Shown here: positions 1 to 64,000 of the stretch, piece by piece | How the letters are laid out: each line of letters opens with the position of its first letter | How positions within the stretch are numbered: position 1 is the first letter of the stretch | From: a virus | Reading direction: 5' to 3' (one strand) | IMG/VR virus record: IMGVR_UViG_3300042898_003434 | Location: 26,629-90,628 of that record | Length of the DNA: 64,000 nt | Made by a program: the position numbers and the translations under genes | Notes under the pieces: generated by a model | Databases searched by the model: none | Seen by the model: only the letters and a program-made list of their open reading frames with translations | What the model was told of the DNA's origin: nothing

Positions 1-448
1 TCGACCCATCCTTTTCGTCTAATCTAAGATATCTTTGGTTATAATCAAGAACTGTGAGTAAGATATTGGCAGCGTCTGGGTGTGCTCTGCTCAATTCATC
101 TAAAAGTATTATGGAGTTTGGAGTAGTAATCGCGGTTACAAACGGAGACTGTTGGAAATATGTACCAGATTCTTTTGAGAAATGGGTGTTTCCGACTAAA
201 GTTGCCCTTGGGTCTTGCGTACTGCCCAAACTTATATAAAAAAATGGATGTGTATCTTTGAGAACTTCTGCCAAACATTGAACCGACAACGTCTTTCCTT
301 GACCAGCCGGTCCTATGATCAACGTGTTTTTTCCACGCATAGCACTTCGGATTAGATACTTCCACTTCAGCTCATTCATGATAAGCTTACTTGGTTTTAA
401 TTTATAACAATCGTTTATAAAGGCAGAGATGTCTTCTTTACTTTTCAT
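1..448 (-). CDS. AAA+ ATPase, MoxR/AAA_5-like (C-terminus cut by window edge)
   Basis: The frame opens with ATG at 448 and stays open to base 1, so only about 149 N-terminal residues are present and the stop lies outside. Seen: a Walker A motif GPAGQGKT near residues 46-53 and a Walker B-like SIILLDELSRAH near 112-123, with about 60 residues between them. This spacing and the LDELSRAHPDAAN continuation fit the AAA_5/MoxR-CbbQ group of AAA+ ATPases, which remodel or load partner proteins using ATP. MoxR-type ATPases often sit beside a VWA-domain partner gene, which would lie left of this window. The role in the phage cycle is unknown. No Shine-Dalgarno sequence is evident before the ATG. Sure about the ATPase fold, not about the family. 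Confidence 0.85.
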   Translation of the reverse strand, partial: MKSKEDISAFINDCYKLKPSKLIMNELKWKYLIRSAMRGKNTLIIGPAGQGKTLSVQCLAEVLKDTHPFFYISLGSTQDPRATLVGNTHFSKESGTYFQQSPFVTAITTPNSIILLDELSRAHPDAANILLTVLDYNQRYLRLDEKDGS

Positions 449-497
449 TTATAGCCACTTTACCAAAAAAGAATGTAGCCGTCAAGGTCAATGTAAT

Positions 498-524
498 AAA
501 AAACCCCGCTAAAAGCGGGGTTTT
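498..524 (-). terminator. rho-independent terminator
   Basis: An 8-9 bp stem AAAACCCCGC / GCGGGGTTTT with a short TTTA-type loop is followed on the minus strand by TTTTTTATT. It sits just after the stop of the 545-1009 gene and before the ATPase gene. The T-rich flank on the other strand is shorter, so the minus direction is the likely one. Confidence 0.85.
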
Positions 525-544
525 GTGATAGTTAAATATCGATC

Positions 545-1009
545 TCAATAATCCCCTGCCGCGTCGTTTAATTTATCGGCACCTTCGTCATAAATATTTT
601 CTAAGTCTTTAGGAAGAATAAATTCTTTTTTTATCTCTTCCCCCGCTTTAAATAACAACTGGGCTGTTTGGTTTCCGTTTTCGTCAAACACGTAAATGTC
701 TTCCGGCGCAATAATTTTAATTCCCTCAACTTCAAACCCACTACCTGGGTCATGTGTTCCTCTTTCACTACCGTATTCATAATCAAACCTGTTGTCGGCG
801 TATGCACCTTGGACTTCAACTTTAACTTCAACGTCATGCTGTGCTGGGACATCCTTCCCCATTTTCTTCGGATCTATTGTAACATTCGTAATAAATTGCG
901 CTTCTATATTTTCATTAAGAAGTTTCTTTTTTGTATTTAAGTGCTCAAGTACCAATTTCCTGTGCTTATTAAACGTGGCGTCGAACGTTGATATTTTTTT
1001 TTGTTCCAT
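545..1009 (-). CDS. hypothetical protein with candidate capsid-targeting leader
   Basis: 154 residues, not recognised. The body is acidic and looks like a compact beta-rich domain with several DEN/DGN turns. The first 35 residues are helical and basic: a TFDATFNKHRKLVLEH segment followed by LLNENIEA. The segment closely resembles the N-terminus of the flavodoxin-like protein at 31179-31949 (FEDTLLKHKKLLFEHFN). Both contain (L/I)xE tripeptides of the kind cut by T4-type prohead proteases. It lies directly downstream of 1011-1715 with 1 base between them, probably one transcript, ending at the terminator at 498-524. An AAAGGA sequence lies about 10 bases before the ATG, within the end of the upstream gene. 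I infer an internal head or virion-associated protein, with low certainty. Confidence 0.7.
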   Translation of the reverse strand: MEQKKISTFDATFNKHRKLVLEHLNTKKKLLNENIEAQFITNVTIDPKKMGKDVPAQHDVEVKVEVQGAYADNRFDYEYGSERGTHDPGSGFEVEGIKIIAPEDIYVFDENGNQTAQLLFKAGEEIKKEFILPKDLENIYDEGADKLNDAAGDY

Positions 1010-1010
1010 A

Positions 1011-1715
1011 TTATTTTTTTCCTTTCAACGCAGGTGTATCTTTCAGTTTGGTTGTTAGCTTGTCCGAACTTTCCATATCCTTATCAGTTTTTAAGTGTGC
1101 AGTTGTTGGCTCTGCTTTAGACTTTAACAAACGGTCAACAATCTTCTCGATCTTGTCAACGATTGAACCACCCAATTGAGCGGAACCATCTTTACCAATC
1201 GGAGCAGTTTGTTTATCAACTTTTTCGTCCGCTTTAACCGTCGAATCGTCCGCAATATCAATCTGCAATTCTTCATCAACATCATCCATTTTATCATCTT
1301 CTTTTTTATCATCGACCTTGACTGGCTTCTTTCCAAAACCCTTTAAACTCTTATCATATGCTTTTTGAACATATGTCTTTTCAGAATCACCCGCATGTTT
1401 CTTGACCAATTCCATAGCAGCTTCGAGAGAAACACCGCGTGCGATTTTTTTCTCGGATTCATTGGTAATAGACACAACATCATAGCAGTCATCGGAATTT
1501 TTATTTAATTGAATTTCTTGATTTTTAGTTATTCCCACCGTTTTTCCCGTTCCGCGAGCATGCATAACTGTTGACTCTTTACCCATTGATTTATTTAATG
1601 CATCCTCACCAGTTGTATCTTTTTTATCTGAATGGATCGATGTACCAAACTGATTATTGGTAATCTCTTGTATTATAAGTTTCTTGATGGCTTTTTTAAG
1701 AATGTCTCTGTTCAT
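1011..1715 (-). CDS. hypothetical lysine/aspartate-rich protein with SELK-like leader
   Basis: 234 residues, very charged and low in hydrophobic residues, with long Lys/Asp stretches around residues 130-165; probably disordered. The start MNRDILKKAIKKLIIQEI matches the signature shared by the proteins at 23806-27398 (M-x-K-S-E-L-K-x-L-I-x-E) and includes I-Q-E, a possible prohead protease site. A central part near residues 75-110 (SITNESEKKIARGVSLEAAMELVKKH) reads like a small folded module. No enzyme motif seen. It is followed after 1 base by 545-1009. Candidate scaffold or internal head protein; inferred from composition and leader only. Confidence 0.65.
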   Translation of the reverse strand: MNRDILKKAIKKLIIQEITNNQFGTSIHSDKKDTTGEDALNKSMGKESTVMHARGTGKTVGITKNQEIQLNKNSDDCYDVVSITNESEKKIARGVSLEAAMELVKKHAGDSEKTYVQKAYDKSLKGFGKKPVKVDDKKEDDKMDDVDEELQIDIADDSTVKADEKVDKQTAPIGKDGSAQLGGSIVDKIEKIVDRLLKSKAEPTTAHLKTDKDMESSDKLTTKLKDTPALKGKK

Positions 1716-1758
1716 AGTGTATATATGGTTTATTATATAAATAGTTCAATACACAAAG

Positions 1759-1782
1759 AAACCGCCAATTTATCGGCGGTTC
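1759..1782 (-). terminator. terminator-like hairpin after nrdA
   Basis: A 7 bp stem AACCGCC / GGCGGTT with an 8-base loop lies between the nrdA stop (1812) and the start of the next gene (1715). On the minus strand it is followed by TTTCTTTGTG, a broken T-run, so termination may be weak or partial. Confidence 0.55.
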
Positions 1783-1811
1783 TTGTTATTTTTTGAGCTT
1801 ATTATAATATA

Positions 1812-3461
1812 TTATGCCTCGCAGCTCTTGCACTCCAAAATACTGCGGCCAAGTTCTTGAGCAGGGTTGGTACCGCGTTGATAATAAAGACACTTTACGC
1901 CTTGTTCCCATGCGAATATAAGCAGTTCGTTGGCATCCTTGGCCGAGACTTTGGTGTGTATCTTTAAATTGATAGATTGACCTTGGTCGATGAACTTTTG
2001 ACGAGCAGCAGCCTGAATTATGATTTCCTTTTGAGAAATCTCGCCAAAGGTCTTGAATACATCCTTTTCGTCGTTGGTCAGAAATGTCAAATGCTGTGCA
2101 CTTCCGCCCTTGATCATGATAGATTTCCAAACCTCGGCGGTATTTTTTTCGTATTTCTTCAATACTTCTATTAGGTATGGGTTCTTGTAAGTAAACTTAC
2201 CTTTAGCCAAGTCCTTGGTGTAGTAGTTGGATTCAAGTGGTTCGACGGACGGGGATACTTGACCAAGAATAAATGAACTACTTGTGGTCGGTGCAATAGC
2301 CATTGTAGTAACATTTCGCAACCCATAACCTTTTAGGAGTGGTGGCTCACCATATTCCTTGGCCATTTCTTTACTAGCGGCAATACTCTTGTCGCGAATA
2401 AAACGATGAATTTGGGTGTTGAGCATTTTCGCTTCAAGAGATTCAAATGCGACCATTTTACTCTGTAAATAAGAGTGCCAACCAAGAGAACCAATACCAA
2501 GTGCACGTTGGTTTTTTGCGAAATTGTGAGCGGAGCGCATGAATTGAATGTTTTCAGTCGCCTTAATATAATCTTCCATAACAGCATCTAGGAAGTATGT
2601 AAGTGTTTCAACGGCATCTGAATTCTTCCATTGCTCGTAATGAAGTAAGTTCATAGACGATAAATTACAAACAAATGTTTCGTCCGGTGAAGAACTCAAA
2701 CAGATTTCGGAACAAAGATTTGAAGCGTGAATTTTCATCTTCTTATCTTTATATACTTGGGGAGCGTTATTGTTTACATTGTCCGTAAAGAAAATATACG
2801 GGTACCCACTCTCAAACCGCTTCTTAATAACTCGTGCCCAAATTTTGCGACAATCCGTATCACCGGCAACCATCTTTTTCATCCAATAGTCTGGCACACA
2901 AACTCCGATACTTAAATCTTGGATAGCATGGCCTTCTTCGCGAATATCAAGAAACTCGCTAATGTCAGGATGATCTATTGGTAGATATGCAGCAAAACTG
3001 CCACGACGAACGTTTGATTGTGACACCACGCGAGTGACACCATCAAACAATTCCATAAAGTGCACAGGCCCAGAACTTGATCCACCTACACTGATGCTTG
3101 CGCCTCGGCCACGCAATTCTCCGAAATAACCAGATGTACCAGCGCCGTATTTTGTTAACATACCAACTTCGGCAGTCTTTTCAAGAATTGACGCCATGTT
3201 GTCGGATATATATGAACCGTTGCATGAAATGGATAAACCACGGCCACTGCCAAAGTTTGCCCAAATAGGCGATGATAAACTATACCATCCCTTGTGCATA
3301 TAATCTTCAAACTTGTCGGCAAATCCCTTTTTATTCAAAATCTTTTCAGCAGATTCTGCAATTTGACGAATACGTTCAAGTGCAGTCTGGCCTTTTGCCA
3401 AATATCCTCTTTCAAGAAAGGTGATTGCTTCCTTGTTTAACCAATAAATTTCCTTTTGCAT
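1812..3461 (-). CDS. nrdA: class I ribonucleotide reductase, large (alpha) subunit
   Basis: 549 residues. The enzyme reduces ribonucleoside diphosphates to deoxy forms with NrdB, feeding phage DNA synthesis. Catalytic residues are in order: Cys80 (ISCNGSY) and Cys265 (FVCNLSS) as the redox pair, Asn248-Leu-Cys250-x-Glu252 as the radical site, Tyr526-Tyr527 in the radical transfer path, and a C-terminal Cys544/Cys547 pair for re-reduction. These equal E. coli C225, C462, N437/C439/E441, Y730/Y731 and C754/C759. It is much shorter than E. coli NrdA (about 760 residues): the N-terminal ATP-cone is missing, so dATP feedback through that domain should be absent. nrdB lies 5 bases upstream, so the two are almost certainly co-transcribed. 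Confidence 0.97.
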   Translation of the reverse strand: MQKEIYWLNKEAITFLERGYLAKGQTALERIRQIAESAEKILNKKGFADKFEDYMHKGWYSLSSPIWANFGSGRGLSISCNGSYISDNMASILEKTAEVGMLTKYGAGTSGYFGELRGRGASISVGGSSSGPVHFMELFDGVTRVVSQSNVRRGSFAAYLPIDHPDISEFLDIREEGHAIQDLSIGVCVPDYWMKKMVAGDTDCRKIWARVIKKRFESGYPYIFFTDNVNNNAPQVYKDKKMKIHASNLCSEICLSSSPDETFVCNLSSMNLLHYEQWKNSDAVETLTYFLDAVMEDYIKATENIQFMRSAHNFAKNQRALGIGSLGWHSYLQSKMVAFESLEAKMLNTQIHRFIRDKSIAASKEMAKEYGEPPLLKGYGLRNVTTMAIAPTTSSSFILGQVSPSVEPLESNYYTKDLAKGKFTYKNPYLIEVLKKYEKNTAEVWKSIMIKGGSAQHLTFLTNDEKDVFKTFGEISQKEIIIQAAARQKFIDQGQSINLKIHTKVSAKDANELLIFAWEQGVKCLYYQRGTNPAQELGRSILECKSCEA

Positions 3462-3466
3462 ATATA

Positions 3467-4441
3467 TTAAAAAATGTCGTCTGATGTGATTGATTGTGTT
3501 TTCTTGGCATACTCGACTGGGCGCTTATGAAAGAAATCAGTCATCGTGCTGCCCATTACATCCTCATCCATCCACATAGTCAATTCGATAATATCATTAT
3601 CTACTTCAAATATTTTTTTGAATCCAATCATCTCCAAGGAGGAATTCAAACGATTCTTTACATATTCCTTTAAGATTTCAGCACTGATCTTTTCGTCGCT
3701 GTAATCGCCAATCATCCAATCAATGATCTTACACTCAGCTTTATATGACTCAGCGGCTTCGTGTAAGATACGAGCTTCGAGTTCGTCGTCAAACAACTCT
3801 GGTAATTCTTCTCGGATTGTATTTACGATCTTTACACCGGCAAGAGCATGTAGAGTTTCTTCTTTGGCAGTATATGCAACTTGTTGTGCAGTATCCTTGA
3901 GCAATCCCTTGTAGCGATTGAACCAATTGATAATGTAAAATTGACTGAATAGCGACACATTCTCCACATACAGCGTGAAGAGAATAAGCGAGTATATATA
4001 CTGCTTGCGACTATCTTTATAGTGCTTGTCAAGATATTTGCGAAGATACTTAACGCGGCCTTGGATAATGTCAAGTTTAAGATTTTCTTCAAATACATCC
4101 TGTAGTTGGAGTACGTCTAGAAGCTTTTCGTAAGCATTATTGTGAATAACTTCGATATTACCCATGGTAATACCCAAATCGGACAATGCCGGATGTGGCA
4201 AATTGTCACCTAACTTGGTCCAGAATTTTTTGACGGAGATTTCTATCTGTCCAATGGCACTTAAAGCATTCTTAATGATTACTTGTTCTTCCGGTGTCAT
4301 TTCAGTTTTGTACTGCTGTAAATCACTTGTAAATGTGAATTCGTTTGGTGTCCAATGACCCGACCACATAGCATCAATATATTCTTGTGCCCAAGGGTAG
4401 CGGGTTGGTTTTCTTGCAATCTGCTCGTCAAATATGGTCAT
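3467..4441 (-). CDS. nrdB: class I ribonucleotide reductase, small (beta) subunit
   Basis: Holds the di-iron/tyrosyl radical cofactor that activates NrdA. The frame can be read from a TTG at 4471 (334 residues), but the ATG at 4441 gives a normal start (324 residues), so I chose it. In numbering from the TTG: carboxylate Glu77, Glu107-x-x-His110 with radical Tyr114 four residues on, Glu170, and Glu205-x-x-His208. The Tyr is kept, so this looks like a classical class Ia radical enzyme rather than a Tyr-less variant. The C-terminal tail ending SITSDDIF is the probable NrdA docking peptide. It precedes nrdA by 5 bases. No convincing Shine-Dalgarno sequence at either start. Confidence 0.97.
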   Translation of the reverse strand: MTIFDEQIARKPTRYPWAQEYIDAMWSGHWTPNEFTFTSDLQQYKTEMTPEEQVIIKNALSAIGQIEISVKKFWTKLGDNLPHPALSDLGITMGNIEVIHNNAYEKLLDVLQLQDVFEENLKLDIIQGRVKYLRKYLDKHYKDSRKQYIYSLILFTLYVENVSLFSQFYIINWFNRYKGLLKDTAQQVAYTAKEETLHALAGVKIVNTIREELPELFDDELEARILHEAAESYKAECKIIDWMIGDYSDEKISAEILKEYVKNRLNSSLEMIGFKKIFEVDNDIIELTMWMDEDVMGSTMTDFFHKRPVEYAKKTQSITSDDIF

Positions 4442-4512
4442 AATATTTCTTATAGTTTGTTGGTGTGGCAATAAATATGTTTTAGAAAAAGTAAATTTCT
4501 AAAAAATAAAAA

Positions 4513-5910
4513 TTATAAACTCGAATTATTTCCCTTTTCGTTATGACGATGAGAATTCCATTTATTCTTCAATAAATTTTTTACCGAATTACTATCTTCC
4601 TGCATATTCGACTGAATTGCCATAGATTCTCTTGATTTTGCATCAAATATCTGAATATTTCCTGTGCTGGTGTCCATATTTGAATATAAAGTTATACCGT
4701 CTGGACCAAATCGATTTTTAATTACGTGGAACCTCGCGGTATTATTGGCTTTATCGTCTATATTACGCGAAAGGCTTAGTACAAAGTCGGCAGTCATGAT
4801 CTTCCTGTAACTATCAGACACATTCTGTGCTTGTACGATGTCTTCACCTAAAGCAGTACGATTGGCTTGACTTGCTGTCCAAATTGGAAGTTGCAATTCA
4901 CCGGCAATCTGTCTAAGTTCTTCATATATACTACCACCTTCTGAATAGCTGTTGCTATTCTTTTCTTTTTCAAGTGGACGGAGAATATCTGCATAATCCA
5001 CAATAATTTCATCAATCTTGAAATTGTTTAGCGTCTGAATGCGTTCGACATGAAATTTCAAAGATTGAGCGCACACCGTTTTCAGCGGGAAATACTTAAC
5101 AAAAAGACGGCCCTTGATACTCTTCAATTTTGCCTCGACGGTGGCTTGATGGTGTTTGATATCTTGAAAATTGATTCCAGTAAAACAACAATCGTATCTC
5201 AATCCGACATAATTTTCATTTAATTCCAACGTAAAATGTGCGACGTTTTTACCCGCCGCCATAGCCTTGGCACCGAGGGAGCATAACAACCATGATTTAC
5301 CAACACCAGCGGGTGCCACCACAACACCCAGCTCCCCCGGCCCAAGGCCACCGTCCATGAGGGAGTCGACGACATCCCATCCGGTCGGTACAACTTTACG
5401 ACACATTTCACTCATGCGTGTTGCCACGTCAACGTTGTAATCGTGTCCTAAATTTCTTTCCATGCCAGCCTTCATTGCCTTATCGACTAGCGACTTGATC
5501 TTATCATAATCACCGGACTTCAAATGGTCGACGGACTCGACGATGGCTCCCTTGAGTTTTTGATTTTTGCAAAACTCCAAAAATTGTTCTTTGACAAATT
5601 GTAGATCGCTATCCTTGATCTTGAAATGAACTGCTTTCAGGTGTTCTACTACAGATGCTTTAAATTGATCTGATTTAATAGTATCCATTCTCACGGAGAA
5701 TACTTGACTACTTGGCATTCCTCGGTATTGGTTATAATACTGGATTACTTCATTTACGATCCATCGATGTGCTTCATTTTCGAAAGAATCTATTTCAACG
5801 ATATCAAGGATTCGCTCCAAAAAAGATTTGTCGGTTAAAATTCCCGCGATAATCTTGATTTGAAATTCAATTCCGTATTTTTGTAGGTTGTCTATGATTA
5901 CTGGTGCCAT
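4513..5910 (-). CDS. replicative DNA helicase, DnaB/T4 gp41-like
   Basis: 465 residues. A hexameric 5'-3' helicase that unwinds DNA at the fork. An N-terminal helical domain (about 1-150) precedes a RecA-like core. Walker A is APAGVGKS at 199-206, the Walker B-type strand IIVDYADIL at 302-310, the TASQANR motif at 345-351 and KNRFG at 398-402, all typical of the DnaB/gp41 family. The start LQKYGIEFQIKIIAGILTD resembles gp41-like phage helicases, which supports the ATG at 5910. The last 30 residues are polar and probably flexible. A sigma70-type promoter (5919-5947) lies so close that the transcript would be almost leaderless. No primase gene is recognised in the window. Confidence 0.93.
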   Translation of the reverse strand: MAPVIIDNLQKYGIEFQIKIIAGILTDKSFLERILDIVEIDSFENEAHRWIVNEVIQYYNQYRGMPSSQVFSVRMDTIKSDQFKASVVEHLKAVHFKIKDSDLQFVKEQFLEFCKNQKLKGAIVESVDHLKSGDYDKIKSLVDKAMKAGMERNLGHDYNVDVATRMSEMCRKVVPTGWDVVDSLMDGGLGPGELGVVVAPAGVGKSWLLCSLGAKAMAAGKNVAHFTLELNENYVGLRYDCCFTGINFQDIKHHQATVEAKLKSIKGRLFVKYFPLKTVCAQSLKFHVERIQTLNNFKIDEIIVDYADILRPLEKEKNSNSYSEGGSIYEELRQIAGELQLPIWTASQANRTALGEDIVQAQNVSDSYRKIMTADFVLSLSRNIDDKANNTARFHVIKNRFGPDGITLYSNMDTSTGNIQIFDAKSRESMAIQSNMQEDSNSVKNLLKNKWNSHRHNEKGNNSSL

Positions 5911-5918
5911 GATTTTGG

Positions 5919-5947
5919 AATATATGGTAATAGGTGGTGCCCGTCAA
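5919..5947 (-). promoter_or_regulatory. sigma70-type promoter before the helicase gene
   Basis: On the minus strand TTGACG (5947-5942), a 17-base spacer, then TATATT (5924-5919). Five of six bases match in each box, with ideal spacing. Transcription should start near 5911-5913, only 1-3 bases before the ATG at 5910, so the mRNA would be nearly leaderless. The start site is predicted, not measured. Confidence 0.6.
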
Positions 5948-5955
5948 TGAAAAAA

Positions 5956-7005
5956 TTAAGATCTGGCCGAAATCGACAATGGCCAGAATACTTCTTGGAG
6001 CCAAACATGATAGTTTGATATGGACGCTTGCATGCGGCTTCGAGTCATTTTTTGAATGAATTGAATCTTGTTGTATTCAAAAATTCTTTCTGCTGAACTC
6101 TCGACGTTCATTTGCAACGATGGTGAGAAGTCTGGATCTTTAAGTTGCATCAATTTATAATTTCTACGAATGATTTCATGACTATCAAGTACTTTTGCGA
6201 ATATCTTCTTCTCGTTGTATTGATCCTTGCTACGAGCGAGTATTTCTTCTACCGAACTTTCTTTTTCTTCGGTAAGCATAGGAAAAGATTTAATAGCAGT
6301 CTTAAGACCGATTCCATTAACACCGTCAATGTTGTCAGAATTGTCACCTTCTAAAATTCGATAATATATAAAATTGGTTGGATGTACACCATACTCATTA
6401 ATAATATCTTGTACTCCATAGATTTTTTTCTTGATTGGACTCCAAACACTAACTCTCTCGTTTACCAATTGTAAAAAATCCTTATCGCTGCTCATGATGG
6501 TAATCTTGGCATCTTTGTGCATCTGTGTGGATATATACGCAATAGCATCATCTGCTTCAATATAGTCCACGCAAACCAAGCTAATTGGCAATTCTCGCAA
6601 GAAATCAATCAACAATGACATCTGTTGCAACATAGCCTTTTTTTCTGTGTCTGGTGTTCCCATATCCTCATACGCACGGTTTACGCGCACCGACATTGCT
6701 CGCTTGTCTTTATATTCTGGGTATATCTTCTTTCTCTTCAAGCTACCACCTTTACCGTCAAACACAATAATGACTCTGGTTGGTTTCAACATCTTTATAG
6801 CATAACCCATACTAGTAAGAAATCCACTTATCCCACCCACGTGCTCACCGTTATCGTTTAACGTTGGAACGACCGTCCAGCATCTGATGAATGAATTTGT
6901 ACCATCGACCACCAAGATATTACTGTTTTTGGTACGAGTAGAATTTGCAGGAGCATTAGTATGCTCTTGTTTTATTTGCTCAAATATAGATTTAAATTTA
7001 TTCAT
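5956..7005 (-). CDS. 5'-3' exonuclease / RNase H, FEN family
   Basis: 349 residues. A flap nuclease of the T4 RNase H and Pol I 5'-exonuclease family, expected to remove RNA primers and trim 5' flaps on the lagging strand. Metal-binding acids are in order: Asp34 (VVDGTNSF), Asp83 (VFDGKGG), Glu150-Ala-Asp152-Asp153, Asp174 and Asp176 (SSDKDF), Asp221 and Asp224 (GDNSDNI), the last running into the helix-3-turn-helix DNA-binding element GVNGIGLKTA. The basic arch segment LKRKKIYPEYKDKR (89-102) is also present. It sits between the recombinase and helicase genes, as fits a replication cluster. The first 25 residues are extra and polar. No Shine-Dalgarno sequence at the start. Confidence 0.93.
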   Translation of the reverse strand: MNKFKSIFEQIKQEHTNAPANSTRTKNSNILVVDGTNSFIRCWTVVPTLNDNGEHVGGISGFLTSMGYAIKMLKPTRVIIVFDGKGGSLKRKKIYPEYKDKRAMSVRVNRAYEDMGTPDTEKKAMLQQMSLLIDFLRELPISLVCVDYIEADDAIAYISTQMHKDAKITIMSSDKDFLQLVNERVSVWSPIKKKIYGVQDIINEYGVHPTNFIYYRILEGDNSDNIDGVNGIGLKTAIKSFPMLTEEKESSVEEILARSKDQYNEKKIFAKVLDSHEIIRRNYKLMQLKDPDFSPSLQMNVESSAERIFEYNKIQFIQKMTRSRMQASISNYHVWLQEVFWPLSISARS

Positions 7006-7050
7006 TTAATGAGAATCGCGTGGAGGTATTTCACTCCACACGACTGTTTA

Positions 7051-8271
7051 TTATTCGTCTACCCCGTCGGCACCCGTATCATATTCTATGTCTTCCGACA
7101 TTTCAGAATTTGGAGCCTTATACTTCATAACGAAGTTTTCGCATATCTTCGCATACAAGTAATCCTTGCAATCCGAACGTTGAGCTAGAAGTTTTGGCAA
7201 ATCTTTCTTTTCAAAAATGACTGTTTCGGGTTCTTTACCTTCAACGACCATGATGAATTGAAGACTCTTTGCCTTCTTATCTTCTTCCTTCTCGTCTTCG
7301 AGTTGCTTTTTTGTCTTTTTCTCGGCAGACTTAACCTTCTTGGCATTAGTAACAATGTCCCATTCGATTAGACGTTCCAACCAATTGCCGTAATTGTCAA
7401 TACCACGGTCGAAGAAAACGTCAAATTCGACGCTTCTCATCGGCGGTCCCATGCGATTTTTGATAACAGTGCATTTAGTTTTAATACCAATAGCTTGTTT
7501 ATCTGAGTTTTTTATTTGACCAATCGACTTCAAGCGGAGTCTTAGTGATGAATGGAAAGCAATGGCCTTACCTCCGCTAGTTGTATATGGATCTCCCAAG
7601 CCAATAAATCCAACCTTCTGACGAAGTTGATTTGTAAACACTAAACAGATTCGTTGTTTAGAAATCAGTCCGGTGATTTTTCGCATCGCTTTACTGATAG
7701 CAATAGCTTTACCAGTTGCATATCCGTCCGCGCCGTGATCACTTGCCATTTCCTTCTTGGTAGAAGCTGCGGCAACAGAATCAACAAGAATTGTGACCAA
7801 ACGATTTTTGTTGGATTTACGTACAAGTGCAATGATTTCTTCGATCTTATCAAAAATATCTTCGACTGTGTCAAGCGCAAGATACATCATTTTATCTGTG
7901 TCAACGCCAATCGCGATCAAGAAAGGGCGATCTACGGATGATTCGGTATCAATGAAAATAGCCAAGCCGCCTTTGCGTTGAGTTTCTGCGAGCAAGTGCG
8001 CTCCCATTAAACTTTTACCAGAGGCTTCAAGACCTGTCAGTTCAGTGATACGACCAACTGGCAATCCTGCGTTTGCGCGATTGGCAATGGCTAAGTCAAC
8101 TAAACTATTTCCGGTAGAGACCCAATCAACAATTTGCGAAGGATCATCCTCCGCGTCTAAAAAAAATGCAACTTTTCCATCACTATTTTTATTGAGTGAT
8201 GCGGCCAAGGCATCTGCTAATTCATCGCGCACCGGAGTAGATTCGTCGGTGTTATTTTTCTTATCTTTCAT
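7051..8271 (-). CDS. uvsX: RecA/UvsX-like recombinase
   Basis: 406 residues from the ATG at 8271; the frame extends 15 codons further up (to 8316), but that part runs into a terminator hairpin and the MKDKKN start is natural. Catalyses homologous strand exchange and recombination-dependent replication. Walker A is GLEASGKS at 80-87, a Walker B-type strand TILVDSVAAAS near 155-165, loop L2 around NQLRQKVG and TTSGGKAIAFHSS. Two additions stand out: a Lys/Glu-rich insert near 325-352 and an acidic tail ending DTGADGVDE, comparable to the regulatory acidic tails of other RecA-type proteins. No uvsY-like mediator was recognised nearby. Confidence 0.95.
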   Translation of the reverse strand: MKDKKNNTDESTPVRDELADALAASLNKNSDGKVAFFLDAEDDPSQIVDWVSTGNSLVDLAIANRANAGLPVGRITELTGLEASGKSLMGAHLLAETQRKGGLAIFIDTESSVDRPFLIAIGVDTDKMMYLALDTVEDIFDKIEEIIALVRKSNKNRLVTILVDSVAAASTKKEMASDHGADGYATGKAIAISKAMRKITGLISKQRICLVFTNQLRQKVGFIGLGDPYTTSGGKAIAFHSSLRLRLKSIGQIKNSDKQAIGIKTKCTVIKNRMGPPMRSVEFDVFFDRGIDNYGNWLERLIEWDIVTNAKKVKSAEKKTKKQLEDEKEEDKKAKSLQFIMVVEGKEPETVIFEKKDLPKLLAQRSDCKDYLYAKICENFVMKYKAPNSEMSEDIEYDTGADGVDE

Positions 8272-8297
8272 AATTTTAAATTTATAGAGGTTTATAT

Positions 8298-8341
8298 AAA
8301 AACGCCTATACACCAATTTGATATGGTGAATAGGCGTTTAT
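8298..8341 (-). terminator. rho-independent terminator after the SSB gene
   Basis: A long inverted repeat: AAACGCCTAT and CACCA arms pair with TGGTG and ATAGGCGTTT around an 8-base AT loop. On the minus strand it is followed by TTTTTATAT. It lies between the SSB stop (8370) and the recombinase start (8271). The T-run on the other strand is interrupted. Confidence 0.85.
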
Positions 8342-8369
8342 ACTTTTTAATTAACCAAAACGACTATTC

Positions 8370-9173
8370 TTAGGAACCGAAAAGGTCTTTGAATTCGTCG
8401 GCGATATCTTTGTTGGAAGGAGCCTTGACAGCGACCTTGGTAGTCGCACTCTTGACCGGTTCGGAAACTTGTTCCGTTTCTTCAACAGTAGGAACGGGTG
8501 TTTCGCCATCTGGATCCGCTGCATTTAACCATGCGTCCATGGCGGTTGCCAATTCGTCATAAGTAAGTTCAGGAAACAATTCAGTGACGTTCTTTTGATT
8601 CTTCACCTTGTCGACAAGGTTCTTGTCGTTGATGTCGAATGCGGGGGATTGGTTTGGCTTGACGCGAATGGCTGTTTCTGGGAAGGACTTTCCGGTCTCT
8701 TCTGCGGATTTAAATTCCACTACAATATCACGACCGGCTTTTAGATCTGTAATATCGCCATAATCAGCATCAGCGCAAATGCTCAAGATTTCTTGATAGA
8801 CTTGCTTACCCATGCCCCAGAACTTAACACCTTCGTGTTCTAGTCCACGAACAAGAACGGGAACATAAGTCCGCATCTTTGGTTCTAATGCACGACCACG
8901 CTTCCATTCTTCCTTATCCTTAGATTGCTTGAGTCTGTTTGCAAACTCAACAATAGGGTCGGGACGATTAAATGAGGATGGACTCAAATAAGTCTTTCCG
9001 TTCATGTTATAGTGAAAATACAATTCGATGAATGGATTTTCGGTATTGTGAGAGTACGGGACAATGCGAACAACTTGCTTGCCAGCGCTCGGTTTCCACA
9101 GACTTGTGGACTTTGTTGTAGTGGTCTTGAGTGCTTCAAGACGCGACTTTACTTTTGATAGATCTAATGCCAT
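8370..9173 (-). CDS. single-stranded DNA-binding protein, T4 gp32-like
   Basis: 267 residues. Coats single-stranded DNA during replication, recombination and repair. The N-terminal segment MALDLSKVKSRLEAL, the SLWKPSAGKQVVRIVPY strand, an OB-fold core to about residue 190, and an acidic, flexible C-terminus ending IADEFKDLFGS match the gp32 family of T4-like phages, where the tail recruits partner proteins. Unlike T4 gp32, the zinc-binding Cys/His cluster is not apparent (only one Cys). The start has one of the better ribosome sites in the window (TTAAGGA, about 6 bases before ATG). The leader is highly structured (see 9174-9269), suggesting translational self-control as in T4. Confidence 0.9.
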   Translation of the reverse strand: MALDLSKVKSRLEALKTTTTKSTSLWKPSAGKQVVRIVPYSHNTENPFIELYFHYNMNGKTYLSPSSFNRPDPIVEFANRLKQSKDKEEWKRGRALEPKMRTYVPVLVRGLEHEGVKFWGMGKQVYQEILSICADADYGDITDLKAGRDIVVEFKSAEETGKSFPETAIRVKPNQSPAFDINDKNLVDKVKNQKNVTELFPELTYDELATAMDAWLNAADPDGETPVPTVEETEQVSEPVKSATTKVAVKAPSNKDIADEFKDLFGS

Positions 9174-9269
9174 AATATTCCTTAACTTTTAACTTTTTAA
9201 TGTTTAACTTGCCGACTGGTTGAAAAACCAGTCAGTCAATTGATGTGTAGAATGCATCAACGATTGACT
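9174..9269 (-). promoter_or_regulatory. structured leader of the SSB gene, candidate autoregulatory operator
   Basis: Read on the minus strand. First (9269-9234) a 12 bp stem, AGTCAA + TTGATG paired with CATCAA + TTGACT, has a 3-base bulge. Directly joined is a perfect 8 bp stem GACTGGTT / AACCAGTC with a TTTC loop (9233-9214). Then come unstructured A/T-rich repeats GTTAAAC, ATTAAAAA, GTTAAAA, GTTAAGGA running into the Shine-Dalgarno sequence and ATG at 9173. No T-run follows either hairpin, so they are not terminators. In T4, gene 32 mRNA has a folded element plus TTAAA repeats that gp32 binds to block its own translation; this layout is strikingly similar. Function is inferred. The rest of the 217-base gap (9270-9390) is AT-rich and holds a TATAAATA copy at 9345-9352. 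Confidence 0.6.
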
Positions 9270-9390
9270 ATTGTCAACTTATAATAAGAACTTTTAAATT
9301 TTTACTAGCAACTGATAACTGAGCAATCGTTAATTTATTCAATATATAAATATCGAATAACATTAACAATACTGCACGTTTTGTATTATT

Positions 9391-9786
9391 TTACAAGAAA
9401 AAAATACGCAATAATTTTGTAGGCATAATTTTTATTTTGCCGTCGTTTACAACAATTATTGAATCTTTAAATTTGGTCCAATCAACCTGATATGTATGAG
9501 AAAATAATCCGCCGTTCTCTTGCTTGATCAATTCATTGAGAGCGTTGATCGAATATAATATATTAAAATCTTTTTTACGATGAACAGATATTGTTTTCGG
9601 AAAATATTTGCCGTTATTTTTCTCTACGTTATACGTAAGAAAAATTTCAGTCGGGTTTTCCGAGTTTTTTAAAATATACACTTTGCCGCCGTCGATCTTG
9701 TAAAATTCTTTCATTAATTCAATATCGGATTGATATGAAGCAACGTCGGAGAAAGTGCAAAGCAACTGCGTATTTGAGTTGTGCAT
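9391..9786 (-). CDS. hypothetical protein
   Basis: 131 residues from the ATG at 9786, not recognised. A longer reading begins at 9807, but it would overlap the end of the upstream gene by 20 bases; the ATG at 9786 starts 1 base after that gene's stop and has an AGGGG sequence 5 bases before it. The protein mixes beta-strand-like stretches (KVYILKN, EIFLTYNVEK, DSIIVVNDGKIKIM) with no catalytic motif, signal peptide or membrane segment. It sits between the SSB gene and 9788-10660 and is probably translated with the latter. Confidence 0.65.
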   Translation of the reverse strand: MHNSNTQLLCTFSDVASYQSDIELMKEFYKIDGGKVYILKNSENPTEIFLTYNVEKNNGKYFPKTISVHRKKDFNILYSINALNELIKQENGGLFSHTYQVDWTKFKDSIIVVNDGKIKIMPTKLLRIFFL

Positions 9787-9787
9787 G

Positions 9788-10660
9788 TTACCCCTGTTTA
9801 CCCGCAAATAGTTTCAATTCGTCTCTATCGTTCGATTTAATAGGAGCAACTTCACCACTCAAACTGACAACGGCGGCGACAGAACCGGAAGAATCTCTCC
9901 ATTCTCCGTATGGAGTCGATGACCAATTTTTACTCTTTGCGAATTGTATAGTAATATCAACTTTCGGTTGAATAGCCGGTACAACTGGCGTCGTTGGTTC
10001 TGGTCTTGGTGCCGATGCAGTTGTAGCTACTCCTTGTGAATCGTCTGTACCTTTGCTTGCAGGTTCCGTGGATGGCGTGGATGCTGGATCCGATTGAGTG
10101 GCTGCTGGAGCTTCTGCTGATGGTTTTGAGCTTGTAGATGCCGCTGCTGCTTTTTCCGGTGCATCTGCACTGGCGGCAGTCGGCTCTGTTGCTGGCGGCA
10201 AACCGGACGGTGTTGCGTCTGGGGTGGACGCTTGCGATCCGTCCACAGGCGCTTGTTTTTCTTTAGCACTTGGATCGGTCTGAGAAGTTGTTTGTTGCGT
10301 AACTCTCTTTTGCTTTCCTCTTTTCTTGTAATAAAGATTCATACCGCCCTTGCCATGTGTAGGATCAGCAATCGCATGAGTTCCTTTTTTCAACGCCGCA
10401 TCTCTATATTCTTTGGATGGGAAAGTAACCAACCAACCTTCTTTGTTATACGCTTGTCTTTCTGGATGCTTGCCCTCGTGTCTAAGCGCTTTAATAACTT
10501 CAGACACCGTCGCATCATCAAATTTCTTTTCTATCAAACTTTCCATCAATAAAAACATATGTTCTGTATTTTGTACGTCAAACGTACCATCCTCAACCAA
10601 CGGATGAACGCATATGTCTAAGATTGAACCATTAACTGCTTCTAGGATGTCTTGTTTCAT
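9788..10660 (-). CDS. hypothetical protein with long Pro/Ala/Ser/Thr linker
   Basis: 290 residues in three parts: an N-terminal folded part (about 1-112) with helical character and aromatic residues near LVTFPSKEYRDAAL; a disordered linker rich in Pro, Ala, Ser and Thr (about 120-225); and a short C-terminal beta part (about 230-290) including ITIQFAKSKNWSSTPYGEW. The base composition of the linker is richer in G+C than its surroundings, as expected for Ala/Pro codons. No enzyme motif is recognised. Linkers of this type are common in virion or DNA-bound multi-domain proteins, but the neighbours are replication genes, so either role is possible. Confidence 0.65.
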   Translation of the reverse strand: MKQDILEAVNGSILDICVHPLVEDGTFDVQNTEHMFLLMESLIEKKFDDATVSEVIKALRHEGKHPERQAYNKEGWLVTFPSKEYRDAALKKGTHAIADPTHGKGGMNLYYKKRGKQKRVTQQTTSQTDPSAKEKQAPVDGSQASTPDATPSGLPPATEPTAASADAPEKAAAASTSSKPSAEAPAATQSDPASTPSTEPASKGTDDSQGVATTASAPRPEPTTPVVPAIQPKVDITIQFAKSKNWSSTPYGEWRDSSGSVAAVVSLSGEVAPIKSNDRDELKLFAGKQG

Positions 10661-10719
10661 GAATTATTATACCTATAAATATACGTATATATAACAAATA
10701 TACAATATAATTATAAATA

Positions 10720-12090
10720 TCAGTTCATCTCTATCTTTTGCATTTCGGCGTAATTTTTTCCTATATAAACTTTAACCGGAAGATCGTCCGCTTCCATAAT
10801 TTTTTTAAGTGCTTTTATAATATCTAGCTTATCGCCTCTATGAGCGTCAAACAATATACTATCATATGTGTATAAGATTGGCTTAGTCTTTTTATCCGCG
10901 CAGTACCCAAGTAACTCTTTCAATGTCTTAACAGCCATCTCAGTTTCGTATGCTTGTAAAATATAATTAAACAGCTTGTTTGGCGTTGGACTTTCAATAT
11001 GACAATCTCTAATTTTACGTTTAAATACAGGAGTTTCTATATATCCATTCTGTTCAAAGAACTTCCAGCGGTGATCGATATATTCCTGCGCTTTTTTAAA
11101 ATAAGGTATATACATCCACCTACCATCAATTCCACCATACATTTGATGAAAGGTCAGTCCTTTTGACACCGCAAGGTCTTCTTCGTCGGCTTCCGGCTTG
11201 TTGAAGTAGTACTTGGCAAGATATTCATATGGGTTTACGTCATAAGATATTGGATAATTTATCAAACGCGCAACCAATCTTGGGTGGAACGCATTATAAT
11301 CCATCATCACCAACATACCGTCATCTCCGTGCCTAGAAATAAAAGAATCTCTAGATCCGTTGGTCTTGTTTAGTGCCGCGTAATTGACGCCACCAAATCG
11401 ATTGGAAGGTCTTCCGGTGGATGTAAATAGATTGTATTGAGAGTATACCATGTTATTACTGATATGCCTCGTCTGTTCGGGACCAAACACGTCAATAAAC
11501 TTGTCAACATCGATGGCCATGCCTATTGACTCCAATTCCGCAAAACAGTTAGTCATCGTGTCGTTAACAAACTTGAAACCGTCTTCGTTTAGATATTTCA
11601 AAGAGAACTTGTCCGCGAGGCGCAAGTTTTTAAACAACGACGCATGTTTGTATAATGGCACCGAACGATTTATATTCGACACTTCTCTGAAGTTTTTTTT
11701 TATAAAAACGTGGGCATTTGTTTCTCGTGAAGTTTTATCTGATACGTCGCCCCTCCCAAGGTATTCGATTACACTCAAGTCAACAAACCCAAAGTCTTTA
11801 CCAATGAGATGGATAACATCTTTCTTATTATTGACCAATTTTACCGCATTTGATTTTTTAAGTGCATTTTTAAATGCATCAAACGCTATGGGAACGGTGA
11901 TTGCCTCGTTGTGATTGATTGGCAAGCACCAATATTCGTCGTCGGCGATAAACTTGATGAAAATCAGCGAGATGGTGTTGTTGTATGAATGCTTCTCATC
12001 GTCGGACATAACCAATTCCATATAAAACGTGTCGGTAGAGACACGGTTTAACAGTAATTCTAGATTTTCAATTGACTCGACTATGTTCAC
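10720..12090 (-). CDS. divergent family A DNA polymerase
   Basis: 456 residues. C-terminal half has polymerase motifs: FTSTGRPSNR (224-231), corresponding to the TGR(L)S element of Pol I and T7 polymerase; motif A VMMDYNAFHPRLVA with Asp264; motif B with Lys310, Phe314 and Tyr318-Gly (SKGLTFHQMYGG); motif C YTYDSILFD with Asp410. Departures: the motif B Arg four residues before Lys is missing, and the usual His-Asp-Glu of motif C is Tyr-Asp-Ser. The first 130 residues look like a worn 3'-5' exonuclease-like fold without a clear DxE pair, so proofreading is doubtful. It lies with helicase, SSB and recombinase genes, so a replicative or repair role is likely. It is short compared with Pol I Klenow fragments (about 600 residues). 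Confidence 0.75.
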   Translation of the reverse strand: MNIVESIENLELLLNRVSTDTFYMELVMSDDEKHSYNNTISLIFIKFIADDEYWCLPINHNEAITVPIAFDAFKNALKKSNAVKLVNNKKDVIHLIGKDFGFVDLSVIEYLGRGDVSDKTSRETNAHVFIKKNFREVSNINRSVPLYKHASLFKNLRLADKFSLKYLNEDGFKFVNDTMTNCFAELESIGMAIDVDKFIDVFGPEQTRHISNNMVYSQYNLFTSTGRPSNRFGGVNYAALNKTNGSRDSFISRHGDDGMLVMMDYNAFHPRLVARLINYPISYDVNPYEYLAKYYFNKPEADEEDLAVSKGLTFHQMYGGIDGRWMYIPYFKKAQEYIDHRWKFFEQNGYIETPVFKRKIRDCHIESPTPNKLFNYILQAYETEMAVKTLKELLGYCADKKTKPILYTYDSILFDAHRGDKLDIIKALKKIMEADDLPVKVYIGKNYAEMQKIEMN

Positions 12091-12125
12091 TGTGGCAACT
12101 TACCACGTGTTCGGTCGAAGTCAAG

Positions 12126-12515
12126 TCAATATCCGCGCCAATACTCAACTAGGTTTGACAAGGCGAATGATAAATCCACTTCAGTTTCAATCTTCACTCG
12201 ATTAATTTCGGCTGCGTTATTTTCAGAAACACTTGACTTTTCGACAATACCGTTAACAATTTTCTTTTCTTTTGATCCCGATATTTTCCAATTTAAACTG
12301 ACTACCACATACAAATTTTTGTCTAATCCGTTTATTTTAGATGGGTCTATTTCAATTATTTTATCCTCATTTACTTTTTTTACAAAGTATCTAATTAAAA
12401 TTCCCGACTGATATTGCTCCTTTGTTGGTACCGGATTATATTTTACAGGAGGATTTCGAGTTAACATGCCCGATATAATCCCATACTCAGATGTTAATTT
12501 GTCATTATATATCAT
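12126..12515 (-). CDS. hypothetical small protein in the baseplate operon
   Basis: 129 residues from the ATG at 12515, which overlaps the upstream stop as ATGA; a longer reading to 12566 lies inside the upstream gene and is less likely. Not recognised. It contains beta-strand-like stretches (GILIRYFVKK, NLYVVVSLNWKI) and a C-terminal helix ending LVEYWRGY. Tight coupling to 12512-14812 suggests a baseplate or tail assembly protein. No catalytic motif, signal peptide or membrane segment. Confidence 0.65.
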   Translation of the reverse strand: MIYNDKLTSEYGIISGMLTRNPPVKYNPVPTKEQYQSGILIRYFVKKVNEDKIIEIDPSKINGLDKNLYVVVSLNWKISGSKEKKIVNGIVEKSSVSENNAAEINRVKIETEVDLSFALSNLVEYWRGY

Positions 12516-14812
12516 TGTTGAGTCCTCGATATTTGTCTTAATTCTGCACCAATCGAAGTTTTCCACACACCGGATGAAATAGTATGGCTGACCGATTTTA
12601 TTGAAAAAATGGCATTTTTATAAGAATACTGTTCTGGTACATGATCTACTGTAAACATGCCAAGAAAAGTAAATCCGGCTATCCCCAAAACTTCAAATTC
12701 AAAAATTGTATTTGGCATCACGGGAGTATTGACATATGCAGCGGCAGAATTCTTATCTTCCATTACGATTTGTTTCATCAGTGTGTCAGACGGTTCATTC
12801 AAATAATAATCTATTCCGCTGCTGGGAGAGCTTGAATATATGTTAAAACCCTCGTCGTTAGTATTTCTACTAAGATCACTTTTTTTATTCGTGGCGTCTG
12901 TATTTGATGTTGTGGCCGGAGATTTATAAGCTTTATCCGCCAATCTATCGTTCGAGACAAACCTTCCAAAAGAGTTTGAATCTTGTGTCGGTTTTGTTTT
13001 GTCACTGTCGTTATCCTTGGTGTCGTTCGGAGCTTTCGCGTCTCTAGCTGCAAGCTCCGCTGATCCAGCAGTAAATAACACTTGGCTTGCCATTTCAGGA
13101 CTCATTTTTACATCCATGCCCGCACTTAATAAATATGCGTGATTAACTGAGCCGAGCACAATTCTAGTTAATTCAGATGCGGTTTTTTCATTTAGCACCG
13201 GTGCAAATTTTATATCCATGACTGTTACATAATTTTGATTCGCGTTTGTGTCTGGCATCAACCTCAATTCATTTACTCCGGAAAGTGCCTGTGATATCTT
13301 ACTTAAAATCGAAGTCATCATTGATTTCACCGTAGAATTTTCTTTCGCCGAAGATTTTATAAAATCTGTAGAAATATAAACATCTTTTAAATAACCAAAA
13401 TATCCAAAACTTTGTTTATAAAAATCTTTGCTAGTCGCGTCTGTTACATCGGCGTCTGAAAATATAGGAAACGATTTTCCTTTAAATTCTGGGTCAACTC
13501 TTTCGTTTAAAATAGCTTGTAAATCATCATATTGATCAGTAAATCCAAATTCCTTCAATATAGATGGAATTCTTCCGTATTTTTTATAATGTTCACCGTT
13601 TTCAATTTCGCTTAAATTTCCAGTAGAAGCAGTCTTGCCCGTTGTTTCTTTTTTTATATATTTAGGCGCAAATTTGTTGGGGATAATGACGTCCGGATCT
13701 ATTGATTTTAAACCGGGATGCGCGCCGATTAATACATTTGTAATATCTATTTTTTGCCAACTAAATTGTTTTTCTTTTTTATTTTCGTCTAATACAACAA
13801 CCGGAAATTGAGTTTCAAAAAAATGATTTAATATTTCCACAAAATAATCCATTCTGACCCACTGTCTAGTGGTTGTAAATGTTGCCCCCGACTCAAATCT
13901 AAATATACGACCATGCGACTTGGGAAAATTGGGCTGAATGTCTGACTGATCAGTATCGTTCAATGCAATAGAATCCCATTTACTGTATTTATTAAACTCG
14001 CTGAAGCTTTCTATTTTTTCGACATTTCCATTTTTATTTTTACGTTGGAGAGTTTCTTCTCCATAATTCTGGCCTTCGAATAACCAAGCAACGCTTGTAA
14101 TTGTCGTACTACACTCGTATACTCCGTTTCCAGAAAGTTTATATGCATAGTCGGTTATAATTCCCATATGCGCATCATAGTTTCCGTCTGACATTTTTGA
14201 TTTTTCTAAAATAGCCTTGGGATTACCAAATATTGGGCGCAATTTGTCTACATCATAGTCAATCAATGATGCTGGGTTATAATTATCCCATCCCCATTCA
14301 ACGACACATGTTACTCTCGGCGAAAGAAAATACGGAGATAAATAATTTAGTTGTTCTAACGAATATGCTTTCCATTTAATTACCGCCTTTCTGCAAACAG
14401 CAGCAAACGGTGCCGATTGTCCTCCTAAAAGCTCGACGCGTATTTCATCAACTGACGGTGGCGGTCTATGTGGAAATGTTGTCGAAGTGTCACTTGATAT
14501 AGTATGAGGGTTGCCCCTAGCATCCAATCCGATAGTAGAAATTTTTTGAGTATTAAAACCAAGGCTGTCGTCAAACCCATTAACTCCAAACATCAAAAAT
14601 CCATCAAGATTTTTTGATGTGTCATTTTCTTTCAAATTATTTTTAACAACCGTCGGTATTCCATTTGAAAAAAATCTTGCCCACGCAGTTTTAACCGTGT
14701 TTCGTTTTTCGGCACCATTGAATCCATAATCACTAGATCGATTTTGTAATTCTGCTACTACCCACGGTTTGATAGGATGTAAACCCCACGGAATAAATGT
14801 GTCTTGATCCAT
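12512..14812 (-). CDS. baseplate hub-like structural protein (candidate)
   Basis: 766 residues. Not matched to a named protein with certainty, but several features fit a large baseplate/hub protein: a conserved-looking N-terminal domain with VEWGWDNYNP (about 170) and repeated statements of beta structure; a central low-complexity linker of Asp, Lys, Ser, Thr (about 590-665); and a C-terminal part (about 690-766) with VPEQYSYKNAIFSIKSVSHTI and a WKTSIGAEL end, a pattern common in phage hub proteins (gp27/gpD class), where a closing beta-domain ends in ...GxWxTxLxA. Lies in a contiguous set with the LysM/gp53-like gene, the 715-residue protein and the tape measure. Would sit at the tail tip. 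Exact T4 equivalent uncertain. Confidence 0.6.
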   Translation of the reverse strand: MDQDTFIPWGLHPIKPWVVAELQNRSSDYGFNGAEKRNTVKTAWARFFSNGIPTVVKNNLKENDTSKNLDGFLMFGVNGFDDSLGFNTQKISTIGLDARGNPHTISSDTSTTFPHRPPPSVDEIRVELLGGQSAPFAAVCRKAVIKWKAYSLEQLNYLSPYFLSPRVTCVVEWGWDNYNPASLIDYDVDKLRPIFGNPKAILEKSKMSDGNYDAHMGIITDYAYKLSGNGVYECSTTITSVAWLFEGQNYGEETLQRKNKNGNVEKIESFSEFNKYSKWDSIALNDTDQSDIQPNFPKSHGRIFRFESGATFTTTRQWVRMDYFVEILNHFFETQFPVVVLDENKKEKQFSWQKIDITNVLIGAHPGLKSIDPDVIIPNKFAPKYIKKETTGKTASTGNLSEIENGEHYKKYGRIPSILKEFGFTDQYDDLQAILNERVDPEFKGKSFPIFSDADVTDATSKDFYKQSFGYFGYLKDVYISTDFIKSSAKENSTVKSMMTSILSKISQALSGVNELRLMPDTNANQNYVTVMDIKFAPVLNEKTASELTRIVLGSVNHAYLLSAGMDVKMSPEMASQVLFTAGSAELAARDAKAPNDTKDNDSDKTKPTQDSNSFGRFVSNDRLADKAYKSPATTSNTDATNKKSDLSRNTNDEGFNIYSSSPSSGIDYYLNEPSDTLMKQIVMEDKNSAAAYVNTPVMPNTIFEFEVLGIAGFTFLGMFTVDHVPEQYSYKNAIFSIKSVSHTISSGVWKTSIGAELRQISRTQQ

Positions 14813-14827
14813 ATTATAAAACCGATA

Positions 14828-15127
14828 TTATGAATTTGCCCTGTTGAATTTTGCAACGATTGTTGATATGTTGGACGGTATTCTTAATTGTTGACCAACC
14901 GCTGGCTTCATCGTACCTTTTATATAGTTTGCTTGAGCGATGACCCACCATAGTGTAGAATCTTTATAAAACTTATTTGCTAACGAGTCAAGAAAATCCG
15001 CATCCGTTGCGGTAACATATATGTCATCCGAGTTTACCGGTATTGCCGGATATCGGGTAGTAATAAATACGCGTTTACCGTCATATCTATTTTTTATATT
15101 GTTAAAATTTATGTTATATCTGTTCAT
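14828..15127 (-). CDS. baseplate wedge protein, gp53/LysM-like
   Basis: 99 residues. The segment from about 25 to 85 (PAIPVNSDDIYVTATDADFLDSLA, then FYKDSTLWWVIAQAN and a QQLRIP end) is the LysM-like fold seen in small baseplate proteins such as T4 gp53 and tail protein X. The paired Trp in LWWVIA and the closing LRIP are the telling features. Such proteins link baseplate wedges or bind hub parts. It starts 2 bases after the stop of the 715-residue gene, so translation is probably coupled, and is followed 15 bases on by the hub candidate. Confidence 0.8.
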   Translation of the reverse strand: MNRYNINFNNIKNRYDGKRVFITTRYPAIPVNSDDIYVTATDADFLDSLANKFYKDSTLWWVIAQANYIKGTMKPAVGQQLRIPSNISTIVAKFNRANS

Positions 15128-15129
15128 AG

Positions 15130-17277
15130 TTAAACCCTAGCCGTTACATTATAGTGGTCGGCGCTTGTAGTCGATCTTTCTTTTTCCAATAGGCTCATTC
15201 CGACATTCACATCGACCTTAGTTGGCAATTGTAAAGATTTTGTTTTTGCATCGTAATATTGTTTTCCAATATATTGATTGTATTGTTCGCCGTCTCCTCG
15301 AAAACTTTCCCACATAGAATCATCCGGAATGCTTATACCGACAGATGTAATTATCGATGGTTGATCTTCATACAAGTCTCCCATTGTTAAAGTGACCATG
15401 GGGGGGTACATAAATTGAGACATGATACCGCCACCGTCGGCGGTCTTGCCTTTGGTGTATGCCGGAGGTCTCGTTAACCCAACCAAATAATTGATTCTCG
15501 ACCACATCGGCACAAGTTCTTCTAAACTGTTAGCGTATACCGTAAAATTGAAATTCAAAGTTCTTTCAAACCCTTTATACATATATAATTTATCAGCTCT
15601 TCCGAGGTATTGAACAGTATCCCATTCCGGAGAATGTACTTCATTTATAGAAGTAAGCGTGGCTCTAAATGGAATGTATATGTTGTTCACCAAATCAAAA
15701 AAATGAAAAAAGATTAAATCTTTGGATTGGCCATTTCCTAATGTCAAGTCGGGTGGAATTGTGTTTCTATCGCCGGTGATTACTTCCAATACATTAATCT
15801 TGTCCGCAACACTGTTAGTATTTCCATCTTTTTTATAAGACGCAAATCCGCGTTTTGCTAATGTGATTTTTTCACTAATGGTATTGGTAAATTTTGTTTT
15901 GCCGATTTCAATAGCGGAATATCCAGCCACAACTTTTTCTAACTTAGAAACTTGTTCTTTTTTAATAGACCCTGCAATCTCGTCGGCCCCTGTAATAGCA
16001 GTGGGATATCTCTTCTCGGTCGTACCAATTTCTGGATATGTTATGTATTTCTTCGGGGTGTTGCTGTCATTGCGGTAATCCTCCACAGTCTTTAACTGTT
16101 CGGTAGATTTTCTAAATTGCGGGGGTTTGGCCCAAACATCCGTGGTAATTCCTACAGTATTTATTATATCACGCTGTTTTTGTATACTAAAATTACGAAT
16201 TCTTGCATTCTCAGAATTTGCACGATCTCCCGCAGTTAAAACACTATATCGTAATGTCGGTGTATATCTATGAAATTCACCCACGTTAATTGCGTCATCC
16301 GCAACCCCGGGCGGCGCTTTGGCGGGTGCACCAAGAAATGCGGCACTCAAAGAAGATTTTATTGTATCGATAAATCCCATTTGACTCTGCGCATCTGTTT
16401 GTGGAGTATTTTTTGCAGCCAACATTCCACCTTTATCCGTATACATTGATTCATATGCGCCAATTATTCCGTTATATTCTGGACGAATTTCCCATTTATT
16501 GTCCGCCCCGCCACCAAAACCAAACGGATTTGTACTTGGTATGAAACTCTTCAGTTTACTGACAAGAGCTTTACCTAACGCACTTCCAAAACTTGGCGTT
16601 TTTTGGCCAACTTGGTCGGTACCAGCGTCTGGAAAAACCGTATTAAATCTATTGCGACCACTATCACCACTTTCATAGCGTATAAGTCCCTTGGCTGGTA
16701 GACCATTCATCTTTGCGTAACTAGACAAAGCCGGACCAGTCGCTGTTCCGTCCGGGTTGTTTTCTATGGCTTTGCTTTGTATACCAACAACACTCAACAA
16801 TGATGTCGCAACGAAATTACCAACACCACCGCTGACAGGCAAAAATCTAACAGGTCTATCAATGAGTCCGGTAGATCCTTTAGCGGCGGTTGCGCTTAAT
16901 AGACTAAGTGGGTTGTATATTCTAGTTTCATTGAAGCTGTTTTGTTTCTGTAACAGATACTGTTTTCCGATATATAGCAAACCAGTTCCACTCGTTGCAA
17001 ATTTTGAGACTCTTTGTATATCGAGTAGTGTTGACCCAAACGGCATCGCTTGAGAATCCGCCCGTGTAATATTCTTTGAAAATTCACTACTAGCAACATC
17101 TATAAATACATACGGTTGAGAGCTACCGATCTTTATACCTGGCCCAGTCGATTGCGTATACACCGAATACTTCTTATAAATAGAATTTGATTCTTTATTA
17201 AAAGTGGCCAATCTATCCGCAGGTGTCAGTCTTTTTATAGGCGACAGTGGATTTGAGATTGTTAGGTCGGATAGCAT
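15130..17277 (-). CDS. large baseplate/tail structural protein
   Basis: 715 residues. The N-terminal two thirds are polar and low in recognisable motifs. The C-terminal part (about 530-690) is well ordered: FFHFFDLVNNIYIPFRATL, YLGRADKLYMYKGFERTLNF, MWSRINYLVGLTRP, and ISIPDDSMWE. This pattern, with tube-like beta strands, resembles baseplate proteins that cap or initiate the tail tube (T4 gp48/gp54 type), but I cannot prove it. It lies between tape measure and wedge protein genes, the right place for such a role. A TATAAATA copy (plus strand, 17282-17289) lies 5 bases before the ATG. Confidence 0.65.
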   Translation of the reverse strand: MLSDLTISNPLSPIKRLTPADRLATFNKESNSIYKKYSVYTQSTGPGIKIGSSQPYVFIDVASSEFSKNITRADSQAMPFGSTLLDIQRVSKFATSGTGLLYIGKQYLLQKQNSFNETRIYNPLSLLSATAAKGSTGLIDRPVRFLPVSGGVGNFVATSLLSVVGIQSKAIENNPDGTATGPALSSYAKMNGLPAKGLIRYESGDSGRNRFNTVFPDAGTDQVGQKTPSFGSALGKALVSKLKSFIPSTNPFGFGGGADNKWEIRPEYNGIIGAYESMYTDKGGMLAAKNTPQTDAQSQMGFIDTIKSSLSAAFLGAPAKAPPGVADDAINVGEFHRYTPTLRYSVLTAGDRANSENARIRNFSIQKQRDIINTVGITTDVWAKPPQFRKSTEQLKTVEDYRNDSNTPKKYITYPEIGTTEKRYPTAITGADEIAGSIKKEQVSKLEKVVAGYSAIEIGKTKFTNTISEKITLAKRGFASYKKDGNTNSVADKINVLEVITGDRNTIPPDLTLGNGQSKDLIFFHFFDLVNNIYIPFRATLTSINEVHSPEWDTVQYLGRADKLYMYKGFERTLNFNFTVYANSLEELVPMWSRINYLVGLTRPPAYTKGKTADGGGIMSQFMYPPMVTLTMGDLYEDQPSIITSVGISIPDDSMWESFRGDGEQYNQYIGKQYYDAKTKSLQLPTKVDVNVGMSLLEKERSTTSADHYNVTARV

Positions 17278-17305
17278 ATGTTATAAATATCGATACATGC
17301 CAGTT

Positions 17306-20300
17306 TTAGTCTCTTGCGCTGGATGCCATCGCCGAGGATACTTTTCTTCCGTCTAGATTTACAGCAATTGCACCACTTCGCATTAAAGATATAAGTTCGT
17401 CTAACTTGCCACCAAGAACACCAACACTTGTGTCGGTTGGAGCGGCGGCGGTTGTTGGAGCGGCGGTCGGCGCGGCGGCGGATATTACCGCCAGCGCTGC
17501 CATTTTAATGGTACTCATACTTTCTACTTGGTCGTTTAGTTTAGACAGCGACAATGTTAACTTATCGACTGACGCCGCGAATGAGTCAACTGCTCCAAAA
17601 TTAGACATCGACGTGGATATCTTTTGGATAGAATCGGCAGTAAGTTGCAATTGACTTCCCATCGACGACAGCTCTTTTATTTTTTTAATCGGGTCGCCAC
17701 CCAACAGTCCACCAACAAAATTACCAATACCAGCAACCGCCGATCCAGTGCCAAATGCGGCCAGTGCAATTCCGATTGCCCCAATGCCGCCCGCCGCTAG
17801 ATACAAACCCCCCGCTGTGCTTGCTAGGGATGTAAGTGGCGTTATCATTTTTTCAATACCGGTTGCAAGTACCGGCAATCCTTCTGCTAATGCAGTCGTC
17901 CCAATTCCAAATACCCCAATCGCTAGGCCAAGTACGCCAATTGCGAGCGATCCGGCGAATATGAGCGGCGCGATATAACCAAGACCAGCAGCGGCAAGTC
18001 CCAAGCCAACGATAGCAACACCCACTTTGGCTAAGGTACCCCATTCCAATTCCGCAAATTGTTTAAATCCATATGCGATACCTGCAAATGCTAAGGCGAG
18101 TAAGCCCATAGAAACGATACCCGCCATCACTGTGCCCTTACCCATTGCCTTTAAACCCGAGGCAAGCAATTCAAGACCAGCTCCAGCAGGGCCACCTAAA
18201 AATGCGACTGCCGCAAGACCAATTGCTCCCACGGTCATAATTGCAAACGCTAAGGCAGCAGCGGTGAGTGAACCAGCTCCAAGTAAAACGTCTCCCTTTG
18301 CCATCTTTTTCAACCCTTTCGCAATTCCTTCTAACGCAGCAGAAAGCTTTTCACCATCTACCATAGACAATAGTTTTGCACCAAGCACACCGGGTATCAT
18401 CACTACAAGGCCAATTGAGGCCGGTATTAAATTAAGCGCACCCTTCAAAACTTCGACACCGGCCATCTTTTTTAATCCCGCCGCAAGGTTTGTTAAAAAC
18501 GACTTGATTCCGGAACCGTTGTTTGACTTCATCGATCTTGAAGATTTTTCTGTTTTTTCCACTCCTTTTGAAATATCAGGAGTGCCAGTCGTAGTGCTCG
18601 GACCCTTAACTTTTTCAACAAGCGATTTTGCAAACGACCCTACGGCCTTGAATGGTTTTGCAATCATGCTCATGACTGCACCAACACCGCCAGAACCAAA
18701 AAAGATATTGGTAATTAAACCTGCGCCAGCAATTTGTATCAAAGTGCCAACAAATGTTCCTAAATCTTTAACTTGTTCTTTGGCAAATTCTACAGTTTTC
18801 GACCAAGATCCAGTACCATCTACGATGGAGGCAACGCCATCTGCTATCCATTTTATAGGACTTAATACCCAAGCAAGCCCCGCTGCTATTAAACCGACCA
18901 ATTGTGCTATACGAGAAAAAATAGGAACAACTATTGTTACCAGCGGGGTAATTATTGGTTCTAGTATGTTTCCAATCGCAACAACCATTGATTCCAAACT
19001 AGTTTTTAACTTTGTAATCAAGCCTTGAATTTTCTGTTGCATCAACGCTTTTTCGTTTTGTTTTACCAAGTCAGCAGAATCCAAATCGTTTATCTTCTTC
19101 AAAGCTGCTAACTCTTTTTCTTGTGCTTTTAACGTGGCTTTTTTAGCTTCGTCGCTACCCATTAATATAGCATCACGCTGTGCTTCAACTGCCATCATCT
19201 TAGTCAAATCTTTAAGTTCCATGCCAGCCGCTTTAGCCAATGCTTCGCGCTGATACACATTCATCTTGTTGAAGTCACCCGCATTCTTTACCGTTTCCAA
19301 AGTGGCTCTGGCAGAATCCTCAACTCTTCCTTCAAACGCCAATTGTCTTGCCAATTGAAAATTAACATTTCTGCCAAGCAATGCACTTGCTTCCATTTCG
19401 TCATTTATACTTGCGCTAAAATCAAGAAGTTTTCTTTGAGAAGATACAAGCTTGTTTAATTCCATTCCCATCGATCTTGCCGCAATTGCGGATTTCATCA
19501 GTTTTGACGGGTTTGCACCTAGCATACTGAGAGTATCTTCCGATGCACTTGCCACGTCTTGCATAACCAGTTTGAAAGGAATACCCGCTTTGTCAGATAT
19601 ACCGGCACCAACTTTGATGATATTCATCGCGGCTTGCTCAGATGCACCACCCAACCCTTGGAATGTAGCCAGTACAGCAGCCGAATTTTCTTGAGCTACA
19701 CCAAGGTTTACACTCAACAAAGAAACATTCTGCAATGCTTCTTTACTGATAAGCGATGTTCTGCCAAATGTGTCCGTTAAAGCTTGCGCGGATTTATATG
19801 CAACCTCAATTGAAACTCCCATCGAAGCAAATTCAACATTTAAAGCCTCCGCGTCTTTGCGAAGGTCTTTCATTTGTGTGGCACTAAAACCGGTCTGTTT
19901 TCTAAATTCTTCGGCGGCTTTATCTAGTTCGACAAACCGATCATAGCCCAGTTTAATGAGTTTCCAAAAATTTAATTTGGCTGTCAACCCTTGTATCTCA
20001 CTCAACAATTTACTTGCTTTCAATGCCTCGTTGTTTAAATCACCTTCCAATTTTAAATTTTTACTTTCCAGCCCAGATTTTTTTATCGATAGTTCATTTA
20101 ACTCTTCATCAATCGCTTTGATTTTTTCTTTATGTATCAACTCGTGTACAAATTGTTCGTTCAACCGGTCTATCAACCTGCCCCTTTCGTCCGTCAATGC
20201 ACCATGTTTTAATTCGGCGGAAATATTTTTCATAACAATACTGTTTCCAACTAGTGCAGCAAGATTTTGTCTATTTTTTAAATCGGCAATCATCTCATCA

Positions 20301-20812
20301 AAATGCGCGGTATTTTCTCCAGACTTATTTCGTGTTTCTTGGAGAATTGCCATTTGCTTTGCCAAATCAACTTGCTCTTCGTTGTTCTTTGTTATTTTTT
20401 CAGACAACTCTTTACGAAGTTTTTCATTCGCCTCCATGTCGTTTGTCACTCGACCCAAAGTACCCATAGTTTTTTTAATGTGCTGTTCTATGTTCAGCAA
20501 CTCGGCAGCTTCTTTTTTCTTTTGTGATAAAAGCTTGAGTTCTAATCTACCCATGGATTCTATTTCAATCTTGTTCTCGGAGATTTGTGCACCTATTGAC
20601 TTAATCGCTTCTTTTGTCTTATCGTACTCACCCAGCGCGTTTACTAACGATTTCTTGGTAATATCGTATTGATTTGTTATCTGCTTCGATATATCGAATA
20701 TATCCGTCAACGATTCATGGAAGTCTTTTACTCGCGATTTTGCTTCTTCGACTGATTTTTTAACATCGTCGAAGCCGTCGGCTAAATCTTTGGTTGGATC
20801 GTCCTTTGCCAT
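17306..20812 (-). CDS. tail tape measure protein
   Basis: 1168 residues, the largest gene of the tail block. Residues 1-290 are almost pure coiled-coil with Lys/Glu heptads; the middle (about 290-600) is helical; from about 620 to 1050 there are several Gly/Ala-rich hydrophobic segments able to cross a membrane (for example LEPIITPLVTIVVPIF and LAFAIMTVGAIGLAAVAFLG). This coil-plus-hydrophobic plan is typical of tape measure proteins, which set tail length, fill the tube and are ejected on infection. At about 0.15 nm per residue it predicts a tail near 175 nm. The C-terminus has a Pro/Ala/Thr stretch and ends MASSARD. A 333-codon open frame on the opposite strand (18027-19028) is a composition shadow. 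Confidence 0.92.
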   Translation of the reverse strand: MAKDDPTKDLADGFDDVKKSVEEAKSRVKDFHESLTDIFDISKQITNQYDITKKSLVNALGEYDKTKEAIKSIGAQISENKIEIESMGRLELKLLSQKKKEAAELLNIEQHIKKTMGTLGRVTNDMEANEKLRKELSEKITKNNEEQVDLAKQMAILQETRNKSGENTAHFDEMIADLKNRQNLAALVGNSIVMKNISAELKHGALTDERGRLIDRLNEQFVHELIHKEKIKAIDEELNELSIKKSGLESKNLKLEGDLNNEALKASKLLSEIQGLTAKLNFWKLIKLGYDRFVELDKAAEEFRKQTGFSATQMKDLRKDAEALNVEFASMGVSIEVAYKSAQALTDTFGRTSLISKEALQNVSLLSVNLGVAQENSAAVLATFQGLGGASEQAAMNIIKVGAGISDKAGIPFKLVMQDVASASEDTLSMLGANPSKLMKSAIAARSMGMELNKLVSSQRKLLDFSASINDEMEASALLGRNVNFQLARQLAFEGRVEDSARATLETVKNAGDFNKMNVYQREALAKAAGMELKDLTKMMAVEAQRDAILMGSDEAKKATLKAQEKELAALKKINDLDSADLVKQNEKALMQQKIQGLITKLKTSLESMVVAIGNILEPIITPLVTIVVPIFSRIAQLVGLIAAGLAWVLSPIKWIADGVASIVDGTGSWSKTVEFAKEQVKDLGTFVGTLIQIAGAGLITNIFFGSGGVGAVMSMIAKPFKAVGSFAKSLVEKVKGPSTTTGTPDISKGVEKTEKSSRSMKSNNGSGIKSFLTNLAAGLKKMAGVEVLKGALNLIPASIGLVVMIPGVLGAKLLSMVDGEKLSAALEGIAKGLKKMAKGDVLLGAGSLTAAALAFAIMTVGAIGLAAVAFLGGPAGAGLELLASGLKAMGKGTVMAGIVSMGLLALAFAGIAYGFKQFAELEWGTLAKVGVAIVGLGLAAAGLGYIAPLIFAGSLAIGVLGLAIGVFGIGTTALAEGLPVLATGIEKMITPLTSLASTAGGLYLAAGGIGAIGIALAAFGTGSAVAGIGNFVGGLLGGDPIKKIKELSSMGSQLQLTADSIQKISTSMSNFGAVDSFAASVDKLTLSLSKLNDQVESMSTIKMAALAVISAAAPTAAPTTAAAPTDTSVGVLGGKLDELISLMRSGAIAVNLDGRKVSSAMASSARD

Positions 20813-20849
20813 TTATATATAAATACTTACATATAAATATTATAATTGA

Positions 20850-21770
20850 TCACTTTTTGACCGTTGGTGGCTTGGATATTTTATTAGAGCCACCGCCTTT
20901 AGATGCACTCTTATTGGCTTCTGCCTCGGCTTTCTTGGCTTCTACTAGTTTTTTTATGTAAAACGCACGCAGCATTGTTGGCATTTTATACACACCGTCT
21001 TGAGTAAATGCGCCATTACTATAATAACAAAGGTCAAATATCTCAGAGTGTATGTTCATTTTGCTTTCTGAGTTTATACCAAATATGTCCGGATTTATTT
21101 CTATCCGCGACTTCTTGGAAACAGAACATGATGGGCATGTGAAAGATATTTCATTTATATATCCAGGTATGCTCTTATTATAATAAGACCTGAAAGAATT
21201 ACTATCCACCGCGCCTAATTGTTGATCATAAAAATCTTCTATACCATCTTTTTCGACACCGTCGATACTCAATGTCATGCATTTTATAAATGTTAACCAA
21301 CTATATTCATCATATATCTTATGCTCTGCACAAGTTGGCAGTTTGAAATATACAGTTCGTTTGCATCTAGGAAATGTATATGATAGCTTATTCACGCCTT
21401 TCTCGCATCTAGAAAAATCAAACTGAACAGATCTAAATGCAAAAGAAATGTCACCCTCGTGTTCTTGTTCGCACGACTCGCATTTGTATTTTGTTTTAGC
21501 GACTGCACCGTAGTTTGCAATTCGTAAATTCAATAATATAGAATCACGGTCGCACTTCAACAGCGTGTCATAATCAATACCACCCACCACAACTTCGTTC
21601 AGAAATTCTTTATCAAGGATTCCTCGTTTAGCAAAGTTTGAATTGGATAGCAATTCTTCTTGCTTTGCTGTGATTGGGTATATACTGACCTTACCAGAAG
21701 ATAATATATGCTCTTTGGGATAGAAATATCCCTCAGATGCCAACTCTATTATCTCATAGTTTAAACTCAC
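20850..21770 (-). CDS. gp26-like baseplate protein with Cys pairs (copy 2)
   Basis: 306 residues. Starts with the pattern ELASEGYFYPKEHILSSGKVSIYPIT, then KQEELLSN and a D-rich LLKCDRDSILLNLRIANYG, the layout of the T4 baseplate protein gp26 family (SKGxxYPxxxxLSSGxxxIxxxTAxxEdiL). Two CxxC pairs (KCESCEQ near 97 and TCPSCSV near 212) could bind a zinc ion, forming a ribbon. It is a paralog of the upstream 21780-22616 gene, 9 bases away; both share the opening and the CxxC pairs. The C-terminal 30 residues are Lys/Ser/Gly-rich. It lies directly upstream of the tape measure gene. T4 gp26 belongs to hub assembly; whether the zinc site is real is unknown. Confidence 0.75.
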   Translation of the reverse strand: MSLNYEIIELASEGYFYPKEHILSSGKVSIYPITAKQEELLSNSNFAKRGILDKEFLNEVVVGGIDYDTLLKCDRDSILLNLRIANYGAVAKTKYKCESCEQEHEGDISFAFRSVQFDFSRCEKGVNKLSYTFPRCKRTVYFKLPTCAEHKIYDEYSWLTFIKCMTLSIDGVEKDGIEDFYDQQLGAVDSNSFRSYYNKSIPGYINEISFTCPSCSVSKKSRIEINPDIFGINSESKMNIHSEIFDLCYYSNGAFTQDGVYKMPTMLRAFYIKKLVEAKKAEAEANKSASKGGGSNKISKPPTVKK

Positions 21771-21779
21771 ACACAGCTA

Positions 21780-22616
21780 TCAATCAGTGATGTTTGGCCA
21801 GAAGAAGTTTGCACCAAGTGGAATAGATACTTTAGCTTGATGTCCACATGCTGGGCATGTAAATTCAAATGTCATATCCAAATCGGGTGTACTTTCTCTG
21901 ATAAATCTGCGTAATGCCAAACTATCTTTTGCGGTTAATTGAGTATCAACGAAGTTTTTGACTTTGGATCTATCAGAGTCACCTTCAATAGACTTAATTG
22001 TGTATTTAAGTCTAGTTGTGATTTCTGGAGATGCGGCATTTGCTCCCAGCTTGGCCAGCGCTTTTAATTCTTGCTCGATTTCTGATTCATCTTTGTGAGT
22101 AAGCAAACCGAACGTAATGGACTTACCTGATGTTGGCAGCGTAAATGCAAATCTGTTATCTCCCTTTGTTAACTTGGAAGTATCGATGTCTTTTTCAACA
22201 ACGTTGTCTAGATTAATATCAACCAAAGATTCAACGCCACATTCTGTGCATTTTACCTTTGTGGTATAAATTTCGCCATATGCACTCTTTCTGGCTGCAA
22301 TAAATAACGAGTTTTTGTCACCAATTAAAAGGTCGTTTATTGTAACATTTGGAGTAGCGATCAACGCTTTCAAGAATTCATCAAGAACAGTTCCTTTCTT
22401 CAGCAAGTTGGCGTTGCTAAGAATATCTTCGTGCTTGGCGGTGACTTGATATATTTCAATCGTTCCGCTGGACAATGGGCTGTTTTCTGGATAGAACAAT
22501 CCCTTGGACGGCAACTTTACCGTGATTGTTGGTAAAGTTGATTTTGTTGATTCTGATTGAGCAGCCACCGGTTTTGGTGCTGCGTTATTTTTAGCGACGG
22601 GTATATTTGATTCCAT
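21780..22616 (-). CDS. gp26-like baseplate protein with Cys pairs (copy 1)
   Basis: 278 residues. After a 30-residue Pro/Ala/Ser-rich start comes VKLPSKGLFYPENSPLSSG and TAKHEDILSNANLLKKGTVL, the signature of T4 gp26-like baseplate proteins. Then IGDKNSLFIAARKSAYGEIY, a first pair CTECG (about 125), and a second CPACGH (about 260), a likely zinc ribbon. It is related to the next gene (20850-21770) through the opening block, the D-x-N/S-S-L-x-R block and both CxxC pairs. A TATAAT sits immediately before the ATG at 22616, with no Shine-Dalgarno sequence. Confidence 0.78.
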   Translation of the reverse strand: MESNIPVAKNNAAPKPVAAQSESTKSTLPTITVKLPSKGLFYPENSPLSSGTIEIYQVTAKHEDILSNANLLKKGTVLDEFLKALIATPNVTINDLLIGDKNSLFIAARKSAYGEIYTTKVKCTECGVESLVDINLDNVVEKDIDTSKLTKGDNRFAFTLPTSGKSITFGLLTHKDESEIEQELKALAKLGANAASPEITTRLKYTIKSIEGDSDRSKVKNFVDTQLTAKDSLALRRFIRESTPDLDMTFEFTCPACGHQAKVSIPLGANFFWPNITD

Positions 22617-22681
22617 ATTATTATAACGTTTACTTTATCATATATATGAATTACAATAAGTTTTTCATATATATAAAAAGT

Positions 22682-22822
22682 TTATTTACTATTTTTATTT
22701 TCGGTCAAGTTTTTCTTTCTACCAAGCTTTGGTATAAGTACCGATGCTATCAACGAAACTACCGCCGAAACGCCTATAATCCACATAGGAACGCTGACGG
22801 CGGTGCATGAATTGTCTACCAC
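22682..22822 (-). CDS. small single-span membrane protein
   Basis: 46 residues from a GTG at 22822 that overlaps the end of the lipoprotein gene (stop at 22816-22818), or 34 residues from an inner ATG. The sequence has a short outer part with one Cys (DNSCTAVSVP), one hydrophobic span MWIIGVSAVVSLIASVLIP, and a basic tail GRKKNLTENKNSK: one membrane pass with positive residues inside. Such proteins include small holins and other lysis or envelope peptides, but no family is recognised. The overlap with a lipoprotein gene suggests they may work together. The remaining gap to 22616 is AT-rich with nothing clear. Confidence 0.5.
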   Translation of the reverse strand: MVDNSCTAVSVPMWIIGVSAVVSLIASVLIPKLGRKKNLTENKNSK

Positions 22823-23766
22823 GACGCAGACGGCGTGGCTGGTCGTTTTAGTATATCACACTTACCCGTCCTAGGGTTAACTATAACCATTGCAATTATA
22901 ATAACTCCCATTGATACTGCTACTATCCAGAACGGTACCATCACTGCTATATAAGCCATCCCTAGAGTAAAAACCCCAGCAATAATAAAAGTGGGACTCT
23001 TTAAAAGTAAACCACCCACTAATTGTAGTATACCCACAATTGCTAAGGCTTTTACTATCCAGCGTAGCATTTCCATACGTTGTTCTTCTTTAGCTGAAGC
23101 AATCTTAGCTTCGGTTTCTTTTTGAATGCGTTCTATTTCAACTTGTCTTGCAGCTTCTAAACGTTGTATTGTGACTTTGTTTTCTTCTCTCAACTTACGT
23201 TTTTCTTCTTCTTTTTCTTCGATTAATCTAGTTGCGCTTTCGTAAGCAGCCGCAGCAAGCAAACCTTCTCTAACTTTTTCTTCATATTTTTTAAGTAACT
23301 CTTCAACAGCTTTTTTTCTATCTAAGTCGACTTCTGCTCTTATATTAAGTCTTGTATCTTCGGGCAGTTGATCCAAACGAGCCATATTTTCTTTAGCTCG
23401 TAAATGAGCAATAAGAAAGTCTAAATCTGTATCTTTTTTATTATTATCTGTAACGTAATAGATACCATAGTTAACTTTGCTTATTTCGGCAAAGTTTGCA
23501 AAGTCCACTTGTTCTCTCTTTTTATATGTTTCTTCTAACTCTTTGCGGAATTCGTCATACTCTTGCTCCATCTTAAGTTTAGCTTCTTGTAATTTTTTAT
23601 CTGAATCGGCTATTTGACCCAAAGCTTCATTGGTTGCTTGACCCCCAACAATTGCTTTGTCTGGAGTACTTCCCAAACTTTTCCATGCCTCAGGCATTTT
23701 TAGACCTGGTATTATAGAACAACCGGTTAAGAATACCAATATAAATATTAGTGCATATACTCGCAT
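22816..23766 (-). CDS. predicted lipoprotein with coiled-coil and C-terminal membrane spans
   Basis: 316 residues. The N-terminus MRVYALIFILVFLTGC is a lipoprotein signal with lipobox LTGC, so Cys16 should be lipidated. Residues about 45-210 are charged coiled-coil (repeated Glu/Lys heptads such as RLIEEKEEEKRKL). From about 225 to 300 there are two or three hydrophobic segments (WIVKALAIVGILQLVGGLLL and further). A Cys-lipid plus coiled-coil plus C-terminal spans is unusual; spanins have a lipoprotein but not this form. It may bridge host envelope layers late in infection, or be a superinfection exclusion protein. A small membrane protein gene overlaps its 3' end. Confidence 0.75.
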   Translation of the reverse strand: MRVYALIFILVFLTGCSIIPGLKMPEAWKSLGSTPDKAIVGGQATNEALGQIADSDKKLQEAKLKMEQEYDEFRKELEETYKKREQVDFANFAEISKVNYGIYYVTDNNKKDTDLDFLIAHLRAKENMARLDQLPEDTRLNIRAEVDLDRKKAVEELLKKYEEKVREGLLAAAAYESATRLIEEKEEEKRKLREENKVTIQRLEAARQVEIERIQKETEAKIASAKEEQRMEMLRWIVKALAIVGILQLVGGLLLKSPTFIIAGVFTLGMAYIAVMVPFWIVAVSMGVIIIAMVIVNPRTGKCDILKRPATPSASW

Positions 23767-23805
23767 GACTATATAACAATTAATATTGCGCTCGGTATTT
23801 TCATA

Positions 23806-24705
23806 TTATTTCGCAACCACCGACGGTTCTCCGAGTTTGGATTTATCAACTACTAAATCAAGTGTTGAGCCTTGAAGTAGTTTATCGTCATAGAACAATT
23901 CCTCTAATTCTTGATACTTAGCTGAAACAGACGGAGTTAAATTATAATTTGCTAGATCTTCGATTCTATAAAGATTCTTTTCCATCTTGTCGTTACTGAT
24001 CTTACCAGACGGTAAACGGAAATCAAAATTTCCAATTTTTTTACCGTTTAATTTTACAATGACTTTAGAATTCGGTTTAGCGGATGTCATTGGTTGATCA
24101 TCACCGTCGTCTTCGGCGTCGTCTTCACTGGCATCCTCACTGTCGTCGGCACCCACGTTCGTTGATGGTGCCGCCGATGGTATCGTCGATGGTGCCGCTG
24201 CATCTTTCTTTGGACGACCCATTCCCTGAATACCTTTTGGAACATATGGTCCTTTTGGCGCTTCGGTTGGCATTCCGTCTGGATACAGCTCTGAATTTGG
24301 GTGTCCTTTTATTGACCATCCGGTTGGTGAGTTTGTATCTTCGACTTTGAATTTATTTCCGATACCGTATGCAACACCGTCTCTGATACTGGCTGGGGTT
24401 CTTGACATTTCATCTGTGCGATGTTTCTCTAGTTCTTCACGTATCATAGCAACAATATCTTCTTTCATTACGCTAGGCGTTGCTGGTTTTTTTACAACTG
24501 GCAGTTTCTTACCTTCTTGTTTTTCTTTTGGCTCGGAATTTGACGTGAGATTTTTATCGGTCGCAATTTTTTCTGTGTGTTCTACAGAATCGGATGTCTT
24601 TTTAAATCCAGACAAGCCTTTTGACTCTTCTAGTTTTTGTTGTCTAACGACAACAGCTTCTTGTACGATCACTTTAATTAGTTGTTTTAGTTCTGATTTT
24701 TTCAT
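23806..24705 (-). CDS. hypothetical protein with SELK-type leader
   Basis: 299 residues from ATG at 24705 (a longer reading to 24744 includes 13 codons upstream and is less likely). The start MKKSELKQLIKVIVQEAV is the signature shared with four neighbours; IVQEA may hold a prohead protease cut. Residues 20-95 are Lys/Ser/Glu-rich and probably disordered; a segment around 115-155 (GVAYGIGNKFKVEDT to SELYPDGM) looks folded; an Asp/Glu stretch near 180-205 follows; the C-terminal 80 residues (KVIVKLNGKKIGNFDFRLPSGK onward) resemble a small beta-grasp-like domain. No enzyme motif. Candidate internal capsid or virion protein. Confidence 0.65.
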   Translation of the reverse strand: MKKSELKQLIKVIVQEAVVVRQQKLEESKGLSGFKKTSDSVEHTEKIATDKNLTSNSEPKEKQEGKKLPVVKKPATPSVMKEDIVAMIREELEKHRTDEMSRTPASIRDGVAYGIGNKFKVEDTNSPTGWSIKGHPNSELYPDGMPTEAPKGPYVPKGIQGMGRPKKDAAAPSTIPSAAPSTNVGADDSEDASEDDAEDDGDDQPMTSAKPNSKVIVKLNGKKIGNFDFRLPSGKISNDKMEKNLYRIEDLANYNLTPSVSAKYQELEELFYDDKLLQGSTLDLVVDKSKLGEPSVVAK

Positions 24706-24715
24706 AATTATAAAT

Positions 24716-24952
24716 TTATTGATTGGGTTGAGCTGGATCTGCATTAACTGTCATATACAAAATACCATTGTTACTGTATACTTCGATGATTTCTAAATCA
24801 TGAGATCCATAATGAGTAAGAATTTTTACTTCTTTTACATTTTCACCTTGAATAATATCATTTAACTTACTCGCAATATCTTGTCCCTTAGATTCGGTTA
24901 TCTTACGACGAATTACTTCTCCTATTAGTTTTTTTAATTCCGATTTTTTCAT
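24716..24952 (-). CDS. small protein with SELK-type leader
   Basis: 78 residues from ATG at 24952; an upstream GTG at 24958 overlaps the previous stop and is possible. Starts MKKSELKKLIGEVIRRKI, nearly identical to its neighbours, with I-G-E at residues 10-12. The rest is a compact alpha/beta piece (KEVKILTHYGSHDLEIIEVYSNNG in two runs, then ILYMTVNAD). Unknown function. Translated in a tight set with 24955-25311 upstream and 23806-24705 downstream. Confidence 0.65.
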   Translation of the reverse strand: MKKSELKKLIGEVIRRKITESKGQDIASKLNDIIQGENVKEVKILTHYGSHDLEIIEVYSNNGILYMTVNADPAQPNQ

Positions 24953-24954
24953 AA

Positions 24955-25311
24955 TCACTTTGCGTATTTTTTTTGCAACGATTCGATTTCTTTAGCAATC
25001 TTTGCTGAGTTTTGTTGGACCTTGGCTTTTTGTTGCTCTAGGTCTTGGGTCTTTCGCATAACAGGAGCTTTTAATTTTTGAATAGCACCATCGATCTTCT
25101 GATTGTCATTATTCAATTTATCTTGTTGCTTTTTCAAGTTGGCCATCTTAACTTTATCTGAGTCCGACATATTCGAAGAGTCGTCCGCCGACTTTTTCTC
25201 GTCCTGTGGTACGTTTGATTGTAATGGAGCGTCTGTTGCTCCCAACGTTGCCTCTTTTAACTTTCTTTTTACCATTTCTTTTATAAATTCTTTCAACTCT
25301 TCTTTATTCAT
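24955..25311 (-). CDS. coiled-coil protein with SELK-type leader
   Basis: 118 residues. Start MNKEELKEFIKEMVKRKL has the same signature, with I-K-E at 10-12. Residues 30-50 are Ser/Asp-rich; 50-118 form long coiled-coil with Lys/Gln heptads (KVKMANLKKQQDKLNNDNQK and onward). No enzyme motif. The gene is the first after a strong sigma70-type promoter (25378-25407), with a leader of about 60 bases, so it and its two followers are probably made early or at any time host polymerase is active. Confidence 0.7.
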   Translation of the reverse strand: MNKEELKEFIKEMVKRKLKEATLGATDAPLQSNVPQDEKKSADDSSNMSDSDKVKMANLKKQQDKLNNDNQKIDGAIQKLKAPVMRKTQDLEQQKAKVQQNSAKIAKEIESLQKKYAK

Positions 25312-25377
25312 ATTTTATTTTTTGTTTTTTTAATTTAGTTGAAATTTATATATAATATATATATTAAGACATTCTTA

Positions 25378-25407
25378 ATTATACACAGGTGCGTCGGAGT
25401 ATGTCAA
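25378..25407 (-). promoter_or_regulatory. strong sigma70-type promoter
   Basis: On the minus strand, perfect TTGACA (25407-25402), an 18-base spacer and perfect TATAAT (25383-25378). The predicted start near 25371 gives a leader of about 60 bases to the ATG at 25311. The best promoter match seen in the window. The rest of the 123-base gap (25312-25434) is AT-rich and holds no gene. Confidence 0.8.
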
Positions 25408-25434
25408 GACAAATTAAATGTTTTTGATTTTATT

Positions 25435-26268
25435 TTACTTACCGTGCATTTTTAGCAATTGAATAGCAAGTTTCTTTATTTCGGTTGCATGATCAACTTC
25501 TTTTTTTTCATTAGGATCATTCATGTCAATTTCGCCGCCAACTTCGTCTAGTTGACCGTGCATTTTCAAAAACGCATCGATGTGTTTTTTCATCTTCTTC
25601 GCAATACCAACTTCTTGTTTTTCTTCCGGATTACTCATGTCGGCTTCGTCATGATTTTCTTTGATATTATACATTTTTCTAAATGCATCATATGCATACG
25701 TAACGTCTCCGGAAAATGCATAAACACCAATGTCCTTCTTTCCGTTTGGATATTTTGCGTTAACAAATTCAAATTTTTGACCACTCATCATAAACGGTTC
25801 TTCGTCTCTCATTTGGCTTATATATTCAACATACAAAGGGGCTTCTTCTGTAGATTCATATAAACCTTCTTCGCGGTCAGCGCAAGCAGAGCATTGATAC
25901 CCCTTTTTCTTTTCCCAAGAACTTAATGCATCTGGTGTATTACATGTTGGACATTCGTGACGAGATTTGTCTTTTTTGTTATGCGAACTTATCTTATCGT
26001 TATATTTCATGCGCTCTTCCGCATCTGGATCATAATCTTCATTCTTACCTTTCTCTTCATAGGCCATCCACATTTCACTGATTCTTTGGTCGCCCTCATT
26101 CTTTTTATTATGAATAGTCCACATTGTGGCATATGCTCTGGCTGGATTTTTTTTGTATTTAGACAACAGCTGCTTTTCTAACGCACGAGGAAACTTTGGT
26201 GGGGCAGCTTCCGTCATAGCTTCACCAATAGCTTCGTTGATAAGATTCTTTAATTCCGATTTATTCAT
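25435..26268 (-). CDS. hypothetical protein with zinc ribbon, repeats and SELK-type leader
   Basis: 277 residues. Start MNKSELKNLINEAIGEAM gives I-N-E followed by Ala, close to the T4 internal-protein pattern FIAEA. Residues 20-75 include YKKNPARAYATMWTIHNKK. A zinc ribbon of CPTC near 106-109 and CSAC near 129-132 follows. The C-terminus has two copies of about 30 residues: DMSNPEEKQEVGIAKKMKKH with AFLKMHG, and DMNDPNEKKEVDHATEIKKL with QLLKMHG. The HNH endonuclease gene upstream overlaps its start by 4 bases. Not recognised as an enzyme; possibly a DNA-associated internal virion protein. Confidence 0.65.
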   Translation of the reverse strand: MNKSELKNLINEAIGEAMTEAAPPKFPRALEKQLLSKYKKNPARAYATMWTIHNKKNEGDQRISEMWMAYEEKGKNEDYDPDAEERMKYNDKISSHNKKDKSRHECPTCNTPDALSSWEKKKGYQCSACADREEGLYESTEEAPLYVEYISQMRDEEPFMMSGQKFEFVNAKYPNGKKDIGVYAFSGDVTYAYDAFRKMYNIKENHDEADMSNPEEKQEVGIAKKMKKHIDAFLKMHGQLDEVGGEIDMNDPNEKKEVDHATEIKKLAIQLLKMHGK

Positions 26269-26876
26269 AATGTTTTACATTTATTTGAGTGTTTTGTTAA
26301 ATTTCCTTTATCCAAGCATTTACCGCAATTTGGACAAGGATACTTTTGTCTTTTTATCGCTGCTTGGGATTTTTTTGAACGAGCTAATTCTGGATCCGAT
26401 AGTGTCATTTTAATTCCTTTGTTCCACGATGGTTTTCCTCGTCTTGATTTTCCTGGATCTCCAGCAGATATCTTCTTACTCACGGTATCTGAATCATACA
26501 TTTCAGTCCAGTGCTTTATTTCTCCACTATTAAGTTTCATTTTGAGAGTTTTTGATGTCTTCAATTTGGTCAATTCGGAATGAGTTCTTCCCTTACTTGC
26601 CACAGACCTTTGTTCGAACGTCCACCCGCAAAATCCAAGTTTTTCTTTTTTGGATTTTTGTCCTCCAAGTTTTCCTCCGATGGACGCCCATTTGATCCCG
26701 TCGTGATTATGTATTTTTGCATGTTCCTCCGCCGACACCGCAATAAGGTTATGTATATCATTGTTGTATGGATTTCCGTCAACATGATGGATATGATAGC
26801 CATCTGGAATAGCGCATTTATGAGCCTCATACAAAGCTCTATAATTAACATTTGCTAATTTGTGGTGCTTACTCAT
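26265..26876 (-). CDS. HNH homing endonuclease
   Basis: 203 residues. The HNH core lies at about 27-56: YHIHHVDGNPYNNDIHNLIA with HAKIH after it, giving the paired His, the Asn and the closing His. A C-terminal zinc finger CPNCGKCL then H-x5-C follows (about 180-198), with basic NUMOD-like segments such as SRRGKPSWNKGIK between. Free-standing HNH endonucleases cut DNA near their insertion and spread by recombination. It lies between two genes with the SELK leader, overlapping the downstream one by 4 bases (ATGA), so it inserted without disturbing the operon. Confidence 0.88.
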   Translation of the reverse strand: MSKHHKLANVNYRALYEAHKCAIPDGYHIHHVDGNPYNNDIHNLIAVSAEEHAKIHNHDGIKWASIGGKLGGQKSKKEKLGFCGWTFEQRSVASKGRTHSELTKLKTSKTLKMKLNSGEIKHWTEMYDSDTVSKKISAGDPGKSRRGKPSWNKGIKMTLSDPELARSKKSQAAIKRQKYPCPNCGKCLDKGNLTKHSNKCKTL

Positions 26877-26879
26877 GAC

Positions 26880-27398
26880 TCACCATTTTCTACAACTCCA
26901 ATATCTCGCAGATGTTCTATCTTTCGCAGAAGAACATTTATGTCTTGCCCTGAAACTCTTGCGGCGCTTTGGATTGCTCTTTTTGATTCTCATATTTGGA
27001 TCACCAAAATTGACTTTCTTTACTTTTCCGGTTTTTGGATTCTTAACAAAAACTTTCGATTTTTTTACATCGCCCTTCATAGGAACGCCAAGTTTAACTT
27101 TACGACCACGATATTCTGCCTCTTCAATCTTAGCATCTGCATTAAAATCTCCATACATTTCATAGAATTCATTGCCTTCACATGTATGCTCATCGCCCTC
27201 TGGAATCATGTCCCATTTTGGTGATTCGTAGTATTCTTCCAAATCTTCCTCCTCGTTGACTGGTACACAGTTTGGTACTTCTTTCCCATTCTTTTTCTTT
27301 GTGCCGTATGCTGTGTAGCCTTTCCAACACGGATTTTCCATTTTAGTTACTTCTTCAACAGCCTCACGGATCAAAAGTTTAAGTTCGGATTTAGTCAT
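26880..27398 (-). CDS. conserved phage protein with SELK-type leader and Cys-rich ends
   Basis: 172 residues. Start MTKSELKLLIREAVEEV has I-R-E then Ala at 10-13. Two parts look conserved: PCWKGYTAYGTKKKNGKEVPNC (about 23-44, two Cys) and the C-terminal GDPNMRIKKSNPKRRKSFRA with RHKCSSAKDRTSARYWSCRKW (about 132-172). I recall the second pattern from hypothetical proteins of marine T4-like phages, where it has no proven function. A basic, Cys-containing end could bind DNA or zinc. The first gene of its set; a TATAAATA copy lies at 27414-27421. Confidence 0.72.
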   Translation of the reverse strand: MTKSELKLLIREAVEEVTKMENPCWKGYTAYGTKKKNGKEVPNCVPVNEEEDLEEYYESPKWDMIPEGDEHTCEGNEFYEMYGDFNADAKIEEAEYRGRKVKLGVPMKGDVKKSKVFVKNPKTGKVKKVNFGDPNMRIKKSNPKRRKSFRARHKCSSAKDRTSARYWSCRKW

Positions 27399-27451
27399 AG
27401 TTTGCGATGTGTATATAAATATAACTCCCTATGTAAAAAAAGTATAAGTGC

Positions 27452-27483
27452 AAAAAAAATCCCCCTCAAAACGAAGGGGATTG
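27452..27483 (-). terminator. rho-independent terminator after the tail tube gene
   Basis: Stem ATCCCC(TTC) / (GAG)GGGGAT with a TTTT-type loop, followed on the minus strand by TTTTTTTT. It lies 20 bases past the tail tube stop (27504). Confidence 0.85.
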
Positions 27484-27503
27484 TATATAAAAAAGAATAT
27501 ATC

Positions 27504-28001
27504 TTAGTATTCCAATACGCAATAGTCCATTGCGATGGTGATGCTAACCATTAGTGGGTCGCCACCGTTACTCCAATCAAGAGCTGTGGTGTTGAAATTA
27601 ACCGATGATGGGAAAGCGCCGTAAATAGACCACTTTTCAACTTTATCGCCCACTGGACCAAGAACGTCGATGGTTAGAGTCTTCTTATAGAAGTCTGCAT
27701 ATCCGTTACGACCAGTAACAGACTCGTGACCTAGACGTACCCATTCCATAACAGCTTGAGCTGCGGATGGAACGATTGGGTCGTATAGAGTCACTTCAAT
27801 GTCTTGCCATTCAGATTTACCCTTCAACTTACGTTTCAAGTTGATGTGGTCTAGTGTGATTGGATTGTTGTTGATTTGAGGACGACCCACGGCTTTAATT
27901 AAATAAGCTGGGATACCGTCGATACCCATGATGAAGCGGTTAGCCACCTTTGGTTCGAAGGCCGTAAAGAAGATTTCGTTTGATGCTAGTAGTTCTGCCA
28001 T
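27504..28001 (-). CDS. tail tube protein, T4 gp19-like
   Basis: 165 residues, the usual length for gp19-type tube subunits. Seen: IFFTAFEPKVANRFIMGIDG at the start, an INLKRKLKGKSEWQDIEVTLYDP stretch, VMEWVRLGHESVTGRNGYA, TLTIDVLGPVGDKVEKWSIYGAFP, and a final SITIAMDYCVLEY; all typical of the contractile-tail tube family. Hexameric rings stack to form the DNA conduit inside the sheath. In T4 it lies next to the sheath gene; here the two are about 6.4 kb apart, separated by accessory genes. A terminator follows. Confidence 0.93.
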   Translation of the reverse strand: MAELLASNEIFFTAFEPKVANRFIMGIDGIPAYLIKAVGRPQINNNPITLDHINLKRKLKGKSEWQDIEVTLYDPIVPSAAQAVMEWVRLGHESVTGRNGYADFYKKTLTIDVLGPVGDKVEKWSIYGAFPSSVNFNTTALDWSNGGDPLMVSITIAMDYCVLEY

Positions 28002-28047
28002 AATATTTTAAATGATTAGTTGTTATTTTACCTTGACAATAGATAAA

Positions 28048-28076
28048 TAAACATTACAATCAAGAAATCATATAAT
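28048..28076 (+). promoter_or_regulatory. candidate promoter for the plus-strand gene block
   Basis: TAAACA (28048-28053), a 17-base spacer, and a perfect TATAAT (28071-28076), about 50 bases before the ATG at 28128. The -35 box matches at four positions only, so this is tentative. The gap 28002-28127 also contains the leader of the tail tube gene on the other strand. Confidence 0.4.
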
Positions 28077-28127
28077 ATTTAATAACTATTTTACTATTTA
28101 TCCTTATATAAACTAAAAGTATATAAT

Positions 28128-29714
28128 ATGGCAAGACTCACAAATCCATCGAGTATTTTAAATAAAATTTGCCCAACGTGCAAAAAACAATTCATCTGCA
28201 AGAGTTGGAAACCAAAAACATATTGCTGTAAACGTTGTGCGGCGTCTTCACAAGAAGTAAAAGAAAAAAATAGAGCCGGTGTCAAAAATACATTTGATTA
28301 TAAATACGGTGGTCATCCGATGTCAACAAATGCCGGTACTAAAGAAAAGTTAAAACAAACTTTAACCGATGTATATGGAGTAAGCCACTACAGCAAGACC
28401 GACAACTTTGTTAATCAAGTACGAGAAACCAAACTTGAGAAATATGGAAATCCAAACTATAATAACGTCGAAAAAATAAAATCGACTTGTTTGGAAAAAT
28501 ACGGAGTAGACAATTACAGAAAAACTGAAGAATATAAAAAACAATACAGAGAAACGTGTTTGAAGAAGTATGGCGTGGCACATGCATCACAGTCAAATGA
28601 TGTTAAATTTGGTGGCAAAAGTTTAACGTTTAAGCATACACACAAACTCTCTATGTTTAAAAAATTCTGTGATTCTGACAAATTCAAAAACTTCACGCCT
28701 CTTTTTGATTTGACTGAGTATGACGGTGTAACCGTAAAATATAATCGCCCGTATAAATTTAAATGTATAAGATGTAGTGGTGAAAATGAATATGATCTCA
28801 CCAGACAGTATTTAAGATGCCCAGTTTGTGACAAAAGCATGTCCACATTTCAAAGCGAAGTGGAAGATTTTATAAAAGAAATACTGCCAAGTGAAGCGAT
28901 TGTATCAAATAATAGAGCGATCTTGTCTCCGCTTGAGATAGACATATACATACCAAATAAGAATATAGCTATAGAAACTAATGGAGTATATTGGCACTCG
29001 GAAGTATCAGGATCAAAAAATAAAAACTACCATTTGAATAAAACTAAAATGTGTTTAACAAAAGGAATACGGTTAATCCACATATTTGAAAGTGAATGGA
29101 ACCATCAAAAAGAAATAGTAAAATCTATTTTAAAAAAGATTCTGCTAATTAACACTCGACATATAAACGCGGATGAATGTGAAATCAAAGAGATATCTCC
29201 GGAAATTAAATCGGAGTTCTTAAAAGAGAATCATTTGGATAGTAACGATAACTCGGAAGTTAGACTGGGTCTTTATTATAAGAAATTATTAATTCAAGTA
29301 ATGACGTTTTCCAAGTCCAAGTTTAAAAAAGACATTCATTGGGAAATATCAAGAAACTGCACCAAACTTGGGTATCAAATTGAAGAAGGTATGACTAAGT
29401 TATTTCAATGGTTTGTGAATAGTCACAGTCCTATCACGGTATCTGCATACAGCGACCGCCGATACTTCTCGGGTGAGACTTATATTAAGCTAGGGTTCAA
29501 TTTTCACTCAAACACCCCACCTAACTATCATTATATCATCGACAGCTACGATACTCTTCAAAGCCGCATAAATTGGCAAAAAGGAAAATTAGAAAGAAAG
29601 TTATTATCATTTGACAAATCCATTTCTGAGTGGGAGAATATGAAAATGAATAACTTTGACAGAATCTGGGACTGTGGACATTCTAAATGGATATACAACA
29701 ATAAAAAATTATGA
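28128..29714 (+). CDS. homing endonuclease with Vsr-like PD-(D/E)xK core and YG repeats
   Basis: 528 residues. N-terminal zinc finger (Cys15, Cys18, Cys33/34, Cys37). Residues 60-160 hold four or five copies of a basic repeat around KYG(V/N): TLTDVYGV, TKLEKYGN, TCLEKYGV, TCLKKYGV, which contact DNA in phage homing nucleases. A second CIRC / CPVC finger is near 213-235. The nuclease core near 265-335 reads LEIDIYIPNKNIAIETNGVY with WHSE, and GIRLIHIFESEW, the Vsr/very-short-patch-repair-like fold. The C-terminal half (SPITVSAYSDRRYFSGETY) may aid DNA binding. It runs opposite to all neighbours and splits the tail tube from the sheath, consistent with a mobile insertion. Confidence 0.82.
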   Translation: MARLTNPSSILNKICPTCKKQFICKSWKPKTYCCKRCAASSQEVKEKNRAGVKNTFDYKYGGHPMSTNAGTKEKLKQTLTDVYGVSHYSKTDNFVNQVRETKLEKYGNPNYNNVEKIKSTCLEKYGVDNYRKTEEYKKQYRETCLKKYGVAHASQSNDVKFGGKSLTFKHTHKLSMFKKFCDSDKFKNFTPLFDLTEYDGVTVKYNRPYKFKCIRCSGENEYDLTRQYLRCPVCDKSMSTFQSEVEDFIKEILPSEAIVSNNRAILSPLEIDIYIPNKNIAIETNGVYWHSEVSGSKNKNYHLNKTKMCLTKGIRLIHIFESEWNHQKEIVKSILKKILLINTRHINADECEIKEISPEIKSEFLKENHLDSNDNSEVRLGLYYKKLLIQVMTFSKSKFKKDIHWEISRNCTKLGYQIEEGMTKLFQWFVNSHSPITVSAYSDRRYFSGETYIKLGFNFHSNTPPNYHYIIDSYDTLQSRINWQKGKLERKLLSFDKSISEWENMKMNNFDRIWDCGHSKWIYNNKKL

Positions 29715-29998
29715 AAAAACCGCTTGCAACTTATAATATCGAAATAAACGAAACTGATAGTAGGGGTGATTCCTCCTTGATTTGGGTGGCAATCCTTGAC
29801 CGCCGATTTAAGTGTGAAGTTCAACGCACTGGTACTCGCCAAGCAAACCTTTTCATATTTGATTCAAAGAATAATGACAATATGATATATGAGTCTAGAG
29901 TTCCATTGTCATATGACGCGAAGTTTGGGCCTGATATTAGCGACGTTGCTGAATGGCAAGATATGTGTGCAAAAGTAGTCGACGGGATAATAAACTGA
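29711..29998 (+). CDS. hypothetical protein
   Basis: 95 residues, not recognised. It starts inside the end of the endonuclease gene (ATGA overlap), so is translated with it. The fold looks like beta strands followed by an acidic helical end (DISDVAEWQDMCAKVVDGI). No catalytic motif, signal or membrane segment. May belong to the mobile unit with the endonuclease or be a passenger gene. Confidence 0.6.
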   Translation: MKKPLATYNIEINETDSRGDSSLIWVAILDRRFKCEVQRTGTRQANLFIFDSKNNDNMIYESRVPLSYDAKFGPDISDVAEWQDMCAKVVDGIIN

Positions 29999-30005
29999 TA
30001 GGTTT

Positions 30006-30440
30006 ATGAACATATTCAACATCGAAAGAGCATTTAGTGATAAAACTACTAAAAAGTGGGAGAAGCTTTTTATTTGTGTGGATTTACATGATACTATTAT
30101 TCAGGGAAAATACTCGTCGAAAACCGAAGATGTGAAGTATCTACCGAACGCAATAAATGTTCTACGGAACTTGAGTAAAAGAAAAGATATTGTACTTATT
30201 CTTTGGACTAGTTCACATGTTGCTCATATAAAAGATATACTAGACCAATTGGAAAAACAAAGAGTATATTTCAAGTATGTAAACTGTAATCCGGAATGTC
30301 CTGATGATAAGCTATGTGACTTTGGGCACAAGTTTTATATGAACATAGGACTAGATGATAAATTTGGCTTCGACGGTCTCGGTGGCGATTGGTTCCTTGT
30401 TGAAAAAGAACTAAAACGAATTGGGGAATGGAAAGAGTAA
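30006..30440 (+). CDS. HAD-superfamily phosphatase-like protein
   Basis: 144 residues. Motif I is VDLHDTI with Asp26 as expected nucleophile and His28 where most HAD enzymes have a second Asp. Motif II lies in LILWTSS (about 64-70), and motif IV in GLDDKFGFDG (about 117-126). The short length and absence of a clear cap domain fit a small HAD phosphatase such as a nucleotidase or PNKP-like enzyme; substrate unknown. It starts 7 bases after the previous gene (which stops at 29998), with a modest AGGT before the ATG. Converges on 30442-31131 with 1 base between stops; no terminator is visible there. Confidence 0.7.
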   Translation: MNIFNIERAFSDKTTKKWEKLFICVDLHDTIIQGKYSSKTEDVKYLPNAINVLRNLSKRKDIVLILWTSSHVAHIKDILDQLEKQRVYFKYVNCNPECPDDKLCDFGHKFYMNIGLDDKFGFDGLGGDWFLVEKELKRIGEWKE

Positions 30441-30441
30441 T

Positions 30442-31131
30442 TTAAAGTTTCTCAATAAAACATTCCAGTTCGTCTTTTGAACTAAAACGAAACGCTGATT
30501 TTTGAGACATAACATTTTTGTTGTTTTTGTCAAACATATGAGACATTGTGAATTTCCTGCTTTCGTGCATTTCTTTTTCTAAAGCTGTGCGATAATCTTG
30601 AACAGTTGATTTGCACCATTCTCCTTTGGTGGCTAGTATTTGATGTTGTTTTAAGTGTTCACCTAAATGATGCCATAGTTCTCCGTCATATGTAAAAATC
30701 CGTGGAGATGGTTTTGTTACCAAAATAAATTTAGGTAGGTTTAACAATTTCCATTTAGCGTCAAACTCGTCACAATCAAGATTCTCGTTTTCCTTTAAAA
30801 ACTCGTTATATTCACTGGATTCTATTGACCAGAATTTATTTCTGTCACAATAAACAGACTCATATTCAGGATGTAAGTCGGTAATAATATTATTTTTATT
30901 GTCGCGCACATACATAAACTTTGCACCGGTTACTTTTGGATTTTTTGTGCAATCTGCTCCAAGTAAAAACATTTCGTAATGTGGCCACACAAAGCAATAA
31001 AATCCACGTGTTGATGGTGGAGAATGAAAGGTTTCCGGAATACACTTGTAACCACGTTGGTTAACAGAACTTAATCCACCAAACCGTGCAAATTTAAGCT
31101 TGCTTGTTTTGCTTATGTCGTATTTAGCCAT
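30442..31131 (-). CDS. conserved hypothetical phage protein
   Basis: 229 residues. Contains FARFGG near 15-20, then ETFHSPPSTRGFYCFVWPHY with FLLGADC (about 33-60), and later FTYDGELWHHLGEHL. I have seen a similar FHSPPxxRGxYxF pattern in hypothetical proteins of large phages, without a known function. No nucleotide-binding or metal motif is certain, although several His/Asp/Cys residues could bind a metal. Minus strand, first gene after the plus-strand block. Upstream (31137-31165) a perfect TTGACA occurs without a good -10. Confidence 0.6.
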   Translation of the reverse strand: MAKYDISKTSKLKFARFGGLSSVNQRGYKCIPETFHSPPSTRGFYCFVWPHYEMFLLGADCTKNPKVTGAKFMYVRDNKNNIITDLHPEYESVYCDRNKFWSIESSEYNEFLKENENLDCDEFDAKWKLLNLPKFILVTKPSPRIFTYDGELWHHLGEHLKQHQILATKGEWCKSTVQDYRTALEKEMHESRKFTMSHMFDKNNKNVMSQKSAFRFSSKDELECFIEKL

Positions 31132-31178
31132 ACGATAGCAAGATTGACCAACAATTATAAAATGTCAAGCAAATCGTA

Positions 31179-31949
31179 CTAATCTTTTATCTTAACACCA
31201 AAGTCTTTTTCAAATTGTTTTGGAGCGGCTTTATAGCTTTCAGCCGTTTCGTCTTTTGGATCTTTTAGATATTGCCAGTTTAAACTTAATACGTCGGGTA
31301 CTTTGAATCCAAAAAATTTCAATACTTGTTTTTGAATGTCAACAACCGAAGACCCGTTCCAATTTTGTCCAATTACAACTAATCCTGCTTCTTTATCTGC
31401 TATGATGTTGTCTTCTTTAAGAGTGCTATGACGATTTTCCAACCAAGCCAAGCGTTCAATCAATTTTTGATAAATTCCATTGGTTTGTCCCCAACGAGTA
31501 CTAACAAAAAATACAATTGCATCTGCTTCAAATAAAGGTTTGGTTATTTCCCACAACTCGTCGTCTTTATTATTAAAGCTACACCAACATCTATGATTTC
31601 CAGTTGGATTTTTCGCATCGTCTTTTAATTTAGAAGCCTTTACTCCACAGTTATTTCCTTCGTGTTTACTTACATTACCTTCACAGTCGTATATTTTTAA
31701 TTTACTGGCGTCTATTACTGTGGTATTGCCTAATTGTTCTGAGATATATTCAGCTAAAATTGTACTTTTTGCTTTTTGTTTATCTCCAACCCAACGGTTG
31801 CTAGTTGTGACAAATAACACTTTATTTTTATTCTTTAAATGGTTTATTAGTTTATCAACCTCGGAAACCATGTTCTCTGATTCATTTAAATTAAAATGTT
31901 CAAACAATAGTTTTTTGTGTTTTAAAAGTGTATCTTCAAATGTATTCAT
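31179..31949 (-). CDS. flavodoxin-fold NAD(P)H-dependent FMN reductase-like protein with head-targeting-like leader
   Basis: 256 residues. From residue about 43: VLFVTTSNRW (FMN phosphate loop position), ADAIVFFVSTRWGQTNGIYQ (third strand and isoalloxazine loop), and GLVVIGQNWNG; a Cys-rich insert (NNCGV and HRCWCSF) lies between. This matches the NAD(P)H-dependent FMN reductase/flavodoxin-like fold. The first 30 residues are extra and do not belong to that fold: FEDTLLKHKKLLFEHFN then NESE, closely resembling the start of the unknown protein at 545-1009. A reductase carrying an internal-head-type leader is unusual. Substrate unknown. 4 bases after the nucleotidyltransferase gene. Confidence 0.75.
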   Translation of the reverse strand: MNTFEDTLLKHKKLLFEHFNLNESENMVSEVDKLINHLKNKNKVLFVTTSNRWVGDKQKAKSTILAEYISEQLGNTTVIDASKLKIYDCEGNVSKHEGNNCGVKASKLKDDAKNPTGNHRCWCSFNNKDDELWEITKPLFEADAIVFFVSTRWGQTNGIYQKLIERLAWLENRHSTLKEDNIIADKEAGLVVIGQNWNGSSVVDIQKQVLKFFGFKVPDVLSLNWQYLKDPKDETAESYKAAPKQFEKDFGVKIKD

Positions 31950-31953
31950 TTTG

Positions 31954-32892
31954 TCAAAAGCCCCAAGTAAATTTTATCTTGTTATGTTCGCGTGGATCCT
32001 CAATGAAGTAAACTTTAGATCTACCGCTCATGAAACTGCCAGATTGTCCTTTGAGAAATTTCATTTGGGCGGGTGATGGAGTTACATGCATTGTCATTGT
32101 ATTTCCATTTCTATCTGGGCGTTGAAATGAGTTTACCGCGTTTATAAAAACAGTATATGCAATATTACCAGCCCCTTCATCCAATACATTTTCTTTTACA
32201 CTGACCTTCTTGTCATATATCTTGTCGATATTGTCCTTGAGTTTATCTAAACTACCGGCATATCTTAAAATTTTAAAAACAATGTTTTCTTCAGACAACT
32301 CACCATTTGAATCAAGTCCTGCTTGTCTGTATTTATACAGTTTCTGTAACAATTTCTTTAAACCGACATCGTCGCTAGAATTTACCAAGGTGTTGATTTT
32401 CTTGTGAAACTCTTTATATTTCTTTTTGATAAGCTCTTTGTTTAAATTTAACTTTTGCTTGATCGGTTCTTTCAACCATTCATTCTTTAACACAGAATAT
32501 TCAGATGAAGAAACAGCAACATGTTGTATGTCCTGAACATATAGCTCAACGTCATGTCCTTTTACGGTTATATCGTGTTTCAAGTTCCACGCTGTCTTTA
32601 TAGCGTCAAACATTGTTTGTGCATCTTCTTTGGACATATCAAGTTTTGAGTAGTCTGTTTTAATGTGCAAGTCTATGTCTGAATATATGGTCCAATTATA
32701 GTTGGTTATTGATCCAATCATAACAACGTCTTCTGCTTTTATGTTGATCTGCTTCTCTACCTTCAATTCTTTAACAAAATCTAATGCAACCTTCAATAGA
32801 CCGGCGCGAACATCTTGTTTGATTCTCGGACCATCTTCATTAATGTCCCATACTTTGGGACAAAGAGTTTCGTTATATAATGGATAGTTCAT
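31954..32892 (-). CDS. nucleotidyltransferase-fold protein
   Basis: 312 residues. The motif MIGSITNYNWTIYSDIDLHI gives Gly60-Ser61 and Asp72-x-Asp74, the metal-binding signature of the Pol beta-type nucleotidyltransferase superfamily; a third acid may be Glu-116 in DVELYVQD. The middle (about 145-220) is helical and basic, and the last 70 residues contain a separate MTMHVTPSPAQMKFLKG segment. Members transfer a nucleotide to proteins, RNA or small molecules, and some are toxins (MNT). Here it sits between the HAD phosphatase and flavodoxin-like genes on the same strand. Target unknown. Confidence 0.78.
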   Translation of the reverse strand: MNYPLYNETLCPKVWDINEDGPRIKQDVRAGLLKVALDFVKELKVEKQINIKAEDVVMIGSITNYNWTIYSDIDLHIKTDYSKLDMSKEDAQTMFDAIKTAWNLKHDITVKGHDVELYVQDIQHVAVSSSEYSVLKNEWLKEPIKQKLNLNKELIKKKYKEFHKKINTLVNSSDDVGLKKLLQKLYKYRQAGLDSNGELSEENIVFKILRYAGSLDKLKDNIDKIYDKKVSVKENVLDEGAGNIAYTVFINAVNSFQRPDRNGNTMTMHVTPSPAQMKFLKGQSGSFMSGRSKVYFIEDPREHNKIKFTWGF

Positions 32893-32900
32893 ATTTAATT

Positions 32901-33500
32901 TTACACGTCTGGTAAAAATGCCTTTAATTGATTAATACTACTTGCCGCGCTCGTGTGCAATATACCAATGCGATGCAATGCTTGGTTGTCCCACACCGTT
33001 ATATTTCTTTCCATGTCGTCAACCAACACATGTGTGACTCTTCCCTTTGATGGAAGAATATATTCTGGTTTCTTTTCTCCGGCAGATGCAATTATTACTT
33101 TAACAGTTGGATCAATATGCTTGCGTATCCAAGCGGTTTTTTGTTGTGCGATGTCTGCACCTTGACCAGCACTTAAAATAACTGCCGGTGGAGTTTTGAA
33201 ATTATCTTTTACAAAATCCCATAAGACTTTTGAGTCTGGCATAGGTTCTAGGTTCAACCAAAAGTTGGGTGTGTTGTTGATCAATTGCCAAAACTTTTTC
33301 TTTGCTGCTTTTTTATCGCCTTTTAGTTCTGGGGATGTATGCAAATCTTCTGGAGTAAAGCCACCGGATATTTTTTTGAATCCTTTGTTCATGTCGGTTA
33401 AAACTCCATCCATGTCCACGTAGCATTGTATTTTTAGCGGCGCACCTTCAACGGAATCCTCAACGGCTTCTCGTAACAATTCTTTTAATAATATACTCAT
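32901..33500 (-). CDS. HAD-family phosphatase with LREA-type leader
   Basis: 199 residues. Motif I VDMDGVL with Asp29 and Asp31, motif II at ILSAGQG (about 108-114), a Lys near KPEYILP, and motif IV LVDDMERN (about 163-170). It fits the HAD phosphatase group that includes 5'-nucleotidase-like enzymes. The first 20 residues, MSILLKELLREAVEDSVEGA, lie before the fold and have the capsid-targeting pattern: helical and basic, with L-R-E then Ala at 9-12. Its start overlaps the GIY-YIG gene stop by 4 bases. With 31179-31949 it is one of two enzymes in the window with such a leader. Confidence 0.82.
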   Translation of the reverse strand: MSILLKELLREAVEDSVEGAPLKIQCYVDMDGVLTDMNKGFKKISGGFTPEDLHTSPELKGDKKAAKKKFWQLINNTPNFWLNLEPMPDSKVLWDFVKDNFKTPPAVILSAGQGADIAQQKTAWIRKHIDPTVKVIIASAGEKKPEYILPSKGRVTHVLVDDMERNITVWDNQALHRIGILHTSAASSINQLKAFLPDV

Positions 33501-34249
33501 GTTTGTTTTTTTAAAATTAATTTTTTATTTACCATATCCAAGTCGGTGGTCAATCGCCAAAAGAATCCTCCCGATTTCCATTTTTTATTTATGGTTGCAC
33601 ACCCCGATATATTTCCGTGATTCATATTTAATTTTTTTGCAGCATCTCTTGCCGATTTCCACGTTGCCACGATGTTTCCGTCCGTGTCAATTTGATAAAT
33701 AGACTTTGAAGTTTTCATTCCACCCGAGTTTAAGTTTTTTAATTTTTCTTTATGCTGATCGGTGTGTAAATAAACAAATTTTTTATCGCGTGCAATTTTC
33801 TTTTGTGATATAATTTTTTTAGAATTTTGACTGTGTAATTTCCCAAACATTGGATTTTTATTACCGAGCATACGTTGACTCCTAATTTTTTTTGTACTGT
33901 CTGTACAGATTAAACCGGATACACCTTCACCACCGTCCGTCAAATTACACAATGGACCCAATCCCAAATCAGATCGTCCAATTTTTGATATCCGACTTGC
34001 CTCTTCGTTCAATATTAAAAATTCGTCTACACTTTCTAAAATTTTATTATATATAATAAAGTTTCCATCGTCTAATATTTTTTTTATCTTATAATAAAGG
34101 TGTTTATTTCTTAATTTTTTCCCATTTTTTACCAATTTCTCGTGACTGAACATTCTATCTCCATTCCCTTTTCCAACATAAAAAGGAACATTGTCCGCCG
34201 AGTTGACGAGTATATAAACATAGAAAATCTTGTGTCTTTTTTTTCTCAT
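33497..34249 (-). CDS. GIY-YIG homing endonuclease
   Basis: 250 residues. GIY-YIG core at about 9-32: FYVYILVNSADNVPFYVGKG, with Tyr9/Tyr11 and YVGKG, then Arg and Glu further on. DNA-binding modules follow: NUMOD3-like GNKNPMFGKLHS (about 128-139) and a NUMOD1 helix-turn-helix (about 183-230) reading GNIVATWKSARDAAKKLNMN to GGFFW. It precedes and overlaps the HAD gene by 4 bases, so sits cleanly in the operon. A possible promoter lies upstream: TTGAGT, 16 bases, TATATT around 34281-34309, just after the sheath terminator. Confidence 0.9.
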   Translation of the reverse strand: MRKKRHKIFYVYILVNSADNVPFYVGKGNGDRMFSHEKLVKNGKKLRNKHLYYKIKKILDDGNFIIYNKILESVDEFLILNEEASRISKIGRSDLGLGPLCNLTDGGEGVSGLICTDSTKKIRSQRMLGNKNPMFGKLHSQNSKKIISQKKIARDKKFVYLHTDQHKEKLKNLNSGGMKTSKSIYQIDTDGNIVATWKSARDAAKKLNMNHGNISGCATINKKWKSGGFFWRLTTDLDMVNKKLILKKQT

Positions 34250-34328
34250 TTAAATTATTGCAATAAAATTTGCATATAGTTATAAATATATACCCACTCG
34301 AATAAAACTCAAGCTTTTAAGCAATAAA

Positions 34329-34354
34329 AAAGCCCACCGATTACGGTGGGCTTT
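34329..34354 (-). terminator. rho-independent terminator after the tail sheath gene
   Basis: Stem AAGCCCACCG / CGGTGGGCTT, 10 bp with a 4-base loop, followed on the minus strand by TTTTTTTATT. It lies 20 bases past the sheath stop (34375). The rest of the gap 34250-34328 is AT-rich, with the putative promoter of the GIY-YIG gene. Confidence 0.88.
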
Positions 34355-34374
34355 GTGTTTTAACTTGCTAGTAA

Positions 34375-37362
34375 TTAGGCTCCTGGGAAGGTAGCGCCTG
34401 TTGGAAGAACCGAGAAGTCGAGAACGATGAATTCAGCGGTCTTGCTTGGTTTCAGATAAATTTGTCCGTATAGAATATTACGGTCAACTAGATCTGGTGT
34501 ATTGTTACTGTCATCCATTACAACCTTGAAGGCATACAAACCTGAGCGTTGTTGAACACCATCCAAGTATGGATTTACAATGTTCAAGAAGCGTTGGCGT
34601 GTTGATGCAACGTTTTGTTCGAATACTAGGTATCTCGAAGAAGAAGCGATGAACTTCTTCAACGCGATCAATAGACGACGCACGTTGATGCGATCCAATG
34701 CGGAAGGTTGACGTTGCAGGGTCTTTTGGCCCCATGCTACGATACCTTGACCTGGGAATGCGGCAATCGGATTAACTCTTCCTTCATATAGACTATCACG
34801 TTCCGAGTGTGTCAAGCGGTCGACTACTTGAACTGCGGCAGGAATACCACCACGGTTTAGACCGGCAGGAGCAAACCATTCAGCAGCTACTTGGTCGTTA
34901 GCGGCGAATACGCTCATCATAACAACCGAAGGAGGAACTGGAATTACTCTGTTAGAGTTTGTGTCAACAATCTTGACCCAAGGATAGTATGTGGCACCGT
35001 AGTTTGAATCGAACTGCGAAGCCATAGACACTACGTTTTCGATAGCGGCCGCGCCAGCAGTTTGGTTTGGAGCGATATCGAAGATATAGAATGCGTCGCC
35101 ACGGTTTTCACAAACTTCTAGTACCAATGATATTAGATATGGATTGTATTGATAGTTTAGACCGGGAGTTGTGATTAGATTAAAATCAAACTCGTCGGCG
35201 TTACTTAATGCAGCCATTGCTTGTCTGTATCCGTAAGAGCCACGTGAAACGTTCGTCGAGCAATTCAAGCCTTGTTGGTTAGTTGGGATGATATCATTGC
35301 CACTTAGTACTGGAACAGATGGGCTTTGACCATCGAATCCACCTTGGAAACCAAGAATGAAGCGGCGTTTCTTAACGTTTGTATTTTCTTGAGAAGCAAC
35401 GTAAACTGGACTTAGTCCGCAGTTATCTTCTAGACTGAATTCAACATTGTTGCCAACACTAGAACCGTATGGAACTGGGGCGAAGTATTGTTTGTTGTCT
35501 AGTTCAACACCGGCGGATGAACCGTTTGGATATAGAGCGGCTAGTTCAGCATCAGCTGTCGAAGGAGCCGGTTGGAACACGACGCCAGAAGCATAACGAC
35601 CGGGTTGCGCCGAGTAAATCGAAGCACTGGTGTATTGCATTACTGGAACCTTGCCCAAGCGAGCATAATCGCCACTGATTGGTGCAGCATATGCACCGAA
35701 GCCGAATGGAATTGCATCTACTGGCCATGGCGATGTTGCCATTTCAATGCGGATGTATTTACTGATATTGTTGTAATCACCGAATTGAAGAATCTTACCG
35801 TTGCTATCGATATATGTGAATACATCGCCGATACGACGAGCAATATAGTTTGCACTTGTTTCGTCTAGGTTTAGATTGTCGTAGCGTTCAATGACACTTG
35901 GCTTTGCGTCAGCGTCCGTGAATGAGCGTAGAGACAAGGTGAATGTTCCGTGTTTAGAACCTGGGATTGATCCGGCAGATTTTACGTTCGAGATTTCAAC
36001 TTTGAATTGAGTGTTTGTGTTTGTACCATCGGACAAGGTATGAACCTTAAACAAATCGTAAGAAGCTGCGGTTGGAGCACCAACCGATCCACTGAATGGA
36101 GCAACTTTTTGAGATTTGATGAATGGTGTTTCAGCTTGACGTAGGTCAAACAATGAATCGCCTTGGTCTGGTGTTACACCGTCAGCGAATACCATAGCAT
36201 TACGGCTAGATACTTCAATCTTCCAGCTACCAGAAACAATCATATCAGCAACGATTTCAGCAGCTTTGTTGTCGAAGTGTTTATAGCTATAAGCAGATTC
36301 AATCTTTTGACCGGATGCGACTGGGGTGAAGCCAGCTTCTGCATCAGTACCGAATACCGATGTGATATATGATGTACTTGTTGGGTCAATTGAGAATTCG
36401 TATGTGCCATATGAAGCGGATGCATAAACGCCCAAATCTAGATCGAAGTGAGTTTCGTTTAGTGCTAGTCTAAAGTCGGTTCCAACAACAGTTGCATTTT
36501 TTGCTGTTAGCACAGATCCACTGAAACCGTATAGGTTTTGACCACGGTCATATGCAGTGTTAGCTAGAACAGCCAATACAACTTCATCACGACCGGAAAC
36601 AGCAGAGCCACTTCCACAACCGTCTTCAGAAGAAACACTGTCGGCGGTCCAAGAACTAACATCGAATCTTCCGTAATCTCCGGTAACTTTTCCGGCGAAT
36701 GAGTATGTGTATCCACATGAACCAACTGCACCACGTGTGATGGTGGCTTGTAGTGTCAATGTATCAGATGGATTGTGTGGCAACAATGAGTTGGATAGAG
36801 AAGCAGTAATACTACCTCCCAATAGAGCAGAACCGGTATAAGTAACGTTGTCAACAGATGCACTGATTGCTCCGATTACTTGCGTAGAACCAACATAGTA
36901 TCCACTTAAGAAAGTAGCTAGTACAGATCCTTGTACGTTAAAGTTACCAGCAGAAATTTCTGTTACGGTAAATCCAACGCTGCTACCAGTAATTGAACCT
37001 GATTCTGTGAATCTATCATAAGCGCCCGGTATAGCCGAAACTATGAGAGCTTGGTCTTGTTCATATCCGCCCAAACCACCGACGCGGCAAACGGTCACTT
37101 GACCTTGCTGACGGATATATTGTTGGGCTGTGTATGGTCCATAAAGGACTCCGTCGGGTTCACCGAAGATTGCGTTAAGATCTGCCTCGCTTGTTACCGT
37201 TGTAGGTGCAAATCCCGGTCCTTTTGGGAAGGGAGCTACGACGACGCCGCCGATAGCTGCTACTCCTTGAGCGAGGAACGATTGATCGATTTCACGAGTG
37301 AATACGCCGGGACTGACGATTCTTTCGCTTGGTTGGAATGTGCCATTTTGTTCTAGTGCCAT
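34375..37362 (-). CDS. contractile tail sheath protein, T4 gp18-like
   Basis: 995 residues, versus about 660 for T4 gp18. N-terminus: ERIVSPGVFTREIDQSFLAQ, then GPGFAPTTVTSEADLNAIFG and LYGPYTAQQYIRQQGQVTVCR, the classic sheath opening. C-terminus: ERDSLYEGRVNPIAAFPGQG, WGQKTLQRQPSALDRINVRR, FEQNVASTRQRFLNIVNPYL and a final ILYGQIYLKPSKTAEFIVLD. Between them (about 120-600) lies an enlarged, Ser/Gly-rich beta region, probably domains on the outer surface of the tail. It contracts to drive the tube through the host envelope. The gene has the clearest ribosome site in the window, CAGGAGAAAA, 11 bases before ATG, as expected for an abundant protein. Confidence 0.95.
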   Translation of the reverse strand: MALEQNGTFQPSERIVSPGVFTREIDQSFLAQGVAAIGGVVVAPFPKGPGFAPTTVTSEADLNAIFGEPDGVLYGPYTAQQYIRQQGQVTVCRVGGLGGYEQDQALIVSAIPGAYDRFTESGSITGSSVGFTVTEISAGNFNVQGSVLATFLSGYYVGSTQVIGAISASVDNVTYTGSALLGGSITASLSNSLLPHNPSDTLTLQATITRGAVGSCGYTYSFAGKVTGDYGRFDVSSWTADSVSSEDGCGSGSAVSGRDEVVLAVLANTAYDRGQNLYGFSGSVLTAKNATVVGTDFRLALNETHFDLDLGVYASASYGTYEFSIDPTSTSYITSVFGTDAEAGFTPVASGQKIESAYSYKHFDNKAAEIVADMIVSGSWKIEVSSRNAMVFADGVTPDQGDSLFDLRQAETPFIKSQKVAPFSGSVGAPTAASYDLFKVHTLSDGTNTNTQFKVEISNVKSAGSIPGSKHGTFTLSLRSFTDADAKPSVIERYDNLNLDETSANYIARRIGDVFTYIDSNGKILQFGDYNNISKYIRIEMATSPWPVDAIPFGFGAYAAPISGDYARLGKVPVMQYTSASIYSAQPGRYASGVVFQPAPSTADAELAALYPNGSSAGVELDNKQYFAPVPYGSSVGNNVEFSLEDNCGLSPVYVASQENTNVKKRRFILGFQGGFDGQSPSVPVLSGNDIIPTNQQGLNCSTNVSRGSYGYRQAMAALSNADEFDFNLITTPGLNYQYNPYLISLVLEVCENRGDAFYIFDIAPNQTAGAAAIENVVSMASQFDSNYGATYYPWVKIVDTNSNRVIPVPPSVVMMSVFAANDQVAAEWFAPAGLNRGGIPAAVQVVDRLTHSERDSLYEGRVNPIAAFPGQGIVAWGQKTLQRQPSALDRINVRRLLIALKKFIASSSRYLVFEQNVASTRQRFLNIVNPYLDGVQQRSGLYAFKVVMDDSNNTPDLVDRNILYGQIYLKPSKTAEFIVLDFSVLPTGATFPGA

Positions 37363-37505
37363 ATGTTATTTTTCTCCTGTTAAATTTTAGACGATACGAG
37401 AAAGTCTTGATATAAATAGATCCAAAATAATTCAAAACAATCAAAATATAACAAAAAATATAATTTGTAGATATTTAGATTATTGTTGGATTATATCGTA
37501 TATAA

Positions 37506-37796
37506 TTAAGCTTTTTTTGGGGTAAACACTCCTGTGTCTTGGTTAACGGTACCCTCGCCGTATTTTGCTAGTATTTGTTGAAGAAAAGCTTGTTCCTTTC
37601 CTTCAGTCTTTCCTAATTCGGCGAATGTTTTTAATTCATTGCCTTCTATTTCTTTTCTTTGTATCTGATATTGACCAAGGGCCAATGTGATTTGTTCATA
37701 AGCTTTACGGATAGAATTGAGTTCATTCATTTCTTCTTCGTTGAACTTGACGCCTTCTTGCGGAGCTATTGTATTTGGTTTATTTGGTATTTCCAT
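37506..37796 (-). CDS. small coiled-coil protein, conserved in large phages
   Basis: 96 residues. Residues 15-75 form a coil (FNEEEMNELNSIRKAYEQIT and on), followed by LAKYGEGTVNQDTGVF near the end. I recall this layout (a coil, then KYGEGTxxxxTGxF) in small proteins of marine T4-like phages beside tail genes; function unproven, perhaps a tail assembly chaperone. It lies downstream of the eight-gene array and upstream of the sheath. The gap 37363-37505 is AT-rich and holds a TATAAATA copy (37411-37418) and the sheath ribosome site. Confidence 0.65.
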   Translation of the reverse strand: MEIPNKPNTIAPQEGVKFNEEEMNELNSIRKAYEQITLALGQYQIQRKEIEGNELKTFAELGKTEGKEQAFLQQILAKYGEGTVNQDTGVFTPKKA

Positions 37797-37824
37797 ATAT
37801 ACATATATATTACGAACAATCCAT

Positions 37825-37844
37825 AAACACTTTATATAGTGTTT
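37825..37844 (+). terminator. hairpin with T-run in the plus direction
   Basis: AAACACT / AGTGTTT, 7 bp with a 6-base loop, followed on the plus strand by TTTTATT. It lies between the last array gene and 37506-37796. No plus-strand gene ends here, so it may act as a transcript-end structure or block antisense reading. On the minus strand no T-run follows. Confidence 0.35.
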
Positions 37845-37872
37845 TTTTATTCAACTACTGCAAAAATTCAAC

Positions 37873-38946
37873 TTAACTATGACTAAACAGTACGGTATGA
37901 GTTGTTGCGACGGTCTCGTTTGCAGAAAGAGCATAACCAATAATAGTTCCAGCTGGATTTCTTACTATCGTGTTATTAAATTGAGACCTTACTGGGGTTA
38001 TATCTCTTATTTTACCGGCAAATCTTAAATTGATGGAATCGTAACAAGGAATTGCTGTTTGCACTAGACTACCCGACCGTGTTAGAGAAGCGGATGTATA
38101 ATAACTAGAATTCGAAAGTCCACCCTTTGCAAAAGTATATAATGCATTACCTCTAGGCGTGAACATCACAAATTTGGGATATCCCAATGCATTTGTAGAT
38201 GTGGTTGTATCGTGAGACAAAAATGCTCCTGCGACGGCGGCGTTGTAGGTTGGTGTTAGGAAAGTAGTTGATATCGGCGTTGCTGTATTGGACGCTGTTC
38301 CAAACGCACATCCACTCGTTGCAACTCCATACAAGCGACCGTCTTGTTCCGAGTCAAACGAGGAAGTTATGCCTTCTGTTTCTGGATCTACAATAGCACC
38401 GGCAATTATACACGACGACGCGGTTATTGGACTGTATATGGATATCGCAATAGCTTCTTTAGACTCGTAAATAGATATTTTGCTCGCCGACGCATAATAA
38501 ACAGCATTAAAACCTTTAGCGTAACCGGTTGAATATGAACTTGATCCAAACGGAAATTGGCTGGTCCATTGTGTGAATGCTCCCGTTGCATTTTTTACGC
38601 ACGCAACATGCACGACCGATGAACTGAACGGAGCTTCATTTGTTACAACCGGCGGAATTGCTGCGCTAAAGGGCGCGGTAGAACTTTTTGTTGAAAAAAT
38701 AACAGATTGGCTCAAAAAAGTGTTCGGGCGAGGTGGACGGCAGTATACTGCTTCTACGTTGGAACCGGTTGTAAATCTTCCAGAAGCGCTCCATGCGCTG
38801 CCACTACCAATTACTCTGGCCGCGCCGTTGATATACAAAGAGCCTGTTAGCATGTCGTAAATTGTAGCTAACAAATAATTCGACGAGTACGACGCCGTTG
38901 GAATACGTACTGGTAATTTTCTCCATTCTAGTGCGGGTAAGCTCAT
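37873..38946 (-). CDS. tandem-array protein 8 (subfamily A)
   Basis: 357 residues, last of eight related genes in transcription order. Starts MSLPALEWRKLPVR, then IYDMLTGSLY, GSGSAWSASGRFTTGSNVEA, FTQWTSQFPFGSSSYSTGYA, YESKEAIAISIY, and DGRLYGVATSG; the end is VLFSHS. Of the two subfamilies, this one has SAWSASxxFTTGSN and CRPP. No signal peptide, membrane segment or enzyme motif is visible; composition is Ser/Thr/Ala-rich and beta-like, suiting an exposed virion protein. Closest by eye to 40234-41280. Function unknown; likely a tail or capsid decoration or adhesin. Its stop is followed by the hairpin at 37825-37844. Confidence 0.8.
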   Translation of the reverse strand: MSLPALEWRKLPVRIPTASYSSNYLLATIYDMLTGSLYINGAARVIGSGSAWSASGRFTTGSNVEAVYCRPPRPNTFLSQSVIFSTKSSTAPFSAAIPPVVTNEAPFSSSVVHVACVKNATGAFTQWTSQFPFGSSSYSTGYAKGFNAVYYASASKISIYESKEAIAISIYSPITASSCIIAGAIVDPETEGITSSFDSEQDGRLYGVATSGCAFGTASNTATPISTTFLTPTYNAAVAGAFLSHDTTTSTNALGYPKFVMFTPRGNALYTFAKGGLSNSSYYTSASLTRSGSLVQTAIPCYDSINLRFAGKIRDITPVRSQFNNTIVRNPAGTIIGYALSANETVATTHTVLFSHS

Positions 38947-38952
38947 AAATTT

Positions 38953-39996
38953 TTACGAATAGTTTAATAGTAATGCGGCACTCGCCGAAATATCCGAAGA
39001 ACCCACAGTATAACCAAGAACACCGTTTGATTCATTTTTGATAACTGTATTAGACGGCAGTGCCGTTATCCACGACATATCTCGCAAGCTTCCAAGAAAA
39101 TTGAAACTTCCAGAATTTGTACAATACATTGTTGTTCTTACATATCTTCCGGAGTATGTTGTTGTGGATGCAAAATTCACAATTGGAGTTGATGGTTTTA
39201 TTACGGCAACTGGTAATATTGATCCTGTTTGTGGAACTAGAACAACAAATCTTGGTGGAGAAACGCTCGCAGCATTTTGCGTTGTCGCGTGAGTAAGAAA
39301 TGCGGCATTGTTTGTCCAAAAATTAGGCCCAACTGTATAAGTTCCACTTGTAGAAACTCCACTCGTTGCTACACCATATAGTCTACCGTCGAGTTCCGCA
39401 TCAACGGATGTTACGCTTTGTTCTGGATCTATAATAGAACCCAATAAAATTATGTTTGTGCTATTTACGGCTGGATTATATACTACACCGGCCAATGCTT
39501 CTCTTGATTCGTATACCGTAAATCTAGATCCGGCACTAAGCAAACTTAATCTAAACCACTGTGCGTACTTTGCAGAAACAGAACCGGAACCAAATGGAAA
39601 CAAGCTGGTCCATTGTGTGAATGCAGCGGCGTCAGCGCCCTTAACACATGTACCAAATACTAGGTCTGTTGCATATGCACCTTCGTTTGTTATAACTTGT
39701 GGCACTGCGCTGCTGGATGCACCGGTTATACTTCTTGCAGAAAAAATAATAGATTGACTCATTATTGTTTTTGTTGGCGGAAAACAATATACCGCTTCTG
39801 TGTTTGATCCAGTTACAAACTTCGTAACTTGTTGCCAAGCACTATCGACACCAGCAGTTCTTGCTGTTCCATCATAGTATGAAGAACCAGTGAGCATATC
39901 ATGTATGGTATCCAACAAATACGATGATGTAATTGTTGCACTAAATGGTATTGCTCTAGTTGGTAATCTTCTCCACTGTAATGCTTGTAAACTCAT
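38953..39996 (-). CDS. tandem-array protein 7 (subfamily B)
   Basis: 347 residues. MSLQALQWRRLPTR, TIHDMLTGSSYYDG, then QQVTKFVTGSNTEAVYCFPP of subfamily B, followed by FTQWTSLFPFGSGSVSAKYA, YESREALAGVVY, IDPEQSVTSVDAELDGRLYG and VLLNYS-like end. A 57-base stretch of its gene (39776-39832) is identical to part of 45437-45493 in the 44605-45651 gene, about 5.7 kb away, although the rest of the two is well diverged; this suggests recombination between copies. The small gene 40015-40224 lies between it and the next member upstream. Confidence 0.8.
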   Translation of the reverse strand: MSLQALQWRRLPTRAIPFSATITSSYLLDTIHDMLTGSSYYDGTARTAGVDSAWQQVTKFVTGSNTEAVYCFPPTKTIMSQSIIFSARSITGASSSAVPQVITNEGAYATDLVFGTCVKGADAAAFTQWTSLFPFGSGSVSAKYAQWFRLSLLSAGSRFTVYESREALAGVVYNPAVNSTNIILLGSIIDPEQSVTSVDAELDGRLYGVATSGVSTSGTYTVGPNFWTNNAAFLTHATTQNAASVSPPRFVVLVPQTGSILPVAVIKPSTPIVNFASTTTYSGRYVRTTMYCTNSGSFNFLGSLRDMSWITALPSNTVIKNESNGVLGYTVGSSDISASAALLLNYS

Positions 39997-40014
39997 TTAT
40001 TTTTTATATAATTG

Positions 40015-40224
40015 TTAGATTATTCTAGCTGACATCATGATGGTTAAACAATTACCATCTGCGTCGTATGCAACCATGCTTTCGCCGTCATGTCCCGATA
40101 ACTGCACATTTTCTGGTTTTGTAAAATCATGGGTGAGCCAATAGTTTGGTATAACCATAGACGCAACGGAGTTTTCTCCAACCGAATTGATGCAACTTTG
40201 TATTTGGTCTTCTATTATTTTCAT
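40015..40224 (-). CDS. small hypothetical protein within the array
   Basis: 69 residues, unrelated to the array proteins by eye. Alpha/beta look: an initial helix (IIEDQIQSCINSVGE), then SMVIPNYWLTHDF, and MVAYDADGNCLTIMMSARII. Not recognised. It has 18 bases of gap to the preceding member and 9 to the next. Possibly an insertion that became fixed or a regulator of the array; nothing in the sequence decides. Confidence 0.55.
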   Translation of the reverse strand: MKIIEDQIQSCINSVGENSVASMVIPNYWLTHDFTKPENVQLSGHDGESMVAYDADGNCLTIMMSARII

Positions 40225-40233
40225 ATAAATTTA

Positions 40234-41280
40234 TTATGTGTAATTTAATAGCACTGCGTGTGTAGCTGAAACTTCACTTGCTCCTAATGTAAATCCCTTT
40301 ATATTATTTGAGCTATCTCTCATTATTCGATTTGTCGGGGCACCTTTTACGATTGTGACATCTCGCAATCTACCAACAAAATAATCATATGGTATTTGGA
40401 GAGCGCTCAAAACATATATCGGATTTTGAACAGTTTTTCCGCTGAATGTTGTATATGTAGGGCCATATGTAGTTGTATTAGGTCTCTTTGTAAACGCGGC
40501 GAGTATAGAGTTTTTTTGCGGAAAGAATGTTACAAATCTAGGAAATCCACTTGTGGTTGTATTCAAACTGGAGGCATGTGTAAGAAATTGATTTGTTCCC
40601 GATAAAAACGAAGCGCCGAATGAAGTTGGCGTTTGTGTAGAAACTCCGCTACTAATTACTCCATACAATCGACCGTCGGCTTCTGAATCTGCCGATGAAG
40701 TAGGATTTGCTTCTTCCGGATCTATGATTGCTCCTGCAAAAATTGCTTGAGATAAATTACTTTGCGTGTTTAAAAAATTTATACATAGTACTTCTTTAGA
40801 TTCATAAACGGCCATTCTAGTATACGATGTAAAAATATTTGTTGCTCTAGCATACCCAGTTGAATAAGAACTCGATCCAAACGGGAATTGACTGGTCCAC
40901 TGTGTAAATCCTCCGGATGCATTTTTTACGCACGCGACGTGAAGAACGGATGCGCTATAGGCACTTTCGTTTGTTACAACCGGTGGTGTTGCACTACTGA
41001 AAGGAGCCAATGCATTTTTTGCAGAAAAAATAACAGATTGACTTAAGATTGTGTTTATCGGTGGGCGACAATAAACCGCTTCTACGTTAGAACCGGTTGT
41101 AAATTTTCCGGATGCACTCCATGCGCTACCACTGTTGATTACTCTGGCAGAACCATCGTGATACAACGACCCAGTCAATACGTCGTATATATTTTCCAAT
41201 ATAAAGTTTGCACTAAATGACGCCGTTACACTTAAGTGACGCACTGGTAATTTTCTCCATTCTAGTGTGGGCAAGCTCAT
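40234..41280 (-). CDS. tandem-array protein 6 (subfamily A)
   Basis: 348 residues. MSLPTLEWRKLPVRHLSVTA, NIYDVLTGSLYHDG, GSAWSASGKFTTGSNVEAVY with CRPP, FTQWTSQFPFGSSSYSTGYA, YESKEVLCINFL, IDPEEANPTSSADSEADGRL, VGRLRDVTIVKGAPTNRIMR, end LLNYT. All main blocks are present, with variable loops in between. Codon and GC usage look like its neighbours. Closest by eye to 37873-38946. No enzyme motif. Confidence 0.8.
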   Translation of the reverse strand: MSLPTLEWRKLPVRHLSVTASFSANFILENIYDVLTGSLYHDGSARVINSGSAWSASGKFTTGSNVEAVYCRPPINTILSQSVIFSAKNALAPFSSATPPVVTNESAYSASVLHVACVKNASGGFTQWTSQFPFGSSSYSTGYARATNIFTSYTRMAVYESKEVLCINFLNTQSNLSQAIFAGAIIDPEEANPTSSADSEADGRLYGVISSGVSTQTPTSFGASFLSGTNQFLTHASSLNTTTSGFPRFVTFFPQKNSILAAFTKRPNTTTYGPTYTTFSGKTVQNPIYVLSALQIPYDYFVGRLRDVTIVKGAPTNRIMRDSSNNIKGFTLGASEVSATHAVLLNYT

Positions 41281-41302
41281 AAATTTTTAAATATTTAAAA
41301 TC

Positions 41303-42397
41303 TTAGTTATATGGTAGACATACCGCTGACACGTTTGTTGCTGGGAGCGTATATTCATCTGCTGCAATCGCATATCCGATAGTATTATTTGATTCATCCG
41401 TTATAACTTGGTTTAATAAAAATGGTTTTACACTGTTTATATCACGAAGTCTTCCCAAATAATAATTATTTGTTTTTCCGGTACATTTTATCGGAATCTG
41501 AACAACTTTTTCTGAAAACGATGGGTAAGCTATTGTAGTACTGTTTGTTTTTTCCGCCATGATCGTAAACGTAGAGTTTTGCTGTGGAGTAAATCCAACG
41601 AATCTCGGATAATGCGCTGCGGCACCAGCGGCAGTTGTGCTGTGACTAAACAAAGAACCTGAATTTACCGCTGCTGTATCTGCGGAGAATGACATGAAAT
41701 TTGGATTTAATCCTGAAACTTTCGATCCATCAGTCGCGCTTGCGCCAGACGTTGCTATTGCATACAATCTACCATCGACTTCCGCGTCTATACTTGTTGA
41801 TGTTTGTTCTGGGTCAATAATAGCGCCAGCCACGACCGCATGACAATATGCAGTCGTAAATGACACGATTACCGCCATAGCTTCTTTCGACTCGTATATA
41901 ATAATTTTTGAGTTATAGTTTACAGGAAATTCAAAAGAATAACACTTGGTCAACGGTACATAACCAGTGGAATATGAACTTGAGCCGAATGGATGTAAAC
42001 TTGTCCATTGAGTAAACGATTCAGACTTTGCTAATTTTACACTTGTCATCAATATATCACGTCCTGTTATAGTAAAGTCTGGAGTATCACCATTTGTTAC
42101 AAGAGGAACGGCGGCGCTACTAGACGCACCGATGTAATTTTTACCAGCAAAAATAATAGATTGACTCATTTCTGTATCAGTCGGTGGGAAGGTATAAACC
42201 GCTTCCGTATTTGAACCAGTAACAAATTTTGTTGTATTTTTCCAAGCACTATCGGACCCTATTACTCTGGGCGACCCGTCGTAATATAAGGATCCGGTCA
42301 GCATGTCATATATAGTATCCAAGAAATAGCTAGTAGTCGTTTGTCCTGATACCGTTCTGCCCGGTAGTCTTCTCCATTGTAATGGTGGTAATGCCAT
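41303..42397 (-). CDS. tandem-array protein 5 (subfamily B)
   Basis: 364 residues. MALPPLQWRRLPGRTVSGQT, TIYDMLTGSLYYDG, TTKFVTGSNTEAVYTFPPTD, FTQWTSLHPFGSSSYSTGY, YESKEAMAVIV, IDPEQTSTSIDAEVDGRLYA, LGRLRDINSVKPFL, end LPYN. One longer loop near 100-125 (DTPDFTITGRDILMTSVK) sets it apart. Ser/Thr/Ala-rich, no signal or membrane segment. Confidence 0.8.
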   Translation of the reverse strand: MALPPLQWRRLPGRTVSGQTTTSYFLDTIYDMLTGSLYYDGSPRVIGSDSAWKNTTKFVTGSNTEAVYTFPPTDTEMSQSIIFAGKNYIGASSSAAVPLVTNGDTPDFTITGRDILMTSVKLAKSESFTQWTSLHPFGSSSYSTGYVPLTKCYSFEFPVNYNSKIIIYESKEAMAVIVSFTTAYCHAVVAGAIIDPEQTSTSIDAEVDGRLYAIATSGASATDGSKVSGLNPNFMSFSADTAAVNSGSLFSHSTTAAGAAAHYPRFVGFTPQQNSTFTIMAEKTNSTTIAYPSFSEKVVQIPIKCTGKTNNYYLGRLRDINSVKPFLLNQVITDESNNTIGYAIAADEYTLPATNVSAVCLPYN

Positions 42398-42422
42398 AAA
42401 ATTTTAAATTGATTTAATAATA

Positions 42423-43508
42423 TTAATTATACGAAAACAACGCAGTATTACCGGCTAATACTGTATTTTCTGAGTATGCCAAGGTAAATCCGGCAATATT
42501 GTTTTCGCTATCTCTAATATTTTGATTTGATGGGATTGCTCGTGTAATATTAATATCTCGTAATCTACCCAGATAATAATTTGTATTGGCACTACCGGAT
42601 ACTCCGCATAATATAGAATTTTGAATTAATCTTCCGCTGAGTGTGGTATAGCTAACAAAGTATGGATTATGTCCGGTTATATTACTAAAATTTGTTTTTT
42701 GAGACATGATGCGCATCGTTGCTTGTTGTCGTGGATAAAATCCGACAAATCTAGCATACCCGAACGTTGTGGCACTTGCCTCGGTTCGATGTGTAAACAA
42801 ACTGCCAGATGCAGATCCGCCCTCAATAACAAATCGTGGCGCTAACCCAGATCCAGATGTAACCCCGACCCCAGAAGTTGCAAGTGCATATATTCTACCA
42901 TCATTTTCTGCATCAATAGAGTCTGCATTTTGTTCTGGGTCTATTATGGCCCCACCGATCCCACAATGAACAATAAAATTAGTAGCAGGATTTGCGAACA
43001 TAACCGCAATCGCTTCTTTTGACTCGTATACAGTTATTCTTTCCCCTCCCGACATATGCGCCGTCCCAGCAATTTTTCCATATCCAGTGGAATAAGAGCC
43101 GGATCCAAACGGATGTCGACTCGTCCATTCCGTAAAAGGTCCGGATGCATCCTTTACACACGCCATGTAAATATACGATGCGCTATAAGTTTCATCTGCG
43201 CACATAACCGGCGTTGCACTGCTTGATGCACCAAAATGATTTATTGCACCAAATATAATAGACTGACTCATCACGGTATATAATGGTGGCCGACAAACAA
43301 CGGCTTCCGTATTTGAACCAGTAGTAAATTTTATAGATGCACTCCATGCGCTGCCACTACCGAGTATTCTTGTCGAGTTGTCATAATAAACAGATCCCGT
43401 GAGCATATCATATAAAGTATCCAAAACGAAAGATGCCGTAAATAAACCTGTGGTATACGGAAACTTTCTTATTGGCAATTTTCTCCACTGGAGTGATGGT
43501 AAGCTCAT
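42423..43508 (-). CDS. tandem-array protein 4 (subfamily A)
   Basis: 361 residues. MSLPSLQWRKLPIRKF, LYDMLTGSVYYDN, GSAWSASIKFTTGSNTEAVV with CRPP, FTEWTSRHPFGSGSYSTGY, YESKEAIAVMFA, IDPEQNADSIDAENDGRIYA, LGRLRDINITRAIPSNQNIR, end LFSYN. Blends A features (SAWSAS, CRPP) with B-like loop text, suggesting mixing between subfamilies. Length variation is concentrated in the loops. Confidence 0.8.
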   Translation of the reverse strand: MSLPSLQWRKLPIRKFPYTTGLFTASFVLDTLYDMLTGSVYYDNSTRILGSGSAWSASIKFTTGSNTEAVVCRPPLYTVMSQSIIFGAINHFGASSSATPVMCADETYSASYIYMACVKDASGPFTEWTSRHPFGSGSYSTGYGKIAGTAHMSGGERITVYESKEAIAVMFANPATNFIVHCGIGGAIIDPEQNADSIDAENDGRIYALATSGVGVTSGSGLAPRFVIEGGSASGSLFTHRTEASATTFGYARFVGFYPRQQATMRIMSQKTNFSNITGHNPYFVSYTTLSGRLIQNSILCGVSGSANTNYYLGRLRDINITRAIPSNQNIRDSENNIAGFTLAYSENTVLAGNTALFSYN

Positions 43509-43521
43509 AAAGTTTATTCTA

Positions 43522-44601
43522 TTATTGATGTCTGAAAATTACAGTGTCACCCGAAGTAACCTCGCTGAAGGAAAGAGCATATCCAATCAGCGTACCGTCA
43601 AAGTCTGTAAGTATATTATCAAAAGGAACTTTTGTTGCAATTGAAATATCGCGCAGTCTTCCCATATAAAATGGAAATGTTTGTGATCCTGCGGTACTGA
43701 TATAGCATTTTAGTGGGGAAGTAACCAATTTTCCAGACAAAGTTCTGTAAGTAATCATTGCATCGGTTCTTAATTTATCTGTACTTATTCCGTATAAGGT
43801 GTTTGTATTTGGTAAAAATACACCGAACTTTCCGACCGCACTGGTAGCGGCGGGTGCATTGGCACTATATGACAAAAATGAACTGTCTGAGTTATTGGCG
43901 GATAAAAAATTAGATGTAACGGCAGCCGGAGTTGGAGTATTTTGTGGTATAGACGACCCGACGAGTCCGTATAGTCTGCCATCGGCTTCCGCGTCAAAGG
44001 ATGAAGTTGGCAAACTTTGTTCCGGATCTATAATTGCACCCGCAATCGTTGCTACCACGCACGGAACGCTTGTGTAATAATGCATAAACGCTATAGCTTC
44101 TTTGGATTCGTATATTACAAATTTAGACCCAAACATATTTGCGTTCAATGCGGCTGCCGACCTAACAAACCCAGTGGAATAAGAACTTGATCCAAACGGG
44201 AATTGACTGGTCCATTGCGTGAATGATCCCGTTGCATTTTTTACAAATGCCATATGAACAGTCGGAACCGTGGTCGAAGGCGCACTATCATTCAGCATGC
44301 TTGGTGCGACGGCAGTACTAACTGGTCCACTGGCATTTTTTCCCGCGAATATGATAGACTGACTGATGCTAGTCAACGTCGGTGGATAACACCAAATCGC
44401 CTCTGTATTTGATCCTGTCGCGAACTTTCCAGAGGCACTCCACGCGCTACCACTACCAACTACTCTCTCAGCTCCATTGTAATAGACCGATCCAGTTAAC
44501 ATGTCATATATTGTATCTAATGCAGCGCTGACAGATATTGTCGCGGATTGTATGTTTCTAACAGGTAACTTTCTCCATTCAACTGGTGGTAATAGTGCCA
44601 T
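43522..44601 (-). CDS. tandem-array protein 3 (subfamily A)
   Basis: 359 residues. MALLPPVEWRKLPVRNIQ, TIYDMLTGSVYYNG, GSAWSASGKFATGSNTEAIW with CYPP, FTQWTSQFPFGSSSYSTGF, YESKEAIAFMHY, IDPEQSLPTSSFDAEADGRL, MGRLRDISIATKVP, end VIFRHQ. The fourth and fifth blocks of its DNA are very close to those of 40234-41280 and 37873-38946 (for example the FTQWTSQFPFGSSSYSTG block). Four bases follow before the next gene (44605). Confidence 0.8.
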   Translation of the reverse strand: MALLPPVEWRKLPVRNIQSATISVSAALDTIYDMLTGSVYYNGAERVVGSGSAWSASGKFATGSNTEAIWCYPPTLTSISQSIIFAGKNASGPVSTAVAPSMLNDSAPSTTVPTVHMAFVKNATGSFTQWTSQFPFGSSSYSTGFVRSAAALNANMFGSKFVIYESKEAIAFMHYYTSVPCVVATIAGAIIDPEQSLPTSSFDAEADGRLYGLVGSSIPQNTPTPAAVTSNFLSANNSDSSFLSYSANAPAATSAVGKFGVFLPNTNTLYGISTDKLRTDAMITYRTLSGKLVTSPLKCYISTAGSQTFPFYMGRLRDISIATKVPFDNILTDFDGTLIGYALSFSEVTSGDTVIFRHQ

Positions 44602-44604
44602 AAA

Positions 44605-45651
44605 TTAAGCGTATTTTAACAATACGGAGTTGTTTGCGCCGTTTTCGTTTGCACCAAGAGTGAACCCAGCAATTGCACCGGTATTATTGTCTCGAATGAC
44701 ATAATTTGTTGGTGCATTTTTCATCATGGTTATATCGCGAAGTCTTCCTAAATAAGAAGTGGAAACACCATCGTCGAATCTTGCGCATTTTAGTGCCGTA
44801 TTGACAAATTTCCCAGAGTTTGTCGTGTATCTAATACTTGGTGCCAATCCAACAGAGTGCTTGTCTATTGTAACACCCATTGTAAATCTTTCACCCGGTT
44901 TGAATACAACAAATCTCGCTGTATCGCCGTTTTGTGCGGTAGCAACTGTATTTTGTTGCGATAAAAATGAAGTATTATTAGCAAAAAAGGTCGTCGATAT
45001 TCCTGCTGCTGGACAATTTGCTAGTCCATACAGTCTACCATCGACTTCTGCGTCAAAGGATGAAGTTGGTAAGCTTTGTTCTGGATCAATAATTGCACCG
45101 GCAATAACGCCGTTTGTTATAGCAGTTGCTGGTCTATAAAAAGTAACAGCGATAGCTTCTTTAGACTCGTAGATTGTTATTTTATCCGTCACGTTGTATA
45201 AACTCGTTGCCAAAGATATTTGCGTATACCCAGTTGAAAAAGAACCTGTGCCAAATGGAAATGCACTGGTCCATTGTGTGAATGAAGCAGATGCTGCATT
45301 TTTGGCAAGTGTGGCGTGTAAAAAGCCCGGAAACGGCACTGTTTCTAAACTTGCAGTTGGTGCTGCGGCGGAAGACGATGGTGCAGATGTTTGTCTACCG
45401 GCAAATATCACAGACATGCTCATTTCTGTGGAGACAGGCGGAAAACAATATACCGCTTCTGTGTTTGATCCAGTTACAAACTTCGTAACTTGTCGCCAAG
45501 CACTGCCGCTACCAATGTTTCTGGTCGATCCATCGAAATATACGGAGCCTGTTAGCATATCGTATATAGTATTTAACATTGTGCTGGCCGACTGCGATAC
45601 CTGCAAGGTACGAGTTGGTAATTTTCTCCATTCTAGTGGTTGTAAGCTCAT
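44605..45651 (-). CDS. tandem-array protein 2 (subfamily B)
   Basis: 348 residues. MSLQPLEWRKLPTRTL, TIYDMLTGSVYFDG, WRQVTKFVTGSNTEAVYCFP, FTQWTSAFPFGTGSFSTGY, YESKEAIAVTFY, IDPEQSLPTSSFDAEVDGRL, LGRLRDITMMKNAP, end LLKYA. It shares a 57-base identical block (45437-45493) with 38953-39996. Some plus-strand open frames across it are shadows. Confidence 0.8.
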   Translation of the reverse strand: MSLQPLEWRKLPTRTLQVSQSASTMLNTIYDMLTGSVYFDGSTRNIGSGSAWRQVTKFVTGSNTEAVYCFPPVSTEMSMSVIFAGRQTSAPSSSAAAPTASLETVPFPGFLHATLAKNAASASFTQWTSAFPFGTGSFSTGYTQISLATSLYNVTDKITIYESKEAIAVTFYRPATAITNGVIAGAIIDPEQSLPTSSFDAEVDGRLYGLANCPAAGISTTFFANNTSFLSQQNTVATAQNGDTARFVVFKPGERFTMGVTIDKHSVGLAPSIRYTTNSGKFVNTALKCARFDDGVSTSYLGRLRDITMMKNAPTNYVIRDNNTGAIAGFTLGANENGANNSVLLKYA

Positions 45652-45692
45652 AAGTATATATATTTGGTTGGAGTATTAAAAAAAGTATTATC

Positions 45693-46799
45693 TTAAGAAT
45701 AATTTAATAAAATCGCATTGCTTTGAGTGGTTTGTGATGATGCTATTGTATATCCAAGGAATTTGCCAACATACTCATCGCGTATGACTTGATTGTCAAA
45801 ATCATCTCTTATTACCGATATATCGCGCAGTCTGCCGACATAATTTTGAGGCTCTGTAAAATTTTGGTAACTTTTCTTTGCGCATTTTACGGGAGTCGAT
45901 ACAAACTTACCGGATAGTCTAACATAATTTGGACCGACCGTCCAGCTTGAAGGAGTTGTAAACTGAGTTGATAGTTTTTCGCCGCCACATGGCATAGTAA
46001 ATCTACTGCTTGGTAAAAACATATAGAATTTTGGACCATCCCAAACTGCGCCCATATCCGCTGTGATGGTTTCGAATAAACAACTGGTAAAGGTAGGGTT
46101 CCCAACACCCTCATGATTATGATGCATTCTCGGACCTATACCAGTAGCACCGGACAATCCAGCAACTCCATATAATCTACCATCTGCTTCCGCGTCAAGA
46201 GACGATGTTGGTGTACTTTGTTCTGGATCTATAATTGCTCCGCCAAAAAATGGATAACTTCCTGAGAGTGGCAATGCCGTATCATACATCGTTAGTGCAA
46301 TAGCTTCTTTAGATTCGTAGATTGTTAATTTATCATATAATCCAAACACACTGGCACTTGGACCTATCTTGATATATCCTGTAGAATTTGAACTTGAGCC
46401 AAATGGATAATAACTTGTCCACTGAGAAAACGATGATGATTCTGCGCCTTTGACACATGCTCCATACAATAAACCGCCAACGATTGTATTTTCTCTACTA
46501 GCAGTTGCAGCAGCAAACGTTGTGGATGTACCTGATGTTGCTTTACCAGCAAATATAACAGACATGCTCATTTCTGTTTTTGTTGGAGGAAAACAAAAAA
46601 CAGCTTCTGTATTTGATCCTGTAACAAACTTTGTTACTCCATACCAAGCACTACCAGTGCCGGGGATTCTTGTCGTATTGTCATGATACACCGACCCTGT
46701 CAACATATCGTGTATGGTGTCTAACAAAGAATTTGCCGATTGAGAAACTTGTAGTACTCTCACTGGTAATTTTCGCCATTCTAATGCTGGTAAACTCAT
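45693..46799 (-). CDS. tandem-array protein 1 (subfamily B)
   Basis: 368 residues, the longest and first transcribed member. MSLPALEWRKLPVRVL, TIHDMLTGSVYHDN, YGVTKFVTGSNTEAVFCFPP, SFSQWTSYYPFGSSSNSTGY, YESKEAIALTMY, IDPEQSTPTSSLDAEADGRL, VGRLRDISVIRDDF, end LLNYS. A longer loop near 210-300 includes HHNHEGVGNP, not found in the others. Its neighbour upstream is a TASY-repeat fibre protein (46817-47497), 17 bases away. Confidence 0.8.
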   Translation of the reverse strand: MSLPALEWRKLPVRVLQVSQSANSLLDTIHDMLTGSVYHDNTTRIPGTGSAWYGVTKFVTGSNTEAVFCFPPTKTEMSMSVIFAGKATSGTSTTFAAATASRENTIVGGLLYGACVKGAESSSFSQWTSYYPFGSSSNSTGYIKIGPSASVFGLYDKLTIYESKEAIALTMYDTALPLSGSYPFFGGAIIDPEQSTPTSSLDAEADGRLYGVAGLSGATGIGPRMHHNHEGVGNPTFTSCLFETITADMGAVWDGPKFYMFLPSSRFTMPCGGEKLSTQFTTPSSWTVGPNYVRLSGKFVSTPVKCAKKSYQNFTEPQNYVGRLRDISVIRDDFDNQVIRDEYVGKFLGYTIASSQTTQSNAILLNYS

Positions 46800-46816
46800 A
46801 AAAAATTGTTGTTATA

Positions 46817-47497
46817 TTATACGGACGCGGTTGTATAAGACCGTGCGGTAAATTTCGGTAGTAACGACGATGTTACAGATATAACAGTGTCTATATATTC
46901 AAACGTTTCTACTATTTGGTTAGATTCCATAGAGCTGCTTATATTGGTCTGAATCTCAATGGTCTCTAATTGGGCGGAATCAAACCTAGTAATTGCGGTT
47001 GACCCCGTAACATCTAGATACGGACTATCAGAATAATAAGCATCGCTTGCAAACGAACTACTTGGAAACGCAAAATTTGCACCTATTTGCACAGGAACCA
47101 TGTCTTCGTCGCTAGTAAACGAAGAACTTGGAAATGCAAAATTTGAACCTGACTGAACAAACAAATATTCGTTATCACTGAAAATTTCAGCGTATGTAGC
47201 AAAGTTACCTGTTCCACCCGCCGTTGTGATTGGAATCCATACAATTGCACCATCTTGAATAGCAACGTATGTATTGTTTGTGGTAGGAGTTGAAAATATT
47301 GGCTTGCCATTGGTATCAAATGCAGCAATCGATTGAGCACTAGCAGTAAAACTGCTTGACGACCACAATCCACTTGCATTTATAGCATAAGACGATGATA
47401 TTGCATACGAAGCTGTTCCAGACAATGAAGCTGTAGCAGAAACCAATATCATTCGGCTTCCACTTATGATGCTTTTAAATATGCTTAGTTTGTCCAT
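46817..47497 (-). CDS. TASY-repeat virion protein with internal duplication
   Basis: 226 residues. N-terminal part (about 15-90) shares SLSGTASYAISSSYAINASG and FDTNGKP with the next gene upstream (47506-47835). Residues about 120-160 contain NFAFPSSSF twice, 25-30 residues apart, a small duplication. Beta-like and Ser/Thr-rich with a short TASY pattern of the neighbouring fibres. Probably an adaptor or small fibre subunit. Confidence 0.65.
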   Translation of the reverse strand: MDKLSIFKSIISGSRMILVSATASLSGTASYAISSSYAINASGLWSSSSFTASAQSIAAFDTNGKPIFSTPTTNNTYVAIQDGAIVWIPITTAGGTGNFATYAEIFSDNEYLFVQSGSNFAFPSSSFTSDEDMVPVQIGANFAFPSSSFASDAYYSDSPYLDVTGSTAITRFDSAQLETIEIQTNISSSMESNQIVETFEYIDTVISVTSSLLPKFTARSYTTASV

Positions 47498-47505
47498 ACG
47501 GATTG

Positions 47506-47835
47506 TTACATATAACTATTATAAGTGTGTGTAAAATTGGATACTATTGGGATTATAGAAAATAAAATCCATTGAATCTGTCCGTCACTATATGTTAGTC
47601 GGCTTTGGTTTTGAGCGGATGAATATAAAACAGGTTTACCGGAGGTATCAAACCCAGCAACGGCTGGATCTATCGCCGGTGTAGTAAACTTACTTGCACT
47701 CCAGTATCCCGTCGCATTTACGGCATATGAAGATGATATAGCATACGATGCTGTGCCGGATAATGAAGCTGTGATACTGATTAATCTAGCTTCACTTCCA
47801 CTAATTGGATGCAAGAATTGTACATATTTTAACAT
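47506..47835 (-). CDS. small TASY-repeat protein, shorter paralog of the next gene
   Basis: 109 residues. SITASLSGTASYAISSSYAV with WSASKFTTPA and FDTSGKP matches the first 90 residues of 46817-47497; the remainder of that protein is absent here, so this is a shorter version or a truncated copy. Possibly an attachment module for fibres. The start MLKYVQFLHPISG differs. It starts 3 bases after the stop of the 516-residue fibre gene. Confidence 0.6.
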   Translation of the reverse strand: MLKYVQFLHPISGSEARLISITASLSGTASYAISSSYAVNATGYWSASKFTTPAIDPAVAGFDTSGKPVLYSSAQNQSRLTYSDGQIQWILFSIIPIVSNFTHTYNSYM

Positions 47836-47838
47836 TTT

Positions 47839-49389
47839 TTATAAATCATATACCGCGTTCAATGTAACATTTCCGACTGTTACCGAATTATCATTTGAAG
47901 CGTCGCCGCCATTGGTGACCAATCTTAATGTTACAATTTGTTTTGCATCCGATACTATTGCTACTCTGTCACCAAGCTTAGAACCGACTGAATCCATAGC
48001 CACCGACGGTAAGTTTGCTGGATTTGCTGATAGGTAATACCAAAGAGAATCATCAACTGAATATTGCACAGACAAACTGCAAGTAACAGATGTTGGACCA
48101 GTGGCTTCCTTTTCTATGGTTAGAGACAAACTACAAGATGCCACGTCTGTTAAATCTGCACGAACATAAACTTCGCTACCAAAATCTGTGGTTTCATATG
48201 GTATACCAACAAGTGATGTAATTTGGTCTGAACTTGCAATAATCGGTATAGAATTTACTATCTTTTTTCCTATGCGTATTGCGTATGACGCACTTTCGAT
48301 AGATCCTAGTAGATATGATGCTGTTTTTGCATTTAATGCATATGACGCGCTGTCTATTGTACCAAGCAAGAATGATGCTGTAACTGCATTGTTTGCCCAA
48401 CTGCTGGTTATGTTTTGAGTTGATCCGCTTTCAAGTGCAAACAGAGTATAAGAAGCTGTGTTTGCAAAAACTGAATATGACGAACTAACGGCATACGATG
48501 CAGTTTCTGGAACATTTAATGCAAATGACGATGTCAATGCTTCTAGTGCATATGAAGCCGTATATGAATATGATGCAGTTTCTGGAACATTAGACGCATA
48601 TGATGCGGTTAATGCATACGAGGCAGACGCCACATTGTTTGCATATGATGCTGTACCAACAAACGTGTCGGTTGTAGACTCGGCAATGTTTGCCCACGCA
48701 ATATATGACGCCGTCGCAGAAATATTTGAATAGGACGATGTTCCTGCAAACGCCGATGCTGTAGTAATATCAGTAACTGCGCTGTATGGAATAGATACCG
48801 CCGCAAGTGCTGTGTTAGCAAATGACGCTGTACCTGCAAATATAGACAAACTTGATATGTCTGTTATTCCACTATAAACAACACTGGTAGCAGTTTCCGC
48901 GTTAATTGCATACGACGCTGTACCGAGAAATGTATCGGCTGTAGTTTCATCAACATTTGCCCATGCTATATAAGATGCTGTTTTTGCCGTGGTAGCATAC
49001 GACGCTGTACCAGCAAACGAAGAGCTTGGATTTATATCTTGTATGTTCGTATAGCTGACATACGAAGCTGTTTGAGAAATTGATATATACGACGCGGTAT
49101 CGGAATATGCAGAAACCGATGAACTTTTTGCCAACAACACATACGACGCCGTATTTGCTATTTCAACATAAGAAGCCGTGCTAGAATTTAATGCATATGA
49201 CGACGTACCGGCAAACGAAGAACTCGGTGTTGAATTTTTTACATTACTATAATCAACATAAGAAGCCGTGTATGCAGTATTAGAAACTGCTGCATATGCA
49301 GCACTGTCAGCAACATCTGCTTTTTGTGAATATGAAGCAGATTCGATGCTAGTACCTCTAACGTTTAGTGACTTTAATGTAATTGACAT
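47839..49389 (-). CDS. TASY-repeat fibre protein
   Basis: 516 residues. Residues 20-365 are a long run of loosely repeated units of about 9 residues around TASY(A/V) (for example NTASYVLLAK, SQTASYVSYT, GTASYATTAK), with interspersed FAGTSSYA-type units every 25-30 residues. The last 140 residues (IPIIASSDQITSLVGIPYET onward) form a distinct beta domain with LSLTIEKEATGPTSVTCSLS. Such repeats build extended trimeric fibres in several phages. A TATAAATA copy lies at 49394-49401, 5 bases before the ATG. The gap 49390-49499 is AT-rich with no gene. Confidence 0.75.
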   Translation of the reverse strand: MSITLKSLNVRGTSIESASYSQKADVADSAAYAAVSNTAYTASYVDYSNVKNSTPSSSFAGTSSYALNSSTASYVEIANTASYVLLAKSSSVSAYSDTASYISISQTASYVSYTNIQDINPSSSFAGTASYATTAKTASYIAWANVDETTADTFLGTASYAINAETATSVVYSGITDISSLSIFAGTASFANTALAAVSIPYSAVTDITTASAFAGTSSYSNISATASYIAWANIAESTTDTFVGTASYANNVASASYALTASYASNVPETASYSYTASYALEALTSSFALNVPETASYAVSSSYSVFANTASYTLFALESGSTQNITSSWANNAVTASFLLGTIDSASYALNAKTASYLLGSIESASYAIRIGKKIVNSIPIIASSDQITSLVGIPYETTDFGSEVYVRADLTDVASCSLSLTIEKEATGPTSVTCSLSVQYSVDDSLWYYLSANPANLPSVAMDSVGSKLGDRVAIVSDAKQIVTLRLVTNGGDASNDNSVTVGNVTLNAVYDL

Positions 49390-49499
49390 ATATTATAAAT
49401 AATATAAAATAAGCGTATTATGCGCGATTTGTATGTATATAATTATTAGATAAACTGTGATTTATGCTTTAAGTTGGCGTATTAATTTTATAATATAGA

Positions 49500-52400
49500 T
49501 CATAAGCGATTTTGAAATTGACGTTTATATGGTGTAAACGGGCCTATATATCTGCAAAAATCGTTGGTATAACGGAATTCGTCCATATATCCGTGGAAAT
49601 ACGAATATGAATCTGTGTCGCCTATAGCATACATGGTTCTGGTATTGGAGGCGACTCGCGCTCCGTTCGCCACCGCCGCAAAAATTCCGTTTCCATACGT
49701 TACATTCTGGAAGGTAGTATCTGCGGGTGTGACCATTGCATTCCAAACTATACCATCTTTTGATACAATTACTGTTTTGTTTGTTGAATTTAGTGCATAC
49801 CCAACTGGATACTCACTGTATCCAACCGCAACAAACAACCCGCCTCCGTATGTTATACCAGTAAAAACGACATACACCGGTGAGGCGCGGAAAGTCCAAT
49901 CAATGCCGTCGGGGGAGGTTGCAATCTGATTGGTTCCGTCGGCAGAAACCGCAACAAAAAGTCCATTTCCATATGCCACACTGGTCCAAAAGTTTCCACT
50001 ACGTGCGGAAGAAGTTGTCCAATTTTGGCCATCCGGCGAAGTCATGAACAAACCACTACCGGTCCCAACTGCGACAAATTTTCCATCGCCATAAGTTATT
50101 TCTCTCCAATTATTATTATACGCGCTACTTGAAATCCAAGTAATCCCATCCGTCGAGCTAATTGTTTTAGAATTATTACCAACTGCGACGAATTTTCCAC
50201 TGCCATACGCGACAGAATTCCAACTACCCGTGAATGCCGTGCGATACGTCCAATCGACCGATCCGCTCGAAGTCATAACAGCGTTGGTTCCACTCGAAGC
50301 AACTGCCACAAATAACCCGTTTCCGTATGTTACAGATTGCCATTGCTCGCTTGCAATTATGGGTAATAAAGTCCAAGCAATTCCGTCCGTAGAATTCATA
50401 ACTCTGTATGTTCCACTGCTGGCTACCGCGACAAAAAATCCTCCTCCGTAGGTTACACCTGTCCAACCCGACCCAGTTGTAAACCCGTTTGATCCAGCTT
50501 TCCAAATCATATTTGAATTCTGACCAACGTAGCCTTGCAATCCAAACGATGCAAAACTTCCGCTGATCGAAGGGGACGTTGGGAAAATACTTGCTGTAGA
50601 AATTTTTCCAACCGGAGTTCCGTTTATGAAAAGCGTCAAATTTGATGACGTAGCTGATGTGGATGCCGCTATATGCGTCCATGATCCTGTTGCAACCGAT
50701 ATTGAACTGGTACTAGCATAACTGGAACTAGTATTCTTGTTTGTTATTTTCAATTTTCCGTTTGTTTCAATCCCAAAAATAAAACCGGAATTTCCAGAAT
50801 CTCCTGTACTATATATTGGCGTATATTTACTAATAGAAACTGGATATACCCAAGACTCAATCGTAAACACACTACCTTGATTTTTACTAGCGGTGATGTG
50901 CGATGGCCAATCTTTTGAGTATGCATATGAAGAGCTTCCATTAAAGAACAAGCTTCCGAATCCGACCTTTTTAACCACAGTAGAAACATCTATATTTCTC
51001 GTTATTAGACTGTTCATTCCCACATAATCATATACTTTAGAATTATTTCCCGTCACTAGCAGCTGCGTGTCTGATGACGCCGTCAACGGAGAAGTTGGAA
51101 CAGACGGGATATATGCTCCACTTGTTATTCTAAAATCTGACATATATCCGTCAAATGGACCAATTGTACTCTGACCAGTCAATTGTTCACTGTTTGTAAA
51201 CGTGGCCAACGAACTACCGTCCATGTATACGGTGCACAAGCTGGAAGTAGATCTTGAAAGTGCTATATGATGCCATGCGTTCGGCTTAATTGAAAATAGT
51301 CCGACCTTCAACGGAACGGACCCAGAAGAAGAACCCAATCTATAATCCAAATAAATATCCGCTCGACTTCCTGTACCGGCCAAGTAATAATAGTTTGGGC
51401 TGGACACATTGTCCACGTTTCTGTAGGCCATATACAACGAACTTGTAGATGATCCGCTAACAAACACACTGTCTAAAAATGAGTTTGAATTAAACCAAAA
51501 TTCTATTGTAAAAGCACTGCCGGAATCAACGACTAAAAATGGGTTATTTGTCGATACGTATGCATTTGATTTTTCTGAATAAATACTGGATCCATGAATC
51601 ACCGGTGAATATGACGCGGTCGGGGCATCCAGCGGATTCCCGTAAAAATTGGTTTTTAATTTTGTCGCGGTATTGTCCAAACTAAATGCAAAGTTTGTCG
51701 AGCCGCCGCCGCCTAATGTTAGACTTCCAGTTTTAAGCGAGTCTCTAAAATCTTCACCCGCTGCAATCAAAAATGCCGTGTTTTGTATTCGCTGTAGTGT
51801 TTTTTGTGGTGGGGTGAAGCTTGCTGTATACAATATGCTTCCGGTGACAAGTCTGAAGTTTGAGATATAACCCTCCCATTTTTTAAAAGTTTCACTGCCA
51901 ATGGCTAAATAATCAGATGCATCCCAGACGCTACCAGATCTATATACATTGGCTCTACTGGCGCTTGAATCAAATCGGCCATTTACATATATATTAACAA
52001 AACTCTGCGCGGCAACGGAATGAGAGTTGTGTGTTATTGCATAGTGATTCCAAGTGTTTACAGGCGACTCGATTGTACCATTCGTAAGAAAAACATTTGA
52101 TGCGCCGTTTGAAATCGTAAGATACGTTTTGCGGTTGATAATTGTTGATACTGGATAAAAAGAAAAATCAAGTGTTTTGATTGGTCCTTGGTTGCTGGCC
52201 GTGGCCGCGTAACACCAAAATTCCATTGTCCAATCATGGTAACCATTTGTGATAGCTCTCACAGCCGGATATCTGGTTGCATTGTATACAAATTCCTCTC
52301 CGATGGATCCGCTTCTAAACTTTTGTGCCCACAACACGGTTCTATATGGGCTTTCGGAGCCTTGAATTAGGCCGTATGATGATGTGTTATTTACCGACAG

Positions 52401-54914
52401 TGTATAATTATTTGAACTATCCAGAATATTTCCATTGCCTCGAATATCTCCGTTCGCATGAATCAAACTGATATTTTTATTGAAGTATGGGTCATTGCCA
52501 AGCAATTCGGATGAAGCTCTGTATTTAATAACAACTATACCACTTCCACCGTTGCCCGCCGCTCCTGCGGTAATCCCACCGGTACTACTACTTGCTCCGC
52601 CACCGCCGCCGGTATTAGCTGTTCCAGATGTACCTGCTCCACCAATACCAAGAACATTACCTGCTCCACCACCGCCGATGCCACCCAAACCTCCGGATTT
52701 TGATGGCCATGCTCCGCCACCACCACCACCCGCATAATAAGCAGGTGTACCAGTAATTGTATTTAGTATACCCGCACCGCCGTTTCCTGCCGCCGAGTAT
52801 GATGCATCGATACCATTGCTTCCTGCTCCGCCGCCGCCCGCACCTATATAAAATCTAAATTGGCTATATGTAGATGTTACTGTTAACGTGGGAGTTCTCG
52901 TGGTGGTTGGTGTTCGAGTTTGCGTTGGAGTTGGGGTTGGAGTTGGTGTTTCTGGCATACTCACGTTTGTCGATGGAAACGCTCTGCCTATTCCCCAAAT
53001 GATGCGAACAACACCATCGCCAGCTTCGCCGCTAGGATTTCCACGTCCGCCACCGTATGTTACTCCACTTCCACCACTGCCAGCGCCGCCCGGATAAACA
53101 CCGTTTGAACCTTGTCCATATATTCCAACCCCGCCACCGGAGTTTGGACCACCGCCGGTTTGCCCCGCTCCGCCCGCTCCGCCGCCAGCGGTACCGGACG
53201 CACCAACTGTAATAGTAGTACTACCCACGCTAGTGCCATTTCCTCCATTACCGCCATAACCGCCCGCGCCGCCACTGCCGCCCGAAGTGGTAAGAAGTGT
53301 TCCACCAAGTCCCGAGTAGTACGCACCACCACCACCACCAGCCCCACCGTTTCCGCCGTCGGTTGCTTTTGTTCCACCCCAAGTTGGTGCGCTAACACCA
53401 AATGCGTTGCTACGACCTCCGCCACCTGCCGACAGAATAGTCACCCCCCCTTGAACTACGAGACTGCTGCTACCGCCACCATTTTGTACTGCCACACCAG
53501 CGGTTATGGTTAACACTTCACCGGGAGTAACTGCTATATTATTTCCATATACCAATGAGCCACCCGCCGCGCCCCCTGATCCAGCCGTGGTTGAAATTAA
53601 CCCGCCGCCCGCACCAACAGCAACCACGGATATAAAATAAATATTTGCCGGTACCGTCCAATTATATGAAGTTCCACTTGCTGCGAATACTACTCCTCCA
53701 TACGGGGTATCTACACTCGGAGTCAATGTACTGGTGACTGTGTTTGTTGGAGTCACCGTTGGGGTTGACGTTAATGTTGGTGTAAGGGTGGGAGTCGCAG
53801 TCAGCGTTGGTGTTAACGTTGGCGTCGCTGTTAACGTCTGAGTCGGGGAAGCGGTGAGTGTTTGTGTCGCAGTTACTGTTTGTGTTGGCGTTAATGTTGG
53901 AGTGGAAGTTAATGTTGGCGTTAATGTTGGCGTTAATGTTGGCGTTCCAGTCAGTGTGGGAGTTGGGGATTTTGTCGCATACGGAGTGACTGTAACAGTT
54001 CGCGTTGGCGTGCGTGTTGTCGTTGGCGTTTTAGTAGGCGTTAATGTCGGAGTTGACGTAAGTGTCGAAGTGGGCGTAAGCGTGGGGGTAAGCGTTGCCG
54101 TTGGAGTGGGCGTTGCGGTTGAAGTTCTTGTAGTAGTTAACGTCGGTGTGGGTGTTTTTGTCGGTGTAGATGTTCTTGTCGGTGTAGATGTTACACTTGT
54201 CGTTGGGGTAAGAGTCGGTGTTGCACTTACCGTATTTGTAAGCGTCGGAGTCGGAGTCAGCGTGGCAGTTCTAGTTGGAGTATTTGTCGGCGTCTTGGAA
54301 GGCGTCAAAGTCGGCGTCTTGGTCAACGTTTGCGTTAAAGTTTGTGTTGGAGTTGGTGTAGATGTTAAACTTGGAGGCGTTCCCCCTAAAGTAGCAAATC
54401 CGCCACGATATCCTAATGCGCCACTACCAGATCCGGGCGTATACGGGCCAAACCCAGTTCCACTAGCACCGCCACCAGATCCACCAATACTACCTGTCGA
54501 ATTTGTGTATCCACCTCCACCACCACCCCCAATTGCAGTCAATTGGTTGAAAGTACTATCATTGCCATTCGCGGCATTTGTTGAAATTGTCCCCCCTGTT
54601 CCACCGGACCCAATAACGACAGAATAAGACCCAGTTGTTACGGTCGTGTTTTGATATATGTAGCCGCCGCCGCCGCCACCACCGCCGCAATTATATCCAC
54701 CACCACCACCACCGCCAACCATCATGGTAGTTATATCACCGGACCCAGATAATACAGTGAAAGTTCCACTGCTTGTGAATGTGTGTATCACATAATCTCC
54801 GTCATATGCAACTGTTCCACCTGTCGCTGTAAATACACGCGGCGGCTTCTGTGAATATCCAATACCACCAAGTGTCGAAACAGAACTAATTCCTTTTGCA
54901 GATATAAATGGCAT
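49500..54914 (-). CDS. giant adhesin: Gly-rich, Pro/Thr linkers, LamG domains, propeller-like repeats
   Basis: 1804 residues, the longest gene. Order: start [13 protein letters not shown]; Gly-rich domain about 60-180 with runs of G; Pro/Thr linker about 181-400 (TPTxTxTPT repeats); second Gly-rich domain about 400-650; short Pro/Thr linker about 653-680; third Gly-rich domain about 690-790; LamG-like jelly-rolls near 805-1030, 1085-1275 and 1300-1470; seven units with YGxGxFVAV and a S/T-DGxxW close from about 1471 to 1745; and an end [18 protein letters not shown] that looks like the last strand of the third LamG. LamG domains often bind sugars. Gly-rich regions resemble polyglycine lattices of other phage fibre tips. 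The linkers may be extended or glycosylated. Likely host-receptor binding; the target is unknown. Confidence 0.82.
53908..53943. repeat. short tandem DNA repeat in the Pro/Thr linker
   Basis: Three perfect copies of a 12-base unit, GTTAATGTTGGC, side by side at 53908-53919, 53920-53931 and 53932-53943 within the linker of the giant adhesin (coding, on the minus strand, for Thr-Pro-Thr-Leu type units). Flanked by imperfect copies; a likely site of slippage that changes linker length. Confidence 0.85.
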
Positions 54915-54922
54915 ATACTATA

Positions 54923-55294
54923 TTATTCTGTTTTTTCTATCCATTGAGACGATGCATCGTCCCATCTGAATTTTCCATTTTCTGGTGGATACGGAACTGG
55001 TGGTTCCCAACTGCATGTATTTTCATTTAATTTCCAAGAACTAAATGGTTTTGGTGGTACAAACGCATCACGAATTTCGTCGTATGTATATCCAACGCCA
55101 GCGTAATTTTTTCTTAGTGGAGTTCCATCGTTTAGGTGCGCTCCCTCTAAAGTATTATATGAAGTTTGAAGCCAACGACCATTCAAACCAAGCACGTTTT
55201 GTATAAAGTATATACCTTCTGATTCAGACTCGGCGTCAACCACTATCACTCTGGTAACTATGTTATCGGAATTTATTTCTGCAAAATGTGCCAT
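54923..55294 (-). CDS. conserved fibre-associated protein
   Basis: 123 residues. Pattern MAHFAEINSDNIVTRVIVVD, then GLNGRWLQTSYNTLEG, GTPLRKNYAGVGYTYDEIRD, FVPPKPFSSWKLNE, WEPPVPYP and a final FRWDDASSQW. I have seen this layout in hypothetical proteins of T4-like marine phages, typically beside fibre genes; the Trp/Pro-rich end may bind a partner. Function unproven. It lies between the giant adhesin (8 bases downstream) and a TASY fibre gene (55306-56943). Confidence 0.75.
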   Translation of the reverse strand: MAHFAEINSDNIVTRVIVVDAESESEGIYFIQNVLGLNGRWLQTSYNTLEGAHLNDGTPLRKNYAGVGYTYDEIRDAFVPPKPFSSWKLNENTCSWEPPVPYPPENGKFRWDDASSQWIEKTE

Positions 55295-55305
55295 ATGAAA
55301 ACCTT

Positions 55306-56943
55306 TTATGTGTATTGCGTTTGTGATGCTAATATTATATAATCCGGTGCAGTTGAAGTTTTGATTATTGAGAACGTATAAAAGTCTACCGAGTTGGGGT
55401 TTCCTTCAGTTGGAACAACGCCATTTGCCCATTTTGGAGTTACCACGGTTCCATCAATACTGCAAGACACTGAATAATATGCAGATGCTCCATTGGTAAT
55501 ACCAATTGCCGTTGTCCAAGATTTTCCTACACTCATCAACGAACTTAACGTTTGAGTTGGACTTGCTCTGAAATTAAAAGCAAAATTTGAAGTTGAACTC
55601 CCAGTATAGTAATATAAAGAACCGGTAATCATATCGATGTTTATTGTCGATGATGCACCTGCACCAGATATCGTTGCCAGCTCGTTGGTTTGTTGGATGT
55701 TTAGAGTTTTTGTGAACGTCAACGATGTTGCATCTTCTGTAAAAGCCGTCGCCATGCTCGTTGCAATATTTGCCCAACTACTTGTACCATACAGCGAAGA
55801 TGTTATTGCTGTTGCAAAAACATTCGGAACAAAAATATTTTCAGATATATTTGCCGATCCACTTATATCCAAGTCATATGCCGGACTGCTTGTTCTTACA
55901 CCGACTCTGGATCCTGTTACAATAAGTGTATTTTCTCCGGTTCTTCCCATTTTTACTCTATCATCGGCAAATACTTCTAATATTGGAAATCCAATCGCAT
56001 TTTCAACTTTACAAAGCGATGTTGGTAAAGCGTCTGATATGTTTAACAATACACCATGACTGTTTCCTGTAAATGTTACGTCACCCGAAGAAGAGACTTT
56101 TAGTCTTATAGCAGATTGACTTCCGCTAAAAAATATTGCAGATGCGGTAACTTCATTTAGTTCTGTATTTATTCTTTCCAATAAACTTCCCGCTTTCAAA
56201 GCATACGATGCGCTTTCGATTGCACCGGATAAATAAGAAGCAGTTGCTGCGTTTGTTGCATACGATGCGCTTTCGATTGCACCGAGAACATATGCCGCCG
56301 TTGCAGCTTGTTCAGCATACGATGCACTTGAAATTGATCCTACTAGATACGACGCTGTTGCGGCCCAGCTACTTGTGATTTCATATGTTGACCCAGTTAC
56401 TAACGTCGTGCCTCCTCCACCACCGCCACCCATTACATACGATGCGGTTAGCGCCCAGCTACTTGTGATTTCATATGTTGACCCAGTTACCAATGCGGCA
56501 CCGCCGCCGCCATTCATAGCATATGATGCAGTCAATGCGTATGAAGCGGTACCGGTTAAATTTCCGTTTATACTACCATCTATATCAATTGATCCAGTTA
56601 CAGCTATACTACCAGATACATCCAATTTAAATTGTGTGTTGGGAGCTTTACCGATACCAACTGAGCTACCAGTTACATACAAAGTATTTGTTTGGGGTTG
56701 TCCCATAACAATCTTGTTGTCGCCGAATACTTCAAATATCGGAGCATTTGCATTGTTTGACATCGCAACAATACTACCACTTGGATTATCAGAAACATTA
56801 AACAACGATCCAGATTTTCCTAGATAAGAGACTTGCCCGCCGGGCAAAACCTCTAATCGCACGCTCGAAGAAGCGCTTCCACTAAATTGGATGACTGGGT
56901 TATTGAGCGTTCCCCTGTTTGGTATTATTATAATATCTGGCAT
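55306..56943 (-). CDS. TASY-repeat tail fibre protein with beta modules
   Basis: 545 residues. Contains two copies of a module about 70 residues long: RLEVLPGGQVSYLGKSGSLF to IFEVFGDNKIVMG to VTGSSVGIG, and RLKVSSSGDVTFTGNSHGVL to ILEVFADDRVKMG to VTGSRVGV. Between them are TASY-type repeats and two LVTGSTYEITSSWA units with short Gly runs. The same IFEVFxDxxVxxG module recurs in 57783-61973, so the fibres share building blocks. The C-terminal 150 residues (LNIQQTNELATISGAGASST onward) are a separate beta domain. A TATAAATA copy lies 18 bases before the ATG (56961-56968). The gap 56944-57057 is AT-rich and empty. Confidence 0.75.
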   Translation of the reverse strand: MPDIIIIPNRGTLNNPVIQFSGSASSSVRLEVLPGGQVSYLGKSGSLFNVSDNPSGSIVAMSNNANAPIFEVFGDNKIVMGQPQTNTLYVTGSSVGIGKAPNTQFKLDVSGSIAVTGSIDIDGSINGNLTGTASYALTASYAMNGGGGAALVTGSTYEITSSWALTASYVMGGGGGGGTTLVTGSTYEITSSWAATASYLVGSISSASYAEQAATAAYVLGAIESASYATNAATASYLSGAIESASYALKAGSLLERINTELNEVTASAIFFSGSQSAIRLKVSSSGDVTFTGNSHGVLLNISDALPTSLCKVENAIGFPILEVFADDRVKMGRTGENTLIVTGSRVGVRTSSPAYDLDISGSANISENIFVPNVFATAITSSLYGTSSWANIATSMATAFTEDATSLTFTKTLNIQQTNELATISGAGASSTINIDMITGSLYYYTGSSTSNFAFNFRASPTQTLSSLMSVGKSWTTAIGITNGASAYYSVSCSIDGTVVTPKWANGVVPTEGNPNSVDFYTFSIIKTSTAPDYIILASQTQYT

Positions 56944-57052
56944 AAGTTATCATACATAAATATAAATAACATGAATAAATGAACGGTTTGTGGTTCAAAT
57001 TTATTCTTTTAATGTTATAATCTTAACAAGCTCATATGTCGATTTGAAATTT

Positions 57053-57079
57053 TAAAAATTTCTCGTATATACGAGAAAT
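57053..57079 (-). terminator. palindromic terminator-like hairpin after the LamG gene
   Basis: A perfect 22-base palindrome (57058-57079) with arms ATTTCTCGT / ACGAGAAAT, followed on the minus strand by TTTTTAAAA. It lies just past the stop at 57088. Only four G/C pairs, so strength is moderate. Confidence 0.6.
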
Positions 57080-57087
57080 AGATGATA

Positions 57088-57753
57088 TTATAATCGGTAC
57101 CTTGACTTAAACGAGGTGTAACTCTGTAAAATCTCGGCGTTGGTCAAAATTCTGTTATACATTTTAACCATTCCAAACCTTCCATTACCATACGAACCAC
57201 CGGAACTATATGTCGCGCCTATTCTAAAGTTACCTGTTCCGGCATATTGACTTTGAGTTTGTTGCTCTGTACCTGTCAATTTTTGACCGTTTCTGAAAAG
57301 TTGCTTTCCATAGGGACTACTGTGACTGTATGTAAAAGTATAATGGTACCATGTATTTGCAGCCGTGGTTAATGTTGTAGCGTCGGTGTCGTTTCCGAAC
57401 ATGCCGAACTTTATACCGGTCGTACCAATGTTTTGAATATGCAATCCGAGACTGTTACTTGGTGTACCTTGGCCAAAAAATGAAAAATTATTAACTGTCG
57501 TCATATTGACCCAGCATTCTAATGTAAACGTTTGTCTAAAGTCGATAGTTGTTATATCAACATATTCGTTTACGCCATCCATTAATATACTAGAACTAAC
57601 AAATGTTGGAGCGTTGACCAAAGAACCACTGTTTCCGTTTTTACTTATGTCAGTCCATATTGAACTCCCACTGACGTAACTTTTAGTATTGGCAGCGTCA
57701 AGACAAAAAATAAGTCCGTTTGTTTCTGTTTTTGGTCCACGTCGTGTGCTCAT
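57088..57753 (-). CDS. LamG/concanavalin-like lectin domain protein
   Basis: 221 residues, nearly all one LamG-like jelly-roll. Typical strands: GLIFCLDAANTKSYVSGSSI at the start, MDGVNEYVDI, FTLECWVNM, WYHYTFTYS, FRNGQKLTGT, and GMVKMYNRILTNAEILQSY at the end. Such domains bind glycans or act as spacer domains in phage fibres. It precedes the terminator at 57058-57079 and follows the 1396-residue fibre gene after 29 bases. Three similar domains lie within the giant adhesin (49500-54914). Confidence 0.85.
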   Translation of the reverse strand: MSTRRGPKTETNGLIFCLDAANTKSYVSGSSIWTDISKNGNSGSLVNAPTFVSSSILMDGVNEYVDITTIDFRQTFTLECWVNMTTVNNFSFFGQGTPSNSLGLHIQNIGTTGIKFGMFGNDTDATTLTTAANTWYHYTFTYSHSSPYGKQLFRNGQKLTGTEQQTQSQYAGTGNFRIGATYSSGGSYGNGRFGMVKMYNRILTNAEILQSYTSFKSRYRL

Positions 57754-57782
57754 AAGTTATAATTTTTATTTTGTAACATTTA

Positions 57783-60700
57783 TTAATACTCAACGTTGAT
57801 TTTTGGTATGTCTTTACGTTCGCCTTGGATATAATAATAGCAATTTATATATTTTGCAGTCTTGCTCTTGTTTTCTATTACTACTTCTTGTAGACTTACG
57901 CTCTTGATAACTAGACTTTGATTTGTTCCGATTGGTGTCAATTGAACAGTGATTGTATCTTCGTGTACCAACGCTACCCAATAATCGGGAAGAGTGATTG
58001 TGTCAGAATCAGTTTTACCGCGAACATACACGGAGTGTTCCGGACCTTCAACTACGCCGTGTTGCAATTTCTTACCTTCTCTGATAGGATGCTTGATCAA
58101 GAACGACTTGCTTGTTGCAGCAAATGAACCAGAAACTTCAAGTGTGTAATTTGGTGTGTCGGTGTTGATACCAACATTTGTTCCATTATCGAATATGATG
58201 CTATTACCCAACGTATTGTTGGTTGCATACTTCGGTATATAATTCTGAGAACCAGATACAAACGCATAAGATGCGGTTACAGCCGTTGCCGCGTGAGATG
58301 CCGCTAATGCATATGACGACGACATTGCATACGACGCAGTGCCAAAAAGCGATCCTGTTGTGTTTGAGGTTCCTGTGCCACTCACAAACTCGTTCCCGTT
58401 TACAAATATAGAACCGGAAAGGTAAATGCTGCCAGTGAATCTGTGAGAATCGACTTGCTTTGTTCCGAACACGTTACTACCCGAGCCATATAAGAATGAC
58501 GATGTAACAGCGGCAACGCTTATCTTTGAACTTGACGCGATGTTAATAGCATTGACCGCCCACGAAGCCGTTCCAAACAGTGAACCAGTTCCGGATAGAT
58601 TTGCAACGTCACTGCCGTTTACAAACAACGAGCCGGATATACGCATACTGCCCGTGACGCTGTGCGTGTCGGTGACTTTTGTTCCGAACACGTTACTACC
58701 GGAACCATAAACTGCCGACGCGGTAATTGCGGCTACGCTGATCTTAGATCCGGAAGAAATACTTGTAGCAACTGATGCGGTACCAAATAGACTCCCTGTG
58801 ATACCAACCGATACATTCAGCGAACCTGTTAATGCTACACTACCGCTAACGTCCATTGCAAACGCATTGTTTGGTGTTTTTCCAACACCAACGGAACTGC
58901 CTGTTACAACAAATGCATTTGAGTTGTATGCACCGGCTACAACTCTATCATCGCTAAATACCTCAAATATTGGCAAGCCAGATATATCGCTGACGCTCAT
59001 CAAGCTACCGCTCAATTCATCAACTATTTCGAGTAGTGAACCGGCATCTCCATTGAAAACAACTGTTCCAGTTGGAGCAACTTCAAGTTGTATACTTGAG
59101 GAATTTATTCCAATAAATGTGATTGTTGGGTTATTTGCACCCGTAGGAGCAAGGGTAATATCGCCGGTACGAACAGATCCTGATGTAAAATAAGACAGCG
59201 ATGCTGTTTTTGCATATGACGCGCTTAGAGCATATGACGCGCTCAATGCATAAGAAGAAGAAACAACGTATGAAGCCGTGGCTGCATTTGTTGCATATGA
59301 CGCGCTTTGAATTTCTCCGAGAAGATATGAGGCCGTCGCGGCTTGGTCAGCATACGACGCGCTTGAAATTGAACCAATTAAATATGAGGCAGTCAACGCA
59401 AGGCTTGAAGTTCCCGCAAATGTACTATTATTAGTTATACCAGACACATTTTCGTAGTTTACATTAGAAGCTGTCAAGGCAAACGAGGCAGTTCCACTGA
59501 TCGTTCCGTCCACACTCAACGATCCAGTGATACTTACCGAGCCAGTAAATTTATGTGTATCTGTCGATTTATTACCGAAGATATTGCTTCCCGACGCGTA
59601 TATAATTGAGCTGGTTATTGTGACCACATTCAAGTTTGTTACTTGAATCGACGACGCGGTCAACTGATTGACGGTCACGTTGGAAGTTGATACGATAGAA
59701 GCGGCTATCGTTGCATAAGAAGCTGTCGTTGCAAACGACGAACTTAATGCATACGAGGCGGAAAGTGCTTGAGATGCGAACGACGCAGTTCCTAGCAACG
59801 ACGCCGTAACTCCACCGGTCGTGCTTATGCTACCTGTGACCAACAGCGATCCGCTTACCAACATAGACCCAGTCATTTCAAACGTATCTGCGTTGCTATC
59901 AAATAAAAGACTTCCGGTATCACTGTTGAATATAAAAGACCCAGTGACGGTTAGCGATCCGGATATCGTTACCGCTTGGTTTAGTGCTGAAACGAATGAC
60001 GCTGTTCTAGCAAGTGATGCGGTTGCTGCGTGTGAAGCACTGATTGCATTTACAACATATGATGCCGTTTGAGCTTGAATGCTCCAACTTGATGTCGCAG
60101 GTACGTTTGCCGCATAGCTTGCTGTGAGAGCATATGAAGAACTAACCGCGTTTAAGACAAAACTAGCTGTTCTAGATTGTATTGCCCAACTTGCTGTTCC
60201 AAATACACTACCAGTAAAGTTTGTTAGTCTGCTTGAGAACGACGAGCTGTCGGTTACAAGGTTTGTTACACGCGTAGAGAACGAACCTGAAGCACTGACA
60301 AGATTTGTTACACGTGTTGAGAATGAACTACTATCGGTCACCAAATTTGTAACTCTAGTAGAGAACGATCCAGATGCTGTTTCTAAATTTGTTGCTCTAG
60401 ATTCAACAGATGCAGAATCTGCAAATGTTGTAGCAAATGAAGCAGTTCCTGTGATTGGTCCATTAACAGTTAATGACCCTGTTATAGAAACAGAGCCAGT
60501 AAACAATTGAGTGTCTGTTGATTTTGTACCAAAAATGTTACTACCGCTGGCATAATCAATCGAACTGGTGATTGTTACAACATTTAGAGTTGTTACTGAT
60601 ATGGCCGAAGCTGTGATTTGTCCTACGTTTATATTTGCTCCACTTAGCAAAGTTTCCGATTTTGTTGAATAACTAGATGTGATTGCGTATGACGCCGTTC

Positions 60701-61973
60701 CAGCAAATGAACTAGACGAGTTTATGTTACGAACGTCTGTATAATTAACATTGTTGGCCCAGCTGGATGTACCAAGTACACTGCCTGTTATATTTAGTTC
60801 ATTGGAATTGATCCAGTATGAACCGCTATAAACAAGTGCTTGACCGGCACTTGCACTAATAATTCTTACATCATGAAGCTCATCAAGTTCATATCCATTT
60901 TGTGGATTGATATACATTATACCATTACCTGCATTTGCACGAACTACCACACCGACAAACACTGTATGTAGTGGAGCCTGTGGTTTTATATTTGTCAGTG
61001 AACCTGTAGCAGTTCCTAGATATAAAATATCACCAGATGTGAATGCTCCAAGATTTAGCGCGTTGATTATACCGACTGTGGTAACTATACCAAATTGATT
61101 TACAGCAATACTTTCATGTGCAACGCCAAATGTTTTTGCACTTGTAGCATCAGATAAATTACTTGCTTTTTTAACACTTGGCTTGTCGCCAGATGCGCCG
61201 AATAGATATACAACATCACCCTTTGCAATTGTGGTAGTATCAACATTGCGTACAATAGAGAACATATCTTGCGATATCTTCGTTGAGATGGCACCACCGG
61301 CACCACCAAGACCAAACTCTAGTGTGCCACTGCCACTGTCCCATTGCAATCTAGCTTGCTGCGTTGTTACGGTAGCTGGTTGACTAAATTGTATATACGA
61401 CGCACTAGCATTGCCAAGTAAATAACTTGCTGTATTTGCCAATGAAGCCGTTTGCGCGAAGATTGCGAAACTCGCTGTCAACGCAAATGAAGCACTAATT
61501 GCATTTTCGACATAACTAGCAGTGGATGCTTGTATTGCCCAACTTGCTGTTCCAAATACACTGCCAGTAAAGCTAGTTAGTCTATCGGAAAATGACGAAC
61601 TGTCGGATACTAGATCGGTTATTCTCGTGGAGAATGAGCCAGAGTCATTAACTAGATTTGTTACTCTTGTAGAGAAAGAACTACTGTCAGATACAAGATT
61701 TGTTACTCTGGTAGAGAATGATGAACTATCTGATACCAAATCGGTAACTCTAATAGAAAACGACCCAGACGCTGTTTCTAGATCTGCAAGTTGTGTAGTG
61801 TGTGATCCAGATACAATCTCCAATAAAGATGCTCTTGATGCAATGGATGCCGAATATGGTGAATCGATTGCATATGACGCAGTACCAACCACAGACCCAG
61901 TTACTACGAGATCGTTTGATACTTGTAGACTTCCTGATATTTTTCCGCCGTATTTAATGCGCTCGTATGACAT
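57783..61973 (-). CDS. very long tail fibre protein with TASY repeats and C-terminal tip domain
   Basis: 1396 residues. Near the N-terminus a run of 17-18-residue units (TRVTNLVSDSSSF), then TASY repeats. Residues about 225-380 form a fibre domain with IVRNVDTTTIAKGDVVYLFG, FGVAHESIAVNQFGIVTTVG and YELDELHDV, a pattern known to me from phage fibres. Modules NLNVVTITSSIxYASGSNIF with KSTD and FTGSVSITGSL occur twice, and shorter versions twice more. The tip (about 1255-1396) reads SFLIKHPIREGKKLQHGVVE, GPEHSVYVRGKT, ITLPDYWVALVHEDTITVQL and NCYYYIQGERKDI; I recall similar tip domains in fibre and adhesin proteins. Likely a trimeric host-binding fibre. Confidence 0.82.
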   Translation of the reverse strand: MSYERIKYGGKISGSLQVSNDLVVTGSVVGTASYAIDSPYSASIASRASLLEIVSGSHTTQLADLETASGSFSIRVTDLVSDSSSFSTRVTNLVSDSSSFSTRVTNLVNDSGSFSTRITDLVSDSSSFSDRLTSFTGSVFGTASWAIQASTASYVENAISASFALTASFAIFAQTASLANTASYLLGNASASYIQFSQPATVTTQQARLQWDSGSGTLEFGLGGAGGAISTKISQDMFSIVRNVDTTTIAKGDVVYLFGASGDKPSVKKASNLSDATSAKTFGVAHESIAVNQFGIVTTVGIINALNLGAFTSGDILYLGTATGSLTNIKPQAPLHTVFVGVVVRANAGNGIMYINPQNGYELDELHDVRIISASAGQALVYSGSYWINSNELNITGSVLGTSSWANNVNYTDVRNINSSSSFAGTASYAITSSYSTKSETLLSGANINVGQITASAISVTTLNVVTITSSIDYASGSNIFGTKSTDTQLFTGSVSITGSLTVNGPITGTASFATTFADSASVESRATNLETASGSFSTRVTNLVTDSSSFSTRVTNLVSASGSFSTRVTNLVTDSSSFSSRLTNFTGSVFGTASWAIQSRTASFVLNAVSSSYALTASYAANVPATSSWSIQAQTASYVVNAISASHAATASLARTASFVSALNQAVTISGSLTVTGSFIFNSDTGSLLFDSNADTFEMTGSMLVSGSLLVTGSISTTGGVTASLLGTASFASQALSASYALSSSFATTASYATIAASIVSTSNVTVNQLTASSIQVTNLNVVTITSSIIYASGSNIFGNKSTDTHKFTGSVSITGSLSVDGTISGTASFALTASNVNYENVSGITNNSTFAGTSSLALTASYLIGSISSASYADQAATASYLLGEIQSASYATNAATASYVVSSSYALSASYALSASYAKTASLSYFTSGSVRTGDITLAPTGANNPTITFIGINSSSIQLEVAPTGTVVFNGDAGSLLEIVDELSGSLMSVSDISGLPIFEVFSDDRVVAGAYNSNAFVVTGSSVGVGKTPNNAFAMDVSGSVALTGSLNVSVGITGSLFGTASVATSISSGSKISVAAITASAVYGSGSNVFGTKVTDTHSVTGSMRISGSLFVNGSDVANLSGTGSLFGTASWAVNAINIASSSKISVAAVTSSFLYGSGSNVFGTKQVDSHRFTGSIYLSGSIFVNGNEFVSGTGTSNTTGSLFGTASYAMSSSYALAASHAATAVTASYAFVSGSQNYIPKYATNNTLGNSIIFDNGTNVGINTDTPNYTLEVSGSFAATSKSFLIKHPIREGKKLQHGVVEGPEHSVYVRGKTDSDTITLPDYWVALVHEDTITVQLTPIGTNQSLVIKSVSLQEVVIENKSKTAKYINCYYYIQGERKDIPKINVEY

Positions 61974-61974
61974 A

Positions 61975-64000
61975 TTATAGTATATTCCAAGTTACTCCGT
62001 CACTGACAACTTTTATAGATTCGTATTGATTCAATAAATAAGTATTGTCTCCGTCCAATAGTCCAAGAGAAGTTGCATCAATTGTTACACCAGCAGCACC
62101 TTTATTTTTTATAATAAATTCGCGGCCGGTATTTGCTGTTGCATCTATGAGCGTTATTGTGAATGGAGTGGTTGCGTGGTTGCAAACAACAATGTTATCT
62201 AGAATGGTAACTGTGTAATCTGTTGTTTTTACAACGGCACCTACGACTCGCCCTGTTGTTGATATCGTACCAATCAAGGACAATGATCCAGTTATACTTA
62301 CACTTCCGGTAAATTGATGTGTATCCGTTGACTTTGTGCCGAATATATTGCTTCCAGAAGCATAGTCGATAGAGCTTGTAATTGTAACAACGTTTAAGTT
62401 TGTTACTTGAATACTGGACGCGGTGATTTGCCCAACGTCCATGTCGATACCTGTCAACACGCTTTCGGCCTTGAATGCATACGAGGCCGTTCCTGCAAAC
62501 TGCGTTACGTTGGTTATGTCATATACATTATTGAAAGATATGTACGATGCCGTCTTTGCATTTTCGACATAAGATGCGGTCGATGCGTTTAAAGCATACG
62601 ATGCACTTTGAATTGAACCGAGCAAGAATGACGCGGTAATTGCAAATGAAGCTGTATCCGCCAATGACGCCGTTGATGCGTTTATAGCATATGACGCACT
62701 TTGGGCGGTTCCCAACAATGACGATGCGGTTAATGCATACGAGGCTGAAACAGCCGACTCTATATAAGACGCAGTTAATGCAATTGACGAGTAACTTGAA
62801 CTTATCGCGTTTACTACATAACTTGCAGTTTGTGCATTTTCAACATAAGAAGCCGTATTTGCGGACGTGGCATAGGATGCCGTACCTGCGAACGTCGATG
62901 TTGATGTTATGTTATCTATATTCGCATAATCAATGTACGAAGCTGTAAGTGCTAAGGATGAAGTTAATGCAAACGAAGATGTTCCCGAATTGATTACATA
63001 GCTCGCAGTGTCAGCATATGATGCCGTGGACGAGAATGACGCAGATGTTGCAGTTGATGACGACAACGCAAATGCTGCATACGAAGCAGTTTTTGCATTC
63101 AACACATAAGAAGCTGTTTGCGCCAATATGACGTATGATGCAGTTTGAGATAATACCACGTAACTTGCTGTTTCTGCCGTTGTAGCAAATGAAGCCGTTC
63201 CCATGATTGGTCCGTTTACAATCAACGAACCGGTGATATTCACGGATCCGGTAAATTGCTGCGTGTCTGTGGATTTTGTTCCAAATATATTGCTACCAGA
63301 AGCGTAAGTGATCGAACTTGTAATTGTAACAACGTTTAAGTTTGTTACTTGAATTGACGAAGCTGTTAGTTGACCAACTGTCACATTTGATGTTGGAATT
63401 ATATAAGACGCGGTTGCAGCAAACGAAGAACTAATTGCTTGTAGAACATAGCTTGCTGTCAATGCACTGGCTGCGAATGAAGAACTTACAGCTTGCAATA
63501 TATAACTCGCAGTTTGTGCGAGCGATACATAAGATGCCGTTTGAACAAACGCAACGTACGATGCAGTCTTAGAATATTCTGTCACCGACGAACTTTGAGC
63601 TAATGTAACATACGATGCCGTTTGTGATAGTGTAACATACGAAGCTGTTTGAGATAATGTTATATACGACGCAGTTTGTGCTAGTGACACATAAGATGCG
63701 GTTTGAGCATTTTCGACGTATGACGCGGTTTTGGCATAGTCCGAATAACTCGCTGTTACGGCATACGATGCGGATGGTGAATTTAATACATACGATGCCG
63801 TTTGTGCTTGTTCTACATACGATGCCGTTTGTGCAAGCGAAGAATACGAAGACGTACCGAGTAGACTTCCGGTTATTCCACCGGACACATTTAATGTATC
63901 GGCCATCAAAACGCTACCGGTGAATTGGTGTGTATCCGTAGACTTTGTACCAAATATATTACTACCAGAAGCGTATTGGATCGAACTTGTAATTGTGACT
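61975..64000 (-). CDS. TASY-repeat fibre protein, N-terminus beyond the window
   Basis: At least 675 residues. A start at 63909 is possible, but the frame stays open to base 64000 and translates as VTITSSIQYASGSNIFGTKS then THQFTGSV, another copy of the module found inside the protein, so the true start lies to the right. The body is almost wholly TASY repeats with a 9-residue period (for example SQTASYVTLS, AQTASYVSLA). The last 90 residues (KTTDYTVTILDNIVVCN onward, with GREFIIKNKGAAGVTID) are a small beta domain. It ends 1 base before the next fibre gene (57783-61973). Two 38-base stretches (62375-62412 and 63317-63354) are identical, a sign of module duplication. Confidence 0.8.
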   Translation of the reverse strand, partial: VTITSSIQYASGSNIFGTKSTDTHQFTGSVLMADTLNVSGGITGSLLGTSSYSSLAQTASYVEQAQTASYVLNSPSASYAVTASYSDYAKTASYVENAQTASYVSLAQTASYITLSQTASYVTLSQTASYVTLAQSSSVTEYSKTASYVAFVQTASYVSLAQTASYILQAVSSSFAASALTASYVLQAISSSFAATASYIIPTSNVTVGQLTASSIQVTNLNVVTITSSITYASGSNIFGTKSTDTQQFTGSVNITGSLIVNGPIMGTASFATTAETASYVVLSQTASYVILAQTASYVLNAKTASYAAFALSSSTATSASFSSTASYADTASYVINSGTSSFALTSSLALTASYIDYANIDNITSTSTFAGTASYATSANTASYVENAQTASYVVNAISSSYSSIALTASYIESAVSASYALTASSLLGTAQSASYAINASTASLADTASFAITASFLLGSIQSASYALNASTASYVENAKTASYISFNNVYDITNVTQFAGTASYAFKAESVLTGIDMDVGQITASSIQVTNLNVVTITSSIDYASGSNIFGTKSTDTHQFTGSVSITGSLSLIGTISTTGRVVGAVVKTTDYTVTILDNIVVCNHATTPFTITLIDATANTGREFIIKNKGAAGVTIDATSLGLLDGDNTYLLNQYESIKVVSDGVTWNIL

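Follow-up and report, generated by a model that had tools for sequence, protein, structure and literature searches.

The question raised by this locus is why nine proteins of a single large tailed phage should begin with short, similar N-terminal leaders, and what these leaders might do. In bacteriophage T4 the internal proteins IPI, IPII and IPIII are described as carrying a capsid-targeting sequence (CTS), a short N-terminal propeptide that occurs on several unrelated head proteins, is cut at [LI]xE and precedes a variable cargo (PMC9026906; PMC3012670). The window analyzed here, a stretch of 64,000 nucleotides, belongs to a 90,628-b fragment with 77 called genes, and its leaders (consensus SELKxLIxE) resemble the T4 CTS in their occurrence on unrelated proteins, the [LI]xE cut signature and the variability of the cargo, in this case as read from sequence alone. 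Tagging of the T4 type is already known. The leaders are likely to be T4-like capsid-targeting propeptides, cut by a gp21-type protease, by which a variable payload is loaded into the head and later ejected. In a T4-type prohead, each protein would be docked on the scaffold core by a basic amphipathic helix of ~10–30 residues, a serine protease of the gp21 family would cut after [LI]xE and free the cargo within the head, and the cargo would leave the head together with the DNA on ejection; docking, cleavage, packaging and ejection are steps that we infer for this phage. The payload would consist of fast-changing, unrelated proteins (a nucleotidase, a quinone/FMN-reductase fold, HVA1, GP88 and, in a relative, an ADP-ribosyltransferase).

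The N-terminal tag in the phage record is real. A tight profile built exclusively on other phages (50 leader families, after removal of 4 representatives from two near relatives) gave 6 matches with a score of at least 8 among the 77 called genes, as against 0.01 for shuffles of the same N-termini and 0.000 for the internal rate; a stricter version (46 families, all eight near-relative representatives removed) again gave 6, with 0.018 in shuffles. Five of the six genes lie in the window (23806, 24716, 24955, 25435 and 26880, named by their first position) and one outside it (record position 473–916, L004). The nine reading frames and N-termini of the original prediction were all as written there. 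It had assigned one basic leader to seven proteins, which stands for the five found with the tight profile, whereas 32901 (score 3.0) and 1011 (−1.2) fall below the threshold of 8; their leaders, which orthologs conserve, are taken as variants and score 11.4 and 10.5, respectively, with a looser profile that included their own seeds. The proposed second leader, shared by 545–1009 and 31179–31949, is a real similarity, found otherwise only in 31179 orthologs among the fetched loci. Two tripeptides had to be corrected: the LxE ascribed to 545 is VLE (residues 20–22), the strict LxE being LNE (31–33), and the tripeptide in the 23806 leader is VQE (14–16), the [LI]xE conserved in orthologs being LEE (25–27). 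The weakest of the nine cases is 545–1009; neither this gene nor 24716–24952 has a homolog among the fetched loci. To the left of the window, leader-like N-termini occur at L004:11282–12031 (MHISLKSLLTEYIDEV, score 6.0) and L005:62–1216 (MHIKLKSILAESMNEI). Table 1 gives the features of the window.

Table 1. Leaders, predicted cargo and neighboring structural genes in the window (a slash marks the predicted cut).
Feature	Position	Strand	Remarks
23806-24705 leader, residues 1-27, MKKSELKQLIKVIVQEA...KLEE	24625..24705	(-)	predicted cut before SKGLSGFKK; tight profile
24716-24952 leader MKKSELKKLIGEVIRRKITE/S	24893..24952	(-)	tight profile
24955-25311 leader MNKEELKEFIKEMVKRKLKE/A	25252..25311	(-)	tight profile; orthologs MKKSELKELIREIVVRKLNE, MKKSELRIIINEIVQRKLKE
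25435-26268 leader MNKSELKNLINEAIGEAMTE/A	26209..26268	(-)	precedes conserved PPxFP; tight profile
26880-27398 leader MTKSELKLLIRE/A	27363..27398	(-)	tight profile
Full region upstream of HVA1 domain	27120..27398	(-)	predicted second cut KIEE/AEYRGRKV after residue 93
HVA1 domain, predicted mature cargo	26880..27119 (incl. stop codon)	(-)	
5'-deoxynucleotidase gene 32901-33500, variant leader MSILLKELLRE/A	33468..33500	(-)	
1011-1715 variant leader MNRDILKKAIKKLIIQE/I	1665..1715	(-)	
31179-31949 second-type leader MNTFEDTLLKHKKLLFEHFNLNE/S	31881..31949	(-)	kept in orthologs
31179-31949 predicted mature cargo, flavodoxin-like NAD(P)H quinone/FMN reductase fold	31179..31880	(-)	
545-1009 second-type leader MEQKKISTFDATFNKHRKLVLEHLNTKKKLLNE/N	911..1009	(-)	
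Tail sheath	34375..37362	(-)	marks structural gene cluster; phrog_23 4.6e-75
Tail tube	27504..28001	(-)	phrog_4542 2e-23
Two baseplate-hub-type genes adjoining tagged run	20850..22616	(-)	phrog_150, 1.8e-14 and 2e-22

The product of 32901–33500 matches Pfam NT5C (1.5e-6; 28.6 bits, over the curated cut-off of 24.8), and M1, L4, L5 and E11 of its leader are invariant in 9 sequences. For 31179–31949 the resemblance to NADPH-dependent FMN reductase is at the level of the fold only: the Pfam FMN_red match (1.2e-4, 22.2 bits) lies under the curated cut-off of 24, and an AF2 model of low confidence (mean pLDDT 59.9), used solely for the fold class, retrieved 5mji (3.3e-6) and NQO2 (2e-5) with Foldseek. 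Homologs in Roseobacter phages are annotated as HVA1 family, hence the name used here. An HNH gene and a NUMOD/GIY-YIG-like gene are interspersed with the tagged genes.

The leader extends well beyond this record, since a pattern scan of viral contigs recovered at least 120 stretches and none in the reversed-peptide control; the 80 loci listed comprise 87 distinct proteins, of which 82 reach 55 aa or more. That the downstream parts are unrelated, as predicted, was borne out by 54 mutually unrelated downstream clusters among the matches listed. A further [LI]xE stands at residues 13–30 in 37 of the 54 cluster representatives (21.0 in shuffles, none of 1000 shuffles reaching 37) and is absent there in 17, the one at residue 12 being present in all by virtue of the search pattern; for [LI]xE[AGS] in the same interval the counts are 12 observed and 3.5 expected. 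No excess of [LI]xE was found at residues 31–48 and 49–66. For the MKKSELK class a cut at the second [LI]xE, whose Glu is mostly residue 16 or 20, is more probable than one at the [LI]xE near residue 12. A typed consensus leader gave no match in the phage collection, its length probably being insufficient for tblastn, and the family MKKSELKNIIKECVKEVIFEEGVLSG had no match in isolates.

The putative cut site is kept where orthologs can be aligned: [LIVM]xE stands directly before conserved sequence, with P2 free and P3 and P1 fixed. This holds for 13 of 13 distinct junctions of the dNTase family ([LI]xE), 5/5 of the 25435 family ([LIVM]xE, leaving out the L013/L014/L167 member with MMTE/T), 4/4 of the 1011 family ([IL]xE before conserved NQFG) and 6/7 distinct members of the 23806 family ([LI]xE before KGLSG, the exception being L167, where the site is shifted by one residue), junctions from related phages being non-independent events. 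The 24955 and 31179 rows were left out as evidence because their search patterns already contained the E. All 49 distinct HVA1 junctions caught by a fixed domain pattern, which leaves out departing homologs such as L395 (NLGE/A), have an [LIVM]xE site before the domain. Among isolates (ten phages read from 26 records with HVA1-type matches) the site precedes HVA1 in 4/4 with a gp21-type protease and in 0/6 without; CRP-6, which lacks PF03420, has LEE/D upstream of HVA1, outside [LIVM]xE/[AGS] yet no clean start. The dNTase (19 phage records matched, five read, that of HTVC008M from a neighboring stretch) is untagged in two gp21-positive phages, Cr30 and RAS14. Leaders are also exchanged on the same cargo: the GP88-type protein has MHIKLKSILAES here and MKKSELKKIISES in L177, and HVA1 proteins begin with MTKSELKLLIREA, MKEEQLKNII(R/K)EM or MKINEILSEA.

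Neither gp21 (Peptidase_S77, PF03420) nor the capsid gene (PF07068) was found in this record, which is a fragment, and the closest tagged relatives (G001, G007, G008, G029, G083 and G084) have no PF03420 and no PF07068 above cut-off, so that only phages more distantly related show the protease. A weak PF07068 match in G029 was rejected as a capsid gene, as it lies in an 87-aa frame where no gene is called. Among contigs of at least 30 kb, PF03420 is present in 21 of 33 with the leader and 1 of 15 arbitrary ones, drawn from the loci listed (80 of at least 120 and 80 of 118, respectively); it exceeds the cut-off in 7 of 24 tube relatives and occurs in the tagged isolate Flavobacterium phage immuto. 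Gp21 of the clade keeps IxE before S or A by its own N-terminus, with E21 invariant in nine, and an [ILV]xE resembling a self-processing site lies near the N-terminus in 9/9, a fitting site being present in 72 of 75 distinct sequences; the 27 distinct N-termini of major capsid proteins all show [IV]xE followed by A, S, N or V. The effect of gp21 neighborhood on the leader rate is modest: with a symmetric window, 40 of 417 genes within three genes of gp21 and 29 of 546 farther away have leaders (p = 0.012), or 40/417 and 22/522 when terminase-like genes are excluded (p = 0.001), while a value of 4e-4 came from offsets −2 to +3 chosen after the table was seen. Contigs with HVA1 homologs, such as the 201-kb contig of L405, are mostly without a recognized protease: PF03420 was found in 5/27, an A1 profile in 0/22 (a search without positive control) and S78 in 0/8 tested.

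Other explanations of the leader have to be weighed against packaging into the head. Extracellular contractile injection systems use N-terminal loading signals, and the leader might likewise load cargo into the tail tube or dock it on the baseplate, an unlikely reading although the tagged run of the window sits among tail genes, several of its members between sheath, tube and hub genes, and one gene with a leader-like N-terminus in both of the relatives G021 and G009 lies in what its neighbors indicate to be the baseplate region. In the same two relatives leader-bearing genes lie between gp21 and a scaffold-like gene, in immuto they lie upstream of terminase-gp20-gp21, the cut-site signature fits a prohead protease, and in the six isolates that lack PF03420 the HVA1 homologs carry no such leader, all of which speaks against loading into the tail. 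Leaders on baseplate-region genes and on terminase-like ones (7 of 24 such N-termini score with a loose profile) nevertheless count against head packaging, as neither product is expected inside the head.

The terminase-like N-termini, together with the strong hydrophobic periodicity of the leader, would also suit a generic amphipathic helix for oligomerization or partner binding, with no packaging role and with [LI]xE arising from helix composition. Part of the cut-site signal is not register-specific, as [LI]xxE[AGS] is likewise raised (9 vs. 3.3); however, the 54 representatives show no clear excess of [LI]xK (z 1.6), [LI]xD (z 0.7) or reversed Ex[LI] (z −0.6), and a fixed P1 with a free P2 directly before conserved sequence likewise counts against such a helix; this explanation is quite improbable. 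A duplicated or recombining DNA segment (a translation start region or mobile cassette) with no protein function would account for three leaders of this record that are close at the DNA level and for the HNH and NUMOD/GIY-YIG-like genes nearby, but the leader positions inspected use synonymous codons across phages (six for Ser4 and three for Ile10, for instance) and a single cargo can have very different leaders in that position, so that this reading is already disfavored and has very little probability. The T4-type targeting and processing leader originally proposed is mostly favored, by the N-terminal enrichment, the unrelated downstream parts, the [LI]xE excess, the free P2, the leader exchange and the gp21-adjacent genes.

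The leader differs from known systems in several respects. The letters at positions 4 and 7 of the T4 CTS are Tyr and Phe, whereas the five tight-class leaders of the window have Ser or Glu at the first of these positions and Lys at the second. As these two positions hold the T4 targeting residues (PMC9026906), the leader is distinct in sequence from the T4 CTS; it consists of a basic helix, SELKxLI, that often has two [LI]xE, and up to twelve candidate tagged genes, enzyme folds included, occur in one 90-kb fragment, unlike in T4. Asp at position 10 in T4 is reported to leave the protein packaged yet uncut (PMC9026906). T4 Alt is described as a packaged ADP-ribosyltransferase (PMC9026906), and the syntenic relative G029, though not the window record, has a tagged ADP-ribosyltransferase (MIKLKDLLNE/IQ; Pfam ART-PolyVal 6.5e-13 from residue 14) with [LI]xE directly before the domain, at most a candidate ortholog of Alt. 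L173, taken as ART-like from the look of its sequence, was dropped as it has no Pfam match. Head proteins of phiKZ and SPN3US likewise have N-terminal propeptides, and the cut follows a short motif with Glu as its last residue, which is S-x-E in phiKZ and A-x-E in SPN3US rather than [LI]xE, and several SPN3US propeptides exceed 100 residues (PMC5694885). Immuto shares with this phage at least three MKKS-type leaders and a leader-like N-terminus on a 5' nucleotidase, but differs in its cargo set.

Proteins that enter the host along with phage DNA are able to act immediately, as T4 Alt does in host take-over and IPI in anti-restriction, and they are usually found only through virion proteomics of cultured phages. 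If the present reading is true, tag and predictable cut site would allow injected proteins and their mature ends to be listed for uncultured phages, so that an injected payload may be read directly from DNA, and would give a testable location to families of unknown function (HVA1, GP88, DUF7178 and DUF6321); as one cargo can bear different leader types, it also becomes possible to test how the core recognizes a tag. A broader and more tentative proposal, which we regard as possible rather than probable, is that uncultured phages of the T4 superfamily use lineage-specific, exchangeable N-terminal tags to load a large, fast-changing payload of injected enzymes, directed partly at NAD and nucleotide metabolism, and that their injected proteome is readable in this way. 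The tag types in that superfamily-wide reading are SELKxLIxE, ILLKxLLxE, TFxxTxxKHxKL, MKIxEIxxE and MxxFKxFxxE, and its payload comprises ADP-ribosyltransferase, quinone/FMN-reductase fold, nucleotidase and nucleotidyltransferase-like proteins.

The IMG/VR record (90,628 bases, without end repeats), of which the window covers positions 26,629-90,628, belongs to a phage with a contractile tail, judging by genes matching tail families (sheath, tube and two hub-type genes). All nine proteins assigned by the original prediction to a shared N-terminal leader (seven with a short basic helix plus an (L/I)xE or close tripeptide, two with a second leader type) are present with the N-termini as written, and three more candidates occur in the same record to the left of the window (stretches L004 and L005). 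A 19-position profile built on other phages (50 leader families) was matched (score of at least 8) by 6 of the 77 called genes, the expectation being 0.01 with the first 30 residues shuffled and 0.000 from the rate at internal positions; this profile included some near relatives of the window, and a rerun without all eight near-relative representatives (46 families) again gave 6 matches (shuffles, 0.018). Five of the nine fall in the tight profile class, while the genes starting at 32901, 1011, 545 and 31179 lie outside it as variants or a second type. These other leaders are supported by ortholog conservation with the exception of 545, the weakest of the nine, which has no homolog among the loci compared.

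Leader candidates left of the window and other features of the record
Feature	Position	Match or remark
Leader protein MTNEDLKKLIAECVQEV	L004:473-916	
Leader protein MHISLKSLLTEYIDEV	L004:11282-12031	DUF7178 6.5e-27
Leader protein MHIKLKSILAESMNEI	L005:62-1216	GP88 9e-18
CsgG (5.9e-49), FecR and CHASE2-adenylate/guanylate cyclase genes, grouped	L004:3394-8398	near left end of record
HNH (3.8e-10) and NUMOD3/GIY-YIG-like genes	window 26265-26876, 33497-34249	among or adjoining tagged genes
Series of alike ~350-aa genes (MSLPxLEWRKLP... and similar)	window 37873-46799	adjoining sheath; first gene without Pfam match
Very long proteins, of TASYA-type repeats or (one) with Thr-Pro repeats	window 47839-63909	long Thr-Pro repeats in the protein at 49500-54914

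Viral contigs scanned at DNA level with a degenerate version of MKK(S/T)ELKx(L/I/F)IxE gave at least 120 matching stretches, where a reversed-peptide control gave 0 matches. The 80 of these 120 loci that were analysed encode 87 distinct proteins (82 of at least 55 aa), and the downstream parts are unrelated, the sequences beyond residue 24 forming 54 clusters at E<=1e-4. Codons at the leader positions examined vary synonymously, which argues that selection acts on the peptide. Within residues 13-30 of the 54 cluster representatives, a region free of pattern constraint, [LI]xE occurs in 37 versus 21.0 after shuffling (0 of 1000 shuffles reach 37); further in there is no excess (9 in residues 31-48 and 9 in 49-66, with 9.4 and 10.4 expected). 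The excess is specific to [LI]xE (z scores: [LI]xE, 4.4; [LI]xE[AGS], 4.8; [LI]xK, 1.6; [LI]xD, 0.7; Ex[LI], -0.6); [LI]xxE[AGS] is likewise raised (3.3), so part of the signal does not depend on register. The Glu of the first site is residue 16 or 20 in 27/37.

Wherever the post-site sequence is conserved in orthologs, upstream residues vary except at P3 (L/I/V/M) and P1 (Glu). Junctions fit in 13/13 distinct members of the 5'-deoxynucleotidase (dNTase), 5/5 of the 25435 family, 4/4 of the 1011 family and 6/7 of the 23806 family. At 26880-27398, KIEE↓AEYRGRKV (↓, predicted cut) precedes a C-terminal HVA1-type domain; among HVA1 junctions matched by the domain pattern, 49/49 distinct ones fit [LIVM]xE↓A, 34 strictly with [LI], with at least 10 different P2 residues. 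The site is present in four isolates with PF03420, the prohead protease (gp21) family: immuto (LDE↓G), Melnitz (MME↓S), HTVC008M (LEE↓A) and C48C1 (LTE↓A). In isolates lacking PF03420, 5/6 HVA1 ORFs begin at or very close to the domain (e.g., MAKYKGRTVKL) and CRP-6 has LEE↓D, so that [LIVM]xE↓[AGS] precedes the domain in 0/6 versus the four with PF03420 (p=0.005). PF03420 occurs in just 5/27 HVA1 contigs of at least 30 kb; in the others, an A1 protease profile matched 0/22 (a search without positive control) and S78 0/8 of the group tested. Another leader class, MKIxEIxxE, lies on gene runs in 4/6 examined HVA1 loci without a recognised protease; runs of this third class or similar were seen in loci L365, L361, L380 and L348, with no prohead protease recognised there.

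PF03420 proteases were found in 7/24 relatives collected via the tail tube. Nine aligned members share an invariant Glu within [LI]xE close to their own N-terminus, a fitting site is present in 72/75 distinct protease N-termini from 80 loci (commonest INE↓S), and in 27/27 distinct major capsid N-termini [IV]xE is followed by A, S, N or V; the leader signature is therefore the one that a protease of this clade would be expected to recognise. T4 protease cleaves after L/I-X-E (PMC9026906). Tagged genes lie between gp21 and a scaffold-like gene in the relatives G021 and G009 (MKKSELQEIIREEIMKSLITE, MNRSELKKYVTKILLE, MKITKKELREVIQEV), and in Flavobacterium phage immuto the terminase, gp20, gp21 and capsid genes are preceded by MKKSELVKLIKEEL, MKKSQLREIIRKEL, MKKSQLRQIIKEAL and a dNTase that starts with MKKVMGNLADLLLEE. 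Across gp21 loci, which are partly redundant, leader-scoring genes (gp21 itself excluded) number 40/417 within three places of gp21 versus 29/546 farther (p=0.012), or 40/417 versus 22/522 (p=0.001) without terminase-like genes, 7/24 of which score as false positives of the loose profile; offsets -2 to +3 give 39/345 versus 30/618 (p=4e-4), an overstated effect as they were picked after the table was seen. PF03420 is present in 21/33 leader contigs (at least 30 kb) versus 1/15 arbitrary-pattern contigs (p=4e-4), with neither habitat nor length matched between the sets; common ancestry by itself could produce this excess.

On this sequence evidence the leader is most likely a T4-like capsid-targeting propeptide: its helix would dock on the scaffold core, a gp21-type protease would cut after [LI]xE and the cargo would leave the head together with the DNA. 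The N-terminal leader, the [LI]xE signature and the diverse cargo agree with the T4-type tag first proposed; however, targeting residues 4 and 7 of the T4 capsid-targeting sequence (CTS; PMC9026906) are absent here, so the leader would be CTS-like in working and not the T4 CTS itself. The CTS has already been suggested as the route by which T4-like phages take in various proteins (PMC9026906), and T-even internal proteins are described as diverse, with the CTS alone conserved (PMC3012670). The leader strings had no match in the open-access, non-preprint literature searched, and no report of such tags was found there among the titles and abstract openings of the matches listed.

Tagged cargo in the record comprises an NT5C nucleotidase, a quinone/FMN-reductase fold (Foldseek 5mji 3.3e-6, NQO2 2e-5; model mean pLDDT 59.9; Pfam match under cut-off), HVA1, GP88 and DUF7178. 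Leaders on one and the same cargo differ between phages: the GP88-type protein has MHIKLKSILAES here and MKKSELKKIISES in L177, and HVA1 has MTKSELKLLIREA here, MKEEQLKNII(R/K)EM in L177, L204 and L328, and MKINEILSEA in L330. In the syntenic relative G029 the slot of 545-1009 holds a different tagged gene (MKKSELAELIAEVISEI, DUF6321). This relative also tags an ADP-ribosyltransferase (ART-PolyVal 6.5e-13), its domain starting at residue 14 directly after MIKLKDLLNE↓IQ; T4 likewise packages one, Alt (PMC9026906). The dNTase leader ILLKxLLKE is retained with a linker of varying length behind it; Caulobacter phage Cr30 and Stenotrophomonas phage RAS14 have PF03420 and an untagged dNTase, thus gp21 presence does not imply the tag. 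In several tagged lineages (L322, L365, L419) a leader-like N-terminus precedes cytidylyltransferase/NMNAT-like proteins (FGRxNPPTxGH; weak Pfam matches in the two tested).

As to the remaining genes, the CsgG-containing group represents either curli-type export and signalling genes on the phage or a chimeric end with host DNA, and the alike genes beside the sheath are possibly receptor-binding variants.

Follow-up and report, generated by a model that had tools for sequence, protein, structure and literature searches.

An array of eight tandem paralogous genes beside the tail sheath gene of a contractile phage, with a predicted fold like that of the JBD30 tail-fibre subunits gp47 and gp48

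The analysed DNA is part of the 90,628-base IMG/VR virus record IMGVR_UViG_3300042898_003434. Bases 26629-90628 of this record, 64,000 nucleotides in all, are referred to here as the window, and positions are those of the window unless stated otherwise. From 37873 to 46799, eight intact and uninterrupted open reading frames (ORFs) follow one another on the minus strand, each with an ATG start and encoding 347 to 368 amino acids. They were named along the direction of transcription, from P8 as the first to P1 as the last: P8 (45693..46799, 368 aa), which opens the array, P7 (44605..45651, 348 aa), P6 (43522..44601, 359 aa), P5 (42423..43508, 361 aa), P4 (41303..42397, 364 aa), P3 (40234..41280, 348 aa), P2 (38953..39996, 347 aa) and P1 (37873..38946, 357 aa), the final array gene before the sheath gene. 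Most spacers measure 3 to 41 bp. The sole large gap, 237 bp between P3 and P2, contains a 69-aa ORF on the same strand (40015..40224), whose reading frame is open and conserved in the related locus L009 described below. With one array member as query, the other seven are found at E values of 1e-62 to 1e-88 and 41-51% identity, and the search gave no further family copy beyond the eight in the 90.6 kb record. Pairwise identity among the eight proteins is 40-54%, with 60-odd invariant columns in their full-length alignment. Scans for promoters and terminators within the array gave no excess over shuffled sequence. The proteins are high in Ser/Thr/Ala.

The original prediction, made from the DNA letters, described eight paralogs in a row, two interleaved subfamilies (A and B) and conserved blocks alternating with variable ones. 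All eight ORFs are present and homologous, but the row is not gap-free, given the 237-bp interval and its small ORF. The alternation is borne out by the mean column entropy, which is low (0.6-1.0 bits) at residues 1-80, 121-140 and 201-220 and high (1.6-2.1 bits) at residues 101-120, 141-160 and 221-300. The two subfamilies are not recovered by the trees. Both trees join P7 with P8 (100/96 and 98/98) and P4 with P5 (88/91 and 86/92), the latter being a B with an A member. P1 and P3 are joined in one tree only (97/93) and unresolved in the other, while P2 and P6 group with no other array member. An AU test rejected neither an all-A clade (p=0.17) nor an all-B clade (p=0.11). Probably, the impression of two subfamilies came from a short segment around residue 52 that is dimorphic, being either of the SAWSAS or of the SAWxxVT type, and is kept in the orthologs. 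Across 53 non-redundant family members, R46, E165, D192, E205, D207, G208, Y211 and R317 (P6 numbering) are essentially invariant. Judging from conservation, the charged residues of this set could form a structural or metal site.

Downstream of the array, the gene at 34375..37362 (minus strand) encodes a tail sheath protein of 995 aa (PHROG 23, E 5e-75; Pfam PF04984/PF17482), indicating that the phage has a contractile tail. Directly upstream, also on the minus strand, are genes for a 226-aa protein (46817..47497) and a 109-aa protein (47506..47835), which carry the same fibre-type repeat GTASYAISSSYA. Their L009 orthologs are 86% and 90% identical, respectively, that of the 226-aa protein being found in the same place. 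Next on this strand come a 516-aa protein (47839..49389) consisting largely of GTASYA-type fibre repeats and a 1804-aa tail protein (49500..54914) with three Laminin_G_3 (ConA-like lectin) stretches and a Gly-rich domain. The latter matches Pfam PF13385 (E 9e-27) and PF21722 (E 2e-18) as well as virion structural and tail fibre PHROGs. They are followed by a 545-aa fibre protein with GTASYA repeats (55306..56943, minus strand) and a 221-aa, lectin-like Laminin_G_3 protein (57088..57753, minus strand; Pfam PF13385, E 1e-18). T4-type baseplate proteins are encoded at 20850-22616. The tail location and the fibre and lectin neighbours support a role of the array in surface adhesion.

Searches of Pfam, PHROGs and PDB sequences yielded nothing above noise for the eight array proteins or for 37 family members. 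Similarly, tblastn with an array member and two distant relatives found no match in 50,697 INPHARED phage records. The phages with the nearest sheath are Microcystis phage Mel-JY01, Flavobacterium phage immuto and LR756508, an uncultured phage of 484 kb, and no family member was present in their sheath regions. The array was also considered as the target of a diversity-generating retroelement and this was discarded, as RVT_1 had no match within the 90.6 kb of the record, which is possibly a fragment. In the literature, a search for arrays of tandem tail-fibre paralogs retrieved nothing on point.

Next, an AlphaFold2 model of P6 was built with 37 family sequences, reaching a pLDDT of 86.5 and a pTM of 0.90. 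When this model was compared to 350,542 PDB chains using Foldseek, 8rk3_G was the sole match at E<=0.001 (1.1e-5, prob 1.00), followed by 8rk3_K (4.9e-3, prob 1.00); the later hits listed have a prob of at most 0.41. Entry 8rk3 is the baseplate of phage JBD30. The two chains have 305 and 317 residues, and the JBD30 gene table gives 307 aa for gp48 and 318 aa for gp47; based on chain length, 8rk3_G would be gp48 and 8rk3_K gp47. A second model covered P7 and P6 together, with the stop codon of P7 read through. Again, 8rk3_G and 8rk3_K came out on top (2.1e-4 and 7.9e-3), the next hit having a prob of 0.03, and over the two models the probabilities of these chains are 0.99-1.00. TM-scores to the 8rk3 chains are moderate (0.45-0.57, with an rmsd of about 7, and 0.42-0.57 by target length). 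The pTM of the read-through model is 0.76, from few paired rows and with a two-residue linker that forces proximity; as the contact is imposed by the linker, the model gives a hint that these neighbours may pack in a defined way. In the BFVD, Foldseek found 12 phage proteins at E<=0.001, of which the named ones are uncharacterised or ‘virion structural’ and, identified by length, include KL1_00022 and FoX4 gp30.

On the sequence level, hhalign of the array family against the gp47/gp48 family did not reach significance (E 0.07-0.3), also when the family was represented by 53 diverse members, while gp47 and gp48 match each other at 4e-16. Most of the weak profile matches share one C-terminal motif and are at best suggestive, and the array proteins gave no hit to PHROG 687, the gp47/gp48 family. 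Since no profile match is significant, a homology between the array and gp47/gp48 would be read from the fold. In the predicted models, the array proteins do share the gp47/gp48 fold, so that their building block is related by fold to a tail-fibre subunit already known and is not a new category. The original prediction recognised no known domain and proposed a structure prediction of one member with comparison to known folds. The first point stands for sequence (Pfam, PHROG and PDB sequence) but not for fold, as the proposed comparison gave the chain assigned to JBD30 gp48 as top match.

In JBD30, three gp47-gp48 heterodimers alternate in each of three lateral fibres (PMC11445458). The two proteins are similar in fold, and the lateral fibre forms the interface embracing the type IV pilus (PMC11445458). 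Their genes are adjacent in the JBD30 genome. The pair (PDB 8rk3; PHROG 687) and the array have in common a beta-rich fold of ~310 residues, adjacent paralogous genes and a tail or baseplate setting. However, JBD30 is a siphophage with two such genes, located directly after the tape measure gene, whereas the contractile phage has eight, flanked by fibre/LamG genes on one side and the sheath gene on the other. In addition, the set of invariant residues is different and there is no significant sequence similarity. Tandem pairs of the gp47/gp48 type were observed in the same slot of the other siphophages examined, always as a pair. According to PMC11946847, phage Lydia has the same two-protein arrangement (gp67/gp68), with similar folds and proposed type IV pilus binding. 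The YuA/MP1412-like phages, to which the Lydia pair belongs, and KL1/FoX4-type phages are alike in having tandem pairs in this slot; KL1_00022 and FoX4 gp30 occupy it after the tape measure gene, one member of each pair matching the array fold model. In sequence, no similarity of these pairs to the array is detectable.

A larger set is found in Bacillus phage G, a giant phage in which gp371-gp373 are three tandem paralogs (pairwise E 1e-29 to 1e-52) of array-like fold, gp371 being a BFVD fold hit (E 1.6e-4). In contrast to the array, there are three copies of 280-290 aa, with a sequence link to the gp47 profile (E 6e-5) and not to the array family. Taken together, the pairs in siphophages and the triplet in phage G indicate that tandem sets of this fold recur across phage lineages. 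The long tail fibres and adhesins of T4 (gp34-37/38) are alike in serving a contractile phage that attaches via baseplate-borne fibres. However, these are trimeric, fibrous and non-paralogous, whereas the array proteins are predicted to be globular and have no match among the T4 fibre families.

A survey of copy number in related genomes had been proposed as well. A first scan of metagenomic virus contigs retrieved L009, L010 and four distant relatives, and scans with wider queries enlarged the family to 69 loci in metagenomic virus contigs. Sixty-one of these have one copy, six have two and two, the window and L009, have eight. These counts are lower bounds, as most loci extend ~5-10 kb on each side and contig ends truncate some of them; at L010, the tail end of a second family member lies just upstream. 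Distant relatives have as neighbours fibres of the collagen-like or repeat type, LamG proteins, or genes for baseplate-type or capsid proteins. By our reading of the sequences, the downstream neighbour at L034 is a gp25-like baseplate protein, and the family member at L021, L022 and L025 is near the major capsid gene. The expansion would have lost its structural interpretation if close relatives had a single copy with a known non-structural function. The distant relatives are indeed mostly single-copy, but their settings are tail/fibre or capsid genes, with no non-structural sign, and the nearest relative keeps eight.

This nearest relative, L009, has all eight array genes in the same order, each one-to-one with its window counterpart (100/99-100 support). 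The ortholog of P1 (L009:10001-11074) has 82% amino acid identity and a dN/dS of 0.08. For P2 to P8, the identities are 86, 79, 79, 74, 56, 83 and 82%, respectively, giving 74-86% for all array pairs except P6 (56%), compared to 94% for the sheath. Between the window and L009, dN/dS of the array pairs ranges from 0.08 to 0.21, and their dN is 3- to 11-fold above that of the sheath, with P6, the fastest diverging member, highest. The dS is about 2 for P6, 0.6-1.3 for the other array members and 0.26 for the sheath; the raised value of P6 may reflect that a diverged allele was exchanged locally. No gene conversion or swapping between array members was seen in the comparison of the window with L009. 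Based on the eight one-to-one orthologs in the same order, the array is older than the split of these phages and all members have been retained. The orthology, gene order and dN/dS values favour members that are specialised rather than redundant.

Based on the array itself, its fold match, its tail/fibre neighbourhood and the one-to-one conservation of all eight members in a second phage, we consider with moderate confidence that the proteins are fixed, specialised subunits of a hetero-oligomeric tail (baseplate) arm used by a freshwater T4-like phage for host attachment. By analogy to gp47/gp48, the eight genes would encode globular, beta-rich subunits of one baseplate appendage of this contractile phage. 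We infer that the paralogs are present in the virion and assemble with each other in one arm, each at its own position. This arm of paralog beads would project from the baseplate, with conserved faces holding adjoining beads together and variable surface loops touching a host structure such as a pilus, another filament or a surface glycan in a first, reversible attachment. Within this explanation, a single ordered arm with eight diverged JBD30-fold paralogs at fixed places, i.e. a hetero-octamer, is a tentative proposal. SD-like sites precede 4 of the 39 genes of the window. Scarce SD-like sites fit a Bacteroidota or cyanobacterial host, suggesting that the host belongs to e.g. Bacteroidota or Cyanobacteria, and for this reason a type IV pilus receptor is not assumed.

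Receptor-binding variants and a hetero-oligomer of related subunits were both named in the original prediction, and both persist as the leading explanations. The match to gp47 and gp48, which alternate as paralogous subunits, favours the hetero-oligomer by analogy, and the gene context supports surface adhesion. In other phages, the family is mostly represented by one copy, and hence a hetero-oligomer is not general to it. These single-copy relatives also imply that a lone member can function, as would be needed if the eight were separate receptor-binding adhesins, each forming its own homo-oligomer on different fibres or for different host strains and thereby widening or buffering the host range. 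The variable blocks between conserved ones, the LamG lectin and fibre neighbours, and the array dN, 3- to 11-fold faster than that of the sheath and most so for P6, are in line with such adhesins. However, all eight are kept one-to-one and in order in L009 under purifying selection, with no swapping or gene conversion seen, the record contains no reverse transcriptase of a diversity-generating retroelement, and the solved fold relatives alternate within one fibre and are not independent tips. Overall, separate adhesins are somewhat unlikely.

Fixed subunits of a baseplate arm were also weighed against a decoration of the head, neck or sheath (whiskers or a collar) with non-specific adhesion to mucus or particles and not to a particular receptor. 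Jumbo phages covered with whiskers exist, and the location of the family member near the major capsid gene in L021, L022 and L025 and the Ser/Thr/Ala content fit this possibility. Nevertheless, the JBD30-type relatives are located at the baseplate, the neighbour of the L034 member resembles a gp25-type baseplate protein by our reading, and the array of the window is between fibre genes and the sheath gene, not beside capsid genes, making such a decoration improbable. The residues R46, E165, D192, E205, D207 and R317, essentially invariant across the 53 members and conceivably part of an active or metal site, and the classification of gp47 with the nitrilase superfamily (PMC11445458) might point to a tail-borne polysaccharide depolymerase or hydrolase in eight substrate variants. 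This is highly improbable, as neither the sequence nor the fold comparisons matched an enzyme family, the top fold match gp48 is not assignable to one (PMC11445458) and these residues could equally be a structural salt-bridge or Ca2+ site. The proteins might also be non-virion, e.g. factors for assembly or host takeover whose genes happened to be amplified close to those of the tail. Of the explanations, this is the most remote, as the fold and the gene neighbourhood, both here and in numerous unrelated phage contigs, indicate the tail of the virion.

With the fold match, an environmental phage family that is widespread (over 60 loci in metagenomic viruses) and blank by sequence obtains a structural identity. 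Unusual are the eight fixed, diverged paralogs in contractile phages, compared to two or three in the described relatives, which suggests that the pilus-gripping fibre design of small Pseudomonas phages is found, enlarged, in large contractile phages. If the ordered hetero-octamer is true, the two-subunit, pilus-embracing fibre of siphophages has been extended to an eight-part arm in T4-like phages. If the paralogs co-assemble, they would offer a natural series for the path from homo-oligomer to ordered hetero-oligomer via gene duplication, and show how attachment specificity divides among subunits. A further fold hit is present in Acidovorax phage ACP17, where the neighbours of the gene are not detectable paralogs; by length, it is the gene at 33321-34484 of that phage, and annotated baseplate genes of the gp25/gp6 type lie a few genes further downstream.

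Identified by its length, one of the BFVD predicted structures that match the array-member model by fold is a 387-aa protein without annotation from the T4-like Acidovorax phage ACP17 (L051:33321-34484), and gp25/gp6-type baseplate genes are located a few genes downstream of its gene. In several distant relatives, a conserved 118-aa protein family is encoded upstream of the array-family member (L014:5058-5411, L018:689-1081, L019:4668-5021, L020:3594-3956 and L024:3210-3566); this family is not present in the window.

Small minus-strand ORFs are found both beside and inside the array. A 96-aa ORF (37506-37796), with mostly charged residues, lies between P1, the last paralog in transcription order, and the tail sheath gene. 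When compared with L009, a related phage locus carrying all eight array genes in the same order, this ORF is near-identical, its conservation being far above that of the array genes. Its product is probably a coiled-coil. The gap between P3 and P2 holds a 69-aa ORF (40015-40224), which is kept in L009. Based on sequence, four proteins encoded on the minus strand at 46817-49389 and 55306-56943 are composed of repeats of the GTASYA(L/I)xASYA type and probably form fibre shafts of intertwined chains; the repeats make up the bulk of one of them, a protein of 516 aa.

A PHROG search matched a 456-aa C-terminal-type piece of a DNA polymerase (10720-12090, minus strand), while the next large ORF upstream (766 aa; 12512-14812, minus strand) gave no match in this search. 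The DNA polymerase of the window may be split or very diverged.

Among the 39 gene starts in the window, a Shine-Dalgarno-like motif precedes only four, and the starts are A/T-rich (A at -5, T at -9 and -1). Together, these features hint at a Bacteroidota or cyanobacterial host. Near the sheath gene, homing-endonuclease-like genes are present at 28128-29714 (plus strand) and 33497-34249 (minus strand), the former being the larger and among the few plus-strand genes in the window.
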